Source of the DNA: Crossaster papposus
Lineage: Eukaryota; Echinodermata; Asteroidea; Velatida; Solasteridae
Direction: 5' to 3'
DNA length: 64,000 nt
NCBI GenBank assembly: GCA_037893245.1
Contig: JBAIAA010000903.1
Location: 186,001 to 250,000, forward strand
The translations under genes were made by a program, and so were the position numbers. The number at the start of each line of letters is the position of its first letter. Position 1 is the stretch's first letter. The notes beneath the pieces are model-generated. The model was given only the letters and a program-made list of their open reading frames with translations, had not been told where the DNA came from and did no database searches. Below, piece after piece: positions 1 through 64,000 of the stretch.

Positions 1-1520
1 AGAAGTGTGCATAAGAAATATGTAAAGGGAAAGAAGTGTGCATAAGAAATATGTAAAGGGAAAGAAGTGTGCATAAGAAATATGTAAAGGGAAAGAAGTG
101 TGCATAAGAAATATGTAAAGGGAAAGAAGTGTGCATAAGAAATATGTAAAGGGAAAGAAGTGTGCATAAGAAATATGTAAAGGGAAAGAAGTGTGCATAA
201 GAAATATGTAAAGGGAAAGAAGTGTGCATAAGAAATATGTAAAGGGAAAGAAGTGTGCATAAGAAATATGTAAAGGGAAAGAAGTGTGCATAAGAAATAT
301 GTAAAGGGAAAGAAGTGTGCATAAGAAATATGTAAAGGGAAAGAAGTGTGCATAAGAAATATGTAAAGGGAAAGAAGTGTGCATAAGAAATATGTAAAGG
401 GAAAGAAGTGTGCATAAGAAATATGTAAAGGGAAAGAAGTGTGCATAAGAAATATGTAAAGGGAAAGAAGTGTGCATAAGAAATATGTAAAGGGAAAGAA
501 GTGTGCATAAGAAATATGTAAAGGGAAAGAAGTGTGCATAAGAAATATGTAAAGGGAAAGAAGTGTGCATAAGAAATATGTAAAGGGAAAGAAGTGTGCA
601 TAAGAAATATGTAAAGGGAAAGAAGTGTGCATAAGAAATATGTAAAGGGAAAGAAGTGTGCATAAGAAATATGTAAAGGGAAAGAAGTGTGCATAAGAAA
701 TATGTAAAGGGAAAGAAGTGTGCATAAGAAATATGTAAAGGGAAAGAAGTGTGCATAAGAAATATGTAAAGGGAAAGAAGTGTGCATAAGAAATATGTAA
801 AGGGAAAGAAGTGTGCATAAGAAATATGTAAAGGGAAAGAAGTGTGCATAAGAAATATGTAAAGGGAAAGAAGTGTGCATAAGAAATATGTAAAGGGAAA
901 GAAGTGTGCATAAGAAATATGTAAAGGGAAAGAAGTGTGCATAAGAAATATGTAAAGGGAAAGAAGTGTGCATAAGAAATATGTAAAGGGAAAGAAGTGT
1001 GCATAAGAAATATGTAAAGGGAAAGAAGTGTGCATAAGAAATATGTAAAGGGAAAGAAGTGTGCATAAGAAATATGTAAAGGGAAAGAAGTGTGCATAAG
1101 AAATATGTAAAGGGAAAGAAGTGTGCATAAGAAATATGTAAAGGGAAAGAAGTGTGCATAAGAAATATGTAAAGGGAAAGAAGTGTGCATAAGAAATATG
1201 TAAAGGGAAAGAAGTGTGCATAAGAAATATGTAAAGGGAAAGAAGTGTGCATAAGAAATATGTAAAGGGAAAGAAGTGTGCATAAGAAATATGTAAAGGG
1301 AAAGAAGTGTGCATAAGAAATATGTAAAGGGAAAGAAGTGTGCATAAGAAATATGTAAAGGGAAAGAAGTGTGCATAAGAAATATGTAAAGGGAAAGAAG
1401 TGTGCATAAGAAATATGTAAAGGGAAAGAAGTGTGCATAAGAAATATGTAAAGGGAAAGAAGTGTGCATAAGAAATATGTAAAGGGAAAGAAGTGTGCAT
1501 AAGAAATATGTAAAGGGAAA

Positions 1521-1544
1521 GAAGTGTGCATAAGAAAAGGGAAA
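1521..1544 (+). repeat. 24-bp monomer with 7-bp deletion
   Basis: TAAGAAAAGGG replaces the usual TAAGAAAT-ATGTAAAGGG, a loss of 7 bp in an otherwise uniform block. It is the only irregular monomer I see in the first 2.6 kb. Confidence 0.92.
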
Positions 1545-2678
1545 GAAGTGTGCATAAGAAATATGTAAAGGGAAAGAAGTGTGCATAAGAAATATGTAAA
1601 GGGAAAGAAGTGTGCATAAGAAATATGTAAAGGGAAAGAAGTGTGCATAAGAAATATGTAAAGGGAAAGAAGTGTGCATAAGAAATATGTAAAGGGAAAG
1701 AAGTGTGCATAAGAAATATGTAAAGGGAAAGAAGTGTGCATAAGAAATATGTAAAGGGAAAGAAGTGTGCATAAGAAATATGTAAAGGGAAAGAAGTGTG
1801 CATAAGAAATATGTAAAGGGAAAGAAGTGTGCATAAGAAATATGTAAAGGGAAAGAAGTGTGCATAAGAAATATGTAAAGGGAAAGAAGTGTGCATAAGA
1901 AATATGTAAAGGGAAAGAAGTGTGCATAAGAAATATGTAAAGGGAAAGAAGTGTGCATAAGAAATATGTAAAGGGAAAGAAGTGTGCATAAGAAATATGT
2001 AAAGGGAAAGAAGTGTGCATAAGAAATATGTAAAGGGAAAGAAGTGTGCATAAGAAATATGTAAAGGGAAAGAAGTGTGCATAAGAAATATGTAAAGGGA
2101 AAGAAGTGTGCATAAGAAATATGTAAAGGGAAAGAAGTGTGCATAAGAAATATGTAAAGGGAAAGAAGTGTGCATAAGAAATATGTAAAGGGAAAGAAGT
2201 GTGCATAAGAAATATGTAAAGGGAAAGAAGTGTGCATAAGAAATATGTAAAGGGAAAGAAGTGTGCATAAGAAATATGTAAAGGGAAAGAAGTGTGCATA
2301 AGAAATATGTAAAGGGAAAGAAGTGTGCATAAGAAATATGTAAAGGGAAAGAAGTGTGCATAAGAAATATGTAAAGGGAAAGAAGTGTGCATAAGAAATA
2401 TGTAAAGGGAAAGAAGTGTGCATAAGAAATATGTAAAGGGAAAGAAGTGTGCATAAGAAATATGTAAAGGGAAAGAAGTGTGCATAAGAAATATGTAAAG
2501 GGAAAGAAGTGTGCATAAGAAATATGTAAAGGGAAAGAAGTGTGCATAAGAAATATGTAAAGGGAAAGAAGTGTGCATAAGAAATATGTAAAGGGAAAGA
2601 AGTGTGCATAAGAAATATGTAAAGGGAAAGAAGTGTGCATAAGAAATATGTAAAGGGAAAGAAGTGTGCATAAGAAAT

Positions 2679-2711
2679 AAACATGAAGTGGGAACAAGCC
2701 TCGAGTTAAAT
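2679..2711 (+). repeat. Spacer, aberrant 33-bp copy
   Basis: AAACATGAAGTGGGAAC lacks an AC and has a T to A change relative to type B. AAGCCTCGAG lacks one C. The next spacer is exactly 64 monomers further. It is the most degraded full copy and sits in the uniform left block. Confidence 0.93.
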
Positions 2712-4695
2712 ATGTAAAGGGAAAGAAGTGTGCATAAGAAATATGTAAAGGGAAAGAAGTGTGCATAAGAAATATGTAAAGGGAAAGAAGTGTGCATAAG
2801 AAATATGTAAAGGGAAAGAAGTGTGCATAAGAAATATGTAAAGGGAAAGAAGTGTGCATAAGAAATATGTAAAGGGAAAGAAGTGTGCATAAGAAATATG
2901 TAAAGGGAAAGAAGTGTGCATAAGAAATATGTAAAGGGAAAGAAGTGTGCATAAGAAATATGTAAAGGGAAAGAAGTGTGCATAAGAAATATGTAAAGGG
3001 AAAGAAGTGTGCATAAGAAATATGTAAAGGGAAAGAAGTGTGCATAAGAAATATGTAAAGGGAAAGAAGTGTGCATAAGAAATATGTAAAGGGAAAGAAG
3101 TGTGCATAAGAAATATGTAAAGGGAAAGAAGTGTGCATAAGAAATATGTAAAGGGAAAGAAGTGTGCATAAGAAATATGTAAAGGGAAAGAAGTGTGCAT
3201 AAGAAATATGTAAAGGGAAAGAAGTGTGCATAAGAAATATGTAAAGGGAAAGAAGTGTGCATAAGAAATATGTAAAGGGAAAGAAGTGTGCATAAGAAAT
3301 ATGTAAAGGGAAAGAAGTGTGCATAAGAAATATGTAAAGGGAAAGAAGTGTGCATAAGAAATATGTAAAGGGAAAGAAGTGTGCATAAGAAATATGTAAA
3401 GGGAAAGAAGTGTGCATAAGAAATATGTAAAGGGAAAGAAGTGTGCATAAGAAATATGTAAAGGGAAAGAAGTGTGCATAAGAAATATGTAAAGGGAAAG
3501 AAGTGTGCATAAGAAATATGTAAAGGGAAAGAAGTGTGCATAAGAAATATGTAAAGGGAAAGAAGTGTGCATAAGAAATATGTAAAGGGAAAGAAGTGTG
3601 CATAAGAAATATGTAAAGGGAAAGAAGTGTGCATAAGAAATATGTAAAGGGAAAGAAGTGTGCATAAGAAATATGTAAAGGGAAAGAAGTGTGCATAAGA
3701 AATATGTAAAGGGAAAGAAGTGTGCATAAGAAATATGTAAAGGGAAAGAAGTGTGCATAAGAAATATGTAAAGGGAAAGAAGTGTGCATAAGAAATATGT
3801 AAAGGGAAAGAAGTGTGCATAAGAAATATGTAAAGGGAAAGAAGTGTGCATAAGAAATATGTAAAGGGAAAGAAGTGTGCATAAGAAATATGTAAAGGGA
3901 AAGAAGTGTGCATAAGAAATATGTAAAGGGAAAGAAGTGTGCATAAGAAATATGTAAAGGGAAAGAAGTGTGCATAAGAAATATGTAAAGGGAAAGAAGT
4001 GTGCATAAGAAATATGTAAAGGGAAAGAAGTGTGCATAAGAAATATGTAAAGGGAAAGAAGTGTGCATAAGAAATATGTAAAGGGAAAGAAGTGTGCATA
4101 AGAAATATGTAAAGGGAAAGAAGTGTGCATAAGAAATATGTAAAGGGAAAGAAGTGTGCATAAGAAATATGTAAAGGGAAAGAAGTGTGCATAAGAAATA
4201 TGTAAAGGGAAAGAAGTGTGCATAAGAAATATGTAAAGGGAAAGAAGTGTGCATAAGAAATATGTAAAGGGAAAGAAGTGTGCATAAGAAATATGTAAAG
4301 GGAAAGAAGTGTGCATAAGAAATATGTAAAGGGAAAGAAGTGTGCATAAGAAATATGTAAAGGGAAAGAAGTGTGCATAAGAAATATGTAAAGGGAAAGA
4401 AGTGTGCATAAGAAATATGTAAAGGGAAAGAAGTGTGCATAAGAAATATGAAAAGGGAAAGAAGTGTGCATAAGAAATATGTAAAGGGAAAGAAGTGTGC
4501 ATAAGAAATATGTAAAGGGAAAGAAGTGTGCATAAGAAATATGTAAAGGGAAAGAAGTGTGCATAAGAAATATGTAAAGGGAAAGAAGTGTGCATAAGAA
4601 ATATGTAAAGGGAAAGAAGTGTGCATAAGAAATATGTAAAGGGAAAGAAGTGTGCATACGAAATATGTAAAGGGAAAGAAGTGTGCATAAGAAAT

Positions 4696-4731
4696 AAACA
4701 CATGATGTCGGGACAAGCCCTCGAGTTAAAT
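4696..4731 (+). repeat. 36-bp spacer, type A
   Basis: GATGTCGGGACAAGCC form, inserted between GAAAT and ATGTAAAGG. A TACG monomer lies 39 bp upstream. The next spacer is 71 monomers away. Confidence 0.97.
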
Positions 4732-6932
4732 ATGTAAAGGGAAAGAAGTGTGCATAAGAAATATGTAAAGGGAAAGAAGTGTGCATAAGAAATATATAAA
4801 GGGAAATAAGTGTGCATAAGAAATATGTAAAGGGAAAGAAGTGTGCATAAGAAATATGTAAAGGGAAAGAAGTGTGCATAAGAAATATGTAACGGGAAAG
4901 AAGTGTGCATAAGAAATATGTAAAGGGAAAGAAGTGTGCATAAGAAATATGTAAAGGGAAAGAAGTGTGCATAAGAAATATGTAAAGGGAAAGAAGTGTG
5001 CATAAGAAATATGTAAAGGGAAAGAAGTGTGCATAAGAAATATGTAAAGGGAAAGAAGTGTGCATAAGAAATATGTAAAGGGAAAGAAGTGTGCATAAGA
5101 AATATGTAAAGGGAAAGAAGTGTGCATAAGAAATATGTAAAGGGAAAGAAGTGTGCATAAGAAATATGTAAAGGGAAAGAAGTGTGCATAAGAAATATGT
5201 AAAGGGAAAGAAGTGTGCATAAGAAATATGTAAAGGGAAAGAAGTGTGCATAAGAAATATGTAAAGGGAAAGAAGTGTGCATAAGAAATATGTAAAGGGA
5301 AAGAAGTGTGCATAAGAAATATGTAAAGGGAAAGAAGTGTGCATAAGAAATATGTAAAGGGAAAGAAGTGTGCATAAGAAATATGTAAAGGGAAAGAAGT
5401 GTGCATAAGAAATATGTAAAGGGAAAGAAGTGTGCATAAGAAATATGTAAAGGGAAAGAAGTGTGCATAAGAAATATGTAAAGGGAAAGAAGTGTGCATA
5501 AGAAATATGTAAAGGGAAAGAAGTGTGCATAAGAAATATGTAAAGGGAAAGAAGTGTGCATAAGAAATATGTAAAGGGAAAGAAGTGTGCATAAGAAATA
5601 TGTAAAGGGAAAGAAGTGTGCATAAGAAATATGTAAAGGGAAAGAAGTGTGCATAAGAAATATGTAAAGGGAAAGAAGTGTGCATAAGAAATATGTAAAG
5701 GGAAAGAAGTGTGCATAAGAAATATGTAAAGGGAAAGAAGTGTGCATAAGAAATATGTAAAGGGAAAGAAGTGTGCATAAGAAATATGTAAAGGGAAAGA
5801 AGTGTGCATAAGAAATATGTAAAGGGAAAGAAGTGTGCATAAGAAATATGTAAAGGGAAAGAAGTGTGCATAAGAAATATGTAAAGGGAAAGAAGTGTGC
5901 ATAAGAAATATGTAAAGGGAAAGAAGTGCGCATAAGAAATATGTAAAGGGAAAGAAGTGCGCATAAGAAATATGTAAAGGGAAAGAAGTGTGCATAAGAA
6001 ATATGTAAAGGGAAAGAAGTGTGCATAAGAAATATGTAAAGGGAAAGAAGTGTGCATAAGAAATATGTAAAGGGAAAGAAGTGTGCATAAGAAATATGTA
6101 AAGGGAAAGAAGTGTGCATAAGAAATATGTAAAGGGAAAGAAGTGTGCATACGAAATATGTAAAGGGAAAGAAGTGTGCATAATAAATATGTAAAGGGAA
6201 AGAAGTGTGCATAAGAAATATGTAAAGGGAAAGAAGTGTGCATAAGAAATATGTAAAGGGAAAGAAGTGTGCATAAGAAGTATGTAAAGGGAAAGAAGTG
6301 TGCATAAGAAATATGTAAAGGGAAAGAAGTGTGCATAAGAAATATGTAAAGGGAAAGAAGTGTGCATAAGAAATATGTAAAGGGAAAGAAGTGTGCATAA
6401 GAAATATGTAAAGGGAAAGAAGTGTGCAAAAGAAATATGTAAAGGGAAAGAAGTGTGCATAAGAAATATGTAAAGGGAAAGAAGTGTGCATAAGAAATAT
6501 GTAAAGGGAAAGAAGTGTGCATAAGAAATATGTAAAGGAAAAGAAGTGTGCATAAGAAATATGTAAAGGGAAAAAAGTGTGCATAAGAAATATGTAAAGG
6601 GAAAGAAGTGTGCATAAGAAATATGTAAAGGGAAAGAAGTGTTCATAAGAAATATGTAAAGGGAAAGAAGTGTGCATAAGAAATATGTAAAGGGAAAGAA
6701 GTGTGCATAAGAAATATGTAAAGGGAAAGAAGTGTGCATAAGAAATATGTAAAGGGAAAGAAGTGTGCATAAGAAATATGTAAAGGGAAAGAAGTGTGCA
6801 TAAGAAATATGTAAAGGGAAAGAAGTGTGCATAAGAAATATATAAAGGGAAAGAAGTGTGCATAAGAAATATGTAAAGGGAAAGAAGTGTGCATACGAAA
6901 TATGTAAAGGGAAAGAAGTGTGCATAAGAAAT

Positions 6933-6968
6933 AAACACATGATGTCGGGACAAGCCCTCGAGTTAAAT
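6933..6968 (+). repeat. 36-bp spacer, type A
   Basis: Preceded by an ATATATAAAG monomer (about -93) and a TACG monomer (-39), and followed by GTAAAGCGAAAG. The next spacer is only 13 monomers away, one of them 32 bp. Confidence 0.97.
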
Positions 6969-7043
6969 ATGTAAAGCGAAAGAAGTGTGCATAAGAAATA
7001 TGTAAAGGGAAAGAAGTGTGCATAAGAAATATGTAAAGGGAAA

Positions 7044-7075
7044 GAAGTGTGCATAAGAAATATGTAAAGAGAAAA
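7044..7075 (+). repeat. 32-bp monomer (+1 A, GAGAAAAG)
   Basis: Carries GTAAAGAGAAAAG instead of GTAAAGGGAAAG, one base longer and with a G to A change. The same variant lies 1,809 bp downstream at 8853-8884, at the same distance from its upstream spacer. Confidence 0.9.
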
Positions 7076-7372
7076 GAAGTGTGCATAAGAAATATGTAAA
7101 GGGAAAGAAGTGTGCATAAGAAATATGTAAAGGGAAAGAAGTGTGCATAAGAAATATGTAAAGGGAAAGAAGTGTGCATAAGAAATATGTAAAGGGAAAG
7201 AAGTGTGCATAAGAAATATGTAAAGGGAAAGAAGTGTGCATAAGAAATATGTAAAGGGAAAGAAGTGTGCATAAGAAATATGTCAAGGGAAAGAAGTGTG
7301 CATAAGAAATATGTAAAGGGAAAGAAGTGTGCATAAGAAATATGTAAAGGGAAAGAAGTGTGCATAAGAAAT

Positions 7373-7408
7373 AAACACATGATGTGGGAACAAGCCCTCG
7401 AGTTAAAT
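7373..7408 (+). repeat. 36-bp spacer, type B
   Basis: GATGTGGGAAC form, the only type B among the six spacers of the left mosaic. It lacks the upstream TACG signature. The next spacer is 43 monomers away. Confidence 0.97.
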
Positions 7409-8741
7409 ATGTAAAGGGAAAGAAGTGTGCATAAGAAATATGTAAAGGGAAAGAAGTGTGCATAAGAAATATGTAAAGGGAAAGAAGTGTGCATAAGAAA
7501 TATGTAAAGGGAAAGAAGTGTGCATAAGAAATATGTAAAGGGAAAGAAGTGTGCATAAGAAATATGTAAAGGGAAAGAAGTGTGCATAAGAAATATGTAA
7601 AGGGAAAGAAGTGTGCATAAGAAATATGTAAAGGGAAAGAAGTGTGCATAAGAAATATGTAAAGGGAAAGAAGTGTGCATAAGAAATATGTAAAGGGAAA
7701 GAAGTGTGCATAAGAAATATGTAAAGGGAAAGAAGTGTGCATAAGAAATATGTAAAGGGAAAGAAGTGTGCATAAGAAATATGTAAAGGGAAAGAAGTGT
7801 GCATAAGAAATATGTAAAGGGAAAGAAGTGTGCATAAGAAATATGTAAAGGGAAAGAAGTGTGCATAAGAAATATGTAAAGGGAAAGAAGTGTGCATAAG
7901 AAATATGTAAAGGGAAAGAAGTGTGCATAAGAAATATGTAAAGGGAAAGAAGTGTGCATAAGAAATATGTAAAGGGAAAGAAGTGTGCATAAGAAATATG
8001 TAAAGGGAAAGAAGTGTGCATAAGAAATATGTAAAGGGAAAGAAGTGTGCATAAGAAATATGTAAAGGGAAAGAAGTGTGCATAACAAATATGTAAAGGG
8101 AAAGAAGTGTGCATAAGAAATATATAAAGGGAAATAAGTGTGCATAAGAAATATGTAAAGAGAAAGAAGTGTTCATAAGAAATATGTAAAGGGAAAGAAG
8201 TGTGCATAAGAAATATGTAAAGGGAAAGAAGTGTGCATAAGAAATATGTAAAGGGAAAGAAGTGTGCATAAGAAATATGTAAAGGGAAAGAAGTGTGCAT
8301 AAGAAATATGTAAAGGGAAAGAAGTGTGCATAAGAAATATGTAAAGGGAAAGAAGTGTGCATAAGAAAATTGTAAAGGGAAAGAAGTGTGCATAAGAAAT
8401 ATGTAAAGGGAAAGAAGTGTGCATAAGAAATATGTAAAGGGAAAGAAGTGTGCATAAGAAATATGTAAATGGAAAGAAGTGTGCATAAGAAATATGTAAA
8501 GGGAAAGAAGTGTGCATAAGAAATATGTAAAGGGAAAGAAGTGTGCATAAGAAATATGTAAAGGGAAAGAAGTGTGCATAAGAAATATGTAAAGGGAAAG
8601 AAGTGTGCATAAGAAATATGTAAAGGGAAAGAAGTGTGCATAAGAAATATATAAAGGGAAAGAAGTGTGCATAAGAAATATGTAAAGGGAAAGAAGTGTG
8701 CATACGAAATATGTAAAGGGAAAGAAGTGTGCATAAGAAAT

Positions 8742-8777
8742 AAACACATGATGTCGGGACAAGCCCTCGAGTTAAAT
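8742..8777 (+). repeat. 36-bp spacer, type A
   Basis: Same neighbours as the 6933 copy: ATATATAAAG and TACG upstream, GTAAAGCGAAAG downstream. The next spacer is 46 monomers away, one of them 32 bp. Confidence 0.97.
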
Positions 8778-8852
8778 ATGTAAAGCGAAAGAAGTGTGCA
8801 TAAGAAATATGTAAAGGGAAAGAAGTGTGCATAAGAAATATGTAAAGGGAAA

Positions 8853-8884
8853 GAAGTGTGCATAAGAAATATGTAAAGAGAAAA
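8853..8884 (+). repeat. 32-bp monomer, copy of the one at 7044
   Basis: Same GAGAAAAG change and extra base. Both spacers upstream (6933 and 8742) are also followed directly by a GTAAAGCGAAAG monomer, so the two segments share a recent ancestor. Confidence 0.9.
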
Positions 8885-10204
8885 GAAGTGTGCATAAGAA
8901 ATATGTAAAGGGAAAGAAGTGTGCATAAGAAATATGTAAAGGGAAAGAAGTGTGCATAAGAAATATGTAAAGGGAAAGAAGTGTGCATAAGAAATATGTA
9001 AAGGGAAAGAAGTGTGCATAAGAAATATGTAAAGGGACAGAAGTGTGCATAAGAAATATGTAAAGGGAAAGAAGTGTGCATAAGAAATATGTAAAGGGAA
9101 AGAAGTGTGCATAAGAAATATGTAAAGGGAAAGAAGTGTGCATAAGAAATATGTAAAGGGAAAGAAGTTTGCATAAGAAATATGTAAAGGGAAAGAAGTG
9201 TGCATAAGAAATATGTAAAGGGAAAGAAGTGTGTATAAGAAATATCTAAAGGGAAAGAAGTGTGCATAAGAAATATGTAAAGGGAAAGAAGTGTGCATAA
9301 GAAATATGTAAAGGGAAAGAAGTGTGCATAAGAAATATGTAAAGGGAAAGAAGTGTGCATAATAAATATGTAAAGGGAAAGAAGTGTGCATAAGAAATAT
9401 GTAAAGGGAAAGAAGTGTGCATAAGAAATATGTAAAGGGAAAGAAGTGTGCATAAGAAATATGTAAAGGGAAAGAAGTGTGCATAAGAAATATGTAAAGG
9501 GAAAGAAGTGTGCATAAGAAATATGTAAAGGGAAAGAAGTGTGCATAAGAAATATGTAAAGGGAAAGAAGTGTGCATAAGAAATATGTAAAGGGAAAGAA
9601 GTGTGCATAAGAAATATGTAAAGGGAAAGAAGTGTGCATAAGAAATATGTAAAGGGAAACAAGTGTGCATAAGAAATATGTAAAGGGAAAGAAGTGTGCA
9701 TAAGAAATATGTAAAGGGAAAGAAGTGTGCATAAGAAATATGTAAAGGAAAAGAAGTGTGCATAAGAAATATGTAAAGGGAAACAAGTGTGCATAAGAAA
9801 TATGTAAAGGGAAAGAAGTGTGCATAAGAAATATGTAAAGGGAAAGAAGTGTGCATAAGAAATATGTAAAGGGAAAGAAGTGTGCATAAGAAATATGTAA
9901 AGGGAAAGAAGTGTTCATAAGAAATATGTAAAGGGAAAGAAGTGTGCATAAGAAATATGTAAAGGGAAAGAAGTGTGCATAAGAAATATGTAAAGGGAAA
10001 GAAGTGTGCATAAGAAATATGTAAAGGGAAAGAAGTGTGCATAAGAAATATGTAAAGGGAAAGAAGTGTGCATAAGAAATATGTAAAGGGAAAGAAGTGT
10101 GCATAAGAAATATATAAAGGGAAAGAAGTGTGCATAAGAAATATGTAAAGGGAAAGAAGTGTGCATACGAAATATGTAAAGGGAAAGAAGTGTGCATAAG
10201 AAAT

Positions 10205-10240
10205 AAACACATGATGTCGGGACAAGCCCTCGAGTTAAAT
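10205..10240 (+). repeat. 36-bp spacer, type A
   Basis: ATATATAAAG and TACG monomers upstream. It ends the first copy of the 2,144-bp-offset duplication. The next spacer is 68 monomers away. Confidence 0.97.
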
Positions 10241-12348
10241 ATGTAAAGGGAAAGAAGTGTGCATAAGAAATATGTAAAGGGAAAGAAGTGTGCATAAGAA
10301 ATATGTAAAGGGAAAGAAGTGTGCATAAGAAATATGTAAAGGGAAAGAAGTGTGCATAAGAAATATGTAAAGGGAAAGAAGTGTGCATAAGAAATATGTA
10401 AAGGGAAAGAAGTGTGCATAAGAAATATGTAAAGGGAAAGAAGTGTGCATAAGAAATATGTAAAGGGAAAGAAGTGTGCATAAGAAATATGTAAAGGGAA
10501 AGAAGTGTGCATAAGAAATATGTAAAGGGAAAGAAGTGTGCATAAGAAATATGTAAAGGGAAAGAAGTGTGCATAAGAAATATGTAAAGGGAAAGAAGTG
10601 TGCATAAGAAATATGTAAAGGGAAAGAAGTGTGCATAAGAAATATGTAAAGGGAAAGAAGTGTGCATAAGAAATATGTAAAGGGAAAGAAGTGTGCATAA
10701 GAAATATGTAAAGGGAAAGAAGTGTGCATAAGAAATATGTAAAGGGAAAGAAGTGTGCATAAGAAATATGTAAAGGGAAAGAAGTGTGCATAAGAAATAT
10801 GTAAAGGGAAAGAAGTGTGCATAAGAAATATGTAAAGGGAAAGAAGTGTGCATAAGAAATATGTAAAGGGAAAGAAGTGTGCATAAGAAATATGTAAAGG
10901 GAAAGAAGTGTGCATAAGAAATATGTAAAGGGAAAGAAGTGTGCATAAGAAATATGTAAAGGGAAAGAAGTGTGCATAAGAAATATGTAAAGGGAAAGAA
11001 GTGTGCATAAGAAATATGTAAAGGGAAAGAAGTGTGCATAAGAAATATGTAAAGGGAAAGAAGTGTGCATAAGAAATATGTAAAGGGAAAGAAGTGTGCA
11101 TAAGAAATATGTAAAGGGAAAGAAGTGTGCATAAGAAATATGTAAAGGGAAAGAAGTGTGCATAAGAAATATGTAAAGGGACAGAAGTGTGCATAAGAAA
11201 TATGTAAAGGGAAAGAAGTGTGCATAAGAAATATGTAAAGGGAAAGAAGTGTGCATAAGAAATATGTAAAGGGAAAGAAGTGTGCATAAGAAATATGTAA
11301 AGGGAAAGAAGTTTGCATAAGAAATATGTAAAGGGAAAGAAGTGTGCATAAGAAATATGTAAAGGGAAAGAAGTGTGTATAAGAAATATCTAAAGGGAAA
11401 GAAGTGTGCATAAGAAATATGTAAAGGGAAAGAAGTGTGCATAAGAAATATGTAAAGGGAAAGAAGTGTGCATAAGAAATATGTAAAGGGAAAGAAGTGT
11501 GCATAATAAATATGTAAAGGGAAAGAAGTGTGCATAAGAAATATGTAAAGGGAAAGAAGTGTGCATAAGAAATATGTAAAGGGAAAGAAGTGTGCATAAG
11601 AAATATGTAAAGGGAAAGAAGTGTGCATAAGAAATATGTAAAGGGAAAGAAGTGTGCATAAGAAATATGTAAAGGGAAAGAAGTGTGCATAAGAAATATG
11701 TAAAGGGAAAGAAGTGTGCATAAGAAATATGTAAAGGGAAAGAAGTGTGCATAAGAAATATGTAAAGGGAAAGAAGTGTGCATAAGAAATATGTAAAGGG
11801 AAACAAGTGTGCATAAGAAATATGTAAAGGGAAAGAAGTGTGCATAAGAAATATGTAAAGGGAAAGAAGTGTGCATAAGAAATATGTAAAGGAAAAGAAG
11901 TGTGCATAAGAAATATGTAAAGGGAAACAAGTGTGCATAAGAAATATGTAAAGGGAAAGAAGTGTGCATAAGAAATATGTAAAGGGAAAGAAGTGTGCAT
12001 AAGAAATATGTAAAGGGAAAGAAGTGTGCATAAGAAATATGTAAAGGGAAAGAAGTGTTCATAAGAAATATGTAAAGGGAAAGAAGTGTGCATAAGAAAT
12101 ATGTAAAGGGAAAGAAGTGTGCATACGAAATATGTAAAGGGAAAGAAGTGTGCATAAGAAATATGTAAAGGGAAAGAAGTGTGCATAAGAAATATGTAAA
12201 GGGAAAGAAGTGTGCATAAGAAATATGTAAAGGGAAAGAAGTGTGCATAAGAAATATATAAAGGGAAAGAAGTGTGCATAAGAAATATGTAAAGGGAAAG
12301 AAGTGTGCATACGAAATATGTAAAGGGAAAGAAGTGTGCATAAGAAAT

Positions 12349-12384
12349 AAACACATGATGTCGGGACAAGCCCTCGAGTGAAAT
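12349..12384 (+). repeat. 36-bp spacer, type A, GTGAAAT end
   Basis: Ends CTCGAGTGAAAT instead of CTCGAGTTAAAT, a single T to G change seen only here. On the minus strand this replaces the usual in-frame TAA of the spacer, so that reading frame stays open. It is the last spacer before a 10.2-kb spacer-free stretch. Confidence 0.97.
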
Positions 12385-12890
12385 ATGTAAAGGGAAAGAA
12401 GTGTGCATAAGAAATATGTAAAGGGAAAGAAGTGTGCATAAGAAATATGTAAAGGGAAAGAAGTGTGCATAAGAAATATGTAAAGGGAAAGAAGTGTGCA
12501 TAAGAAATATGTAAAGGGAAAGAAGTGTGCATAAGAAATATGTAAAGGGAAAGAAGTGTGCATAAGAAATATGTAAAGGGAAAGAAGTGTGCATAAGAAA
12601 TATGTAAAGGGAAAGAAGTGTGCATAAGAAATATGTAAAGGGAAAGAAGTGTGCATAAGAAATATGTAAAGGGAAAGAAGTTTGCATAAGAAATATGTAA
12701 AGGGAAAGAAGTGTGCATAAGAAATATGTAAAGGGAAAGAAGTGTGTATAAGAAATATCTAAAGGGAAAGAAGTGTGCATAAGAAATATGTAAAGGGAAA
12801 GAAGTGTGCATAAGAAATATGTAAAGGGAAAGAAGTGTGCATAAGAAATATGTAAAGGGAAAGAAGTGTGCATAATAAATATGTAAAGGG

Positions 12891-15800
12891 AAAGAAGTGT
12901 GCATAAGAAATATGTAAAGGGAAAGAAGTGTGCATAAGAAATATGTAAAGGGAAAGAAGTGTGCATAAGAAATATGTAAAGGGAAAGAAGTGTGCATAAG
13001 AAATATGTAAAGGGAAAGAAGTGTGCATAAGAAATATGTAAAGGGAAAGAAGTGTGCATAAGAAATATGTAAAGGGAAAGAAGTGTGCATAAGAAATATG
13101 TAAAGGGAAAGAAGTGTGCATAAGAAATATGTAAAGGGAAAGAAGTGTGCATAAGAAATATGTAAAGGGAAAGAAGTGTGCATAAGAAATATGTAAAGGG
13201 AAAGAAGTGTGCATAAGAAATATGTAAAGGGAAAGAAGTGTGCATAAGAAATATGTAAAGGGAAAGAAGTGTGCATAAGAAATATGTAAAGGGAAAGAAG
13301 TGTGCATAAGAAATATGTAAAGGGAAAGAAGTGTGCATAAGAAATATGTAAAGGGAAAGAAGTGTGCATAAGAAATATGTAAAGGGAAAGAAGTGTGCAT
13401 AAGAAATATGTAAAGGGAAAGAAGTGTGCATAAGAAATATGTAAAGGGAAAGAAGTGTGCATAAGAAATATGTAAAGGGAAAGAAGTGTGCATAAGAAAT
13501 ATGTAAAGGGAAAGAAGTGTGCATAAGAAATATGTAAAGGGAAAGAAGTGTGCATAAGAAATATGTAAAGGGAAAGAAGTGTGCATAAGAAATATGTAAA
13601 GGGAAAGAAGTGTGCATAAGAAATATGTAAAGGGAAAGAAGTGTGCATAAGAAATATGTAAAGGGAAAGAAGTGTGCATAAGAAATATGTAAAGGGAAAG
13701 AAGTGTGCATAAGAAATATGTAAAGGGAAAGAAGTGTGCATAAGAAATATGTAAAGGGAAAGAAGTGTGCATAAGAAATATGTAAAGGGAAAGAAGTGTG
13801 CATAAGAAATATGTAAAGGGAAAGAAGTGTGCATAAGAAATATGTAAAGGGAAAGAAGTGTGCATAAGAAATATGTAAAGGGAAAGAAGTGTGCATAAGA
13901 AATATGTAAAGGGAAAGAAGTGTGCATAAGAAATATGTAAAGGGAAAGAAGTGTGCATAAGAAATATGTAAAGGGAAAGAAGTGTGCATAAGAAATATGT
14001 AAAGGGAAAGAAGTGTGCATAAGAAATATGTAAAGGGAAAGAAGTGTGCATAAGAAATATGTAAAGGGAAAGAAGTGTGCATAAGAAATATGTAAAGGGA
14101 AAGAAGTGTGCATAAGAAATATGTAAAGGGAAAGAAGTGTGCATAAGAAATATGTAAAGGGAAAGAAGTGTGCATAAGAAATATGTAAAGGGAAAGAAGT
14201 GTGCATAAGAAATATGTAAAGGGAAAGAAGTGTGCATAAGAAATATGTAAAGGGAAAGAAGTGTGCATAAGAAATATGTAAAGGGAAAGAAGTGTGCATA
14301 AGAAATATGTAAAGGGAAAGAAGTGTGCATAAGAAATATGTAAAGGGAAAGAAGTGTGCATAAGAAATATGTAAAGGGAAAGAAGTGTGCATAAGAAATA
14401 TGTAAAGGGAAAGAAGTGTGCATAAGAAATATGTAAAGGGAAAGAAGTGTGCATAAGAAATATGTAAAGGGAAAGAAGTGTGCATAAGAAATATGTAAAG
14501 GGAAAGAAGTGTGCATAAGAAATATGTAAAGGGAAAGAAGTGTGCATAAGAAATATGTAAAGGGAAAGAAGTGTGCATAAGAAATATGTAAAGGGAAAGA
14601 AGTGTGCATAAGAAATATGTAAAGGGAAAGAAGTGTGCATAAGAAATATGTAAAGGGAAAGAAGTGTGCATAAGAAATATGTAAAGGGAAAGAAGTGTGC
14701 ATAAGAAATATGTAAAGGGAAAGAAGTGTGCATAAGAAATATGTAAAGGGAAAGAAGTGTGCATAAGAAATATGTAAAGGGAAAGAAGTGTGCATAAGAA
14801 ATATGTAAAGGGAAAGAAGTGTGCATAAGAAATATGTAAAGGGAAAGAAGTGTGCATAAGAAATATGTAAAGGGAAAGAAGTGTGCATAAGAAATATGTA
14901 AAGGGAAAGAAGTGTGCATAAGAAATATGTAAAGGGAAAGAAGTGTGCATAAGAAATATGTAAAGGGAAAGAAGTGTGCATAAGAAATATGTAAAGGGAA
15001 AGAAGTGTGCATAAGAAATATGTAAAGGGAAAGAAGTGTGCATAAGAAATATGTAAAGGGAAAGAAGTGTGCATAAGAAATATGTAAAGGGAAAGAAGTG
15101 TGCATAAGAAATATGTAAAGGGAAAGAAGTGTGCATAAGAAATATGTAAAGGGAAAGAAGTGTGCATAAGAAATATGTAAAGGGAAAGAAGTGTGCATAA
15201 GAAATATGTAAAGGGAAAGAAGTGTGCATAAGAAATATGTAAAGGGAAAGAAGTGTGCATAAGAAATATGTAAAGGGAAAGAAGTGTGCATAAGAAATAT
15301 GTAAAGGGAAAGAAGTGTGCATAAGAAATATGTAAAGGGAAAGAAGTGTGCATAAGAAATATGTAAAGGGAAAGAAGTGTGCATAAGAAATATGTAAAGG
15401 GAAAGAAGTGTGCATAAGAAATATGTAAAGGGAAAGAAGTGTGCATAAGAAATATGTAAAGGGAAAGAAGTGTGCATAAGAAATATGTAAAGGGAAAGAA
15501 GTGTGCATAAGAAATATGTAAAGGGAAAGAAGTGTGCATAAGAAATATGTAAAGGGAAAGAAGTGTGCATAAGAAATATGTAAAGGGAAAGAAGTGTGCA
15601 TAAGAAATATGTAAAGGGAAAGAAGTGTGCATAAGAAATATGTAAAGGGAAAGAAGTGTGCATAAGAAATATGTAAAGGGAAAGAAGTGTGCATAAGAAA
15701 TATGTAAAGGGAAAGAAGTGTGCATAAGAAATATGTAAAGGGAAAGAAGTGTGCATAAGAAATATGTAAAGGGAAAGAAGTGTGCATAAGAAATATGTAA

Positions 15801-18800
15801 AGGGAAAGAAGTGTGCATAAGAAATATGTAAAGGGAAAGAAGTGTGCATAAGAAATATGTAAAGGGAAAGAAGTGTGCATAAGAAATATGTAAAGGGAAA
15901 GAAGTGTGCATAAGAAATATGTAAAGGGAAAGAAGTGTGCATAAGAAATATGTAAAGGGAAAGAAGTGTGCATAAGAAATATGTAAAGGGAAAGAAGTGT
16001 GCATAAGAAATATGTAAAGGGAAAGAAGTGTGCATAAGAAATATGTAAAGGGAAAGAAGTGTGCATAAGAAATATGTAAAGGGAAAGAAGTGTGCATAAG
16101 AAATATGTAAAGGGAAAGAAGTGTGCATAAGAAATATGTAAAGGGAAAGAAGTGTGCATAAGAAATATGTAAAGGGAAAGAAGTGTGCATAAGAAATATG
16201 TAAAGGGAAAGAAGTGTGCATAAGAAATATGTAAAGGGAAAGAAGTGTGCATAAGAAATATGTAAAGGGAAAGAAGTGTGCATAAGAAATATGTAAAGGG
16301 AAAGAAGTGTGCATAAGAAATATGTAAAGGGAAAGAAGTGTGCATAAGAAATATGTAAAGGGAAAGAAGTGTGCATAAGAAATATGTAAAGGGAAAGAAG
16401 TGTGCATAAGAAATATGTAAAGGGAAAGAAGTGTGCATAAGAAATATGTAAAGGGAAAGAAGTGTGCATAAGAAATATGTAAAGGGAAAGAAGTGTGCAT
16501 AAGAAATATGTAAAGGGAAAGAAGTGTGCATAAGAAATATGTAAAGGGAAAGAAGTGTGCATAAGAAATATGTAAAGGGAAAGAAGTGTGCATAAGAAAT
16601 ATGTAAAGGGAAAGAAGTGTGCATAAGAAATATGTAAAGGGAAAGAAGTGTGCATAAGAAATATGTAAAGGGAAAGAAGTGTGCATAAGAAATATGTAAA
16701 GGGAAAGAAGTGTGCATAAGAAATATGTAAAGGGAAAGAAGTGTGCATAAGAAATATGTAAAGGGAAAGAAGTGTGCATAAGAAATATGTAAAGGGAAAG
16801 AAGTGTGCATAAGAAATATGTAAAGGGAAAGAAGTGTGCATAAGAAATATGTAAAGGGAAAGAAGTGTGCATAAGAAATATGTAAAGGGAAAGAAGTGTG
16901 CATAAGAAATATGTAAAGGGAAAGAAGTGTGCATAAGAAATATGTAAAGGGAAAGAAGTGTGCATAAGAAATATGTAAAGGGAAAGAAGTGTGCATAAGA
17001 AATATGTAAAGGGAAAGAAGTGTGCATAAGAAATATGTAAAGGGAAAGAAGTGTGCATAAGAAATATGTAAAGGGAAAGAAGTGTGCATAAGAAATATGT
17101 AAAGGGAAAGAAGTGTGCATAAGAAATATGTAAAGGGAAAGAAGTGTGCATAAGAAATATGTAAAGGGAAAGAAGTGTGCATAAGAAATATGTAAAGGGA
17201 AAGAAGTGTGCATAAGAAATATGTAAAGGGAAAGAAGTGTGCATAAGAAATATGTAAAGGGAAAGAAGTGTGCATAAGAAATATGTAAAGGGAAAGAAGT
17301 GTGCATAAGAAATATGTAAAGGGAAAGAAGTGTGCATAAGAAATATGTAAAGGGAAAGAAGTGTGCATAAGAAATATGTAAAGGGAAAGAAGTGTGCATA
17401 AGAAATATGTAAAGGGAAAGAAGTGTGCATAAGAAATATGTAAAGGGAAAGAAGTGTGCATAAGAAATATGTAAAGGGAAAGAAGTGTGCATAAGAAATA
17501 TGTAAAGGGAAAGAAGTGTGCATAAGAAATATGTAAAGGGAAAGAAGTGTGCATAAGAAATATGTAAAGGGAAAGAAGTGTGCATAAGAAATATGTAAAG
17601 GGAAAGAAGTGTGCATAAGAAATATGTAAAGGGAAAGAAGTGTGCATAAGAAATATGTAAAGGGAAAGAAGTGTGCATAAGAAATATGTAAAGGGAAAGA
17701 AGTGTGCATAAGAAATATGTAAAGGGAAAGAAGTGTGCATAAGAAATATGTAAAGGGAAAGAAGTGTGCATAAGAAATATGTAAAGGGAAAGAAGTGTGC
17801 ATAAGAAATATGTAAAGGGAAAGAAGTGTGCATAAGAAATATGTAAAGGGAAAGAAGTGTGCATAAGAAATATGTAAAGGGAAAGAAGTGTGCATAAGAA
17901 ATATGTAAAGGGAAAGAAGTGTGCATAAGAAATATGTAAAGGGAAAGAAGTGTGCATAAGAAATATGTAAAGGGAAAGAAGTGTGCATAAGAAATATGTA
18001 AAGGGAAAGAAGTGTGCATAAGAAATATGTAAAGGGAAAGAAGTGTGCATAAGAAATATGTAAAGGGAAAGAAGTGTGCATAAGAAATATGTAAAGGGAA
18101 AGAAGTGTGCATAAGAAATATGTAAAGGGAAAGAAGTGTGCATAAGAAATATGTAAAGGGAAAGAAGTGTGCATAAGAAATATGTAAAGGGAAAGAAGTG
18201 TGCATAAGAAATATGTAAAGGGAAAGAAGTGTGCATAAGAAATATGTAAAGGGAAAGAAGTGTGCATAAGAAATATGTAAAGGGAAAGAAGTGTGCATAA
18301 GAAATATGTAAAGGGAAAGAAGTGTGCATAAGAAATATGTAAAGGGAAAGAAGTGTGCATAAGAAATATGTAAAGGGAAAGAAGTGTGCATAAGAAATAT
18401 GTAAAGGGAAAGAAGTGTGCATAAGAAATATGTAAAGGGAAAGAAGTGTGCATAAGAAATATGTAAAGGGAAAGAAGTGTGCATAAGAAATATGTAAAGG
18501 GAAAGAAGTGTGCATAAGAAATATGTAAAGGGAAAGAAGTGTGCATAAGAAATATGTAAAGGGAAAGAAGTGTGCATAAGAAATATGTAAAGGGAAAGAA
18601 GTGTGCATAAGAAATATGTAAAGGGAAAGAAGTGTGCATAAGAAATATGTAAAGGGAAAGAAGTGTGCATAAGAAATATGTAAAGGGAAAGAAGTGTGCA
18701 TAAGAAATATGTAAAGGGAAAGAAGTGTGCATAAGAAATATGTAAAGGGAAAGAAGTGTGCATAAGAAATATGTAAAGGGAAAGAAGTGTGCATAAGAAA

Positions 18801-21800
18801 TAAGAAAGGAAAGAAGTGTGCATAAGAAATATGTAAAGGGAAAGAAGTGTGCATAAGAAATATGTAAAGGGAAAGAAGTGTGCATAAGAAATATGTAAAG
18901 GGAAAGAAGTGTGCATAAGAAATATGTAAAGGGAAAGAAGTGTGCATAAGAAATATGTAAAGGGAAAGAAGTGTGCATAAGAAATATGTAAAGGGAAAGA
19001 AGTGTGCATAAGAAATATGTAAAGGGAAAGAAGTGTGCATAAGAAATATGTAAAGGGAAAGAAGTGTGCATAAGAAATATGTAAAGGGAAAGAAGTGTGC
19101 ATAAGAAATATGTAAAGGGAAAGAAGTGTGCATAAGAAATATGTAAAGGGAAAGAAGTGTGCATAAGAAATATGTAAAGGGAAAGAAGTGTGCATAAGAA
19201 ATATGTAAAGGGAAAGAAGTGTGCATAAGAAATATGTAAAGGGAAAGAAGTGTGCATAAGAAATATGTAAAGGGAAAGAAGTGTGCATAAGAAATATGTA
19301 AAGGGAAAGAAGTGTGCATAAGAAATATGTAAAGGGAAAGAAGTGTGCATAAGAAATATGTAAAGGGAAAGAAGTGTGCATAAGAAATATGTAAAGGGAA
19401 AGAAGTGTGCATAAGAAATATGTAAAGGGAAAGAAGTGTGCATAAGAAATATGTAAAGGGAAAGAAGTGTGCATAAGAAATATGTAAAGGGAAAGAAGTG
19501 TGCATAAGAAATATGTAAAGGGAAAGAAGTGTGCATAAGAAATATGTAAAGGGAAAGAAGTGTGCATAAGAAATATGTAAAGGGAAAGAAGTGTGCATAA
19601 GAAATATGTAAAGGGAAAGAAGTGTGCATAAGAAATATGTAAAGGGAAAGAAGTGTGCATAAGAAATATGTAAAGGGAAAGAAGTGTGCATAAGAAATAT
19701 GTAAAGGGAAAGAAGTGTGCATAAGAAATATGTAAAGGGAAAGAAGTGTGCATAAGAAATATGTAAAGGGAAAGAAGTGTGCATAAGAAATATGTAAAGG
19801 GAAAGAAGTGTGCATAAGAAATATGTAAAGGGAAAGAAGTGTGCATAAGAAATATGTAAAGGGAAAGAAGTGTGCATAAGAAATATGTAAAGGGAAAGAA
19901 GTGTGCATAAGAAATATGTAAAGGGAAAGAAGTGTGCATAAGAAATATGTAAAGGGAAAGAAGTGTGCATAAGAAATATGTAAAGGGAAAGAAGTGTGCA
20001 TAAGAAATATGTAAAGGGAAAGAAGTGTGCATAAGAAATATGTAAAGGGAAAGAAGTGTGCATAAGAAATATGTAAAGGGAAAGAAGTGTGCATAAGAAA
20101 TATGTAAAGGGAAAGAAGTGTGCATAAGAAATATGTAAAGGGAAAGAAGTGTGCATAAGAAATATGTAAAGGGAAAGAAGTGTGCATAAGAAATATGTAA
20201 AGGGAAAGAAGTGTGCATAAGAAATATGTAAAGGGAAAGAAGTGTGCATAAGAAATATGTAAAGGGAAAGAAGTGTGCATAAGAAATATGTAAAGGGAAA
20301 GAAGTGTGCATAAGAAATATGTAAAGGGAAAGAAGTGTGCATAAGAAATATGTAAAGGGAAAGAAGTGTGCATAAGAAATATGTAAAGGGAAAGAAGTGT
20401 GCATAAGAAATATGTAAAGGGAAAGAAGTGTGCATAAGAAATATGTAAAGGGAAAGAAGTGTGCATAAGAAATATGTAAAGGGAAAGAAGTGTGCATAAG
20501 AAATATGTAAAGGGAAAGAAGTGTGCATAAGAAATATGTAAAGGGAAAGAAGTGTGCATAAGAAATATGTAAAGGGAAAGAAGTGTGCATAAGAAATATG
20601 TAAAGGGAAAGAAGTGTGCATAAGAAATATGTAAAGGGAAAGAAGTGTGCATAAGAAATATGTAAAGGGAAAGAAGTGTGCATAAGAAATATGTAAAGGG
20701 AAAGAAGTGTGCATAAGAAATATGTAAAGGGAAAGAAGTGTGCATAAGAAATATGTAAAGGGAAAGAAGTGTGCATAAGAAATATGTAAAGGGAAAGAAG
20801 TGTGCATAAGAAATATGTAAAGGGAAAGAAGTGTGCATAAGAAATATGTAAAGGGAAAGAAGTGTGCATAAGAAATATGTAAAGGGAAAGAAGTGTGCAT
20901 AAGAAATATGTAAAGGGAAAGAAGTGTGCATAAGAAATATGTAAAGGGAAAGAAGTGTGCATAAGAAATATGTAAAGGGAAAGAAGTGTGCATAAGAAAT
21001 ATGTAAAGGGAAAGAAGTGTGCATAAGAAATATGTAAAGGGAAAGAAGTGTGCATAAGAAATATGTAAAGGGAAAGAAGTGTGCATAAGAAATATGTAAA
21101 GGGAAAGAAGTGTGCATAAGAAATATGTAAAGGGAAAGAAGTGTGCATAAGAAATATGTAAAGGGAAAGAAGTGTGCATAAGAAATATGTAAAGGGAAAG
21201 AAGTGTGCATAAGAAATATGTAAAGGGAAAGAAGTGTGCATAAGAAATATGTAAAGGGAAAGAAGTGTGCATAAGAAATATGTAAAGGGAAAGAAGTGTG
21301 CATAAGAAATATGTAAAGGGAAAGAAGTGTGCATAAGAAATATGTAAAGGGAAAGAAGTGTGCATAAGAAATATGTAAAGGGAAAGAAGTGTGCATAAGA
21401 AATATGTAAAGGGAAAGAAGTGTGCATAAGAAATATGTAAAGGGAAAGAAGTGTGCATAAGAAATATGTAAAGGGAAAGAAGTGTGCATAAGAAATATGT
21501 AAAGGGAAAGAAGTGTGCATAAGAAATATGTAAAGGGAAAGAAGTGTGCATAAGAAATATGTAAAGGGAAAGAAGTGTGCATAAGAAATATGTAAAGGGA
21601 AAGAAGTGTGCATAAGAAATATGTAAAGGGAAAGAAGTGTGCATAAGAAATATGTAAAGGGAAAGAAGTGTGCATAAGAAATATGTAAAGGGAAAGAAGT
21701 GTGCATAAGAAATATGTAAAGGGAAAGAAGTGTGCATAAGAAATATGTAAAGGGAAAGAAGTGTGCATAAGAAATATGTAAAGGGAAAGAAGTGTGCATA

Positions 21801-22550
21801 AGAAATATGTAAAGGGAAAGAAGTGTGCATAAGAAATATGTAAAGGGAAAGAAGTGTGCATAAGAAATATGTAAAGGGAAAGAAGTGTGCATAAGAAATA
21901 TGTAAAGGGAAAGAAGTGTGCATAAGAAATATGTAAAGGGAAAGAAGTGTGCATAAGAAATATGTAAAGGGAAAGAAGTGTGCATAAGAAATATGTAAAG
22001 GGAAAGAAGTGTGCATAAGAAATATGTAAAGGGAAAGAAGTGTGCATAAGAAATATGTAAAGGGAAAGAAGTGTGCATAAGAAATATGTAAAGGGAAAGA
22101 AGTGTGCATAAGAAATATGTAAAGGGAAAGAAGTGTGCATAAGAAATATGTAAAGGGAAAGAAGTGTGCATAAGAAATATGTAAAGGGAAAGAAGTGTGC
22201 ATAAGAAATATGTAAAGGGAAAGAAGTGTGCATAAGAAATATGTAAAGGGAAAGAAGTGTGCATAAGAAATATGTAAAGGGAAAGAAGTGTGCATAAGAA
22301 ATATGTAAAGGGAAAGAAGTGTGCATAAGAAATATGTAAAGGGAAAGAAGTGTGCATAAGAAATATGTAAAGGGAAAGAAGTGTGCATAAGAAATATGTA
22401 AAGGGAAAGAAGTGTGCATAAGAAATATGTAAAGGGAAAGAAGTGTGCATAAGAAATATGTAAAGGGAAAGAAGTGTGCATAAGAAATATGTAAAGGGAA
22501 AGAAGTGTGCATAAGAAATATGTAAAGGGAAAGAAGTGTGCATAAGAAAT
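12891..22550 (+). repeat. Homogenised satellite core, left part
   Basis: About 311 monomers with no substitution that I could see. The only irregularity is a 29-bp monomer at 18784-18812. The distance from the 12349 spacer to the 22551 spacer is 10,202 bp, which is 36 + 328x31 minus 2, matching that single 2-bp deletion. There is no spacer for more than 10 kb, against one per about 640 bp further right. Confidence 0.92.
18784..18812 (+). repeat. 29-bp monomer in the uniform core
   Basis: AAATAAGAAAGGAAAG replaces the usual AAATATGTAAAGGGAAAG. The net change is -2 bp. It is isolated, with hundreds of canonical monomers on each side. Confidence 0.9.
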
Positions 22551-22587
22551 AAACGACATGATGTGGGAACAAGCCCTCGAGTTAAAT
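22551..22587 (+). repeat. Spacer, type B with extra G (37 bp)
   Basis: AAACGACATGATG has one additional G relative to AAACACATGATG. It is the only full spacer in the homogenised core. Confidence 0.96.
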
Positions 22588-25500
22588 ATGTAAAGGGAAA
22601 GAAGTGTGCATAAGAAATATGTAAAGGGAAAGAAGTGTGCATAAGAAATATGTAAAGGGAAAGAAGTGTGCATAAGAAATATGTAAAGGGAAAGAAGTGT
22701 GCATAAGAAATATGTAAAGGGAAAGAAGTGTGCATAAGAAATATGTAAAGGGAAAGAAGTGTGCATAAGAAATATGTAAAGGGAAAGAAGTGTGCATAAG
22801 AAATATGTAAAGGGAAAGAAGTGTGCATAAGAAATATGTAAAGGGAAAGAAGTGTGCATAAGAAATATGTAAAGGGAAAGAAGTGTGCATAAGAAATATG
22901 TAAAGGGAAAGAAGTGTGCATAAGAAATATGTAAAGGGAAAGAAGTGTGCATAAGAAATATGTAAAGGGAAAGAAGTGTGCATAAGAAATATGTAAAGGG
23001 AAAGAAGTGTGCATAAGAAATATGTAAAGGGAAAGAAGTGTGCATAAGAAATATGTAAAGGGAAAGAAGTGTGCATAAGAAATATGTAAAGGGAAAGAAG
23101 TGTGCATAAGAAATATGTAAAGGGAAAGAAGTGTGCATAAGAAATATGTAAAGGGAAAGAAGTGTGCATAAGAAATATGTAAAGGGAAAGAAGTGTGCAT
23201 AAGAAATATGTAAAGGGAAAGAAGTGTGCATAAGAAATATGTAAAGGGAAAGAAGTGTGCATAAGAAATATGTAAAGGGAAAGAAGTGTGCATAAGAAAT
23301 ATGTAAAGGGAAAGAAGTGTGCATAAGAAATATGTAAAGGGAAAGAAGTGTGCATAAGAAATATGTAAAGGGAAAGAAGTGTGCATAAGAAATATGTAAA
23401 GGGAAAGAAGTGTGCATAAGAAATATGTAAAGGGAAAGAAGTGTGCATAAGAAATATGTAAAGGGAAAGAAGTGTGCATAAGAAATATGTAAAGGGAAAG
23501 AAGTGTGCATAAGAAATATGTAAAGGGAAAGAAGTGTGCATAAGAAATATGTAAAGGGAAAGAAGTGTGCATAAGAAATATGTAAAGGGAAAGAAGTGTG
23601 CATAAGAAATATGTAAAGGGAAAGAAGTGTGCATAAGAAATATGTAAAGGGAAAGAAGTGTGCATAAGAAATATGTAAAGGGAAAGAAGTGTGCATAAGA
23701 AATATGTAAAGGGAAAGAAGTGTGCATAAGAAATATGTAAAGGGAAAGAAGTGTGCATAAGAAATATGTAAAGGGAAAGAAGTGTGCATAAGAAATATGT
23801 AAAGGGAAAGAAGTGTGCATAAGAAATATGTAAAGGGAAAGAAGTGTGCATAAGAAATATGTAAAGGGAAAGAAGTGTGCATAAGAAATATGTAAAGGGA
23901 AAGAAGTGTGCATAAGAAATATGTAAAGGGAAAGAAGTGTGCATAAGAAATATGTAAAGGGAAAGAAGTGTGCATAAGAAATATGTAAAGGGAAAGAAGT
24001 GTGCATAAGAAATATGTAAAGGGAAAGAAGTGTGCATAAGAAATATGTAAAGGGAAAGAAGTGTGCATAAGAAATATGTAAAGGGAAAGAAGTGTGCATA
24101 AGAAATATGTAAAGGGAAAGAAGTGTGCATAAGAAATATGTAAAGGGAAAGAAGTGTGCATAAGAAATATGTAAAGGGAAAGAAGTGTGCATAAGAAATA
24201 TGTAAAGGGAAAGAAGTGTGCATAAGAAATATGTAAAGGGAAAGAAGTGTGCATAAGAAATATGTAAAGGGAAAGAAGTGTGCATAAGAAATATGTAAAG
24301 GGAAAGAAGTGTGCATAAGAAATATGTAAAGGGAAAGAAGTGTGCATAAGAAATATGTAAAGGGAAAGAAGTGTGCATAAGAAATATGTAAAGGGAAAGA
24401 AGTGTGCATAAGAAATATGTAAAGGGAAAGAAGTGTGCATAAGAAATATGTAAAGGGAAAGAAGTGTGCATAAGAAATATGTAAAGGGAAAGAAGTGTGC
24501 ATAAGAAATATGTAAAGGGAAAGAAGTGTGCATAAGAAATATGTAAAGGGAAAGAAGTGTGCATAAGAAATATGTAAAGGGAAAGAAGTGTGCATAAGAA
24601 ATATGTAAAGGGAAAGAAGTGTGCATAAGAAATATGTAAAGGGAAAGAAGTGTGCATAAGAAATATGTAAAGGGAAAGAAGTGTGCATAAGAAATATGTA
24701 AAGGGAAAGAAGTGTGCATAAGAAATATGTAAAGGGAAAGAAGTGTGCATAAGAAATATGTAAAGGGAAAGAAGTGTGCATAAGAAATATGTAAAGGGAA
24801 AGAAGTGTGCATAAGAAATATGTAAAGGGAAAGAAGTGTGCATAAGAAATATGTAAAGGGAAAGAAGTGTGCATAAGAAATATGTAAAGGGAAAGAAGTG
24901 TGCATAAGAAATATGTAAAGGGAAAGAAGTGTGCATAAGAAATATGTAAAGGGAAAGAAGTGTGCATAAGAAATATGTAAAGGGAAAGAAGTGTGCATAA
25001 GAAATATGTAAAGGGAAAGAAGTGTGCATAAGAAATATGTAAAGGGAAAGAAGTGTGCATAAGAAATATGTAAAGGGAAAGAAGTGTGCATAAGAAATAT
25101 GTAAAGGGAAAGAAGTGTGCATAAGAAATATGTAAAGGGAAAGAAGTGTGCATAAGAAATATGTAAAGGGAAAGAAGTGTGCATAAGAAATATGTAAAGG
25201 GAAAGAAGTGTGCATAAGAAATATGTAAAGGGAAAGAAGTGTGCATAAGAAATATGTAAAGGGAAAGAAGTGTGCATAAGAAATATGTAAAGGGAAAGAA
25301 GTGTGCATAAGAAATATGTAAAGGGAAAGAAGTGTGCATAAGAAATATGTAAAGGGAAAGAAGTGTGCATAAGAAATATGTAAAGGGAAAGAAGTGTGCA
25401 TAAGAAATATGTAAAGGGAAAGAAGTGTGCATAAGAAATATGTAAAGGGAAAGAAGTGTGCATAAGAAATATGTAAAGGGAAAGAAGTGTGCATAAGAAA

Positions 25501-25638
25501 TATGTAAAGGGAAAGAAGTGTGCATAAGAAATATGTAAAGGGAAAGAAGTGTGCATAAGAAATATGTAAAGGGAAAGAAGTGTGCATAAGAAATATGTAA
25601 AGGGAAAGAAGTGTGCATAAGAAATATGTAAAGGGAAA

Positions 25639-25667
25639 GAAGTGTGCATGAAATATGTAAAGGGAAA
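25639..25667 (+). repeat. 29-bp monomer (AA deleted)
   Basis: GCATGAAAT replaces GCATAAGAAAT, a 2-bp deletion in the homogenised core. Confidence 0.9.
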
Positions 25668-26136
25668 GAAGTGTGCATAAGAAATATGTAAAGGGAAAGA
25701 AGTGTGCATAAGAAATATGTAAAGGGAAAGAAGTGTGCATAAGAAATATGTAAAGGGAAAGAAGTGTGCATAAGAAATATGTAAAGGGAAAGAAGTGTGC
25801 ATAAGAAATATGTAAAGGGAAAGAAGTGTGCATAAGAAATATGTAAAGGGAAAGAAGTGTGCATAAGAAATATGTAAAGGGAAAGAAGTGTGCATAAGAA
25901 ATATGTAAAGGGAAAGAAGTGTGCATAAGAAATATGTAAAGGGAAAGAAGTGTGCATAAGAAATATGTAAAGGGAAAGAAGTGTGCATAAGAAATATGTA
26001 AAGGGAAAGAAGTGTGCATAAGAAATATGTAAAGGGAAAGAAGTGTGCATAAGAAATATGTAAAGGGAAAGAAGTGTGCATAAGAAATATGTAAAGGGAA
26101 AGAAGTGTGCATAAGAAATATGTAAAGGGAAAGAAG

Positions 26137-26149
26137 CCTCGAGATAAAT
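26137..26149 (+). repeat. Truncated spacer (13-bp remnant)
   Basis: Only CCTCGAGATAAAT remains, joined directly to a monomer truncated after GGGAAAGAAG. The AAG shared by monomer (GAAG) and spacer (CAAG) lies at the breakpoint, as expected for a microhomology deletion. Exactly 23 monomers follow before the spacer at 26863. Confidence 0.92.
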
Positions 26150-26862
26150 ATGTAAAGGGAAAGAAGTGTGCATAAGAAATATGTAAAGGGAAAGAAGTGT
26201 GCATAAGAAATATGTAAAGGGAAAGAAGTGTGCATAAGAAATATGTAAAGGGAAAGAAGTGTGCATAAGAAATATGTAAAGGGAAAGAAGTGTGCATAAG
26301 AAATATGTAAAGGGAAAGAAGTGTGCATAAGAAATATGTAAAGGGAAAGAAGTGTGCATAAGAAATATGTAAAGGGAAAGAAGTGTGCATAAGAAATATG
26401 TAAAGGGAAAGAAGTGTGCATAAGAAATATGTAAAGGGAAAGAAGTGTGCATAAGAAATATGTAAAGGGAAAGAAGTGTGCATAAGAAATATGTAAAGGG
26501 AAAGAAGTGTGCATAAGAAATATGTAAAGGGAAAGAAGTGTGCATAAGAAATATGTAAAGGGAAAGAAGTGTGCATAAGAAATATGTAAAGGGAAAGAAG
26601 TGTGCATAAGAAATATGTAAAGGGAAAGAAGTGTGCATAAGAAATATGTAAAGGGAAAGAAGTGTGCATAAGAAATATGTAAAGGGAAAGAAGTGTGCAT
26701 ACGAAATATGTAAAGGGAAAGAAGTGTGCATAAGAAATATGTAAAGGGAAAGAAGTGTGCATAAGAAATATGTAAAGGGAAAGAAGTGTGCATAACAAAT
26801 ATGTAAAGGGAAAGAAGTGTGCATAACAAATATGTAAAGGGAAAGAAGTGTGCATAAAAAAT

Positions 26863-26898
26863 AAACACATGATGTGGGAACAAGCCCTCGAGTTAAAT
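26863..26898 (+). repeat. 36-bp spacer, type B
   Basis: Preceded by two TAACAAAT monomers and a TAAAAAATAAAC junction. It opens the mosaic domain. The next spacer is 18 monomers away. Confidence 0.97.
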
Positions 26899-27456
26899 AT
26901 GTAAAGGGAAAGAAGTGTGCATAAGAAATATGTAAAGGGAAAGAAGTGTGCATAAGAAATATGTAAAGGGAAAGAAGTGTGCATAAGAAATATGTAAAGG
27001 GAAAGAGGTGTGCATAAGAAATATGTAAAGGGAAAGAAGTGTGCATCAGAAATGTGTAAAGGGAAAGAAGTGTGCATAAGAAATATGTAAAGGGAAAGAA
27101 GTGTGCATACGAAATATGTAAAGGGAAAGAAGTGTGCATAAGAAATATGTAAAGGGAAAGAAGTGTGCATAAGAAATATGTAAAGGGAAAGAAGTGTGCA
27201 TAATAAATATGTAAAGGGAAAGAAGTGTGCATAATAAATATGTAAAGGGAAAGAAGTGTGCATAAGAAATATGTAAAGGGAAAGAAGTGTGCATAAGAAA
27301 TATGTAAAGGGAAAGAAGTGTGCATAAGCAATATGTAAAGGGAAAGAAGTGTGCATAAGAAATATGTAAAGGGAAAGAAGTGTGCATAAGAAATATGTAA
27401 AGGGAAAGAAGTGTGCATAATAAATATGTAAAGGGAAAGAAGTGTGCATAAGAAAT

Positions 27457-27492
27457 AAACACATGATGTGGGAACAAGCCCTCGAGTTAAAT
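27457..27492 (+). repeat. 36-bp spacer, type B
   Basis: Preceded by a TAATAAAT monomer. Next spacer after 23 monomers. The block after it resembles the block after 28862 (AAATAAG variant at +389 in both). Confidence 0.97.
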
Positions 27493-28205
27493 ATGTAAAG
27501 GGAAAGAAGTGTGCATAAGAAATATGTAAAGGGAAAGAAGTGTGCATAAGAAATATGTAAAGGGAAAGAAGTGTGCATAAGAAATATGTAAAGGGAAAGA
27601 AGTGTGCATAAGAAATATGTAAAGGGAAAGAAGTGTGCATAAGAAATATGTAAAGGGAAAGAAGTGTGCATAAGAAATATGTAAAGGGAAAGAAGTGTGC
27701 ATAAGAAATATGTAAAGGGAAAGAAGTGTGCATAAGAAATATGTAAAGGGAAAGAAGTGTGCATAAGAAATATGTAAAGGGAAAGAAGTGTGCATAAGAA
27801 ATATGTAAAGGGAAAGAAGTGTGCATAAGAAATATGTAAAGGGAAATAAGTGTGCATAAGAAATATGTAAAGGGAAAGAAGTGTGCATAAGAAATATGTA
27901 AAGGGAAAGAAGTGTGCATAAGAAATATGTAAAGGGAAAGAAGTGTGCATAAGAAATATGTAAAGGGAAAGAAGTGTGCATAAGAAATATGTAAAGGGAA
28001 AGAAGTGTGCATAAGAAATATGTAAAGGGAAAGAAGTGTGCATACGAAATATGTAAAGGGAAAGAAGTGTGCATAAGAAATATGTAAAGGGAAAGAAGTG
28101 TGCATAAGAAATATGTAAAGGGAAAGAAGTGTGCATAACAAATATGTAAAGGGAAAGAAGTGTGCATAACAAATATGTAAAGGGAAAGAAGTGTGCATAA
28201 AAAAT

Positions 28206-28241
28206 AAACACATGATGTGGGAACAAGCCCTCGAGTTAAAT
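28206..28241 (+). repeat. 36-bp spacer, type B
   Basis: Second spacer with the paired TAACAAAT and TAAAAAATAAAC upstream signature, 1,343 bp after the first. Next spacer after 20 monomers. Confidence 0.97.
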
Positions 28242-28861
28242 ATGTAAAGGGAAAGAAGTGTGCATAAGAAATATGTAAAGGGAAAGAAGTGTGCATAAGA
28301 AATATGTAAAGGGAAAGAAGTGTGCATAAGAAATATGTAAAGGGAAAGAGGTGTGCATAAGAAATATGTAAAGGGAAAGAAGTGTGCATCAGAAATGTGT
28401 AAAGGGAAAGAAGTGTGCATAAGAAATATGTAAAGGGAAAGAAGTGTGCATAAGAAATATGTAAAGGGAAAGAAGTGTGCATAAGAAATATGTAAAGGGA
28501 AAGAAGTGTGCATAAGAAATATGTAAAGGGAAAGAAGTGTGCATAATAAATATGTAAAGGGAAAGAAGTGTGCATAATAAATATGTAAAGGGAAAGAAGT
28601 GTGCATAAGAAATATGTAAAGGGAAAGAAGTGTGCATAAGAAATATGTAAAGGGAAAGAAGTGTGCATAAGCAATATGTAAAGGGAAAGAAGTGTGCATA
28701 AGAAATATGTAAAGGGAAAGAAGTGTGCATAAGAAATATGTAAAGGGAAAGAAGTGTGCATAAGAAATATGTAAAGGGAAAGAAGTGTGCATAATAAATA
28801 TGTAAAGGGAAAGAAGTGTGCATAATAAATATGTAAAGGGAAAGAAGTGTGCATAAGAAAT

Positions 28862-28897
28862 AAACACATGATGTGGGAACAAGCCCTCGAGTTAAAT
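28862..28897 (+). repeat. 36-bp spacer, type B
   Basis: Preceded by two TAATAAAT monomers. Next spacer after 31 monomers. Confidence 0.97.
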
Positions 28898-29858
28898 ATG
28901 TAAAGGGAAAGAAGTGTGCATAAGAAATATGTAAAGGGAAAGAAGTGTGCATAAGAAATATGTAAAGGGAAAGAAGTGTGCATAAGAAATATGTAAAGGG
29001 AAAGAAGTGTGCATAAGAAATATGTAAAGGGAAAGAAGTGTGCATAACAAATATGTAAAGGGAAAGAAGTGTGCATAAGAAATATGTAAAGGGAAAGAAG
29101 TGTGCATAAGAAATATGTAAAGGGAAAGAAGTGTGCATAAGAAATATGTAAAGGGAAAGAAGTGTGCATAAGAAATATGTAAAGGGAAAGAAGTGTGCAT
29201 AAGAAATATGTAAAGGGAAAGAAGTGTGCATAAGAAATATGTAAAGGGAAATAAGTGTGCATAAGAAATATGTAAAGGGAAAGAAGTGTGCATAAGAAAT
29301 ATGTAAAGGGAAAGAGGTGTGCATAAGAAATATGTAAAGGGAAAGAAGTGTGCATAAGAAATATGTAAAGGGAAAGAAGTGTGCATAAGAAATATGTAAA
29401 GGGAAAGAAGTGTGCATAAGAAATATGTAAAGGGAAAGAAGTGTGCATAAGAAATATGTAAAGGGAAAGAAGTGTGCTTAAGAAATATGTGAAGGGAAAG
29501 AAGTGTGCATAAGAAATATGTAAAGGGAAAGAAGTGTGCATAAGAAATATGTAAAGGGAAAGAAGTGTGCATAAGAAATATGTAAAGGGAAAGAAGTGTG
29601 CATAAGAAATATGTAAAGGGAAACAAGTGTGCATAAGAAATATGTAAAGGGAAAGAAGTGTGCATAAGAAATATGTAAAGGGAAAGAAGTGTGCATAAGA
29701 AATATGTAAAGGGAAAGAAGTGTGCATAAGAAATATGTAAAGGGAAAGAAGTGTGCATAAGAAATATGTAAAGGGAAAGAAGTGTGCATAAGAAATATGT
29801 AAAGGGAAAGAAGTGTGCATAATAAATATGTAAAGGGAAAGAAGTGTGCATAAGAAAT

Positions 29859-29894
29859 AAACACATGATGTCGGGACAAGCCCTCGAGTTAAAT
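29859..29894 (+). repeat. 36-bp spacer, type A
   Basis: The only type A spacer between 12.4 and 36.5 kb. A TAATAAAT monomer lies immediately upstream. Next spacer after 14 monomers. Confidence 0.97.
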
Positions 29895-30328
29895 ATGTAA
29901 AGGGAAAGAAGTGTGCATAAGAAATATGTAAAGGGAAAGAAGTGTGCATAAGAAATATGTAAAGGGAAAGAAGTGTGCATAAGAAATATGTAAAGGGAAA
30001 GAAGTGTGCATAATAAATATGTAAAGGGAAAGAAGTGTGCATAAGAAATATGTAAAGGGAAAGAAGTGTGCATAAGAAATATGTAAAGGGAAAGAAGTGT
30101 GCATAAGAAATATGTAAAGGGAAAGAAGTGTGCATAAGAAATATGTAAAGGGAAAGAAGTGTGCATAAGAAATATGTAAAGGGAAAGAAGTGTGCATAAG
30201 AAATATGTAAAGGGAAAGAAGTGTGCATAACAAATATGTAAAGGGAAAGAAGTGTGCATAACAAATATGTAAAGGGAAAGAAGTGTGCATAACAAATATG
30301 TAAAGGGAAAGAAGTGTGCATAAGAAAT

Positions 30329-30364
30329 AAACACATGATGTGGGAACAAGCCCTCGAGTTAAAT
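30329..30364 (+). repeat. 36-bp spacer, type B
   Basis: Preceded by three consecutive TAACAAAT monomers. Next spacer after 19 monomers. Confidence 0.97.
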
Positions 30365-30953
30365 ATGTAAAGGGAAAGAAGTGTGCATAAGAAATATGTA
30401 AAGGGAAAGAAGTGTGCATAAGAAATATGTAAAGGGAAAGAAGTGTGCATAAGAAATATGTAAAGGGAAAGAAGTGTGCCTAAGAAATATGTAAAGGGAA
30501 AGAATTGTGCATCAGAAATTTGTAAAGGGAAAGAAGTGTGCATAAGAAATATGTAAAGGGAAAGAAGTGTGCATAAGAAATATGTAAAGGGAAAGAAGTG
30601 TGCATAAGAAATATGTAAAGGGAAAGAAGTGTGCATAAGAAATATGTAAAGGGAAAGAAGTGTGCATAATAAATATGTAAAGGGAAAGAAGTGTGCATAA
30701 TAAATATGTAAAGGGAAAGAAGTGTGCATAAGAAATATGTAAAGGGAAAGAAGTGTGCATAAGAAATATGTAAAGGGAAAGAAGTGTGCATAAGCAATAT
30801 GTAAAGGGAAAGAAGTGTGCATAAGAAATATATAAAGGGAAAGAAGTGTGCATAAGAAAAATGTAAAGGGAAATAAGGGTGCATAAGAAATATGTAAAGG
30901 GAAAGAAGTGTGCATAAGAAATATGTAAAGGGAAGGAAGTGTGCATAAGAAAT

Positions 30954-30989
30954 AAACACATGATGTGGGAACAAGCCCTCGAGTTAAAT
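30954..30989 (+). repeat. 36-bp spacer, type B
   Basis: Preceded by a GGAAGGAAG monomer and followed by TACAAAAT at +152. The same pair of marks flanks the spacer at 32829. Next spacer after 19 monomers. Confidence 0.97.
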
Positions 30990-31578
30990 ATGTAAAGGGA
31001 AAGAAGTGTGCATAAGAAATATGTAAAGGGAAAGAAGTGTGCATAAGAAATATGTAAAGGGAAAGAAGTGTGCATAAGAAATATGTAAAGGGAAAGAAGT
31101 GTGCATACAAAATATGTAAAGGGAAAGAAGTGTGCATAAGAAATATGTAAAGGGAAAGAAGTGTGCATAAGAAATATGTAAAGGGAAAGAAGTGTGCATA
31201 AGAAATATGTAAAGGGAAAGAAGTGTGCATAAGAAATATGTAAAGGGAAAGAAGTGTGCATAAGAAATATGTAAAGGGAAAGAAGTGTGCATAAGACATA
31301 TGTAAAGGGAAAGAAGTGTGCATAAGAAATATGTAAAGGGAAAGAAGTGTGCATAAGAAATATGTAAAGGGAAAGAAGTGTGCATAAGAAATATGTAAAG
31401 GGAAAGAAGTGTGCATACGAAATATGTAAAGGGAAAGAAGTGTGCATAAGAAATATGTAAAGGGAAAGAAGTGTGCATAAGAAATATGTAAAGGGAAAGA
31501 AGTGTGCATAACAAATATGTAAAGGGAAAGAAGTGTGCATAACAAATATGTAAAGGGAAAGAAGTGTGCATAAAAAAT

Positions 31579-31614
31579 AAACACATGATGTGGGAACAAG
31601 CCCTCGAGTTAAAT
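31579..31614 (+). repeat. 36-bp spacer, type B
   Basis: Third copy with paired TAACAAAT and TAAAAAATAAAC upstream. Next spacer after only 6 monomers. Confidence 0.97.
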
Positions 31615-31800
31615 ATGTAAAGGGAAAGAAGTGTGCATAAGAAATATGTAAAGGGAAAGAAGTGTGCATAAGAAATATGTAAAGGGAAAGAAGTGTGCAT
31701 AAGAAATATGTAAAGGGAAAGAAGTGTGCATAAGAAATATGTAAAGGGAAAGAAGTGTGCATAATAAATATGTAAAGGGAAAGAAGTGTGCATAAGAAAT

Positions 31801-31836
31801 AAACACATGATGTGGGAACAAGCCCTCGAGTTAAAT
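31801..31836 (+). repeat. 36-bp spacer, type B
   Basis: Preceded by TAATAAAT. A GACATATG monomer follows. Next spacer after 32 monomers, including four consecutive AAATAAG monomers. Confidence 0.97.
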
Positions 31837-32828
31837 ATGTAAAGGGAAAGAAGTGTGCATAAGAAATATGTAAAGGGAAAGAAGTGTGCATAAGACATAT
31901 GTAAAGGGAAAGAAGTGTGCATAAGAAATATGTAAAGGGAAAGAAGTGTGCATAAGAAATATGTAAAGGGAAAGAAGTGTGCATAAGAAATATGTAAAGG
32001 GAAAGAAGTGTGCATAAGAAATATGTAAAGGGAAAGAAGTGTGCATAAGAAATATGTAAAGGGAAAGAAGTGTGCATAAGAAATATGTAAAGGGAAAGAA
32101 GTGTGCATAAGAAATATGTAAAGGGAAAGAAGTGTGCATAAGAAATATGTAAAGGGAAATAAGTGTGCATAAGAAATATGTAAAGGGAAATAAGTGTGCA
32201 TAAGAAATATGTAAAGGGAAATAAGTGTGCATAAGAAATATGTAAAGGGAAATAAGTGTGCATAAGAAATATGTAAAGGGAAAGAAGTGTGCATAAGAAA
32301 TATGTAAAGGGAAAGAAGTGTGCATAAGAAATATGTAAAGGGAAAGAAGTGTGCATAAGAAATATGTAAAGGGAAAGAAGTGTGCATAAGAAATATGTAA
32401 AGGGAAAGAAGTGTGCATAAGAAATATGTAAAGGGAAAGAAGTGTGCATAAGAAATATGTAAAGGGAAAGAAGTGTGCATAAGAAATATGTAAAGGGAAA
32501 GAAGTGTGCATAATAAATATGTAAAGGGAAAGAAGTGTGCATAATAAATATGTAAAGGGAAAGAAGTGTGCATAAGAAATATGTAAAGGGAAAGAAGTGT
32601 GCATAAGAAATATGTAAAGGGAAAGAAGTGTGCATAAGAAAAATGTAAAGGGAAAGAAGTGTGCATAAGAAATATGTAAAGGGAAAGAAGTGTGCATAAG
32701 AAATATGTAAAGGGAAAGAAGTGTGCATAAGAAATATGTAAAGGGAAATAAGTGTGCATAAGAAATATGTAAAGGGAAAGAAGTGTGCATAAGAAATATG
32801 TAAAGGGAAGGAAGTGTGCATAAGAAAT

Positions 32829-32864
32829 AAACACATGATGTGGGAACAAGCCCTCGAGTTAAAT
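32829..32864 (+). repeat. 36-bp spacer, type B
   Basis: Paralogue of the 30954 spacer, 1,875 bp away: GGAAGGAAG upstream, TACAAAAT at +152. Next spacer after 19 monomers. Confidence 0.97.
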
Positions 32865-33453
32865 ATGTAAAGGGAAAGAAGTGTGCATAAGAAATATGTA
32901 AAGGGAAAGAAGTGTGCATAAGAAATATGTAAAGGGAAAGAAGTGTGCATAAGAAATATGTAAAGGGAAAGAAGTGTGCATACAAAATATGTAAAGGGAA
33001 AGAAGTGTGCATAAGAAATATGTAAAGGGAAAGAAGTGTGCATAAGAAATATGTAAAGGGAAAGAAGTGTGCATAAGAAATATGTAAAGGGAAAGAAGTG
33101 TGCATAATAAATATGTAAAGGGAAAGAAGTGTGCATAAGAAATATGTAAAGGGAAAGAAGTGTGCATAAGACATATGTAAAGGGAAAGAAGTGTGCATAA
33201 GAAATATGTAAAGGGAAAGAAGTGTGCATAAGAAATATGTAAAGGGAAAGAAGTGTGCATAAGAAATATGTAAAGGGAAAGAAGTGTGCATACGAAATAT
33301 GTAAAGGGAAAGAAGTGTGCATAAGAAATATGTAAAGGGAAAGAAGTGTGCATAAGAAATATGTAAAGAGAAAGAAGTGTGCATAACAAATATGTAAAGG
33401 GAAAGAAGTGTGCATAACAAATATGTAAAGGGAAAGAAGTGTGCATAAAAAAT

Positions 33454-33488
33454 AAACACATGACGGGGAACAAGCCCTCGAGTTAAAT
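33454..33488 (+). repeat. Spacer, aberrant 35-bp copy (GACGGGGAAC)
   Basis: CATGACGGGGAAC replaces CATGATGTGGGAAC, one base shorter. Fourth copy with the paired TAACAAAT and TAAAAAATAAAC signature upstream. Next spacer after 20 monomers. Confidence 0.95.
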
Positions 33489-34108
33489 ATGTAAAGGGAA
33501 AGAAGTGTGCATAAGAAATATGTAAAGGGAAAGAAGTGTGCATAAGAAATATGTAAAGGGAAAGAAGTGTGCATAAGAAATATGTAAAGGGAAAGAAGTG
33601 TGCATAAGAAATATGTAAAGGGAAAGAAGTGTGCATAAGAAATATGTAAAGGGAAAGAAGTGTGCATCAGAAATGTGTAAAGGGAAAGAAGTGTGCATAA
33701 GAAATATGTAAAGGGAAAGAAGTGTGCATAAGAAATATGTAAAGGGAAAGAAGTGTGCATAAGAAATATGTAAAGGGAAAGAAGTGTGCATAAGAAATAT
33801 GTAAAGGGAAAGAAGTGTGCATAATAAATATGTAAAGGGAAAGAAGTGTGCATAATAAATATGTAAAGGGAAAGAAGTGTGCATAAGAAATATGTAAAGG
33901 GAAAGAAGTGTGCATAAGAAATATGTAAAGGGAAAGAAGTGTGCATAAGCAATATGTAAAGGGAAAGAAGTGTGCATAAGAAATATGTAAAGGGAAAGAA
34001 GTGTGCATAAGAAATATGTAAAGGGACAGAAGTGTGCATAAGAAATATGTAAAGGGAAAGAAGTGTGCATAATAAATATGTAAAGGGAAAGAAGTGTGCA
34101 TAAGAAAT

Positions 34109-34144
34109 AAACACATGATGTGGGAACAAGCCCTCGAGTTAAAT
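34109..34144 (+). repeat. 36-bp spacer, type B
   Basis: TAATAAAT monomer upstream. Next spacer after 23 monomers. Confidence 0.97.
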
Positions 34145-34857
34145 ATGTAAAGGGAAAGAAGTGTGCATAAGAAATATGTAAAGGGAAAGAAGTGTGCATA
34201 AGAAATATGTAAAGGGAAAGAAGTGTGCATAAGAAATATGTAAAGGGAAAGAAGTGTGCATAAGAAATATGTAAAGGGAAAGAAGTGTGCATAAGAAATA
34301 TGTAAAGGGAAAGAAGTGTGCATAAGAAATATGTAAAGGGAAAGAAGTGTGCATAAGAAATATGTAAAGGGAAAGAAGTGTGCATAAGAAATATGTAAAG
34401 GGAAAGAAGTGTGCATAAGAAATATGTAAAGGGAAAGAAGTGTGCATAAGAAATATGTAAAGGGAAAGAAGTGTGCATAAGAAATATGTAAAGGGAAATA
34501 AGTGTGCATAAGAAATATGTAAAGGGAAAGAAGTGTGCATAAGAAATATGTAAAGGGAAAGAAGTGTGAATAAGAAATATGTAAAGGGAAAGAAGTGTGC
34601 ATAAGAAATATGTAAAGGGAAAGAAGTGTGCATAAGAAATATGTAAAGGGAAAGAAGTGTGCATAATAAATATGTAAAGGGAAAGAAGTGTGCATAAGAA
34701 ATATGTAAAGGGAAAGAAGTGTGCATAAGAAATATGTAAAGGGAAAGAAGTGTGCATAAGAAATATGTAAAGGGAAAGAAGTGTGCATAAGAAATATGTA
34801 AAGGGAAAGAAGTGTGCATAAGAAATATGTAAAGGGAAAGAAGTGTGCATAAGAAAT

Positions 34858-34893
34858 AAACACATGATGTTGGAACAAGCCCTCGAGTTAAAT
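34858..34893 (+). repeat. 36-bp spacer, variant GATGTTGGAAC
   Basis: Type B with a G to T change (GTTGGAAC), not seen elsewhere. Two uncommon monomers follow: GAACTGTGC near 34908 and GAATTATG near 34952. Next spacer after 21 monomers. Confidence 0.95.
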
Positions 34894-35544
34894 ATGTAAA
34901 GGGAAAGAACTGTGCATAAGAAATATGTAAAGGGAAAGAAGTGTGCATAAGAATTATGTAAAGGGAAAGAAGTGTGCATAAGAAATATGTAAAGGGAAAG
35001 AAGTGTGCATAAGAAATATGTAAAGGGAAAGAAGTGTGCATAAGAAATATGTAAAGGGAAAGAAGTGTGCATAAGAAATATGTAAAGGGAAAGAAGTGTG
35101 CATAAGAAATATGTAAAGGGAAAGAAGTGTGCATAAGAAATATGTAAAGGGAAAGAAGTGTGCATAAGAAATATGTAAAGGGAAAGAAGTGTGCTTAAGA
35201 AATATGTAAAGGGAAAGAAGTGTGCATAAGAAATATGTAAAGGGAAAGAAGTGTGCATAATAAATATGTAAAGGGAAAGAAGTGTGCATAAGAAATATGT
35301 AAAGGGAAAGAAGTGTGCATAATAAATATGTAAAGGGAAAGAAGTGTGCATAATAAATATGTAAAGGGAAAGAAGTGTGCATAATAAATATGTAAAGGGA
35401 AAGAAGTGTGCATAAGAAATATGTAAAGGGAAAGAAGTGTGCATAAGAAATATGTAAAGGGAAAGAAGTGTGCATAAGAAATATGTAAAGGGAAAGAAGT
35501 GTGCATAAGAAATATGTAAAGGGAAAGAAGTGTGCATAAGAAAT

Positions 35545-35580
35545 AAACACATGATGTGGGAACAAGCCCTCGAGTTAAAT
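35545..35580 (+). repeat. 36-bp spacer, type B
   Basis: Several TAATAAAT monomers lie upstream (35.26-35.39 kb). Next spacer after 30 monomers. Confidence 0.97.
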
Positions 35581-36510
35581 ATGTAAAGGGAAAGAAGTGT
35601 GCATAAGAAATATGTAAAGGGAAAGAAGTGTGCATAAGAAATATGTAAAGGGAAAGAAGTGTGCATAAGAAATATGTAAAGGGAAAGAAGTGTGCATAAG
35701 AAATATGTAAAGGGAAAGAAGTGTGCATAAGAAATATGTAAAGGGAAAGAAGTGTGCATAAGAAATATGTAAAGGGAAAGAAGTGTGCATAAGAAATATG
35801 TAAAGGGGAAGAAGTGTGCATAAGAAATATGTAAAGGGAAAGAAGTGTGCATAAGAAATATGTAAAGGGAAAGAAGTGTGCATAAGAAATATGTAAAGGG
35901 AAAGAAGTGTGCATAAGAAATATGTAAAGGGAAAGAAGTGTGCATAAGATATATGTAAAGGGAAAGAAGTGTGCATAAGAAATATGTAAAGGGAAAGAAG
36001 TGTGCATAAGAAATATGTAAAGGGAAAGAAGTGTGCATAAGAAATATGTAAAGGGAAAGAAGTGTGCATTATAAATATGTAAAGGGAAAGAAGTGTGCAT
36101 AAGAAATATGTAAAGGGAAAGAAGTGTGCATAAGAAATATGTAAAGGGAAAGAAGTGTGCATAAGAAATATGTAAAGGGAAAGAAGTGTGCATAAGAAAT
36201 ATGTAAAGTGAAAGAAGTGTGCATAAGAAATATGTAAAGGGAAAGAAGTGTGCATGAGAAATATGTAAAGGGAAGGAAGTGTGCACAAGAAATATGTAAA
36301 GGGAAAGAAGTGTGCATAAGAAATATGTAAAGGGAAAGAAGTGTGCATAAGAAATATGTAAAGGGAAAGAAGTGTGCATAAGAAATATGTAAAGGGAAAG
36401 AAGTGTGCATAAGAAATATGTAAAGGGAAAGAAGTGTGCATAAGAAATATGTAAAGGGAAAGAAGTGTGCATAAGAAATATGTAAAGGGAAAGAAGTGTG
36501 CATAAGAAAT

Positions 36511-36546
36511 AAACACATGATGTCGGGACAAGCCCTCGAGTTAAAT
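36511..36546 (+). repeat. 36-bp spacer, type A
   Basis: First type A of the right-hand module series, followed by an AAATTTG monomer at about +221. Next spacer after 30 monomers. Confidence 0.97.
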
Positions 36547-37476
36547 ATGTAAAGGGAAAGAAGTGTGCATAAGAAATATGTAAAGGGAAAGAAGTGTGCA
36601 TAAGAAATATGTAAAGGGAAAGAAGTGTGCATAAGAAATATGTAAAGGGAAAGAAGTGTGCATAAGAAATATGTAAAGGGAAAGAAGTGTGCATAAGAAA
36701 TATGTAAAGGGAAAGAAGTGTGCATAAGAAATTTGTAAAGGGAAAGAAGTGTGCATAAGAAATATGTAAAGGGAAAGAAGTGTGCATAAGAAATATGTAA
36801 AGGGAAAGAAGTGTGCATAAGAAATATGTAAAGGGAAAGAAGTGTGCATAAGAAATATGTAAAGGGAAAGAAGTGTGCATAAGAAATATGTAAAGGGAAA
36901 GAAGTGTGCATAAGAAATATGTAAAGGGAAAGAAGTGTGCATAAGAAATATGTAAAGGGAAAGAAGTGTGCATCAGAAATATGTAAAGGGAAAGAAGTGT
37001 GCATAAGCAATATGTAAAGGGAAAGAAGTGTGCATAAGAAATATGTAAAGGGAAAGAAGTGTGCATAAGAAATATGTAAAGGGAAAGAAGTGTGCATAAG
37101 AAATATGTAAAGGGAAAGAAGTGTGCATAAGAAATATGTAAAGGGAAAGAAGTGTGCATAAGAAATATGTAAAGGGAAAGAAGTGTGCATAAGAAATATG
37201 TAAAGGGAAAGAAGTGTGCATAAGAAATATGTAAAGGGAAAAAAGTGTGCATAAGAAATATGTAAAGGGAAAGAAGTGTGCATAAGAAATATGTAAAGGG
37301 AAAGAAGTGTGCATAAGAAATATGTAAAGGGAAAGAAGTGTGCATACGAAAAATGTAAAGGGAAAGAAGTGTGCATAAGAAATATGTAAAGGGAAAGAAG
37401 TGTGCATAAGAAATATGTAAAGGGAAAGAAGTGTGCATAAGAAATATGTAAAGGGAAAGAAGTGTGCATAAGAAAT

Positions 37477-37512
37477 AAACACATGATGTCGGGACAAGCC
37501 CTCGAGTTAAAT
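37477..37512 (+). repeat. 36-bp spacer, type A
   Basis: Exactly 966 bp after the previous type A spacer. AAATTTG monomer at about +313. Next spacer after 22 monomers. Confidence 0.97.
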
Positions 37513-38194
37513 ATGTAAAGGGAAAGAAGTGTGCATAAGAAATATGTAAAGGGAAAGAAGTGTGCATAAGAAATATGTAAAGGGAAAGAAGTGTGCATAA
37601 GAAATATGTAAAGGGAAAGAAGTGTGCATAATAAATATGTAAAGGGAAAGAAGTGTGCATAAGAAATATGTAAAGGGAAAGAAGTGTGCATAAGAAATAT
37701 GTAAAGGGAAAGAAGTGTGCATAAGAAATATGTAAAGGGAAAGAAGTGTGCATAAGAAATATGTAAAGGGAAAGAAGTGTGCATAAGAAATTTGTAAAGG
37801 GAAAGAAGTGTGCATAAGAAATATGTAAAGGGAAAGAAGTGTGCATAAGAAATATGTAAAGGGAAAGAAGTGTGCATAAGAAATATGTAAAGGGAAAGAA
37901 GTGTGCATAAGAAATATGTAAAGGGAAAGAAGTGTGCATAAGAAATATGTAAAGGGAAAGAAGTGTGCATCAGAAATATGTAAAGGGAAAGAAGTGTGCA
38001 TAAGCAATATGTAAAGGGAACGAAGTGTGCATAAGAAATATGTAAAGGGAAAGAAGTGTGCATAAGAAATATGTAAAGGGAAAGAAGTGTGCATAAGAAA
38101 TATGTAAAGGGAAAGAAGTGTGCATAAGAAATATGTAAAGGGAAAGAAGTGTGCATAAGAAATATGTAAAGGGAAAGAAGTGTGCATAAGAAAT

Positions 38195-38230
38195 AAACAC
38201 ATGATGTCGGGACAAGCCCTCGAGTTAAAT
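38195..38230 (+). repeat. 36-bp spacer, type A
   Basis: Followed by a type B spacer after 10 monomers, the most common short spacing in the window (346 bp, seven times). Confidence 0.97.
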
Positions 38231-38540
38231 ATGTAAAGGGAAAGAAGTGTGCATAAGAAATATGTAAAGGGAAAGAAGTGTGCATAAGAAATATGTAAAG
38301 GGAAAGAAGTGTGCATAAGAAATATGTAAAGGGAAGGAAGTGTGCATAATAAATATGTAAAGGGAAAGAAGTGTGCATAAGAAATATGTAAAGGGAAAGA
38401 AGTGTGCATAGGAAATATGTAAAGGGAAAGAAGTGTGCATAAGAAATATGTAAAGGGAAAGAAGTGTGCATAAGAAATATGTAAAGGGAAAGAAGTGTGC
38501 ATAAGAAATATGTAAAGGGAAAGAAGTGTGCATAAGAAAT

Positions 38541-38576
38541 AAACACATGATGTGGGAACAAGCCCTCGAGTTAAAT
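38541..38576 (+). repeat. 36-bp spacer, type B with TACG at +90
   Basis: First of eleven type B spacers with a GCATACGAAAT monomer whose TACG is exactly 90 bp from the spacer start. Next spacer after 21 monomers. Confidence 0.97.
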
Positions 38577-39227
38577 ATGTAAAGGGAAAGAAGTGTGCAT
38601 AAGAAATATGTAAAGGGAAAGAAGTGTGCATACGAAATATGTAAAGGGAAAGAAGTGTGCATAAGAAATATGTAAAGGGAAAGAAGTGTGCATAAGAAAT
38701 ATGTAAAGGGAAAGAAGTGTGCATAAGAAATATGTAAAGGGAAAGAAGTGTGCATAAGAAATATGTAAAGGGAAAGAAGTGTGCATAAGAAATATGTAAA
38801 GGGAAAGAAGTGTGCATAAGAAATATGTAAAGGGAAAGAAGTGTGCATAAGAAATATGTAAAGGGAAAGAAGTGTGCATAAGAAATATGTAAAGGGAAAG
38901 AAGTGTGCATAAGAAATATGTAAAGGGAAAGAAGTGTGCATAATAAATATGTAAAGGGAAAGAAGTGTGCATAAGAAATATGTAAAGGGAAAGAAGTGTG
39001 CATAAGAAATATGTAAAGGGAAAGAAGTGTGCATAATAAATATGTAAAGGGAAAGAAGTGTGCATAAGAAATATGTAAAGGGAAAGAAGTGTGCATAAGA
39101 AATATGTAAAGGGAAAGAAGTGTGCATAAGAAATATGTAAAGGGAAAGAAGTGTGCATAAGAAATATGTAAAGGGAAAGAAGTGTGCATAAGAAATATGT
39201 AAAGGGAAAGAAGTGTGCATAAGAAAT

Positions 39228-39263
39228 AAACACATGATGTGGGAACAAGCCCTCGAGTTAAAT
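39228..39263 (+). repeat. 36-bp spacer, type B with GCAAAAG at +118
   Basis: Start of a complex module: GCAAAAG at +118, GCCTAAAAAAT at +273, GATATATG at +403, GTGAAAG at +663, type A spacer at +966. Confidence 0.97.
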
Positions 39264-40193
39264 ATGTAAAGGGAAAGAAGTGTGCATAAGAAATATGTAA
39301 AGGGAAAGAAGTGTGCATAAGAAATATGTAAAGGGAAAGAAGTGTGCAAAAGAAATATGTAAAGGGAAAGAAGTGTGCATAAGAAATATGTAAAGGGAAA
39401 GAAGTGTGCATAAGAAATATGTAAAGGGAAAGAAGTGTGCATAAGAAATATGTAAAGGGAAAGAAGTGTGCATAAGAAATATGTAAAGGGAAAGAAGTGT
39501 GCCTAAAAAATATGTAAAGGGAAAGAAGTGTGCATAAGAAATATGTAAAGGGAAAGAAGTGTGCATAAGAAATATGTAAAGGGAAAGAAGTGTGCATAAG
39601 AAATATGTAAAGGGAAAGAAGTGTGCATAAGATATATGTAAAGGGAAAGAAGTGTGCATAAGAAATATGTAAAGGGAAAGAAGTGTGCATAAGAAATATG
39701 TAAAGGGAAAGAAGTGTGCATAAGAAATATGTAAAGGGAAAGAAGTGTGCATAAGAAATATGTAAAGGGAAAGAAGTGTGCATAAGAAATATGTAAAGGG
39801 AAAGAAGTGTGCATAAGAAATATGTAAAGGGAAAGAAGTGTGCATAAGAAATATGTAAAGGGAAAGAAGTGTGCATAAGAAATATGTAAAGTGAAAGAAG
39901 TGTGCATAAGAAATATGTAAAGGGAAAGAAGTGTGCATGAGAAATATGTAAAGGGAAGGAAGTGTGCATAAGAAATATGTAAAGGGAAAGAAGTGTGCAT
40001 AAGAAATATGTAAAGGGAAAGAAGTGTGCATAAGAAATATGTAAAGGGAAAGAAGTGTGCATAAGAAATATGTGAAGGGAAAGAAGTGTGCATAAGAAAT
40101 ATGTAAAGGGAAAGAAGTGTGCATAAGAAATATGTAAAGGGAAAGAAGTGTGCATAAGAAATATGTAAAGGGAAAGAAGTGTGCATAAGAAAT

Positions 40194-40229
40194 AAACACA
40201 TGATGTCGGGACAAGCCCTCGAGTTAAAT
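40194..40229 (+). repeat. 36-bp spacer, type A
   Basis: Followed by AAATTTG (about +283), ATGAAAAGG (about +378) and AGCAATATG (about +558), the type A module signature. Next spacer after 27 monomers. Confidence 0.97.
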
Positions 40230-41066
40230 ATGTAAAGGGAAAGAAGTGTGCATAAGAAATATGTAAAGGGAAAGAAGTGTGCATAAGAAATATGTAAAGG
40301 GAAAGAAGTGTGCATAAGAAATATGTAAAGGGAAAGAAGTGTGCATAAGAAATATGTAAAGGGAAAGAAGTGTGCATAAGAAATATGTAAAGGGAAAGAA
40401 GTGTGCATAAGAAATATGTAAAGGGAAAGAAGTGTGCATAAGAAATATGTAAAGGGAAAGAAGTGTGCATAATAAATTTGTAAAGGGAAAGAAGTGTGCA
40501 TAAGAAATATGTAAAGGGAAAGAAGTGTGCATAAGAAATATGTAAAGGGAAAGAAGTGTGCATAAGAAATATGAAAAGGGAAAGAAGTGTGCATAAGAAA
40601 TATGTAAAGGGAAAGAAGTGTGCATAAGAAATATGTAAAGGGAAAGAAGTGTGCATAAGAAATATGTAAAGGGAAAGAAGTGTGCATAAGAAATATGTAA
40701 AGGGAAAGAAGTGTGCATAAGAAATATGTAAAGGGAAAGAAGTGTGCATAAGCAATATGTAAAGGGAAAGAAGTGTGCATAAGAAATATGTAAAGGGAAA
40801 GAAGTGTGCATAAGAAATATGTAAAGGGAAAGAAGTGTGCATAAGAAATATGTAAAGGGAAAGAAGTGTGCATAAGAAATATGTAAAGGGAAAGAAGTGT
40901 GCATAAGAAATATGTAAAGGGAAAGAAGTGTGCATAAGAAATATGTAAAGGGAAAGAAGTGTGCATAAGAAATATGTAAAGGGAAAGAAGTGTGCATAAG
41001 AAATATGTAAAGGGAAAGAAGTGTGCATAAGAAATATGTAAAGGGAAAGAAGTGTGCATAAGAAAT

Positions 41067-41102
41067 AAACACATGATGTCGGGACAAGCCCTCGAGTTAA
41101 AT
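41067..41102 (+). repeat. 36-bp spacer, type A
   Basis: Immediately followed by an AAATAAGTG monomer. Next spacer after 11 monomers. Confidence 0.97.
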
Positions 41103-41443
41103 ATGTAAAGGGAAATAAGTGTGCATAAGAAATATGTAAAGGGAAAGAAGTGTGCATAAGAAATATGTAAAGGGAAAGAAGTGTGCATAAGAAATATGTA
41201 AAGGGAAAGAAGTGTGCATAAGAAATATGTAAAGGGAAAGAAGTGTGCATAAGAAATATGTAAAGGGAAAGAAGTGTGCATAAGAAATATGTAAAGGGAA
41301 AGAAGTGTGCATAAGAAATATGTAAAGGGAAAGAAGTGTGCATAAGAAATATGTAAAGGGAAAGAAGTGTGCATAAGAAATATGTAAAGGGAAAGAAGTG
41401 TGCATAAGAAATATGTAAAGGGAAAGAAGTGTGCATAAGAAAT

Positions 41444-41479
41444 AAACACATGATGTGGGAACAAGCCCTCGAGTTAAAT
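41444..41479 (+). repeat. 36-bp spacer, type B with TACG at +90
   Basis: Same class as 38541. Next spacer after 13 monomers. Confidence 0.97.
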
Positions 41480-41882
41480 ATGTAAAGGGAAAGAAGTGTG
41501 CATAAGAAATATGTAAAGGGAAAGAAGTGTGCATACGAAATATGTAAAGGGAAAGAAGTGTGCATAAGAAATATGTAAAGGGAAAGAAGTGTGCATAAGA
41601 AATATGTAAAGGGAAAGAAGTGTGCATAAGAAATATGTAAAGGGAAAGAAGTGTGCATAAGAAATATGTAAAGGGAAAGAAGTGTGCATAAGAAATATGT
41701 AAAGGGAAAGAAGTGTGCATAAGAAATATGTAAAGGGAAAGAAGTGTGCATAAGAAATATGTAAAGGGAAAGAAGTGTGCATAAGAAATATGTAAAGGGA
41801 AAGAAGTGTGCATAAGAAATATGTAAAGGGAAAGAAGTGTGCATAATAAATATGTAAAGGGAAAGAAGTGTGCATAAGAAAT

Positions 41883-41918
41883 AAACACATGATGTGGGAA
41901 CAAGCCCTCGAGTTAAAT
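41883..41918 (+). repeat. 36-bp spacer, type B with GCAAAAG at +118
   Basis: Starts the second copy of the 39228 module at an offset of 2,655 bp. Diagnostic monomers match at 42001, 42156, 42286 and 42546. Next spacer after 30 monomers. Confidence 0.97.
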
Positions 41919-42848
41919 ATGTAAAGGGAAAGAAGTGTGCATAAGAAATATGTAAAGGGAAAGAAGTGTGCATAAGAAATATGTAAAGGGAAAGAAGTGT
42001 GCAAAAGAAATATGTAAAGGGAAAGAAGTGTGCATAAGAAATATGTAAAGGGAAAGAAGTGTGCATAAGAAATATGTAAAGGGAAAGAAGTGTGCATAAG
42101 AAATATGTAAAGGGAAAGAAGTGTGCATAAGAAATATGTAAAGGGAAAGAAGTGTGCCTAAAAAATATGTAAAGGGAAAGAAGTGTGCATAAGAAATATG
42201 TAAAGGGAAAGAAGTGTGCATAAGAAATATGTAAAGGGAAAGAAGTGTGCATAAGAAATATGTAAAGGGAAAGAAGTGTGCATAAGATATATGTAAAGGG
42301 AAAGAAGTGTGCATAAGAAATATGTAAAGGGAAAGAAGTGTGCATAAGAAATATGTAAAGGGAAAGAAGTGTGCATAAGAAATATGTAAAGGGAAAGAAG
42401 TGTGCATAAGAAATATGTAAAGGGAAAGAAGTGTGCATAAGAAATATGTAAAGGGAAAGAAGTGTGCATAAGAAATATGTAAAGGGAAAGAAGTGTGCAT
42501 AAGAAATATGTAAAGGGAAAGAAGTGTGCATAAGAAATATGTAAAGTGAAAGAAGTGTGCATAAGAAATATGTAAAGGGAAAGAAGTGTGCATGAGAAAT
42601 ATGTAAAGGGAAGAAAGTGTGCATAAGAAATATGTAAAGGGAAAGAAGTGTGCATAAGAAATATGTAAAGGGAAAGAAGTGTGCATAAGAAATATGTAAA
42701 GGGAAAGAAGTGTGCATAAGAAATATGTGAAGGGAAAGAAGTGTGCATAAGAAATATGTAAAGGGAAAGAAGTGTGCATAAGAAATATGTAAAGGGAAAG
42801 AAGTTTGCATAAGAAATATGTAAAGGGAAAGAAGTGTGCATAAGAAAT

Positions 42849-42884
42849 AAACACATGATGTCGGGACAAGCCCTCGAGTTAAAT
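42849..42884 (+). repeat. 36-bp spacer, type A
   Basis: Counterpart of 40194. AAATTTG near 43132 and AGCAATATG near 43407. Next spacer after 27 monomers. Confidence 0.97.
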
Positions 42885-43721
42885 ATGTAAAGGGAAAGAA
42901 GTGTGCATAAGAAATATGTAAAGGGAAAGAAGTGTGCATAAGAAATATGTAAAGGGAAAGAAGTGTGCATAAGAAATATGTAAAGGGAAAGAAGTGTGCA
43001 TAAGAAATATGTAAAGGGAAAGAAGTGTGCATAAGAAATATGTAAAGGGAAAGAAGTGTGCATAAGAAATATGTAAAGGGAAAGAAGTGTGCATAAGAAA
43101 TATGTAAAGGGAAAGAAGTGTGCATAATAAATTTGTAAAGGGAAAGAAGTGTGCATAAGAAATATGTAAAGGGAAAGAAGTGTGCATAAGAAATATGTAA
43201 AGGGAAAGAAGTGTGCATAAGAAATATGAAAAGGGAAAGAAGTGTGCATAAGAAATATGTAAAGGGAAAGAAGTGTGCATAAGAAATATGTAAAGGGAAA
43301 GAAGTGTGCATAAGAAATATGTAAAGGGAAAGAAGTGTGCATAAGAAATATGTAAAGGGAAAGAAGTGTGCATAAGAAATATGTAAAGGGAAAGAAGTGT
43401 GCATAAGCAATATGTAAAGGGAAAGAAGTGTGCATAAGAAATATGTAAAGGGAAAGAAGTGTGCATAAGAAATATGTAAAGGGAAAGAAGTGTGCATAAG
43501 AAATATGTAAAGGGAAAGAAGTGTGCATAAGAAATATGTAAAGGGAAAGAAGTGTGCATAAGAAATATGTAAAGGGAAAGAAGTGTGCATAAGAAATATG
43601 TAAAGGGAAAGAAGTGTGCATAAGAAATATGTAAAGGGAAAGAAGTGTGCATAAGAAATATGTAAAGGGAAAGAAGTGTGCATAAGAAATATGTAAAGGG
43701 AAAGAAGTGTGCATAAGAAAT

Positions 43722-43757
43722 AAACACATGATGTCGGGACAAGCCCTCGAGTTAAAT
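43722..43757 (+). repeat. 36-bp spacer, type A
   Basis: Counterpart of 41067 but without its AAATAAG neighbour and three monomers shorter to the next spacer (8 monomers). Confidence 0.97.
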
Positions 43758-44005
43758 ATGTAAAGGGAAAGAAGTGTGCATAAGAAATATGTAAAGGGAA
43801 AGAAGTGTGCATAAGAAATATGTAAAGGGAAAGAAGTGTGCATAAGAAATATGTAAAGGGAAAGAAGTGTGCATAAGAAATATGTAAAGGGAAAGAAGTG
43901 TGCATAAGAAATATGTAAAGGGAAAGAAGTGTGCATAAGAAATATGTAAAGAGAAAGAAGTGTGCATAAGAAATATGTAAAGGGAAAGAAGTGTGCATAA
44001 GAAAT

Positions 44006-44041
44006 AAACACATGATGTGGGAACAAGCCCTCGAGTTAAAT
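44006..44041 (+). repeat. 36-bp spacer, type B with TACG at +90
   Basis: Next spacer after 10 monomers. Part of a dense run of five spacers between 43.7 and 45.1 kb. Confidence 0.97.
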
Positions 44042-44351
44042 ATGTAAAGGGAAAGAAGTGTGCATAAGAAATATGTAAAGGGAAAGAAGTGTGCATACGA
44101 AATATGTAAAGGGAAAGAAGTGTGCATAAGAAATATGTAAAGGGAAAGAAGTGTGCATAAGAAATATGTAAAGGGAAAGAAGTGTGCATAAGAAATATGT
44201 AAAGGGAAAGAAGTGTGCATAAGAAATATGTAAAGGGAAAGAAGTGTGCATAAGAAATATGTAAAGGGAAAGAAGTGTGCATAAGAAATATGTAAAGGGA
44301 AAGAAGTGTGCATAAGAAATATGTAAAGGGAAAGAAGTGTGCATAAGAAAT

Positions 44352-44387
44352 AAACACATGATGTCGGGACAAGCCCTCGAGTTAAAT
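44352..44387 (+). repeat. 36-bp spacer, type A
   Basis: Lies between two type B TACG-class spacers, each 10 monomers away. Confidence 0.97.
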
Positions 44388-44697
44388 ATGTAAAGGGAAA
44401 GAAGTGTGCATAAGAAATATGTAAAGGGAAAGAAGTGTGCATAAGAAATATGTAAAGGGAAAGAAGTGTGCATAAGAAATATGTAAAGGGAAAGAAGTGT
44501 GCATAAGAAATATGTAAAGGGAAAGAAGTGTGCATAAGAAATATGTAAAGGGAAAGAAGTGTGCATAAGAAATATGTAAAGGGAAAGAAGTGTGCATAAG
44601 AAATATGTAAAGGGAAAGAAGTGTGCATAAGAAATATGTAAAGGGAAAGAAGTGTGCATAAGAAATATGTAAAGGGAAAGAAGTGTGCATAAGAAAT

Positions 44698-44733
44698 AAA
44701 CACATGATGTGGGAACAAGCCCTCGAGTTAAAT
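44698..44733 (+). repeat. 36-bp spacer, type B with TACG at +90
   Basis: Next spacer, of the same class, after 9 monomers. Confidence 0.97.
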
Positions 44734-45012
44734 ATGTAAAGGGAAAGAAGTGTGCATAAGAAATATGTAAAGGGAAAGAAGTGTGCATACGAAATATGTA
44801 AAGGGAAAGAAGTGTGCATAAGAAATATGTAAAGGGAAAGAAGTGTGCATAAGAAATATGTAAAGGGAAAGAAGTGTGCATAAGAAATATGTAAAGGGAA
44901 AGAAGTGTGCATAAGAAATATGTAAAGGGAAAGAAGTGTGCATAAGAAATATGTAAAGGGAAAGAAGTGTGCATAAGAAATATGTAAAGGGAAAGAAGTG
45001 TGCATAAGAAAT

Positions 45013-45048
45013 AAACACATGATGTGGGAACAAGCCCTCGAGTTAAAT
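45013..45048 (+). repeat. 36-bp spacer, type B with TACG at +90
   Basis: Next spacer after 21 monomers, as after 38541. The interval contains a GTAAAGATAAAG monomer near 45336. Confidence 0.97.
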
Positions 45049-45699
45049 ATGTAAAGGGAAAGAAGTGTGCATAAGAAATATGTAAAGGGAAAGAAGTGTG
45101 CATACGAAATATGTAAAGGGAAAGAAGTGTGCATAAGAAATATGTAAAGGGAAAGAAGTGTGCATAAGAAATATGTAAAGGGAAAGAAGTGTGCATAAGA
45201 AATATGTAAAGGGAAAGAAGTGTGCATAAGAAATATGTAAAGGGAAAGAAGTGTGCATAAGAAATATGTAAAGGGAAAGAAGTGTGCATAAGAAATATGT
45301 AAAGGGAAAGAAGTGTGCATAAGAAATATGTAAAGATAAAGAAGTGTGCATAAGAAATATGTAAAGGGAAAGAAGTGTGCATAATAAATATGTAAAGGGA
45401 AAGAAGTGTGCATAATAAATATGTAAAGGGAAAGAAGTGTGCATAAGAAATATGTAAAGGGAAAGAAGTGTGCATAAGAAATATGTAAAGGGAAAGAAGT
45501 GTGCATAATAAATATGTAAAGGGAAAGAAGTGTGCATAAGAAATATGTAAAGGGAAAGAAGTGTGCATAAGAAATATGTAAAGGGAAAGAAGTGTGCATA
45601 AGAAATATGTAAAGGGAAAGAAGTGTGCATAAGAAATATGTAAAGGGAAAGAAGTGTGCATAAGAAATATGTAAAGGGAAAGAAGTGTGCATAAGAAAT

Positions 45700-45735
45700 A
45701 AACACATGATGTGGGAACAAGCCCTCGAGTTAAAT
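45700..45735 (+). repeat. 36-bp spacer, type B with GCAAAAG at +118
   Basis: Next spacer after 12 monomers. A shortened version of the 39228 module. Confidence 0.97.
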
Positions 45736-46107
45736 ATGTAAAGGGAAAGAAGTGTGCATAAGAAATATGTAAAGGGAAAGAAGTGTGCATAAGAAATATG
45801 TAAAGGGAAAGAAGTGTGCAAAAGAAATATGTAAAGGGAAAGAAGTGTGCATAAGAAATATGTAAAGGGAAAGAAGTGTGCATAAGAAATATGTAAAGGG
45901 AAAGAAGTGTGCATAAGAAATATGTAAAGGGAAAGAAGTGTGCATAAGAAATATGTAAAGGGAAAGAAGTGTGCATAAGAAATATGTAAAGGGAAAGAAG
46001 TGTGCATAAGAAATATGTAAAGGGAAAGAAGTGTGCATAAGAAATATGTAAAGGGAAAGAAGTGTGCATAATAAATATGTAAAGGGAAAGAAGTGTGCAT
46101 AAGAAAT

Positions 46108-46143
46108 AAACACATGATGTCGGGACAAGCCCTCGAGTTAAAT
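46108..46143 (+). repeat. 36-bp spacer, type A
   Basis: Followed by an AAATAAGTAAAGG monomer near 46171. Next spacer (type B) after 10 monomers. Confidence 0.97.
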
Positions 46144-46453
46144 ATGTAAAGGGAAAGAAGTGTGCATAAGAAATAAGTAAAGGGAAAGAAGTGTGCATAA
46201 GAAATATGTAAAGGGAAAGAAGTGTGCATAAGAAATATGTAAAGGGAAAGAAGTGTGCATAATAAATATGTAAAGGGAAAGAAGTGTGCATAAGAAATAT
46301 GTAAAGGGAAAGAAGTGTGCATAAGAAATATGTAAAGGGAAAGAAGTGTGCATAAGAAATATGTAAAGGGAAAGAAGTGTGCATAAGAAATATGTAAAGG
46401 GAAAGAAGTGTGCATAAGAAATATGTAAAGGGAAAGAAGTGTGCATAAGAAAT

Positions 46454-46489
46454 AAACACATGATGTGGGAACAAGCCCTCGAGTTAAAT
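46454..46489 (+). repeat. 36-bp spacer, type B
   Basis: No TACG or GCAAAAG mark follows. Next spacer after 11 monomers. Confidence 0.97.
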
Positions 46490-46830
46490 ATGTAAAGGGA
46501 AAGAAGTGTGCATAAGAAATATGTAAAGGGAAAGAAGTGTGCATAAGAAATATGTAAAGGGAAAGAAGTGTGCATAAGAAATATGTAAAGGGAAAGAAGT
46601 GTGCATAAGAAATATGTAAAGGGAAAGAAGTGTGCATAAGAAATATGTAAAGGGAAAGAAGTGTGCATAAGAAATATGTAAAGGGAAAGAAGTGTGCATA
46701 AGAAATATGTAAAGGGAAAGAAGTGTGCATAAGAAATATGTAAAGGGAAAGAAGTGTGCATAAGAAATATGTAAAGGGAAAGAAGTGTGCATAAGAAATA
46801 TGTAAAGGGAAAGAAGTGTGCATAAGAAAT

Positions 46831-46866
46831 AAACACATGATGTGGGAACAAGCCCTCGAGTTAAAT
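46831..46866 (+). repeat. 36-bp spacer, type B with GCAAAAG at +118
   Basis: Repeats the 45700 arrangement (12 monomers to a type A spacer, then 10 to a type B) at an offset of 1,131 bp. Confidence 0.97.
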
Positions 46867-47238
46867 ATGTAAAGGGAAAGAAGTGTGCATAAGAAATATG
46901 TAAAGGGAAAGAAGTGTGCATAAGAAATATGTAAAGGGAAAGAAGTGTGCAAAAGAAATATGTAAAGGGAAAGAAGTGTGCATAAGAAATATGTAAAGGG
47001 AAAGAAGTGTGCATAAGAAATATGTAAAGGGAAAGAAGTGTGCATAAGAAATATGTAAAGGGAAAGAAGTGTGCATAAGAAATATGTAAAGGGAAAGAAG
47101 TGTGCATAAGAAATATGTAAAGGGAAAGAAGTGTGCATAAGAAATATGTAAAGGGAAAGAAGTGTGCATAAGAAATATGTAAAGGGAAAGAAGTGTGCAT
47201 AATAAATATGTAAAGGGAAAGAAGTGTGCATAAGAAAT

Positions 47239-47274
47239 AAACACATGATGTCGGGACAAGCCCTCGAGTTAAAT
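47239..47274 (+). repeat. 36-bp spacer, type A
   Basis: Counterpart of 46108 in the 1,131-bp repeat. Next spacer after 10 monomers. Confidence 0.97.
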
Positions 47275-47584
47275 ATGTAAAGGGAAAGAAGTGTGCATAA
47301 GAAATATGTAAAGGGAAAGAAGTGTGCATAAGAAATATGTAAAGGGAAAGAAGTGTGCATAAGAAATATGTAAAGGGAAAGAAGTGTGCATAATAAATAT
47401 GTAAAGGGAAAGAAGTGTGCATAAGAAATATGTAAAGGGAAAGAAGTGTGCATAAGAAATATGTAAAGGGAAAGAAGTGTGCATAACAAATATGTAAAGG
47501 GAAAGAAGTGTGCATAAGAAATATGTAAAGGGAAAGAAGTGTGCATAAGAAATATGTAAAGGGAAAGAAGTGTGCATAAGAAAT

Positions 47585-47620
47585 AAACACATGATGTGGG
47601 AACAAGCCCTCGAGTTAAAT
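47585..47620 (+). repeat. 36-bp spacer, type B
   Basis: Next spacer after 21 monomers. The interval holds TAATAAAT (48018, 48080), GGGCAAG (48095) and AAAAAAG (48128) variants. Confidence 0.97.
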
Positions 47621-48271
47621 ATGTAAAGGGAAAGAAGTGTGCATAAGAAATATGTAAAGGGAAAGAAGTGTGCATAAGAAATATGTAAAGGGAAAGAAGT
47701 GTGCATAAGAAATATGTAAAGGGAAAGAAGTGTGCATAAGAAATATGTAAAGGGAAAGAAGTGTGCATAAGAAATATGTAAAGGGAAAGAAGTGTGCATA
47801 AGAAATATGTAAAGGGAAAGAAGTGTGCATAAGAAATATGTAAAGGGAAAGAAGTGTGCATAAGAAATATGTAAAGGGAAAGAAGTGTGCATAAGAAATA
47901 TGTAAAGGGAAAGAAGTGTGCATAAGAAATATGTAAAGGGAAAGAAGTGTGCATAAGAAATATGTAAAGGGAAAGAAGTGTGCATAAGAAATATGTAAAG
48001 GGAAAGAAGTGTGCATAATAAATATGTAAAGGGAAAGAAGTGTGCATAAGAAATATGTAAAGGGAAAGAAGTGTGCATAATAAATATGTAAAGGGCAAGA
48101 AGTGTGCATAAGAAATATGTAAAGGGAAAAAAGTGTGCATAAGAAATATGTAAAGGGAAAGAAGTGTGCATAAGAAATATGTAAAGGGAAAGAAGTGTGC
48201 ATAAGAAATATGTAAAGGGAAAGAAGTGTGCATAAGAAATATGTAAAGGGAAAGAAGTGTGCATAAGAAAT

Positions 48272-48307
48272 AAACACATGATGTGGGAACAAGCCCTCGA
48301 GTTAAAT
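48272..48307 (+). repeat. 36-bp spacer, type B
   Basis: Starts another copy of the 39228 module: GATATATG at +403 as in the other copies, but no GCAAAAG, and one extra monomer before GTGAAAG (+694) and the type A spacer (+997). Confidence 0.97.
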
Positions 48308-49268
48308 ATGTAAAGGGAAAGAAGTGTGCATAAGAAATATGTAAAGGGAAAGAAGTGTGCATAAGAAATATGTAAAGGGAAAGAAGTGTGCATAAGAAAT
48401 ATGTAAAGGGAAAGAAGTGTGCATAAGAAATATGTAAAGGGAAAGAAGTGTGCATAAGAAATATGTAAAGGGAAAGAAGTGTGCATAAGAAATATGTAAA
48501 GGGAAAGAAGTGTGCATAAGAAATATGTAAAGGGAAAGAAGTGTGCATAAGAAATATGTAAAGGGAAAGAAGTGTGCATAAGAAATATGTAAAGGGAAAG
48601 AAGTGTGCATAAGAAATATGTAAAGGGAAAGAAGTGTGCATAAGAAATATGTAAAGGGAAAGAAGTGTGCATAAGATATATGTAAAGGGAAAGAAGTGTG
48701 CATAAGAAATATGTAAAGGGAAAGAAGTGTGCATAAGAAATATGTAAAGGGAAAGAAGTGTGCATAAGAAATATGTAAAGGGAAAGAAGTGTGCATAAGA
48801 AATATGTAAAGGGAAAGAAGTGTGCATTAGAAATATGTAAAGGAAAAGAAGTGTGCATAAGAAATATGTAAAGGGAAAGAAGTGTGCATAAGAAATATGT
48901 AAAGGGAAAGAAGTGTGCATAAGAAATATGTAAAGGGAAAGAAGTGTGCATAAGAAATATGTAAAGTGAAAGAAGTGTGCATAAGAAATATGTAAAGGGA
49001 AAGAAGTGTGCATGAGAAATATGTAAAGGGAAGGAAGTGTGCATAAGAAATATGTAAAGGGAAAGAAGTGTGCATAAGAAATATGTAAAGGGAAAGAAGT
49101 GTGCATAAGAAATATGTAAAGGGAAAGAAGTGTGCATAAGAAATATGTGAAGGGAAAGAAGTGTGCATAAGAAATATGTAAAGGGAAAGAAGTGTGCATA
49201 AGAAATATGTAAAGGGAAAGAAGTGTGCATAAGAAATATGTAAAGGGAAAGAAGTGTGCATAAGAAAT

Positions 49269-49304
49269 AAACACATGATGTCGGGACAAGCCCTCGAGTT
49301 AAAT
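49269..49304 (+). repeat. 36-bp spacer, type A
   Basis: AAATTTG at about +284 and AGCAATATG at +558, the type A module signature. Next spacer after 31 monomers. Confidence 0.97.
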
Positions 49305-50265
49305 ATGTAAAGGGAAAGAAGTGTGCATAAGAAATATGTAAAGGGAAAGAAGTGTGCATAAGAAATATGTAAAGGGAAAGAAGTGTGCATAAGAAATATG
49401 TAAAGGGAAAGAAGTGTGCATAAGAAATATGTAAAGGGAAAGAAGTGTGCATAAGAAATATGTAAAGGGAAAGAAGTGTGCATAAGAAATATGTAAAGGG
49501 AAAGAAGTGTGCATAAGAAATATGTAAAGGGAAAGAAGTGTGCATAAGAAATTTGTAAAGGGAAAGAAGTGTGCATAAGAAATATGTAAAGGGAAAGAAG
49601 TGTGCATAAGAAATATGTAAAGGGAAAGAAGTGTGCATAAGAAATATGTAAAGGGAAAGAAGTGTGCATAAGAAATATGTAAAGGGAAAGAAGTGTGCAT
49701 AAGAAATATGTAAAGGGAAAGAAGTGTGCATAAGAAATATGTAAAGGGAAAGAAGTGTGCATAAGAAATATGTAAAGGGAAAGAAGTGTGCATCAGAAAT
49801 ATGTAAAGGGAAAGAAGTGTGCATAAGCAATATGTAAAGGGAAAGAAGTGTGCATAAGAAATATGTAAAGGGAAAGAAGTGTGCATAAGAAATATGTAAA
49901 GGGAAAGAAGTGTGCATAAGAAATATGTAAAGGGAAAGAAGTGTGCATAAGAAATATGTAAAGGGAAAGAAGTGTGCATAAGAAATATGTAAAGGGAAAG
50001 AAGTGTGCATAAGAAATATGTAAAGGGAAAGAAGTGTGCATAAGAAATATGTAAAGGGAAAAAAGTGTGCATAAGAAATATGTAAAGGGAAAGAAGTGTG
50101 CATAAGAAATATGTAAAGGGAAAGAAGTGTGCATAAGAAATATGTAAAGGGAAAGAAGTGTGCATAAGAAATATGTAAAGGGAAAGAAGTGTGCATAAGA
50201 AATATGTAAAGGGAAAGAAGTGTGCATAAGAAATATGTAAAGGGAAAGAAGTGTGCATAAGAAAT

Positions 50266-50301
50266 AAACACATGATGTCGGGACAAGCCCTCGAGTTAAA
50301 T
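50266..50301 (+). repeat. 36-bp spacer, type A
   Basis: Followed by two TAATAAAT monomers. Type B spacer after 10 monomers. Confidence 0.97.
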
Positions 50302-50611
50302 ATGTAAAGGGAAAGAAGTGTGCATAAGAAATATGTAAAGGGAAAGAAGTGTGCATAAGAAATATGTAAAGGGAAAGAAGTGTGCATAATAAATATGTAA
50401 AGGGAAAGAAGTGTGCATAATAAATATGTAAAGGGAAAGAAGTGTGCATAAGAAATATGTAAAGGGAAAGAAGTGTGCATAAGAAATATGTAAAGGGAAA
50501 GAAGTGTGCATAAGAAATATGTAAAGGGAAAGAAGTGTGCATAAGAAATATGTAAAGGGAAAGAAGTGTGCATAAGAAATATGTAAAGGGAAAGAAGTGT
50601 GCATAAGAAAT

Positions 50612-50647
50612 AAACACATGATGTGGGAACAAGCCCTCGAGTTAAAT
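50612..50647 (+). repeat. 36-bp spacer, type B with TACG at +90
   Basis: Next spacer, of the same class, after 14 monomers. Confidence 0.97.
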
Positions 50648-51081
50648 ATGTAAAGGGAAAGAAGTGTGCATAAGAAATATGTAAAGGGAAAGAAGTGTGC
50701 ATACGAAATATGTAAAGGGAAAGAAGTGTGCATAAGAAATATGTAAAGGGAAAGAAGTGTGCATAAGAAATATGTAAAGGGAAAGAAGTGTGCATAAGAA
50801 ATATGTAAAGGGAAAGAAGTGTGCATAAGAAATATGTAAAGGGAAAGAAGTGTGCATAAGAAATATGTAAAGGGAAAGAAGTGTGCATAAGAAATATGTA
50901 AAGGGAAAGAAGTGTGCATAAGAAATATGTAAAGGGAAAGAAGTGTGCATAAGAAATATGTAAAGGGAAAGAAGTGTGCATAAGAAATATGTAAAGGGAA
51001 AGAAGTGTGCATAAGAAATATGTAAAGGGAAAGAAGTGTGCATAATAAATATGTAAAGGGAAAGAAGTGTGCATAAGAAAT

Positions 51082-51117
51082 AAACACATGATGTGGGAAC
51101 AAGCCCTCGAGTTAAAT
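51082..51117 (+). repeat. 36-bp spacer, type B with TACG at +90
   Basis: TAATAAAT monomers at 51420 and 51514. Next spacer after 19 monomers. Confidence 0.97.
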
Positions 51118-51706
51118 ATGTAAAGGGAAAGAAGTGTGCATAAGAAATATGTAAAGGGAAAGAAGTGTGCATACGAAATATGTAAAGGGAAAGAAGTGTG
51201 CATAAGAAATATGTAAAGGGAAAGAAGTGTGCATAAGAAATATGTAAAGGGAAAGAAGTGTGCATAAGAAATATGTAAAGGGAAAGAAGTGTGCATAAGA
51301 AATATGTAAAGGGAAAGAAGTGTGCATAAGAAATATGTAAAGGGAAAGAAGTGTGCATAAGAAATATGTAAAGGGAAAGAAGTGTGCATAAGAAATATGT
51401 AAAGGGAAAGAAGTGTGCATAATAAATATGTAAAGGGAAAGAAGTGTGCATAAGAAATATGTAAAGGGAAAGAAGTGTGCATAAGAAATATGTAAAGGGA
51501 AAGAAGTGTGCATAATAAATATGTAAAGGGAAAGAAGTGTGCATAAGAAATATGTAAAGGGAAAGAAGTGTGCATAAGAAATATGTAAAGGGAAAGAAGT
51601 GTGCATAAGAAATATGTAAAGGGAAAGAAGTGTGCATAAGAAATATGTAAAGGGAAAGAAGTGTGCATAAGAAATATGTAAAGGGAAAGAAGTGTGCATA
51701 AGAAAT

Positions 51707-51742
51707 AAACACATGATGTGGGAACAAGCCCTCGAGTTAAAT
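51707..51742 (+). repeat. 36-bp spacer, type B
   Basis: Starts a shortened 39228-type module. GCCTAAAAAAT is at +180 rather than +273, and the type A spacer at +873 rather than +966. Both fit loss of three monomers that included the GCAAAAG one. Confidence 0.97.
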
Positions 51743-52579
51743 ATGTAAAGGGAAAGAAGTGTGCATAAGAAATATGTAAAAGGAAAGAAGTGTGCATAAG
51801 AAATATGTAAAGGGAAAGAAGTGTGCATAAGAAATATGTAAAGGGAAAGAAGTGTGCATAAGAAATATGTAAAGGGAAAGAAGTGTGCCTAAAAAATATG
51901 TAAAGGGAAAGAAGTGTGCATAAGAAATATGTAAAGGGAAAGAAGTGTGCATAAGAAATATGTAAAGGGAAAGAAGTGTGCATAAGAAATATGTAAAGGG
52001 AAAGAAGTGTGCATAAGATATGTGTAAAGGGAAAGAAGTGTGCATAAGAAATATGTAAAGGGAAAGAAGTGTGCATAAGAAATATGTAAAGGGAAAGAAG
52101 TGTGCATAAGAAATATGTAAAGGGAAAGAAGTGTGCATAAGAAATATGTAAAGGGAAAGAAGTGTGCATAAGAAATATGTAAAGGGAAAGAAGTGTGCAT
52201 AAGAAATATGTAAAGAGAAAGAAGTGTGCATAAGAAATATGTAAAGGGAAAGAAGTGTGCATAAGAAATATGTAAAGTGAAAGAAGTGTGCATAAGAAAT
52301 ATGTAAAGGGAAAGAAGTGTGCATGAGAAATATGTAAAGGGAAGGAAGTGTGCATAAGAAATATGTAAAGGGAAAGAAGTGTGCATAAGAAATATGTAAA
52401 GGGAAAGAAGTGTGCATAAGAAATATGTAAAGGGAAAGAAGTGTGCATACGAAATATGTGAAGGGAAAGAAGTGTGCATAAGAAATATGTAAAGGGAAAG
52501 AAGTGTGCATAAGAAATATGTAAAGGGAAAGAAGTGTGCATAAGAAATATGTAAAGGGAAAGAAGTGTGCATAAGAAAT

Positions 52580-52615
52580 AAACACATGATGTCGGGACAA
52601 GCCCTCGAGTTAAAT
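52580..52615 (+). repeat. 36-bp spacer, type A
   Basis: AAATTTG at about +284. The usual ATGAAAAGG is here AGGAAAAGG (near 52957). Next spacer after 26 monomers. Confidence 0.97.
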
Positions 52616-53421
52616 ATGTAAAGGGAAAGAAGTGTGCATAAGAAATATGTAAAGGGAAAGAAGTGTGCATAAGAAATATGTAAAGGGAAAGAAGTGTGCA
52701 TAAGAAATATGTAAAGGGAAAGAAGTGTGCATAAGAAATATGTAAAGGGAAAGAAGTGTGCATAAGAAATATGTAAAGGGAAAGAAGTGTGCATAAGAAA
52801 TATGTAAAGGGAAAGAAGTGTGCATAAGAAATATGTAAAGGGAAAGAAGTGTGCATAATAAATTTGTAAAGGGAAAGAAGTGTGCATAAGAAATATGTAA
52901 AGGGAAAGAAGTGTGCATAAGAAATATGTAAAGGGAAAGAAGTGTGCATAAGAAATAGGAAAAGGGAAAGAAGTGTGCATAAGAAATATGTAAAGGGAAA
53001 GAAGTGTGCATAAGAAATATGTAAAGGGAAAGAAGTGTGCATAAGAAATATGTAAAGGGAAAGAAGTGTGCATAAGAAATATGTAAAGGGAAAGAAGTGT
53101 GCATAAGAAATATGTAAAGGGAAAGAAGTGTGCATAAGAAATATGTAAAGGGAAAGAAGTGTGCATAAGAAATATGTAAAGGGAAAGAAGTGTGCATAAG
53201 AAATATGTAAAGGGAAAGAAGTGTGCATAAGAAATATGTAAAGGGAAAGAAGTGTGCATAAGAAATATGTAAAGGGAAAGAAGTGTGCATAAGAAATATG
53301 TAAAGGGAAAGAAGTGTGCATAAGAAATATGTAAAGGGAAAGAAGTGTGCATAAGAAATATGTAAAGGGAAAGAAGTGTGCATAAGAAATATGTAAAGGG
53401 AAAGAAGTGTGCATAAGAAAT

Positions 53422-53457
53422 AAACACATGATGTCGGGACAAGCCCTCGAGTTAAAT
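53422..53457 (+). repeat. 36-bp spacer, type A
   Basis: Type B spacer follows after 10 monomers. Confidence 0.97.
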
Positions 53458-53767
53458 ATGTAAAGGGAAAGAAGTGTGCATAAGAAATATGTAAAGGGAA
53501 AGAAGTGTGCATAAGAAATATGTAAAGGGAAAGAAGTGTGCATAAGAAATATGTAAAGGGAAAGAAGTGTGCATAATAAATATGTAAAGGGAAAGAAGTG
53601 TGCATAAGAAATATGTAAAGGGAAAGAAGTGTGCATAAGAAATATGTAAAGGGAAAGAAGTGTGCATAAGAAATATGTAAAGGGAAAGAAGTGTGCATAA
53701 GAAATATGTAAAGGGAAAGAAGTGTGCATAAGAAATATGTAAAGGGAAAGAAGTGTGCATAAGAAAT

Positions 53768-53803
53768 AAACACATGATGTGGGAACAAGCCCTCGAGTTA
53801 AAT
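53768..53803 (+). repeat. 36-bp spacer, type B with TACG at +90
   Basis: The first monomer after it reads ATTTAAAGG instead of ATGTAAAGG. Next spacer after 22 monomers. Confidence 0.97.
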
Positions 53804-54485
53804 ATTTAAAGGGAAAGAAGTGTGCATAAGAAATATGTAAAGGGAAAGAAGTGTGCATACGAAATATGTAAAGGGAAAGAAGTGTGCATAAGAAATATGT
53901 AAAGGGAAAGAAGTGTGCATAAGAAATATGTAAAGGGAAAGAAGTGTGCATAAGAAATATGTAAAGGGAAAGAAGTGTGCATAAGAAATATGTAAAGGGA
54001 AAGAAGTGTGCATAAGAAATATGTAAAGGGAAAGAAGTGTGCATAAGAAATATGTAAAGGGAAAGAAGTGTGCATAAGAAATATGTAAAGGGAAAGAAGT
54101 GTGCATAAGAAATATGTAAAGGGAAAGAAGTGTGCATAAGAAATATGTAAAGGGAAAGAAGTGTGCATAAGAAATATGTAAAGGGAAAGAAGTGTGCATA
54201 ATAAATATGTAAAGGGAAAGAAGTGTGCATAAGAAATATGTAAAGGGAAAGAAGTGTGCATAAGAAATATGTAAAGGGAAAGAAGTGTGCATAATAAATA
54301 TGTAAAGGGAAAGAAGTGTGCATAAGAAATATGTAAAGGGAAAGAAGTGTGCATAAGAAATATGTAAAGGGAAAGAAGTGTGCATAAGAAATATGTAAAG
54401 GGAAAGAAGTGTGCATAAGAAATATGTAAAGGGAAAGAAGTGTGCATAAGAAATATGTAAAGGGAAAGAAGTGTGCATAAGAAAT

Positions 54486-54521
54486 AAACACATGATGTGG
54501 GAACAAGCCCTCGAGTTAAAT
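54486..54521 (+). repeat. 36-bp spacer, type B with GCAAAAG at +118
   Basis: Module six monomers shorter than the 39228 one. Two GATATATG monomers near 54713 and 54765. Type A spacer after 24 monomers. Confidence 0.97.
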
Positions 54522-55265
54522 ATGTAAAGGGAAAGAAGTGTGCATAAGAAATATGTAAAGGGAAAGAAGTGTGCATAAGAAATATGTAAAGGGAAAGAAG
54601 TGTGCAAAAGAAATATGTAAAGGGAAAGAAGTGTGCATAAGAAATATGTAAAGGGAAAGAAGTGTGCATAAGAAATATGTAAAGGGAAAGAAGTGTGCAT
54701 AAGATATATGTAAAGGGAAAGAAGTGTGCATAATAAATATGTAAAGGGAAAGAAGTGTGCATAAGATATATGTAAAGGGAAAGAAGTGTGCATAAGAAAT
54801 ATGTAAAGGGAAAGAAGTGTGCATAAGAAATATATAAAGGGAAAGAAGTGTGCATAAGAAATATGTAAAGGGAAAGAAGTGTGCATAAGAAATATGTAAA
54901 GGGAAAGAAGTGTGCATAAGAAATATGTAAAGGGAAAGAAGTGTGCATAAGAAATATGTAAAGTGAAAGAAGTGTGCATAAGAAATATGTAAAGGGAAAG
55001 AAGTGTGCATGAGAAATATGTAAAGGGAAGGAAGTGTGCATAAGAAATATGTAAAGGGAAAGAAGTGTGCATAAGAAATATGTAAAGGGAAAGAAGTGTG
55101 CATAAGAAATATGTAAAGGGAAAGAAGTGTGCATAAGAAATATGTGAAGGGAAAGAAGTGTGCATAAGAAATATGTAAAGGGAAAGAAGTGTGCATAAGA
55201 AATATGTAAAGGGAAAGAAGTGTGCATAAGAAATATTCAAAGGGAAAGAAGTGTGCATAAGAAAT

Positions 55266-55301
55266 AAACACATGATGTCGGGACAAGCCCTCGAGTTAAA
55301 T
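55266..55301 (+). repeat. 36-bp spacer, type A
   Basis: GCTTAAG at +180, AAATTTG at about +284, AGCAATATG at +558. The same set recurs after the 56955 spacer. Next spacer after 24 monomers. Confidence 0.97.
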
Positions 55302-56045
55302 ATGTAAAGGGAAAGAAGTGTGCATAAGAAATATGTAAAGGGAAAGAAGTGTGCATAAGAAATATGTAAAGGGAAAGAAGTGTGCATAAGAAATATGTAA
55401 AGGGAAAGAAGTGTGCATAAGAAATATGTAAAGGGAAAGAAGTGTGCTTAAGAAATATGTAAAGGGAAAGAAGTGTGCATAAGAAATATGTAAAGGGAAA
55501 GAAGTGTGCATAAGAAATATGTAAAGGGAAAGAAGTGTGCATAATAAATTTGTAAAGGGAAAGAAGTGTGCATAAGAAATATGTAAAGGGAAAGAAGTGT
55601 GCATAAGAAATATGTAAAGGGAAAGAAGTGTGCATAAGAAATATGAAAAGGGAAAGAAGTGTGCATAAGAAATATGTAAAGGGAAAGAAGTGTGCATAAG
55701 AAATATGTAAAGGGAAAGAAGTGTGCATAAGAAATATGTAAAGGGAAAGAAGTGTGCATAAGAAATATGTAAAGGGAAAGAAGTGTGCATAAGAAATATG
55801 TAAAGGGAAAGAAGTGTGCATAAGCAATATGTAAAGGGAAAGAAGTGTGCATAAGAAATATGTAAAGGGAAAGAAGTGTGCATAAGAAATATGTAAAGGG
55901 AAAGAAGTGTGCATAAGAAATATGTAAAGGGAAAGAAGTGTGCATAAGAAATATGTAAAGGGAAAGAAGTGTGCATAAGAAATATGTAAAGGGAAAGAAG
56001 TGTGCATAAGAAATATGTAAAGGGAAAGAAGTGTGCATAAGAAAT

Positions 56046-56081
56046 AAACACATGATGTGGGAACAAGCCCTCGAGTTAAAC
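56046..56081 (+). repeat. 36-bp spacer, type B, ends TTAAAC
   Basis: The last base before ATGTAAAGG is C rather than T, so the downstream AAAT repeat is broken. Next spacer after 22 monomers. Confidence 0.96.
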
Positions 56082-56763
56082 ATGTAAAGGGAAAGAAGTG
56101 TGCATAAGAAATATGTAAAGGGAAAGAAGTGTGCATAAGAAATATGTAAAGGGAAAGAAGTGTGCATAAGAAATATGTAAAGGGAAAGAAGTGTGCATAA
56201 GAAATATGTAAAGGGAAAGAAGTGTGCATAAGAAATATGTAAAGGGAAAGAAGTGTGCATAAGAAATATGTAAAGGGAAAGAAGTGTGCATAAGAAATAT
56301 GTAAAGGGAAAGAAGTGTGCATAAGAAATATGTAAAGGGAAAGAAGTGTGCATAAGAAATATGTAAAGGGAAAGAAGTGTGCATAAGAAATATGTAAAGG
56401 GAAAGAAGTGTGCATAAGAAATATGTAAAGGGAAAGAAGTGTGCATAAGAAATATGTAAAGGGAAAGAAGTGTGCATAAGAAATATGTAAAGGGAAAGAA
56501 GTGTGCATAAGAAATATGTAAAGGGAAAGAAGTGTGCATAAGAAATATGTAAAGGGAAAGAAGTGTGCATAATAAATATGTAAAGGGAAAGAAGTGTGCA
56601 TAAGAAATATGTAAAGGGAAAGAAGTGTGCATAAGAAATATGTAAAGGGAAAGAAGTGTGCATAAGAAATATGTAAAGGGAAAGAAGTGTGCATAAGAAA
56701 TATGTAAAGGGAAAGAAGTGTGCATAAGAAATATGTAAAGGGAAAGAAGTGTGCATAAGAAAT

Positions 56764-56799
56764 AAACACATGATGTGGGAACAAGCCCTCGAGTTAAAT
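56764..56799 (+). repeat. 36-bp spacer, type B
   Basis: Only 5 monomers before the next spacer, the shortest spacing in the window. That short tract contains the TGTGAAGG and ATTCAAAGG variants that elsewhere mark the end of the 39228-type module, so a module end has been joined to this spacer. Confidence 0.97.
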
Positions 56800-56954
56800 A
56801 TGTAAAGGGAAAGAAGTGTGCATAAGAAATATGTGAAGGGAAAGAAGTGTGCATAAGAAATATGTAAAGGGAAAGAAGTGTGCATAAGAAATATGTAAAG
56901 GGAAAGAAGTGTGCATAAGAAATATTCAAAGGGAAAGAAGTGTGCATAAGAAAT

Positions 56955-56990
56955 AAACACATGATGTCGGGACAAGCCCTCGAGTTAAAT
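56955..56990 (+). repeat. 36-bp spacer, type A
   Basis: Repeats the 55266 neighbourhood at an offset of 1,689 bp (GCTTAAG, AAATTTG, ATGAAAAGG, AGCAATATG). Then 44 monomers, the longest spacing in the right mosaic. Confidence 0.97.
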
Positions 56991-58354
56991 ATGTAAAGGG
57001 AAAGAAGTGTGCATAAGAAATATGTAAAGGGAAAGAAGTGTGCATAAGAAATATGTAAAGGGAAAGAAGTGTGCATAAGAAATATGTAAAGGGAAAGAAG
57101 TGTGCATAAGAAATATGTAAAGGGAAAGAAGTGTGCTTAAGAAATATGTAAAGGGAAAGAAGTGTGCATAAGAAATATGTAAAGGGAAAGAAGTGTGCAT
57201 AAGAAATATGTAAAGGGAAAGAAGTGTGCATAATAAATTTGTAAAGGGAAAGAAGTGTGCATAAGAAATATGTAAAGGGAAAGAAGTGTGCATAAGAAAT
57301 ATGTAAAGGGAAAGAAGTGTGCATAAGAAATATGAAAAGGGAAAGAAGTGTGCATAAGAAATATGTAAAGGGAAAGAAGTGTGCATAAGAAATATGTAAA
57401 GGGAAAGAAGTGTGCATAAGAAATATGTAAAGGGAAAGAAGTGTGCATAAGAAATATGTAAAGGGAAAGAAGTGTGCATAAGAAATATGTAAAGGGAAAG
57501 AAGTGTGCATAAGCAATATGTAAAGGGAAAGAAGTGTGCATAAGAAATATGTAAAGGGAAAGAAGTGTGCATAAGAAATATGTAAAGGGAAAGAAGTGTG
57601 CATAAGAAATATGTAAAGGGAAAGAAGTGTGCATAAGAAATATGTAAAGGGAAAGAAGTGTGCATAAGAAATATGTAAAGGGAAAGAAGTGTGCATAAGA
57701 AATATGTAAAGGGAAAGAAGTGTGCATAAGAAATATGTAAAGGGAAAGAAGTGTGCATAAGAAATATGTAAAGGGAAAGAAGTGTGCATAAGAAATATGT
57801 AAAGGGAAAGAAGTGTGCATAAGAAATATGTAAAGGGAAAGAAGTGTGCATAAGAAATATGTAAAGGGAAAGAAGTGTGCATAAGAAATATGTAAAGGGA
57901 AAGAAGTGTGCATAAGAAATATGTAAAGGGAAAGAAGTGTGCATAAGAAATATGTAAAGGGAAAGAAGTGTGCATAAGAAATATGTAAAGGGAAAGAAGT
58001 GTGCATAAGAAATATGTAAAGGGAAAGAAGTGTGCATAAGAAATATGTAAAGGGAAAGAAGTGTGCATAAGAAATATGTAAAGGGAAAGAAGTGTGCATA
58101 AGAAATATGTAAAGGGAAAGAAGTGTGCATAAGAAATATGTAAAGGGAAAGAAGTGTGCATAATAAATATGTAAAGGGAAAGAAGTGTGCATAAGAAATA
58201 TGTAAAGGGAAAGAAGTGTGCATAAGAAATATGTAAAGGGAAAGAAGTGTGCATAATAAATATGTAAAGGGAAAGAAGTGTGCATAAGAAATATGTAAAG
58301 GGAAAGAAGTGTGCATAAGAAATATGTAAAGGGAAAGAAGTGTGCATAAGAAAT

Positions 58355-58390
58355 AAACACATGATGTGGGAACAAGCCCTCGAGTTAAAT
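58355..58390 (+). repeat. 36-bp spacer, type B
   Basis: Next spacer after 29 monomers. The interval belongs to the first copy of the 2,190-bp duplication. Confidence 0.97.
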
Positions 58391-59289
58391 ATGTAAAGGG
58401 AAAGAAGTGTGCATAAGAAATATGTAAAGGGAAAGAAGTGTGCATAAGAAATATGTAAAGGGAAAGAAGTGTGCATAAGAAATATGTAAAGGGAAAGAAG
58501 TGTGCATAAGAAATATGTAAAGGGAAAGAAGTGTGCATAAGAAATATGTAAAGGGAAAGAAGTGTGCATAAGAAATATGTAAAGGGAAAGAAGTGTGCAT
58601 AAGAAATATGTAAAGGGAAAGAAGTGTGCATAAGAAATATGTAAAGGGAAAGAAGTGTGCATAAGAAATATGTAAAGGGAAAGAAGTGTGCATAAGAAAT
58701 ATGTAAAGGGAAAGAAGTGTGCATAATAAATATGTAAAGGGAAAGAAGTGTGCATAAGAAATATGTAAAGGGAAAGAAGTGTGCATAAGAAATATGTAAA
58801 GGGAAATAAGTGTGCATAAGAAATATGTAAAGGGAAAGAAGTGTGCATAAGAAATATGTAAAGGGAAATAAGTGTGCATAAGAAATATGTAAAGGGAAAG
58901 AAGTGTGCATAAGAAATATGTAAAGGGAAAGACGTGTGCATAAGAAATATGTAAAGGGAAAGAAGTGTGCATAAGAAATATGTAAAGGGAAAGAAGTGTG
59001 CATAAGAAATATGTAAAGGGAAAGAAGTGTGCATAAGAAATATGTAAAGGGAAAGAAGTGTGCATAAGAAATATGTAAAGGGAAAGAAGTGTGCATAAGA
59101 AATATGTAAAGGGAAAGAAGTGTGCATAAGAAATATGTAAAGGGAAAGAAGTGTGCATAAGAAATATGTAAAGGGAAAGAAGTGTGCATAAGAAATATGT
59201 AAAGGGAAAGAAGTGTGCATAAGAAATATGTAAAGGGAAAGAAGTGTGCATAAGAAATATGTAAAGGGAAAGAAGTGTGCATAATAAAT

Positions 59290-59325
59290 AAACACATGAT
59301 GTCGGGACAAGCCCTCGAGTTAAAT
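59290..59325 (+). repeat. 36-bp spacer, type A after TAATAAAT
   Basis: The monomer directly before it is TAATAAAT rather than TAAGAAAT. Same at its duplicate 61480. Next spacer after 6 monomers. Confidence 0.97.
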
Positions 59326-59511
59326 ATGTAAAGGGAAAGAAGTGTGCATAAGAAATATGTAAAGGGAAAGAAGTGTGCATAAGAAATGTGTAAAGGGAAA
59401 GAAGTGTGAATAAGAAATATGTAAAGGGAAAGAAGTGTGCATAAGAAATATGTAAAGGGAAAGAAGTGTGCATAAGAAATATGTAAAGGGAAAGAAGTGT
59501 GCATAAGAAAT

Positions 59512-59547
59512 AAACACATGATGTGGGAACAAGCCCTCGAGTTAAAT
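59512..59547 (+). repeat. 36-bp spacer, type B with TACG at +90
   Basis: Counterpart of 61702. Next spacer after 22 monomers. Confidence 0.97.
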
Positions 59548-60229
59548 ATGTAAAGGGAAAGAAGTGTGCATAAGAAATATGTAAAGGGAAAGAAGTGTGC
59601 ATACGAAATATGTAAAGGGAAAGAAGTGTGCATAAGAAATATGTAAAGGGAAAGAAGTGTGCATAAGAAATATGTAAAGGGAAAGAAGTGTGCATAAGAA
59701 ATATGTAAAGGGAAAGAAGTGTGCATAAGAAATATGTAAAGGGAAAGAAGTGTGCATAAGAAATATGTAAAGGGAAAGAAGTGTGCATAAGAAATATGTA
59801 AAGGGAAAGAAGTGTGCATAAGAAATATGTAAAGGGAAAGAAGTGTGCATAAGAAATATGTAAAGGGAAAGAAGTGTGCATAAGAAATATGTAAAGGGAA
59901 AGAAGTGTGCATAAGAAATATGTAAAGGGAAAGAAGTGTGCATAATAAATATGTAAAGGGAAAGAAGTGTGCATAAGAAATATGTAAAGGGAAAGAAGTG
60001 TGCATAAGAAATATGTAAAGGGAAAGAAGTGTGCATAATAAATATGTAAAGGGAAAGAAGTGTGCATAAGAAATATGTAAAGGGAAAGAAGTGTGCATAA
60101 GAAATATGTAAAGGGAAAGAAGTGTGCATAAGAAATATGTAAAGGGAAAGAAGTGTGCATAAGAAATATGTAAAGGGAAAGAAGTGTGCATAAGAAATAT
60201 GTAAAGGGAAAGAAGTGTGCATAAGAAAT

Positions 60230-60265
60230 AAACACATGATGTGGGAACAAGCCCTCGAGTTAAAT
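60230..60265 (+). repeat. 36-bp spacer, type B with GCAAAAG at +118
   Basis: Counterpart of 62420, but cut short: another spacer follows after 7 monomers, where the duplication restarts. Confidence 0.97.
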
Positions 60266-60482
60266 ATGTAAAGGGAAAGAAGTGTGCATAAGAAATATGT
60301 AAAGGGAAAGAAGTGTGCATAAGAAATATGTAAAGGGAAAGAAGTGTGCAAAAGAAATATGTAAAGGGAAAGAAGTGTGCATAAGAAATATGTAAAGGGA
60401 AAGAAGTGTGCATAAGAAATATGTAAAGGGAAAGAAGTGTGCATAAGAAATATGTAAAGGGAAAGAAGTGTGCATAAGAAAT

Positions 60483-60518
60483 AAACACATGATGTGGGAA
60501 CAAGCCCTCGAGTTAAAT
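60483..60518 (+). repeat. 36-bp spacer, type B with TACG at +90
   Basis: Lies at the seam of the 2,190-bp tandem duplication. Next spacer after 31 monomers. Confidence 0.97.
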
Positions 60519-61479
60519 ATGTAAAGGGAAAGAAGTGTGCATAAGAAATATGTAAAGGGAAAGAAGTGTGCATACGAAATATGTAAAGGGAAAGAAGTGT
60601 GCATAAGAAATATGTAAAGGGAAAGAAGTGTGCATAAGAAATATGTAAAGGGAAAGAAGTGTGCATAAGAAATATGTAAAGGGAAAGAAGTGTGCATAAG
60701 AAATATGTAAAGGGAAAGAAGTGTGCATAAGAAATATGTAAAGGGAAAGAAGTGTGCATAAGAAATATGTAAAGGGAAAGAAGTGTGCATAAGAAATATG
60801 TAAAGGGAAAGAAGTGTGCATAAGAAATATGTAAAGGGAAAGAAGTGTGCATAAGAAATATGTAAAGGGAAAGAAGTGTGCATAAGAAATATGTAAAGGG
60901 AAAGAAGTGTGCATAATAAATATGTAAAGGGAAAGAAGTGTGCATAAGAAATATGTAAAGGGAAAGAAGTGTGCATAAGAAATATGTAAAGGGAAATAAG
61001 TGTGCATAAGAAATATGTAAAGGGAAAGAAGTGTGCATAAGAAATATGTAAAGGGAAATAAGTGTGCATAAGAAATATGTAAAGGGAAAGAAGTGTGCAT
61101 AAGAAATATGTAAAGGGAAAGACGTGTGCATAAGAAATATGTAAAGGGAAAGAAGTGTGCATAAGAAATATGTAAAGGGAAAGAAGTGTGCATAAGAAAT
61201 ATGTAAAGGGAAAGAAGTGTGCATAAGAAATATGTAAAGGGAAAGAAGTGTGCATAAGAAATATGTAAAGGGAAAGAAGTGTGCATAAGAAATATGTAAA
61301 GGGAAAGAAGTGTGCATAAGAAATATGTAAAGGGAAAGAAGTGTGCATAAGAAATATGTAAAGGGAAAGAAGTGTGCATAAGAAATATGTAAAGGGAAAG
61401 AAGTGTGCATAAGAAATATGTAAAGGGAAAGAAGTGTGCATAAGAAATATGTAAAGGGAAAGAAGTGTGCATAATAAAT

Positions 61480-61515
61480 AAACACATGATGTCGGGACAA
61501 GCCCTCGAGTTAAAT
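61480..61515 (+). repeat. 36-bp spacer, type A after TAATAAAT
   Basis: Exactly 2,190 bp from its counterpart at 59290. Next spacer after 6 monomers, as there. Confidence 0.97.
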
Positions 61516-61701
61516 ATGTAAAGGGAAAGAAGTGTGCATAAGAAATATGTAAAGGGAAAGAAGTGTGCATAAGAAATGTGTAAAGGGAAAGAAGTGTGAA
61601 TAAGAAATATGTAAAGGGAAAGAAGTGTGCATAAGAAATATGTAAAGGGAAAGAAGTGTGCATAAGAAATATGTAAAGGGAAAGAAGTGTGCATAAGAAA
61701 T

Positions 61702-61737
61702 AAACACATGATGTGGGAACAAGCCCTCGAGTTAAAT
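61702..61737 (+). repeat. 36-bp spacer, type B with TACG at +90
   Basis: Duplicate of 59512. Next spacer after 22 monomers. Confidence 0.97.
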
Positions 61738-62419
61738 ATGTAAAGGGAAAGAAGTGTGCATAAGAAATATGTAAAGGGAAAGAAGTGTGCATACGAAATA
61801 TGTAAAGGGAAAGAAGTGTGCATAAGAAATATGTAAAGGGAAAGAAGTGTGCATAAGAAATATGTAAAGGGAAAGAAGTGTGCATAAGAAATATGTAAAG
61901 GGAAAGAAGTGTGCATAAGAAATATGTAAAGGGAAAGAAGTGTGCATAAGAAATATGTAAAGGGAAAGAAGTGTGCATAAGAAATATGTAAAGGGAAAGA
62001 AGTGTGCATAAGAAATATGTAAAGGGAAAGAAGTGTGCATAAGAAATATGTAAAGGGAAAGAAGTGTGCATAAGAAATATGTAAAGGGAAAGAAGTGTGC
62101 ATAAGAAATATGTAAAGGGAAAGAAGTGTGCATAATAAATATGTAAAGGGAAAGAAGTGTGCATAAGAAATATGTAAAGGGAAAGAAGTGTGCATAAGAA
62201 ATATGTAAAGGGAAAGAAGTGTGCATAATAAATATGTAAAGGGAAAGAAGTGTGCATAAGAAATATGTAAAGGGAAAGAAGTGTGCATAAGAAATATGTA
62301 AAGGGAAAGAAGTGTGCATAAGAAATATGTAAAGGGAAAGAAGTGTGCATAAGAAATATGTAAAGGGAAAGAAGTGTGCATAAGAAATATGTAAAGGGAA
62401 AGAAGTGTGCATAAGAAAT

Positions 62420-62455
62420 AAACACATGATGTGGGAACAAGCCCTCGAGTTAAAT
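62420..62455 (+). repeat. 36-bp spacer, type B with GCAAAAG at +118
   Basis: Starts a further copy of the 39228 module: GCCTAAAAAAT at +273, GATATATG at +403, GTGAAAG at +663, type A spacer at +966. Confidence 0.97.
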
Positions 62456-63385
62456 ATGTAAAGGGAAAGAAGTGTGCATAAGAAATATGTAAAGGGAAAG
62501 AAGTGTGCATAAGAAATATGTAAAGGGAAAGAAGTGTGCAAAAGAAATATGTAAAGGGAAAGAAGTGTGCATAAGAAATATGTAAAGGGAAAGAAGTGTG
62601 CATAAGAAATATGTAAAGGGAAAGAAGTGTGCATAAGAAATATGTAAAGGGAAAGAAGTGTGCATAAGAAATATGTAAAGGGAAAGAAGTGTGCCTAAAA
62701 AATATGTAAAGGGAAAGAAGTGTGCATAAGAAATATGTAAAGGGAAAGAAGTGTGCATAAGAAATATGTAAAGGGAAAGAAGTGTGCATAAGAAATATGT
62801 AAAGGGAAAGAAGTGTGCATAAGATATATGTAAAGGGAAAGAAGTGTGCATAATAAATATGTAAAGGGAAAGAAGTGTGCATAAGAAATATGTAAAGGGA
62901 AAGAAGTGTGCATAAGAAATATGTAAAGGGAAAGAAGTGTGCATAAGAAATATGTAAAGGGAAAGAAGTGTGCATAAGAAATATGTAAAGGGAAAGAAGT
63001 GTGCATAAGAAATATGTAAAGGGAAAGAAGTGTGCATAAGAAATATGTAAAGGGAAAGAAGTGTGCATAAGAAATATGTAAAGTGAAAGAAGTGTGCATA
63101 AGAAATATGTAAAGGGAAAGAAGTGTGCATGAGAAATATGTAAAGGGAAGGAAGTGTGCATAAGAAATATGTAAAGGGAAAGAAGTGTGCATAAGAAATA
63201 TGTAAAGGGAAAGAAGTGTGCATAAGAAATATGTAAAGGGAAAGAAGTGTGCATAAGAAATATGTGAAGGGAAAGAAGTGTGCATAAGAAATATGTAAAG
63301 GGAAAGAAGTGTGCATAAGAAATATGTAAAGGGAAAGAAGTGTGCATAAGAAATATTCAAAGGGAAAGAAGTGTGCATAAGAAAT

Positions 63386-63421
63386 AAACACATGATGTCG
63401 GGACAAGCCCTCGAGTTAAAT
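63386..63421 (+). repeat. 36-bp spacer, type A (last in window)
   Basis: Followed by AAATTTG (about +283), ATGAAAAGG (about +378) and AGCAATATG (+558), the same order as after 40194. The window ends 579 bp later. Confidence 0.97.
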
Positions 63422-64000
63422 ATGTAAAGGGAAAGAAGTGTGCATAAGAAATATGTAAAGGGAAAGAAGTGTGCATAAGAAATATGTAAAGGGAAAGAAG
63501 TGTGCATAAGAAATATGTAAAGGGAAAGAAGTGTGCATAAGAAATATGTAAAGGGAAAGAAGTGTGCATAAGAAATATGTAAAGGGAAAGAAGTGTGCAT
63601 AAGAAATATGTAAAGGGAAAGAAGTGTGCATAAGAAATATGTAAAGGGAAAGAAGTGTGCATAATAAATTTGTAAAGGGAAAGAAGTGTGCATAAGAAAT
63701 ATGTAAAGGGAAAGAAGTGTGCATAAGAAATATGTAAAGGGAAAGAAGTGTGCATAAGAAATATGAAAAGGGAAAGAAGTGTGCATAAGAAATATGTAAA
63801 GGGAAAGAAGTGTGCATAAGAAATATGTAAAGGGAAAGAAGTGTGCATAAGAAATATGTAAAGGGAAAGAAGTGTGCATAAGAAATATGTAAAGGGAAAG
63901 AAGTGTGCATAAGAAATATGTAAAGGGAAAGAAGTGTGCATAAGCAATATGTAAAGGGAAAGAAGTGTGCATAAGAAATATGTAAAGGGAAAGAAGTGTG

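Follow-up and report, generated by a model that had tools for sequence, protein, structure and literature searches.

Evidence for the spread of phase-locked spacers together with their flanks within a 31-bp satellite array

The window analysed here, a stretch of 64,000 bp, is a satellite DNA array in which 31-bp monomers are punctuated by 66 spacers of about 36 bp, and the evidence supports segmental duplication as the way in which these spacers spread together with their flanks. The spacers hold a single phase and orientation, their sequence types are linked to variants of the flanking monomers, and blocks bearing several spacers have been duplicated.

Organization of the Array

One 31-bp monomer (register ATGTAAAGGGAAAGAAGTGTGCATAAGAAAT) is repeated head-to-tail on the plus strand over positions 1–64000, as delimited by TRF and by a parse of the monomers, with no unique flank at either end. 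A first, sequence-only reading had placed the start of the array at 2679; it is present from base 1, position 2679 being that of the first spacer, and it overruns both ends of the window. The single dominant period of 31 bp expected by that reading was recovered by TRF (run with periods up to 500 only), whose main row spans 1–64000 with 2054.3 copies and 94% matches, and whose ten further rows all fall within the main one. Among the 1991 parsed monomer units, a count that includes partials, 1680 are identical to the consensus and 1980 have a length of 31 bp, whereas the 11 deviating units include the partial unit at each end of the window and two fragments that the parse created at edges. Eight runs comprise at least 25 identical monomers, the longest reaching 191. 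This homogenisation of the units, as expected under concerted evolution, and the long head-to-tail repetition of a single unit are both typical of satellite DNA. The array has a G+C content of 32–33%, with 18294 G versus 2565 C on one strand. A 7-bp deletion within 1508–1562 exhibits short shared letters at its joint, as read by eye.

Phase, Orientation, and Spacing of the Spacers

The 66 spacers were delimited by a Viterbi parse of the window in which both entry and exit phases were free and only plus-strand states were included; as parsed, three of them depart from 36 bp. All were found in one orientation, and 64 share one monomer phase. Entry follows the same monomer base in 65 of the 66 cases, and exit leads to the same base in 65 as well, the two exceptions being one-base edge changes (the spacer at 22552 contains one additional G, and that at 12349 ends in a T to G change). 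The proposal that all spacers enter the monomer at the same position therefore holds, with one-base edge changes in the remaining two. Their common orientation is likewise confirmed, since all the distinct 10-mers of the monomer (31), type A (27), and type B (27) are present on the plus strand, and none of them on the minus strand.

Starts of neighbouring spacers had been described as lying 36 + 31n bp apart, with n from 5 to 328, and this is exact in 59 of the 65 intervals when n is taken to the nearest whole number, the other six showing residuals of −3 to +1. The attribution of these deviations to indels agrees with the 32-bp monomers at 7062 and 8871 and with the odd-length units (11/1991 monomers and 3/66 spacers), the match between the odd residuals and the summed unit-length deviations modulo 31 following from the parse itself. 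The spacers are 0.2–10 kb apart in the window, and their density is uneven, with eight before 26.8 kb and 58 after.

Spacer Types and Sequence Features

By sequence, 25 spacers belong to type A and 39 to type B, while two are unclassed. Typical of type A is the plus-strand spacer at 4696–4731, with 24 identical copies in the window, and typical of type B that at 26863–26898 (plus strand), with 36. The first spacer copy (2679–2711, plus strand) is 33 bp long, a variant that resembles type B and carries small deletions, according to the parse and to alignments. All 66 spacers bear the palindrome CTCGAG, and a 67th CTCGAG lies in a 30-bp monomer–spacer hybrid unit (26120–26149, plus strand), where the first 17 bp of the monomer are followed by the 3′ part of a spacer. 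The joint of this hybrid, read by eye, lies at AAG and shows short shared letters. The window has 127 CpG sites, 93 of which are located within or at the edge of spacers.

A 5-bp direct repeat, AAATA, flanks a 31-bp spacer core, an arrangement that 193 of 20000 shuffled inserts also attained in a test devised after the repeat had been seen. Complementarity between the ends of this core, AAC...GTT, extends over just 3 bp, as judged by eye.

Segmental Duplications and Linked Monomer Variants

The region 12380–26862 (plus strand) is nearly homogeneous, holding one full spacer (at 22552) and runs of 191, 120, and 98 identical monomers. It is followed by a spacer-dense domain (26863–64000, plus strand), where 58 spacers with a median spacing of 687 bp form irregular higher-order repeats. 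Blocks holding two or three spacers have been duplicated whole, and the window contains three duplications of neighbouring segments of 1323–2098 bp, each with three spacers and 0–3 mismatches. The segment at 58387–60483 (plus strand, 2098 bp) is found again at 60577–62673, at a distance of 2190 bp and with no mismatch; that at 39038–41115 (plus strand) has its copy at 41693–43770, 2655 bp away and with three mismatches; and that at 45510–46831 (plus strand) recurs at 46641–47962 with two mismatches, at a distance of 1131 bp, the copies overlapping in tandem. In total, 44 of the 2145 spacer pairs have at least one second spacer in common at equal spacing. Multi-unit blocks are thus repeated at high identity, as in higher-order repeats. 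Within the dense domain, however, no regular period is prominent over the range of 200–1198 bp, the observed peak being reached by 254 of 300 gap permutations, so this higher-order structure is irregular and can only be called HOR-like.

Variant monomers accompany the spacers at fixed distances. In 64 blocks, variants shared at equal offset number 284 when counted from the left spacer (shuffle mean 103.7) and 398 from the right (shuffle mean 103.6), the maxima of 500 shuffles being 149 and 147, respectively. Sliding the offsets by one to three monomers lowers the left count from 284 to 102.5–120.5, so that the excess disappears, and with the commonest variant removed it falls from 161 to 18–29.5. 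Downstream variants follow the spacer type, with 254 shared over 994 same-type block pairs versus 6 over 897 different-type pairs, a result reached by none of 1000 label shuffles; these shuffle and label tests count blocks as independent, while many blocks are copies of each other.

Origin and Spread of the Spacers

Offset-locked variants, type-specific flanks, and whole-block duplications indicate that spacers are copied along with the array around them, in agreement with the earlier suggestion of a spread by unequal exchange or amplification. A phase-lock alone would also fit site-specific insertion, and it is the linkage of variants and the duplication of blocks that separate the two. Many independent entries, at the same monomer site, of a very small element that is mobile or inserts site-specifically are extremely unlikely, even if the fixed phase and orientation, the AAATA repeat around the core, and the complementary core ends would suit such an element. 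Downstream variants track the spacer type, with same-type flanks that are not independent; multi-spacer blocks are duplicated; and searches of plasmid and phage collections, run with the BLAST low-complexity filter on, yielded no copy, only chance-level 22-bp matches. Nor could a core of only 31 bp code for an enzyme of its own. Independent insertion is thus largely refuted as the principal way in which the spacers spread. Neither does the spacer seem to be a strongly diverged and lengthened monomer, a reading under which the array would comprise two classes of monomer and lack any foreign segment. This is very unlikely, although both components share the phase, the AAAT end, and, by eye, a GGGAA..AAG stretch, and the hybrid unit at 26120 is joined at AAG. 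Homology between spacer and monomer received no support, as alignment scores were no better than those of shuffles: local and semiglobal scores were reached by 647–957 of 1000 shuffles on the plus strand and by 90–965 of 1000 on the minus strand, and global scores by 1088 (type B), 1570 (type A), and 489 (33-bp variant) of 3000 full shuffles, or by 2564, 2851, and 1785 of 3000, respectively, when the AAAT tail was kept. For the 33-bp variant, the score of its left part was reached by 696 of 5000 shuffles.

Identical repeats over- or under-expanded during assembly could account for part of the regularity, as might be suggested by identical monomers in runs as long as 191 and by the mismatch-free copy of a 2098-bp segment. 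Such an artefact is nevertheless highly unlikely, because spacers, types, and variants combine in many distinct, non-identical ways, and the phase-lock is independent of copy number.

Spread by segmental duplication very probably followed a one-time origin, by insertion or microhomology repair, and a split into types A and B, with duplication in register and a later amplification of monomers. A short foreign segment would have entered the 31-bp array once or, alternatively, a single microhomology-type repair event may have left the 5-bp AAATA around the 31-bp core; the repeat itself hints at one insertion or microhomology event. The spacer would then have diverged into types A and B, and kilobase segments would have been duplicated in the monomer register, through unequal exchange or replication-based amplification, carrying spacers and flanking variant monomers into irregular higher-order repeats. 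Spacer-free monomers would have been amplified locally, probably later, giving the nearly homogeneous stretch of 12.4–26.9 kb. The single origin, the repair event, and the order of events are inferred from one window. Types A and B may also have arisen separately at one phase, as hardly any downstream variants are common to both (6 over 897 pairs).

Coding Capacity, Structure, and Function

The array is most likely non-coding and of eukaryotic source. Every plus-strand frame stops, since TAA occurs in the monomer, whose length of 31 is not divisible by 3 (by eye). The window contains 52 open reading frames of at least 300 residues, all on the minus strand; these were rejected as genes, as they are expected from a monomer without TTA, CTA, or TCA. 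Structural candidates were also discarded. Single-stranded folding of three spacer sequences was no better than that of shuffles (z of −0.05, −0.19, and −0.33), which dismisses a spacer hairpin, and AA/TT helical phasing at 10.33 bp was rejected, its third harmonic being reached by 1184 of 2000 shuffles. A monomer pair folds with a z of −1.40, 24 of 200 shuffles being equally good, and no inverted repeat of at least 8 bp is present around the first spacer, in 2600–2800. The spacer, at 36 bp, exceeds the 31-bp phase by 5 bp, or roughly one half of a helical turn.

The CTCGAG in every spacer, the concentration of CpG sites at spacers, and the 5 bp added to the 31-bp phase could suggest that the spacer persists because it works as punctuation, for example as a protein-binding or methylation site. 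This is very unlikely; if true, spacer density would be maintained by selection or drive and not by hitch-hiking only. The data call for no function other than that of a satellite array.

Comparison with Known Systems

No Rfam match was obtained in 26000–32000 up to an E value of 10. Relatives were also sought among prokaryotes, viruses, phages, and plasmids: an exact 20-bp pattern of the monomer, not of the spacer, had no match among viral contigs and genome contigs, and the region 26800–28300 had no match in plasmids and, in phages, one 22-bp match (E value of 2), shared by three records of a single phage. Literature searches with the letters of the array retrieved only unrelated papers sharing one 14-letter stretch, those for satellites, tandem repeats, or monomers of 31 bp, so worded, gave no match, and the available parts of PMC12467311 and PMC5895790 hold nothing bearing on this 31-bp array.

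As an example of satellite DNA evolution, the array is clear but ordinary, and gives no pointer to a new mechanism. It is nonetheless an unusually clean record, in which near-identical monomers provide a blank background for co-copied segments, and two marked spacer types together with point variants reveal which segments were copied together, making it usable for testing models of unequal exchange versus replication-based amplification.

Alpha satellite of primates has a monomer of about 171 bp. Like its higher-order repeats, as described in the accessible part of PMC8122249, the present array holds blocks of variant units amplified together and recurring at high identity, but its monomers are near-identical and of 31 bp, its second component differs in sequence, and its block lengths are irregular. 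A 31-bp unit is also found in RproSat29-31 of Rhodnius prolixus, compared here by unit length (PMC8199985, in part), and as the basic unit of cervid and bovid satellite I. In the latter, compared here by description, 31-bp subrepeats lie within monomers of about 0.7–1 kb with 54% G+C in two species (PMC7288315, in part), unlike the 32–33% of this array, whose spacer positions show no standout period of 200–1198 bp.

The closely punctuated structure resembles, by description and not by pCht sequence, the subterminal heterochromatin of great apes, where a short AT-rich tandem unit, the 32-bp pCht satellite, is likewise interrupted by spacers, there formed by SDs (PMC12926204, in its accessible part). 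In Pan, these spacers have a modal length of 32 kb, lie on average 287 kb apart, and all 429–452 of them are reported as having one origin (PMC12926204, same part), whereas the spacers described here are of about 36 bp, lie 0.2–10 kb apart, and have been amplified with their flanks, a common origin of types A and B being probable.

Organization of the array

The array is a genuine, clean satellite with a co-amplified spacer, and it fills the entire 64-kb window. Tandem Repeats Finder returns a row of period 31 spanning 1-64000, within which all ten of its further rows are nested. This bears out the single dominant 31-bp period expected from the sequence-only reading, which had placed the satellite at 2679..64000: the array itself stands, but its start does not, as it begins before 2679 and exceeds both window ends. 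The G+C content is 32-33% across the window (A 30651, C 2565, G 18294, T 12490), with a marked strand bias (GC skew of 0.70-0.80 in 2-kb steps).

The sequence was parsed with a Viterbi model in which the monomer (the tandem unit) is a 31-bp cycle and the spacer (the segment of about 36 bp set between monomers) a branch with free entry and exit at any monomer position, so that spacer phase was measured rather than assumed. The parse yields 66 spacers and 1991 monomer units, partials counted, 1980 of them 31 bp long and 1680 exactly matching the consensus ATGTAAAGGGAAAGAAGTGTGCATAAGAAAT. Transitions are not in excess among the monomer substitutions: of 55 distinct changes, 18 are transitions and 37 transversions, a comparison restricted by partial saturation, as 55 of 93 possible changes are seen. 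Variation peaks at position 27 (G), which accounts for 93 of 325 substituted cells. The change G27T creates AATAAA, as does, by eye, the monomer-spacer junction; the window holds 132 non-overlapping copies of this motif. Minus-strand ORFs are extremely long (up to 5607 aa) because the monomer lacks TTA, CTA, and TCA, and automatic gene callers could misread them as giant repeat proteins.

Spacer types and phase

Two exact sequences account for 60 of the 66 spacers—type B, containing GTGGGAACAAG, with 36 identical copies, and type A, containing GTCGGGACAAG, with 24—and the remaining six are singletons. Classed by core motif, 39 spacers are B, 25 are A, and two are neither. Entry follows one common monomer base in 65 of 66 spacers, and exit leads to one common base in 65 of 66; the two exceptions each carry one altered edge base. 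The minus strand of the window lacks any 10-mer of the monomer (0/31) or of spacers A and B (0/27 each). Spacing is exactly 36+31n in 59 of 65 neighbouring pairs, the other six showing residuals of -3 to +1 that accompany odd-length units. The agreement between residual sums and unit-length deviations is imposed by the parse; the real finding is the scarcity of odd-length units (11 of 1991 monomers and three of 66 spacers, as parsed). The single phase, single orientation, and 36+31n rule proposed earlier are thus all upheld.

Copying versus site-specific insertion

Phase-locking alone could result from site-specific insertion at one monomer position or from copying of spacers together with their surroundings. 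Four results point to copying as its cause. Across 64 blocks (runs of monomers from one spacer to the next), variant monomers shared at the same offset, that is, the same position relative to a spacer, number 284 when counted from the left spacer and 398 when counted from the right. The left-spacer excess is lost when offsets are slid by 1-3 monomers (284 vs 102.5-120.5), and with the commonest variant left out the same comparison gives 161 vs 18-29.5. Downstream variants also track spacer type, with 254 shared variants over 994 same-type pairs vs six over 897 different-type pairs. Shuffling gave mean offset sharing of 103.7 (left) and 103.6 (right), and no shuffle out of 500 exceeded 149 and 147, and 0 of 1000 label shuffles matched the type linkage, although these results show linkage, not probabilities, since many blocks are copies of one another.

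Nearby duplicated segments carrying three spacers each were found as well, with lengths of 2098 bp (58387-60483 and 60577-62673, no mismatches), 2079 bp (three mismatches), and 1323 bp (two mismatches), and for 44 of 2145 spacer pairs one or more further spacers also coincide at equal spacing. Offset-locked variants, type linkage, and these three-spacer duplications back the previous proposal that the spacer spreads as part of the array.

Domains along the array

Spacers are concentrated after 26.8 kb (58 of 66), and none of the eight runs of at least 25 identical monomers reaches 25.7 kb; the longest, at 12881-18801, comprises 191 units. When the window is divided into sixteen 4-kb bins, exact monomers make up a falling share as spacer number rises (Spearman -0.60, nominal p 0.013). 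The correlation is loose, however, as the spacer-poor bins of 4-12 kb (three and two spacers) hold 86% and 78% exact monomers. No one spacing is prominent in the spacer-rich domain (26863-64000), though block duplications are present. Two 21-monomer blocks, at 38541-39227 and 45013-45699, resemble paired 10-monomer blocks with the intervening spacer swapped for one monomer, a likeness based on variants at offsets 2 and 15. This likeness may reflect the loss of a spacer through conversion or deletion, or else the opposite change, a gain.

Origin of the spacer

No kinship between spacer and monomer was detectable. One reading of the spacer ends is a 31-bp core flanked by two AAATA repeats, which fits either duplication of a target site or a microhomology event; in a post hoc test with shuffled inserts placed at random phase, 193 of 20000 gave a flanking repeat of at least 5 bp. 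Microhomology events are probably real in this array, given that in a hybrid unit (26120-26149) the initial 17 bp of the monomer is fused to the 3' part of the spacer at a common AAG, and that short repeats also occur, by eye, at the joint of a 7-bp deletion within 1508-1562. The hybrid unit holds the sole CTCGAG outside parsed spacers, and shares CC instead of CCC with a 33-bp spacer variant at 2679.

Comparison with known satellites

Searches of a paper library by sequence letters and by phrase returned nothing relevant to this satellite, which, as far as these sources go, is a candidate novel one. No match beyond chance came from collections of prokaryote, viral, phage, and plasmid sequences, an outcome compatible with, though no proof of, a eukaryotic source. 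Block-amplified higher-order repeats are standard for satellites (PMC8122249), and units of 31 bp are described for cervid and bovid satellite I (PMC7288315) and for Rhodnius (PMC8199985). The likeness to both is one of unit length, and cervid satellite I differs in G+C. The closest described arrangement found is that of pCht in great apes, a satellite of 32-bp repeats interrupted by SD spacers, which in Pan are reported to have a single origin (PMC12926204). It likewise combines a short repeat with spacers, but these exceed the spacers of this array in length by a factor of about a thousand.
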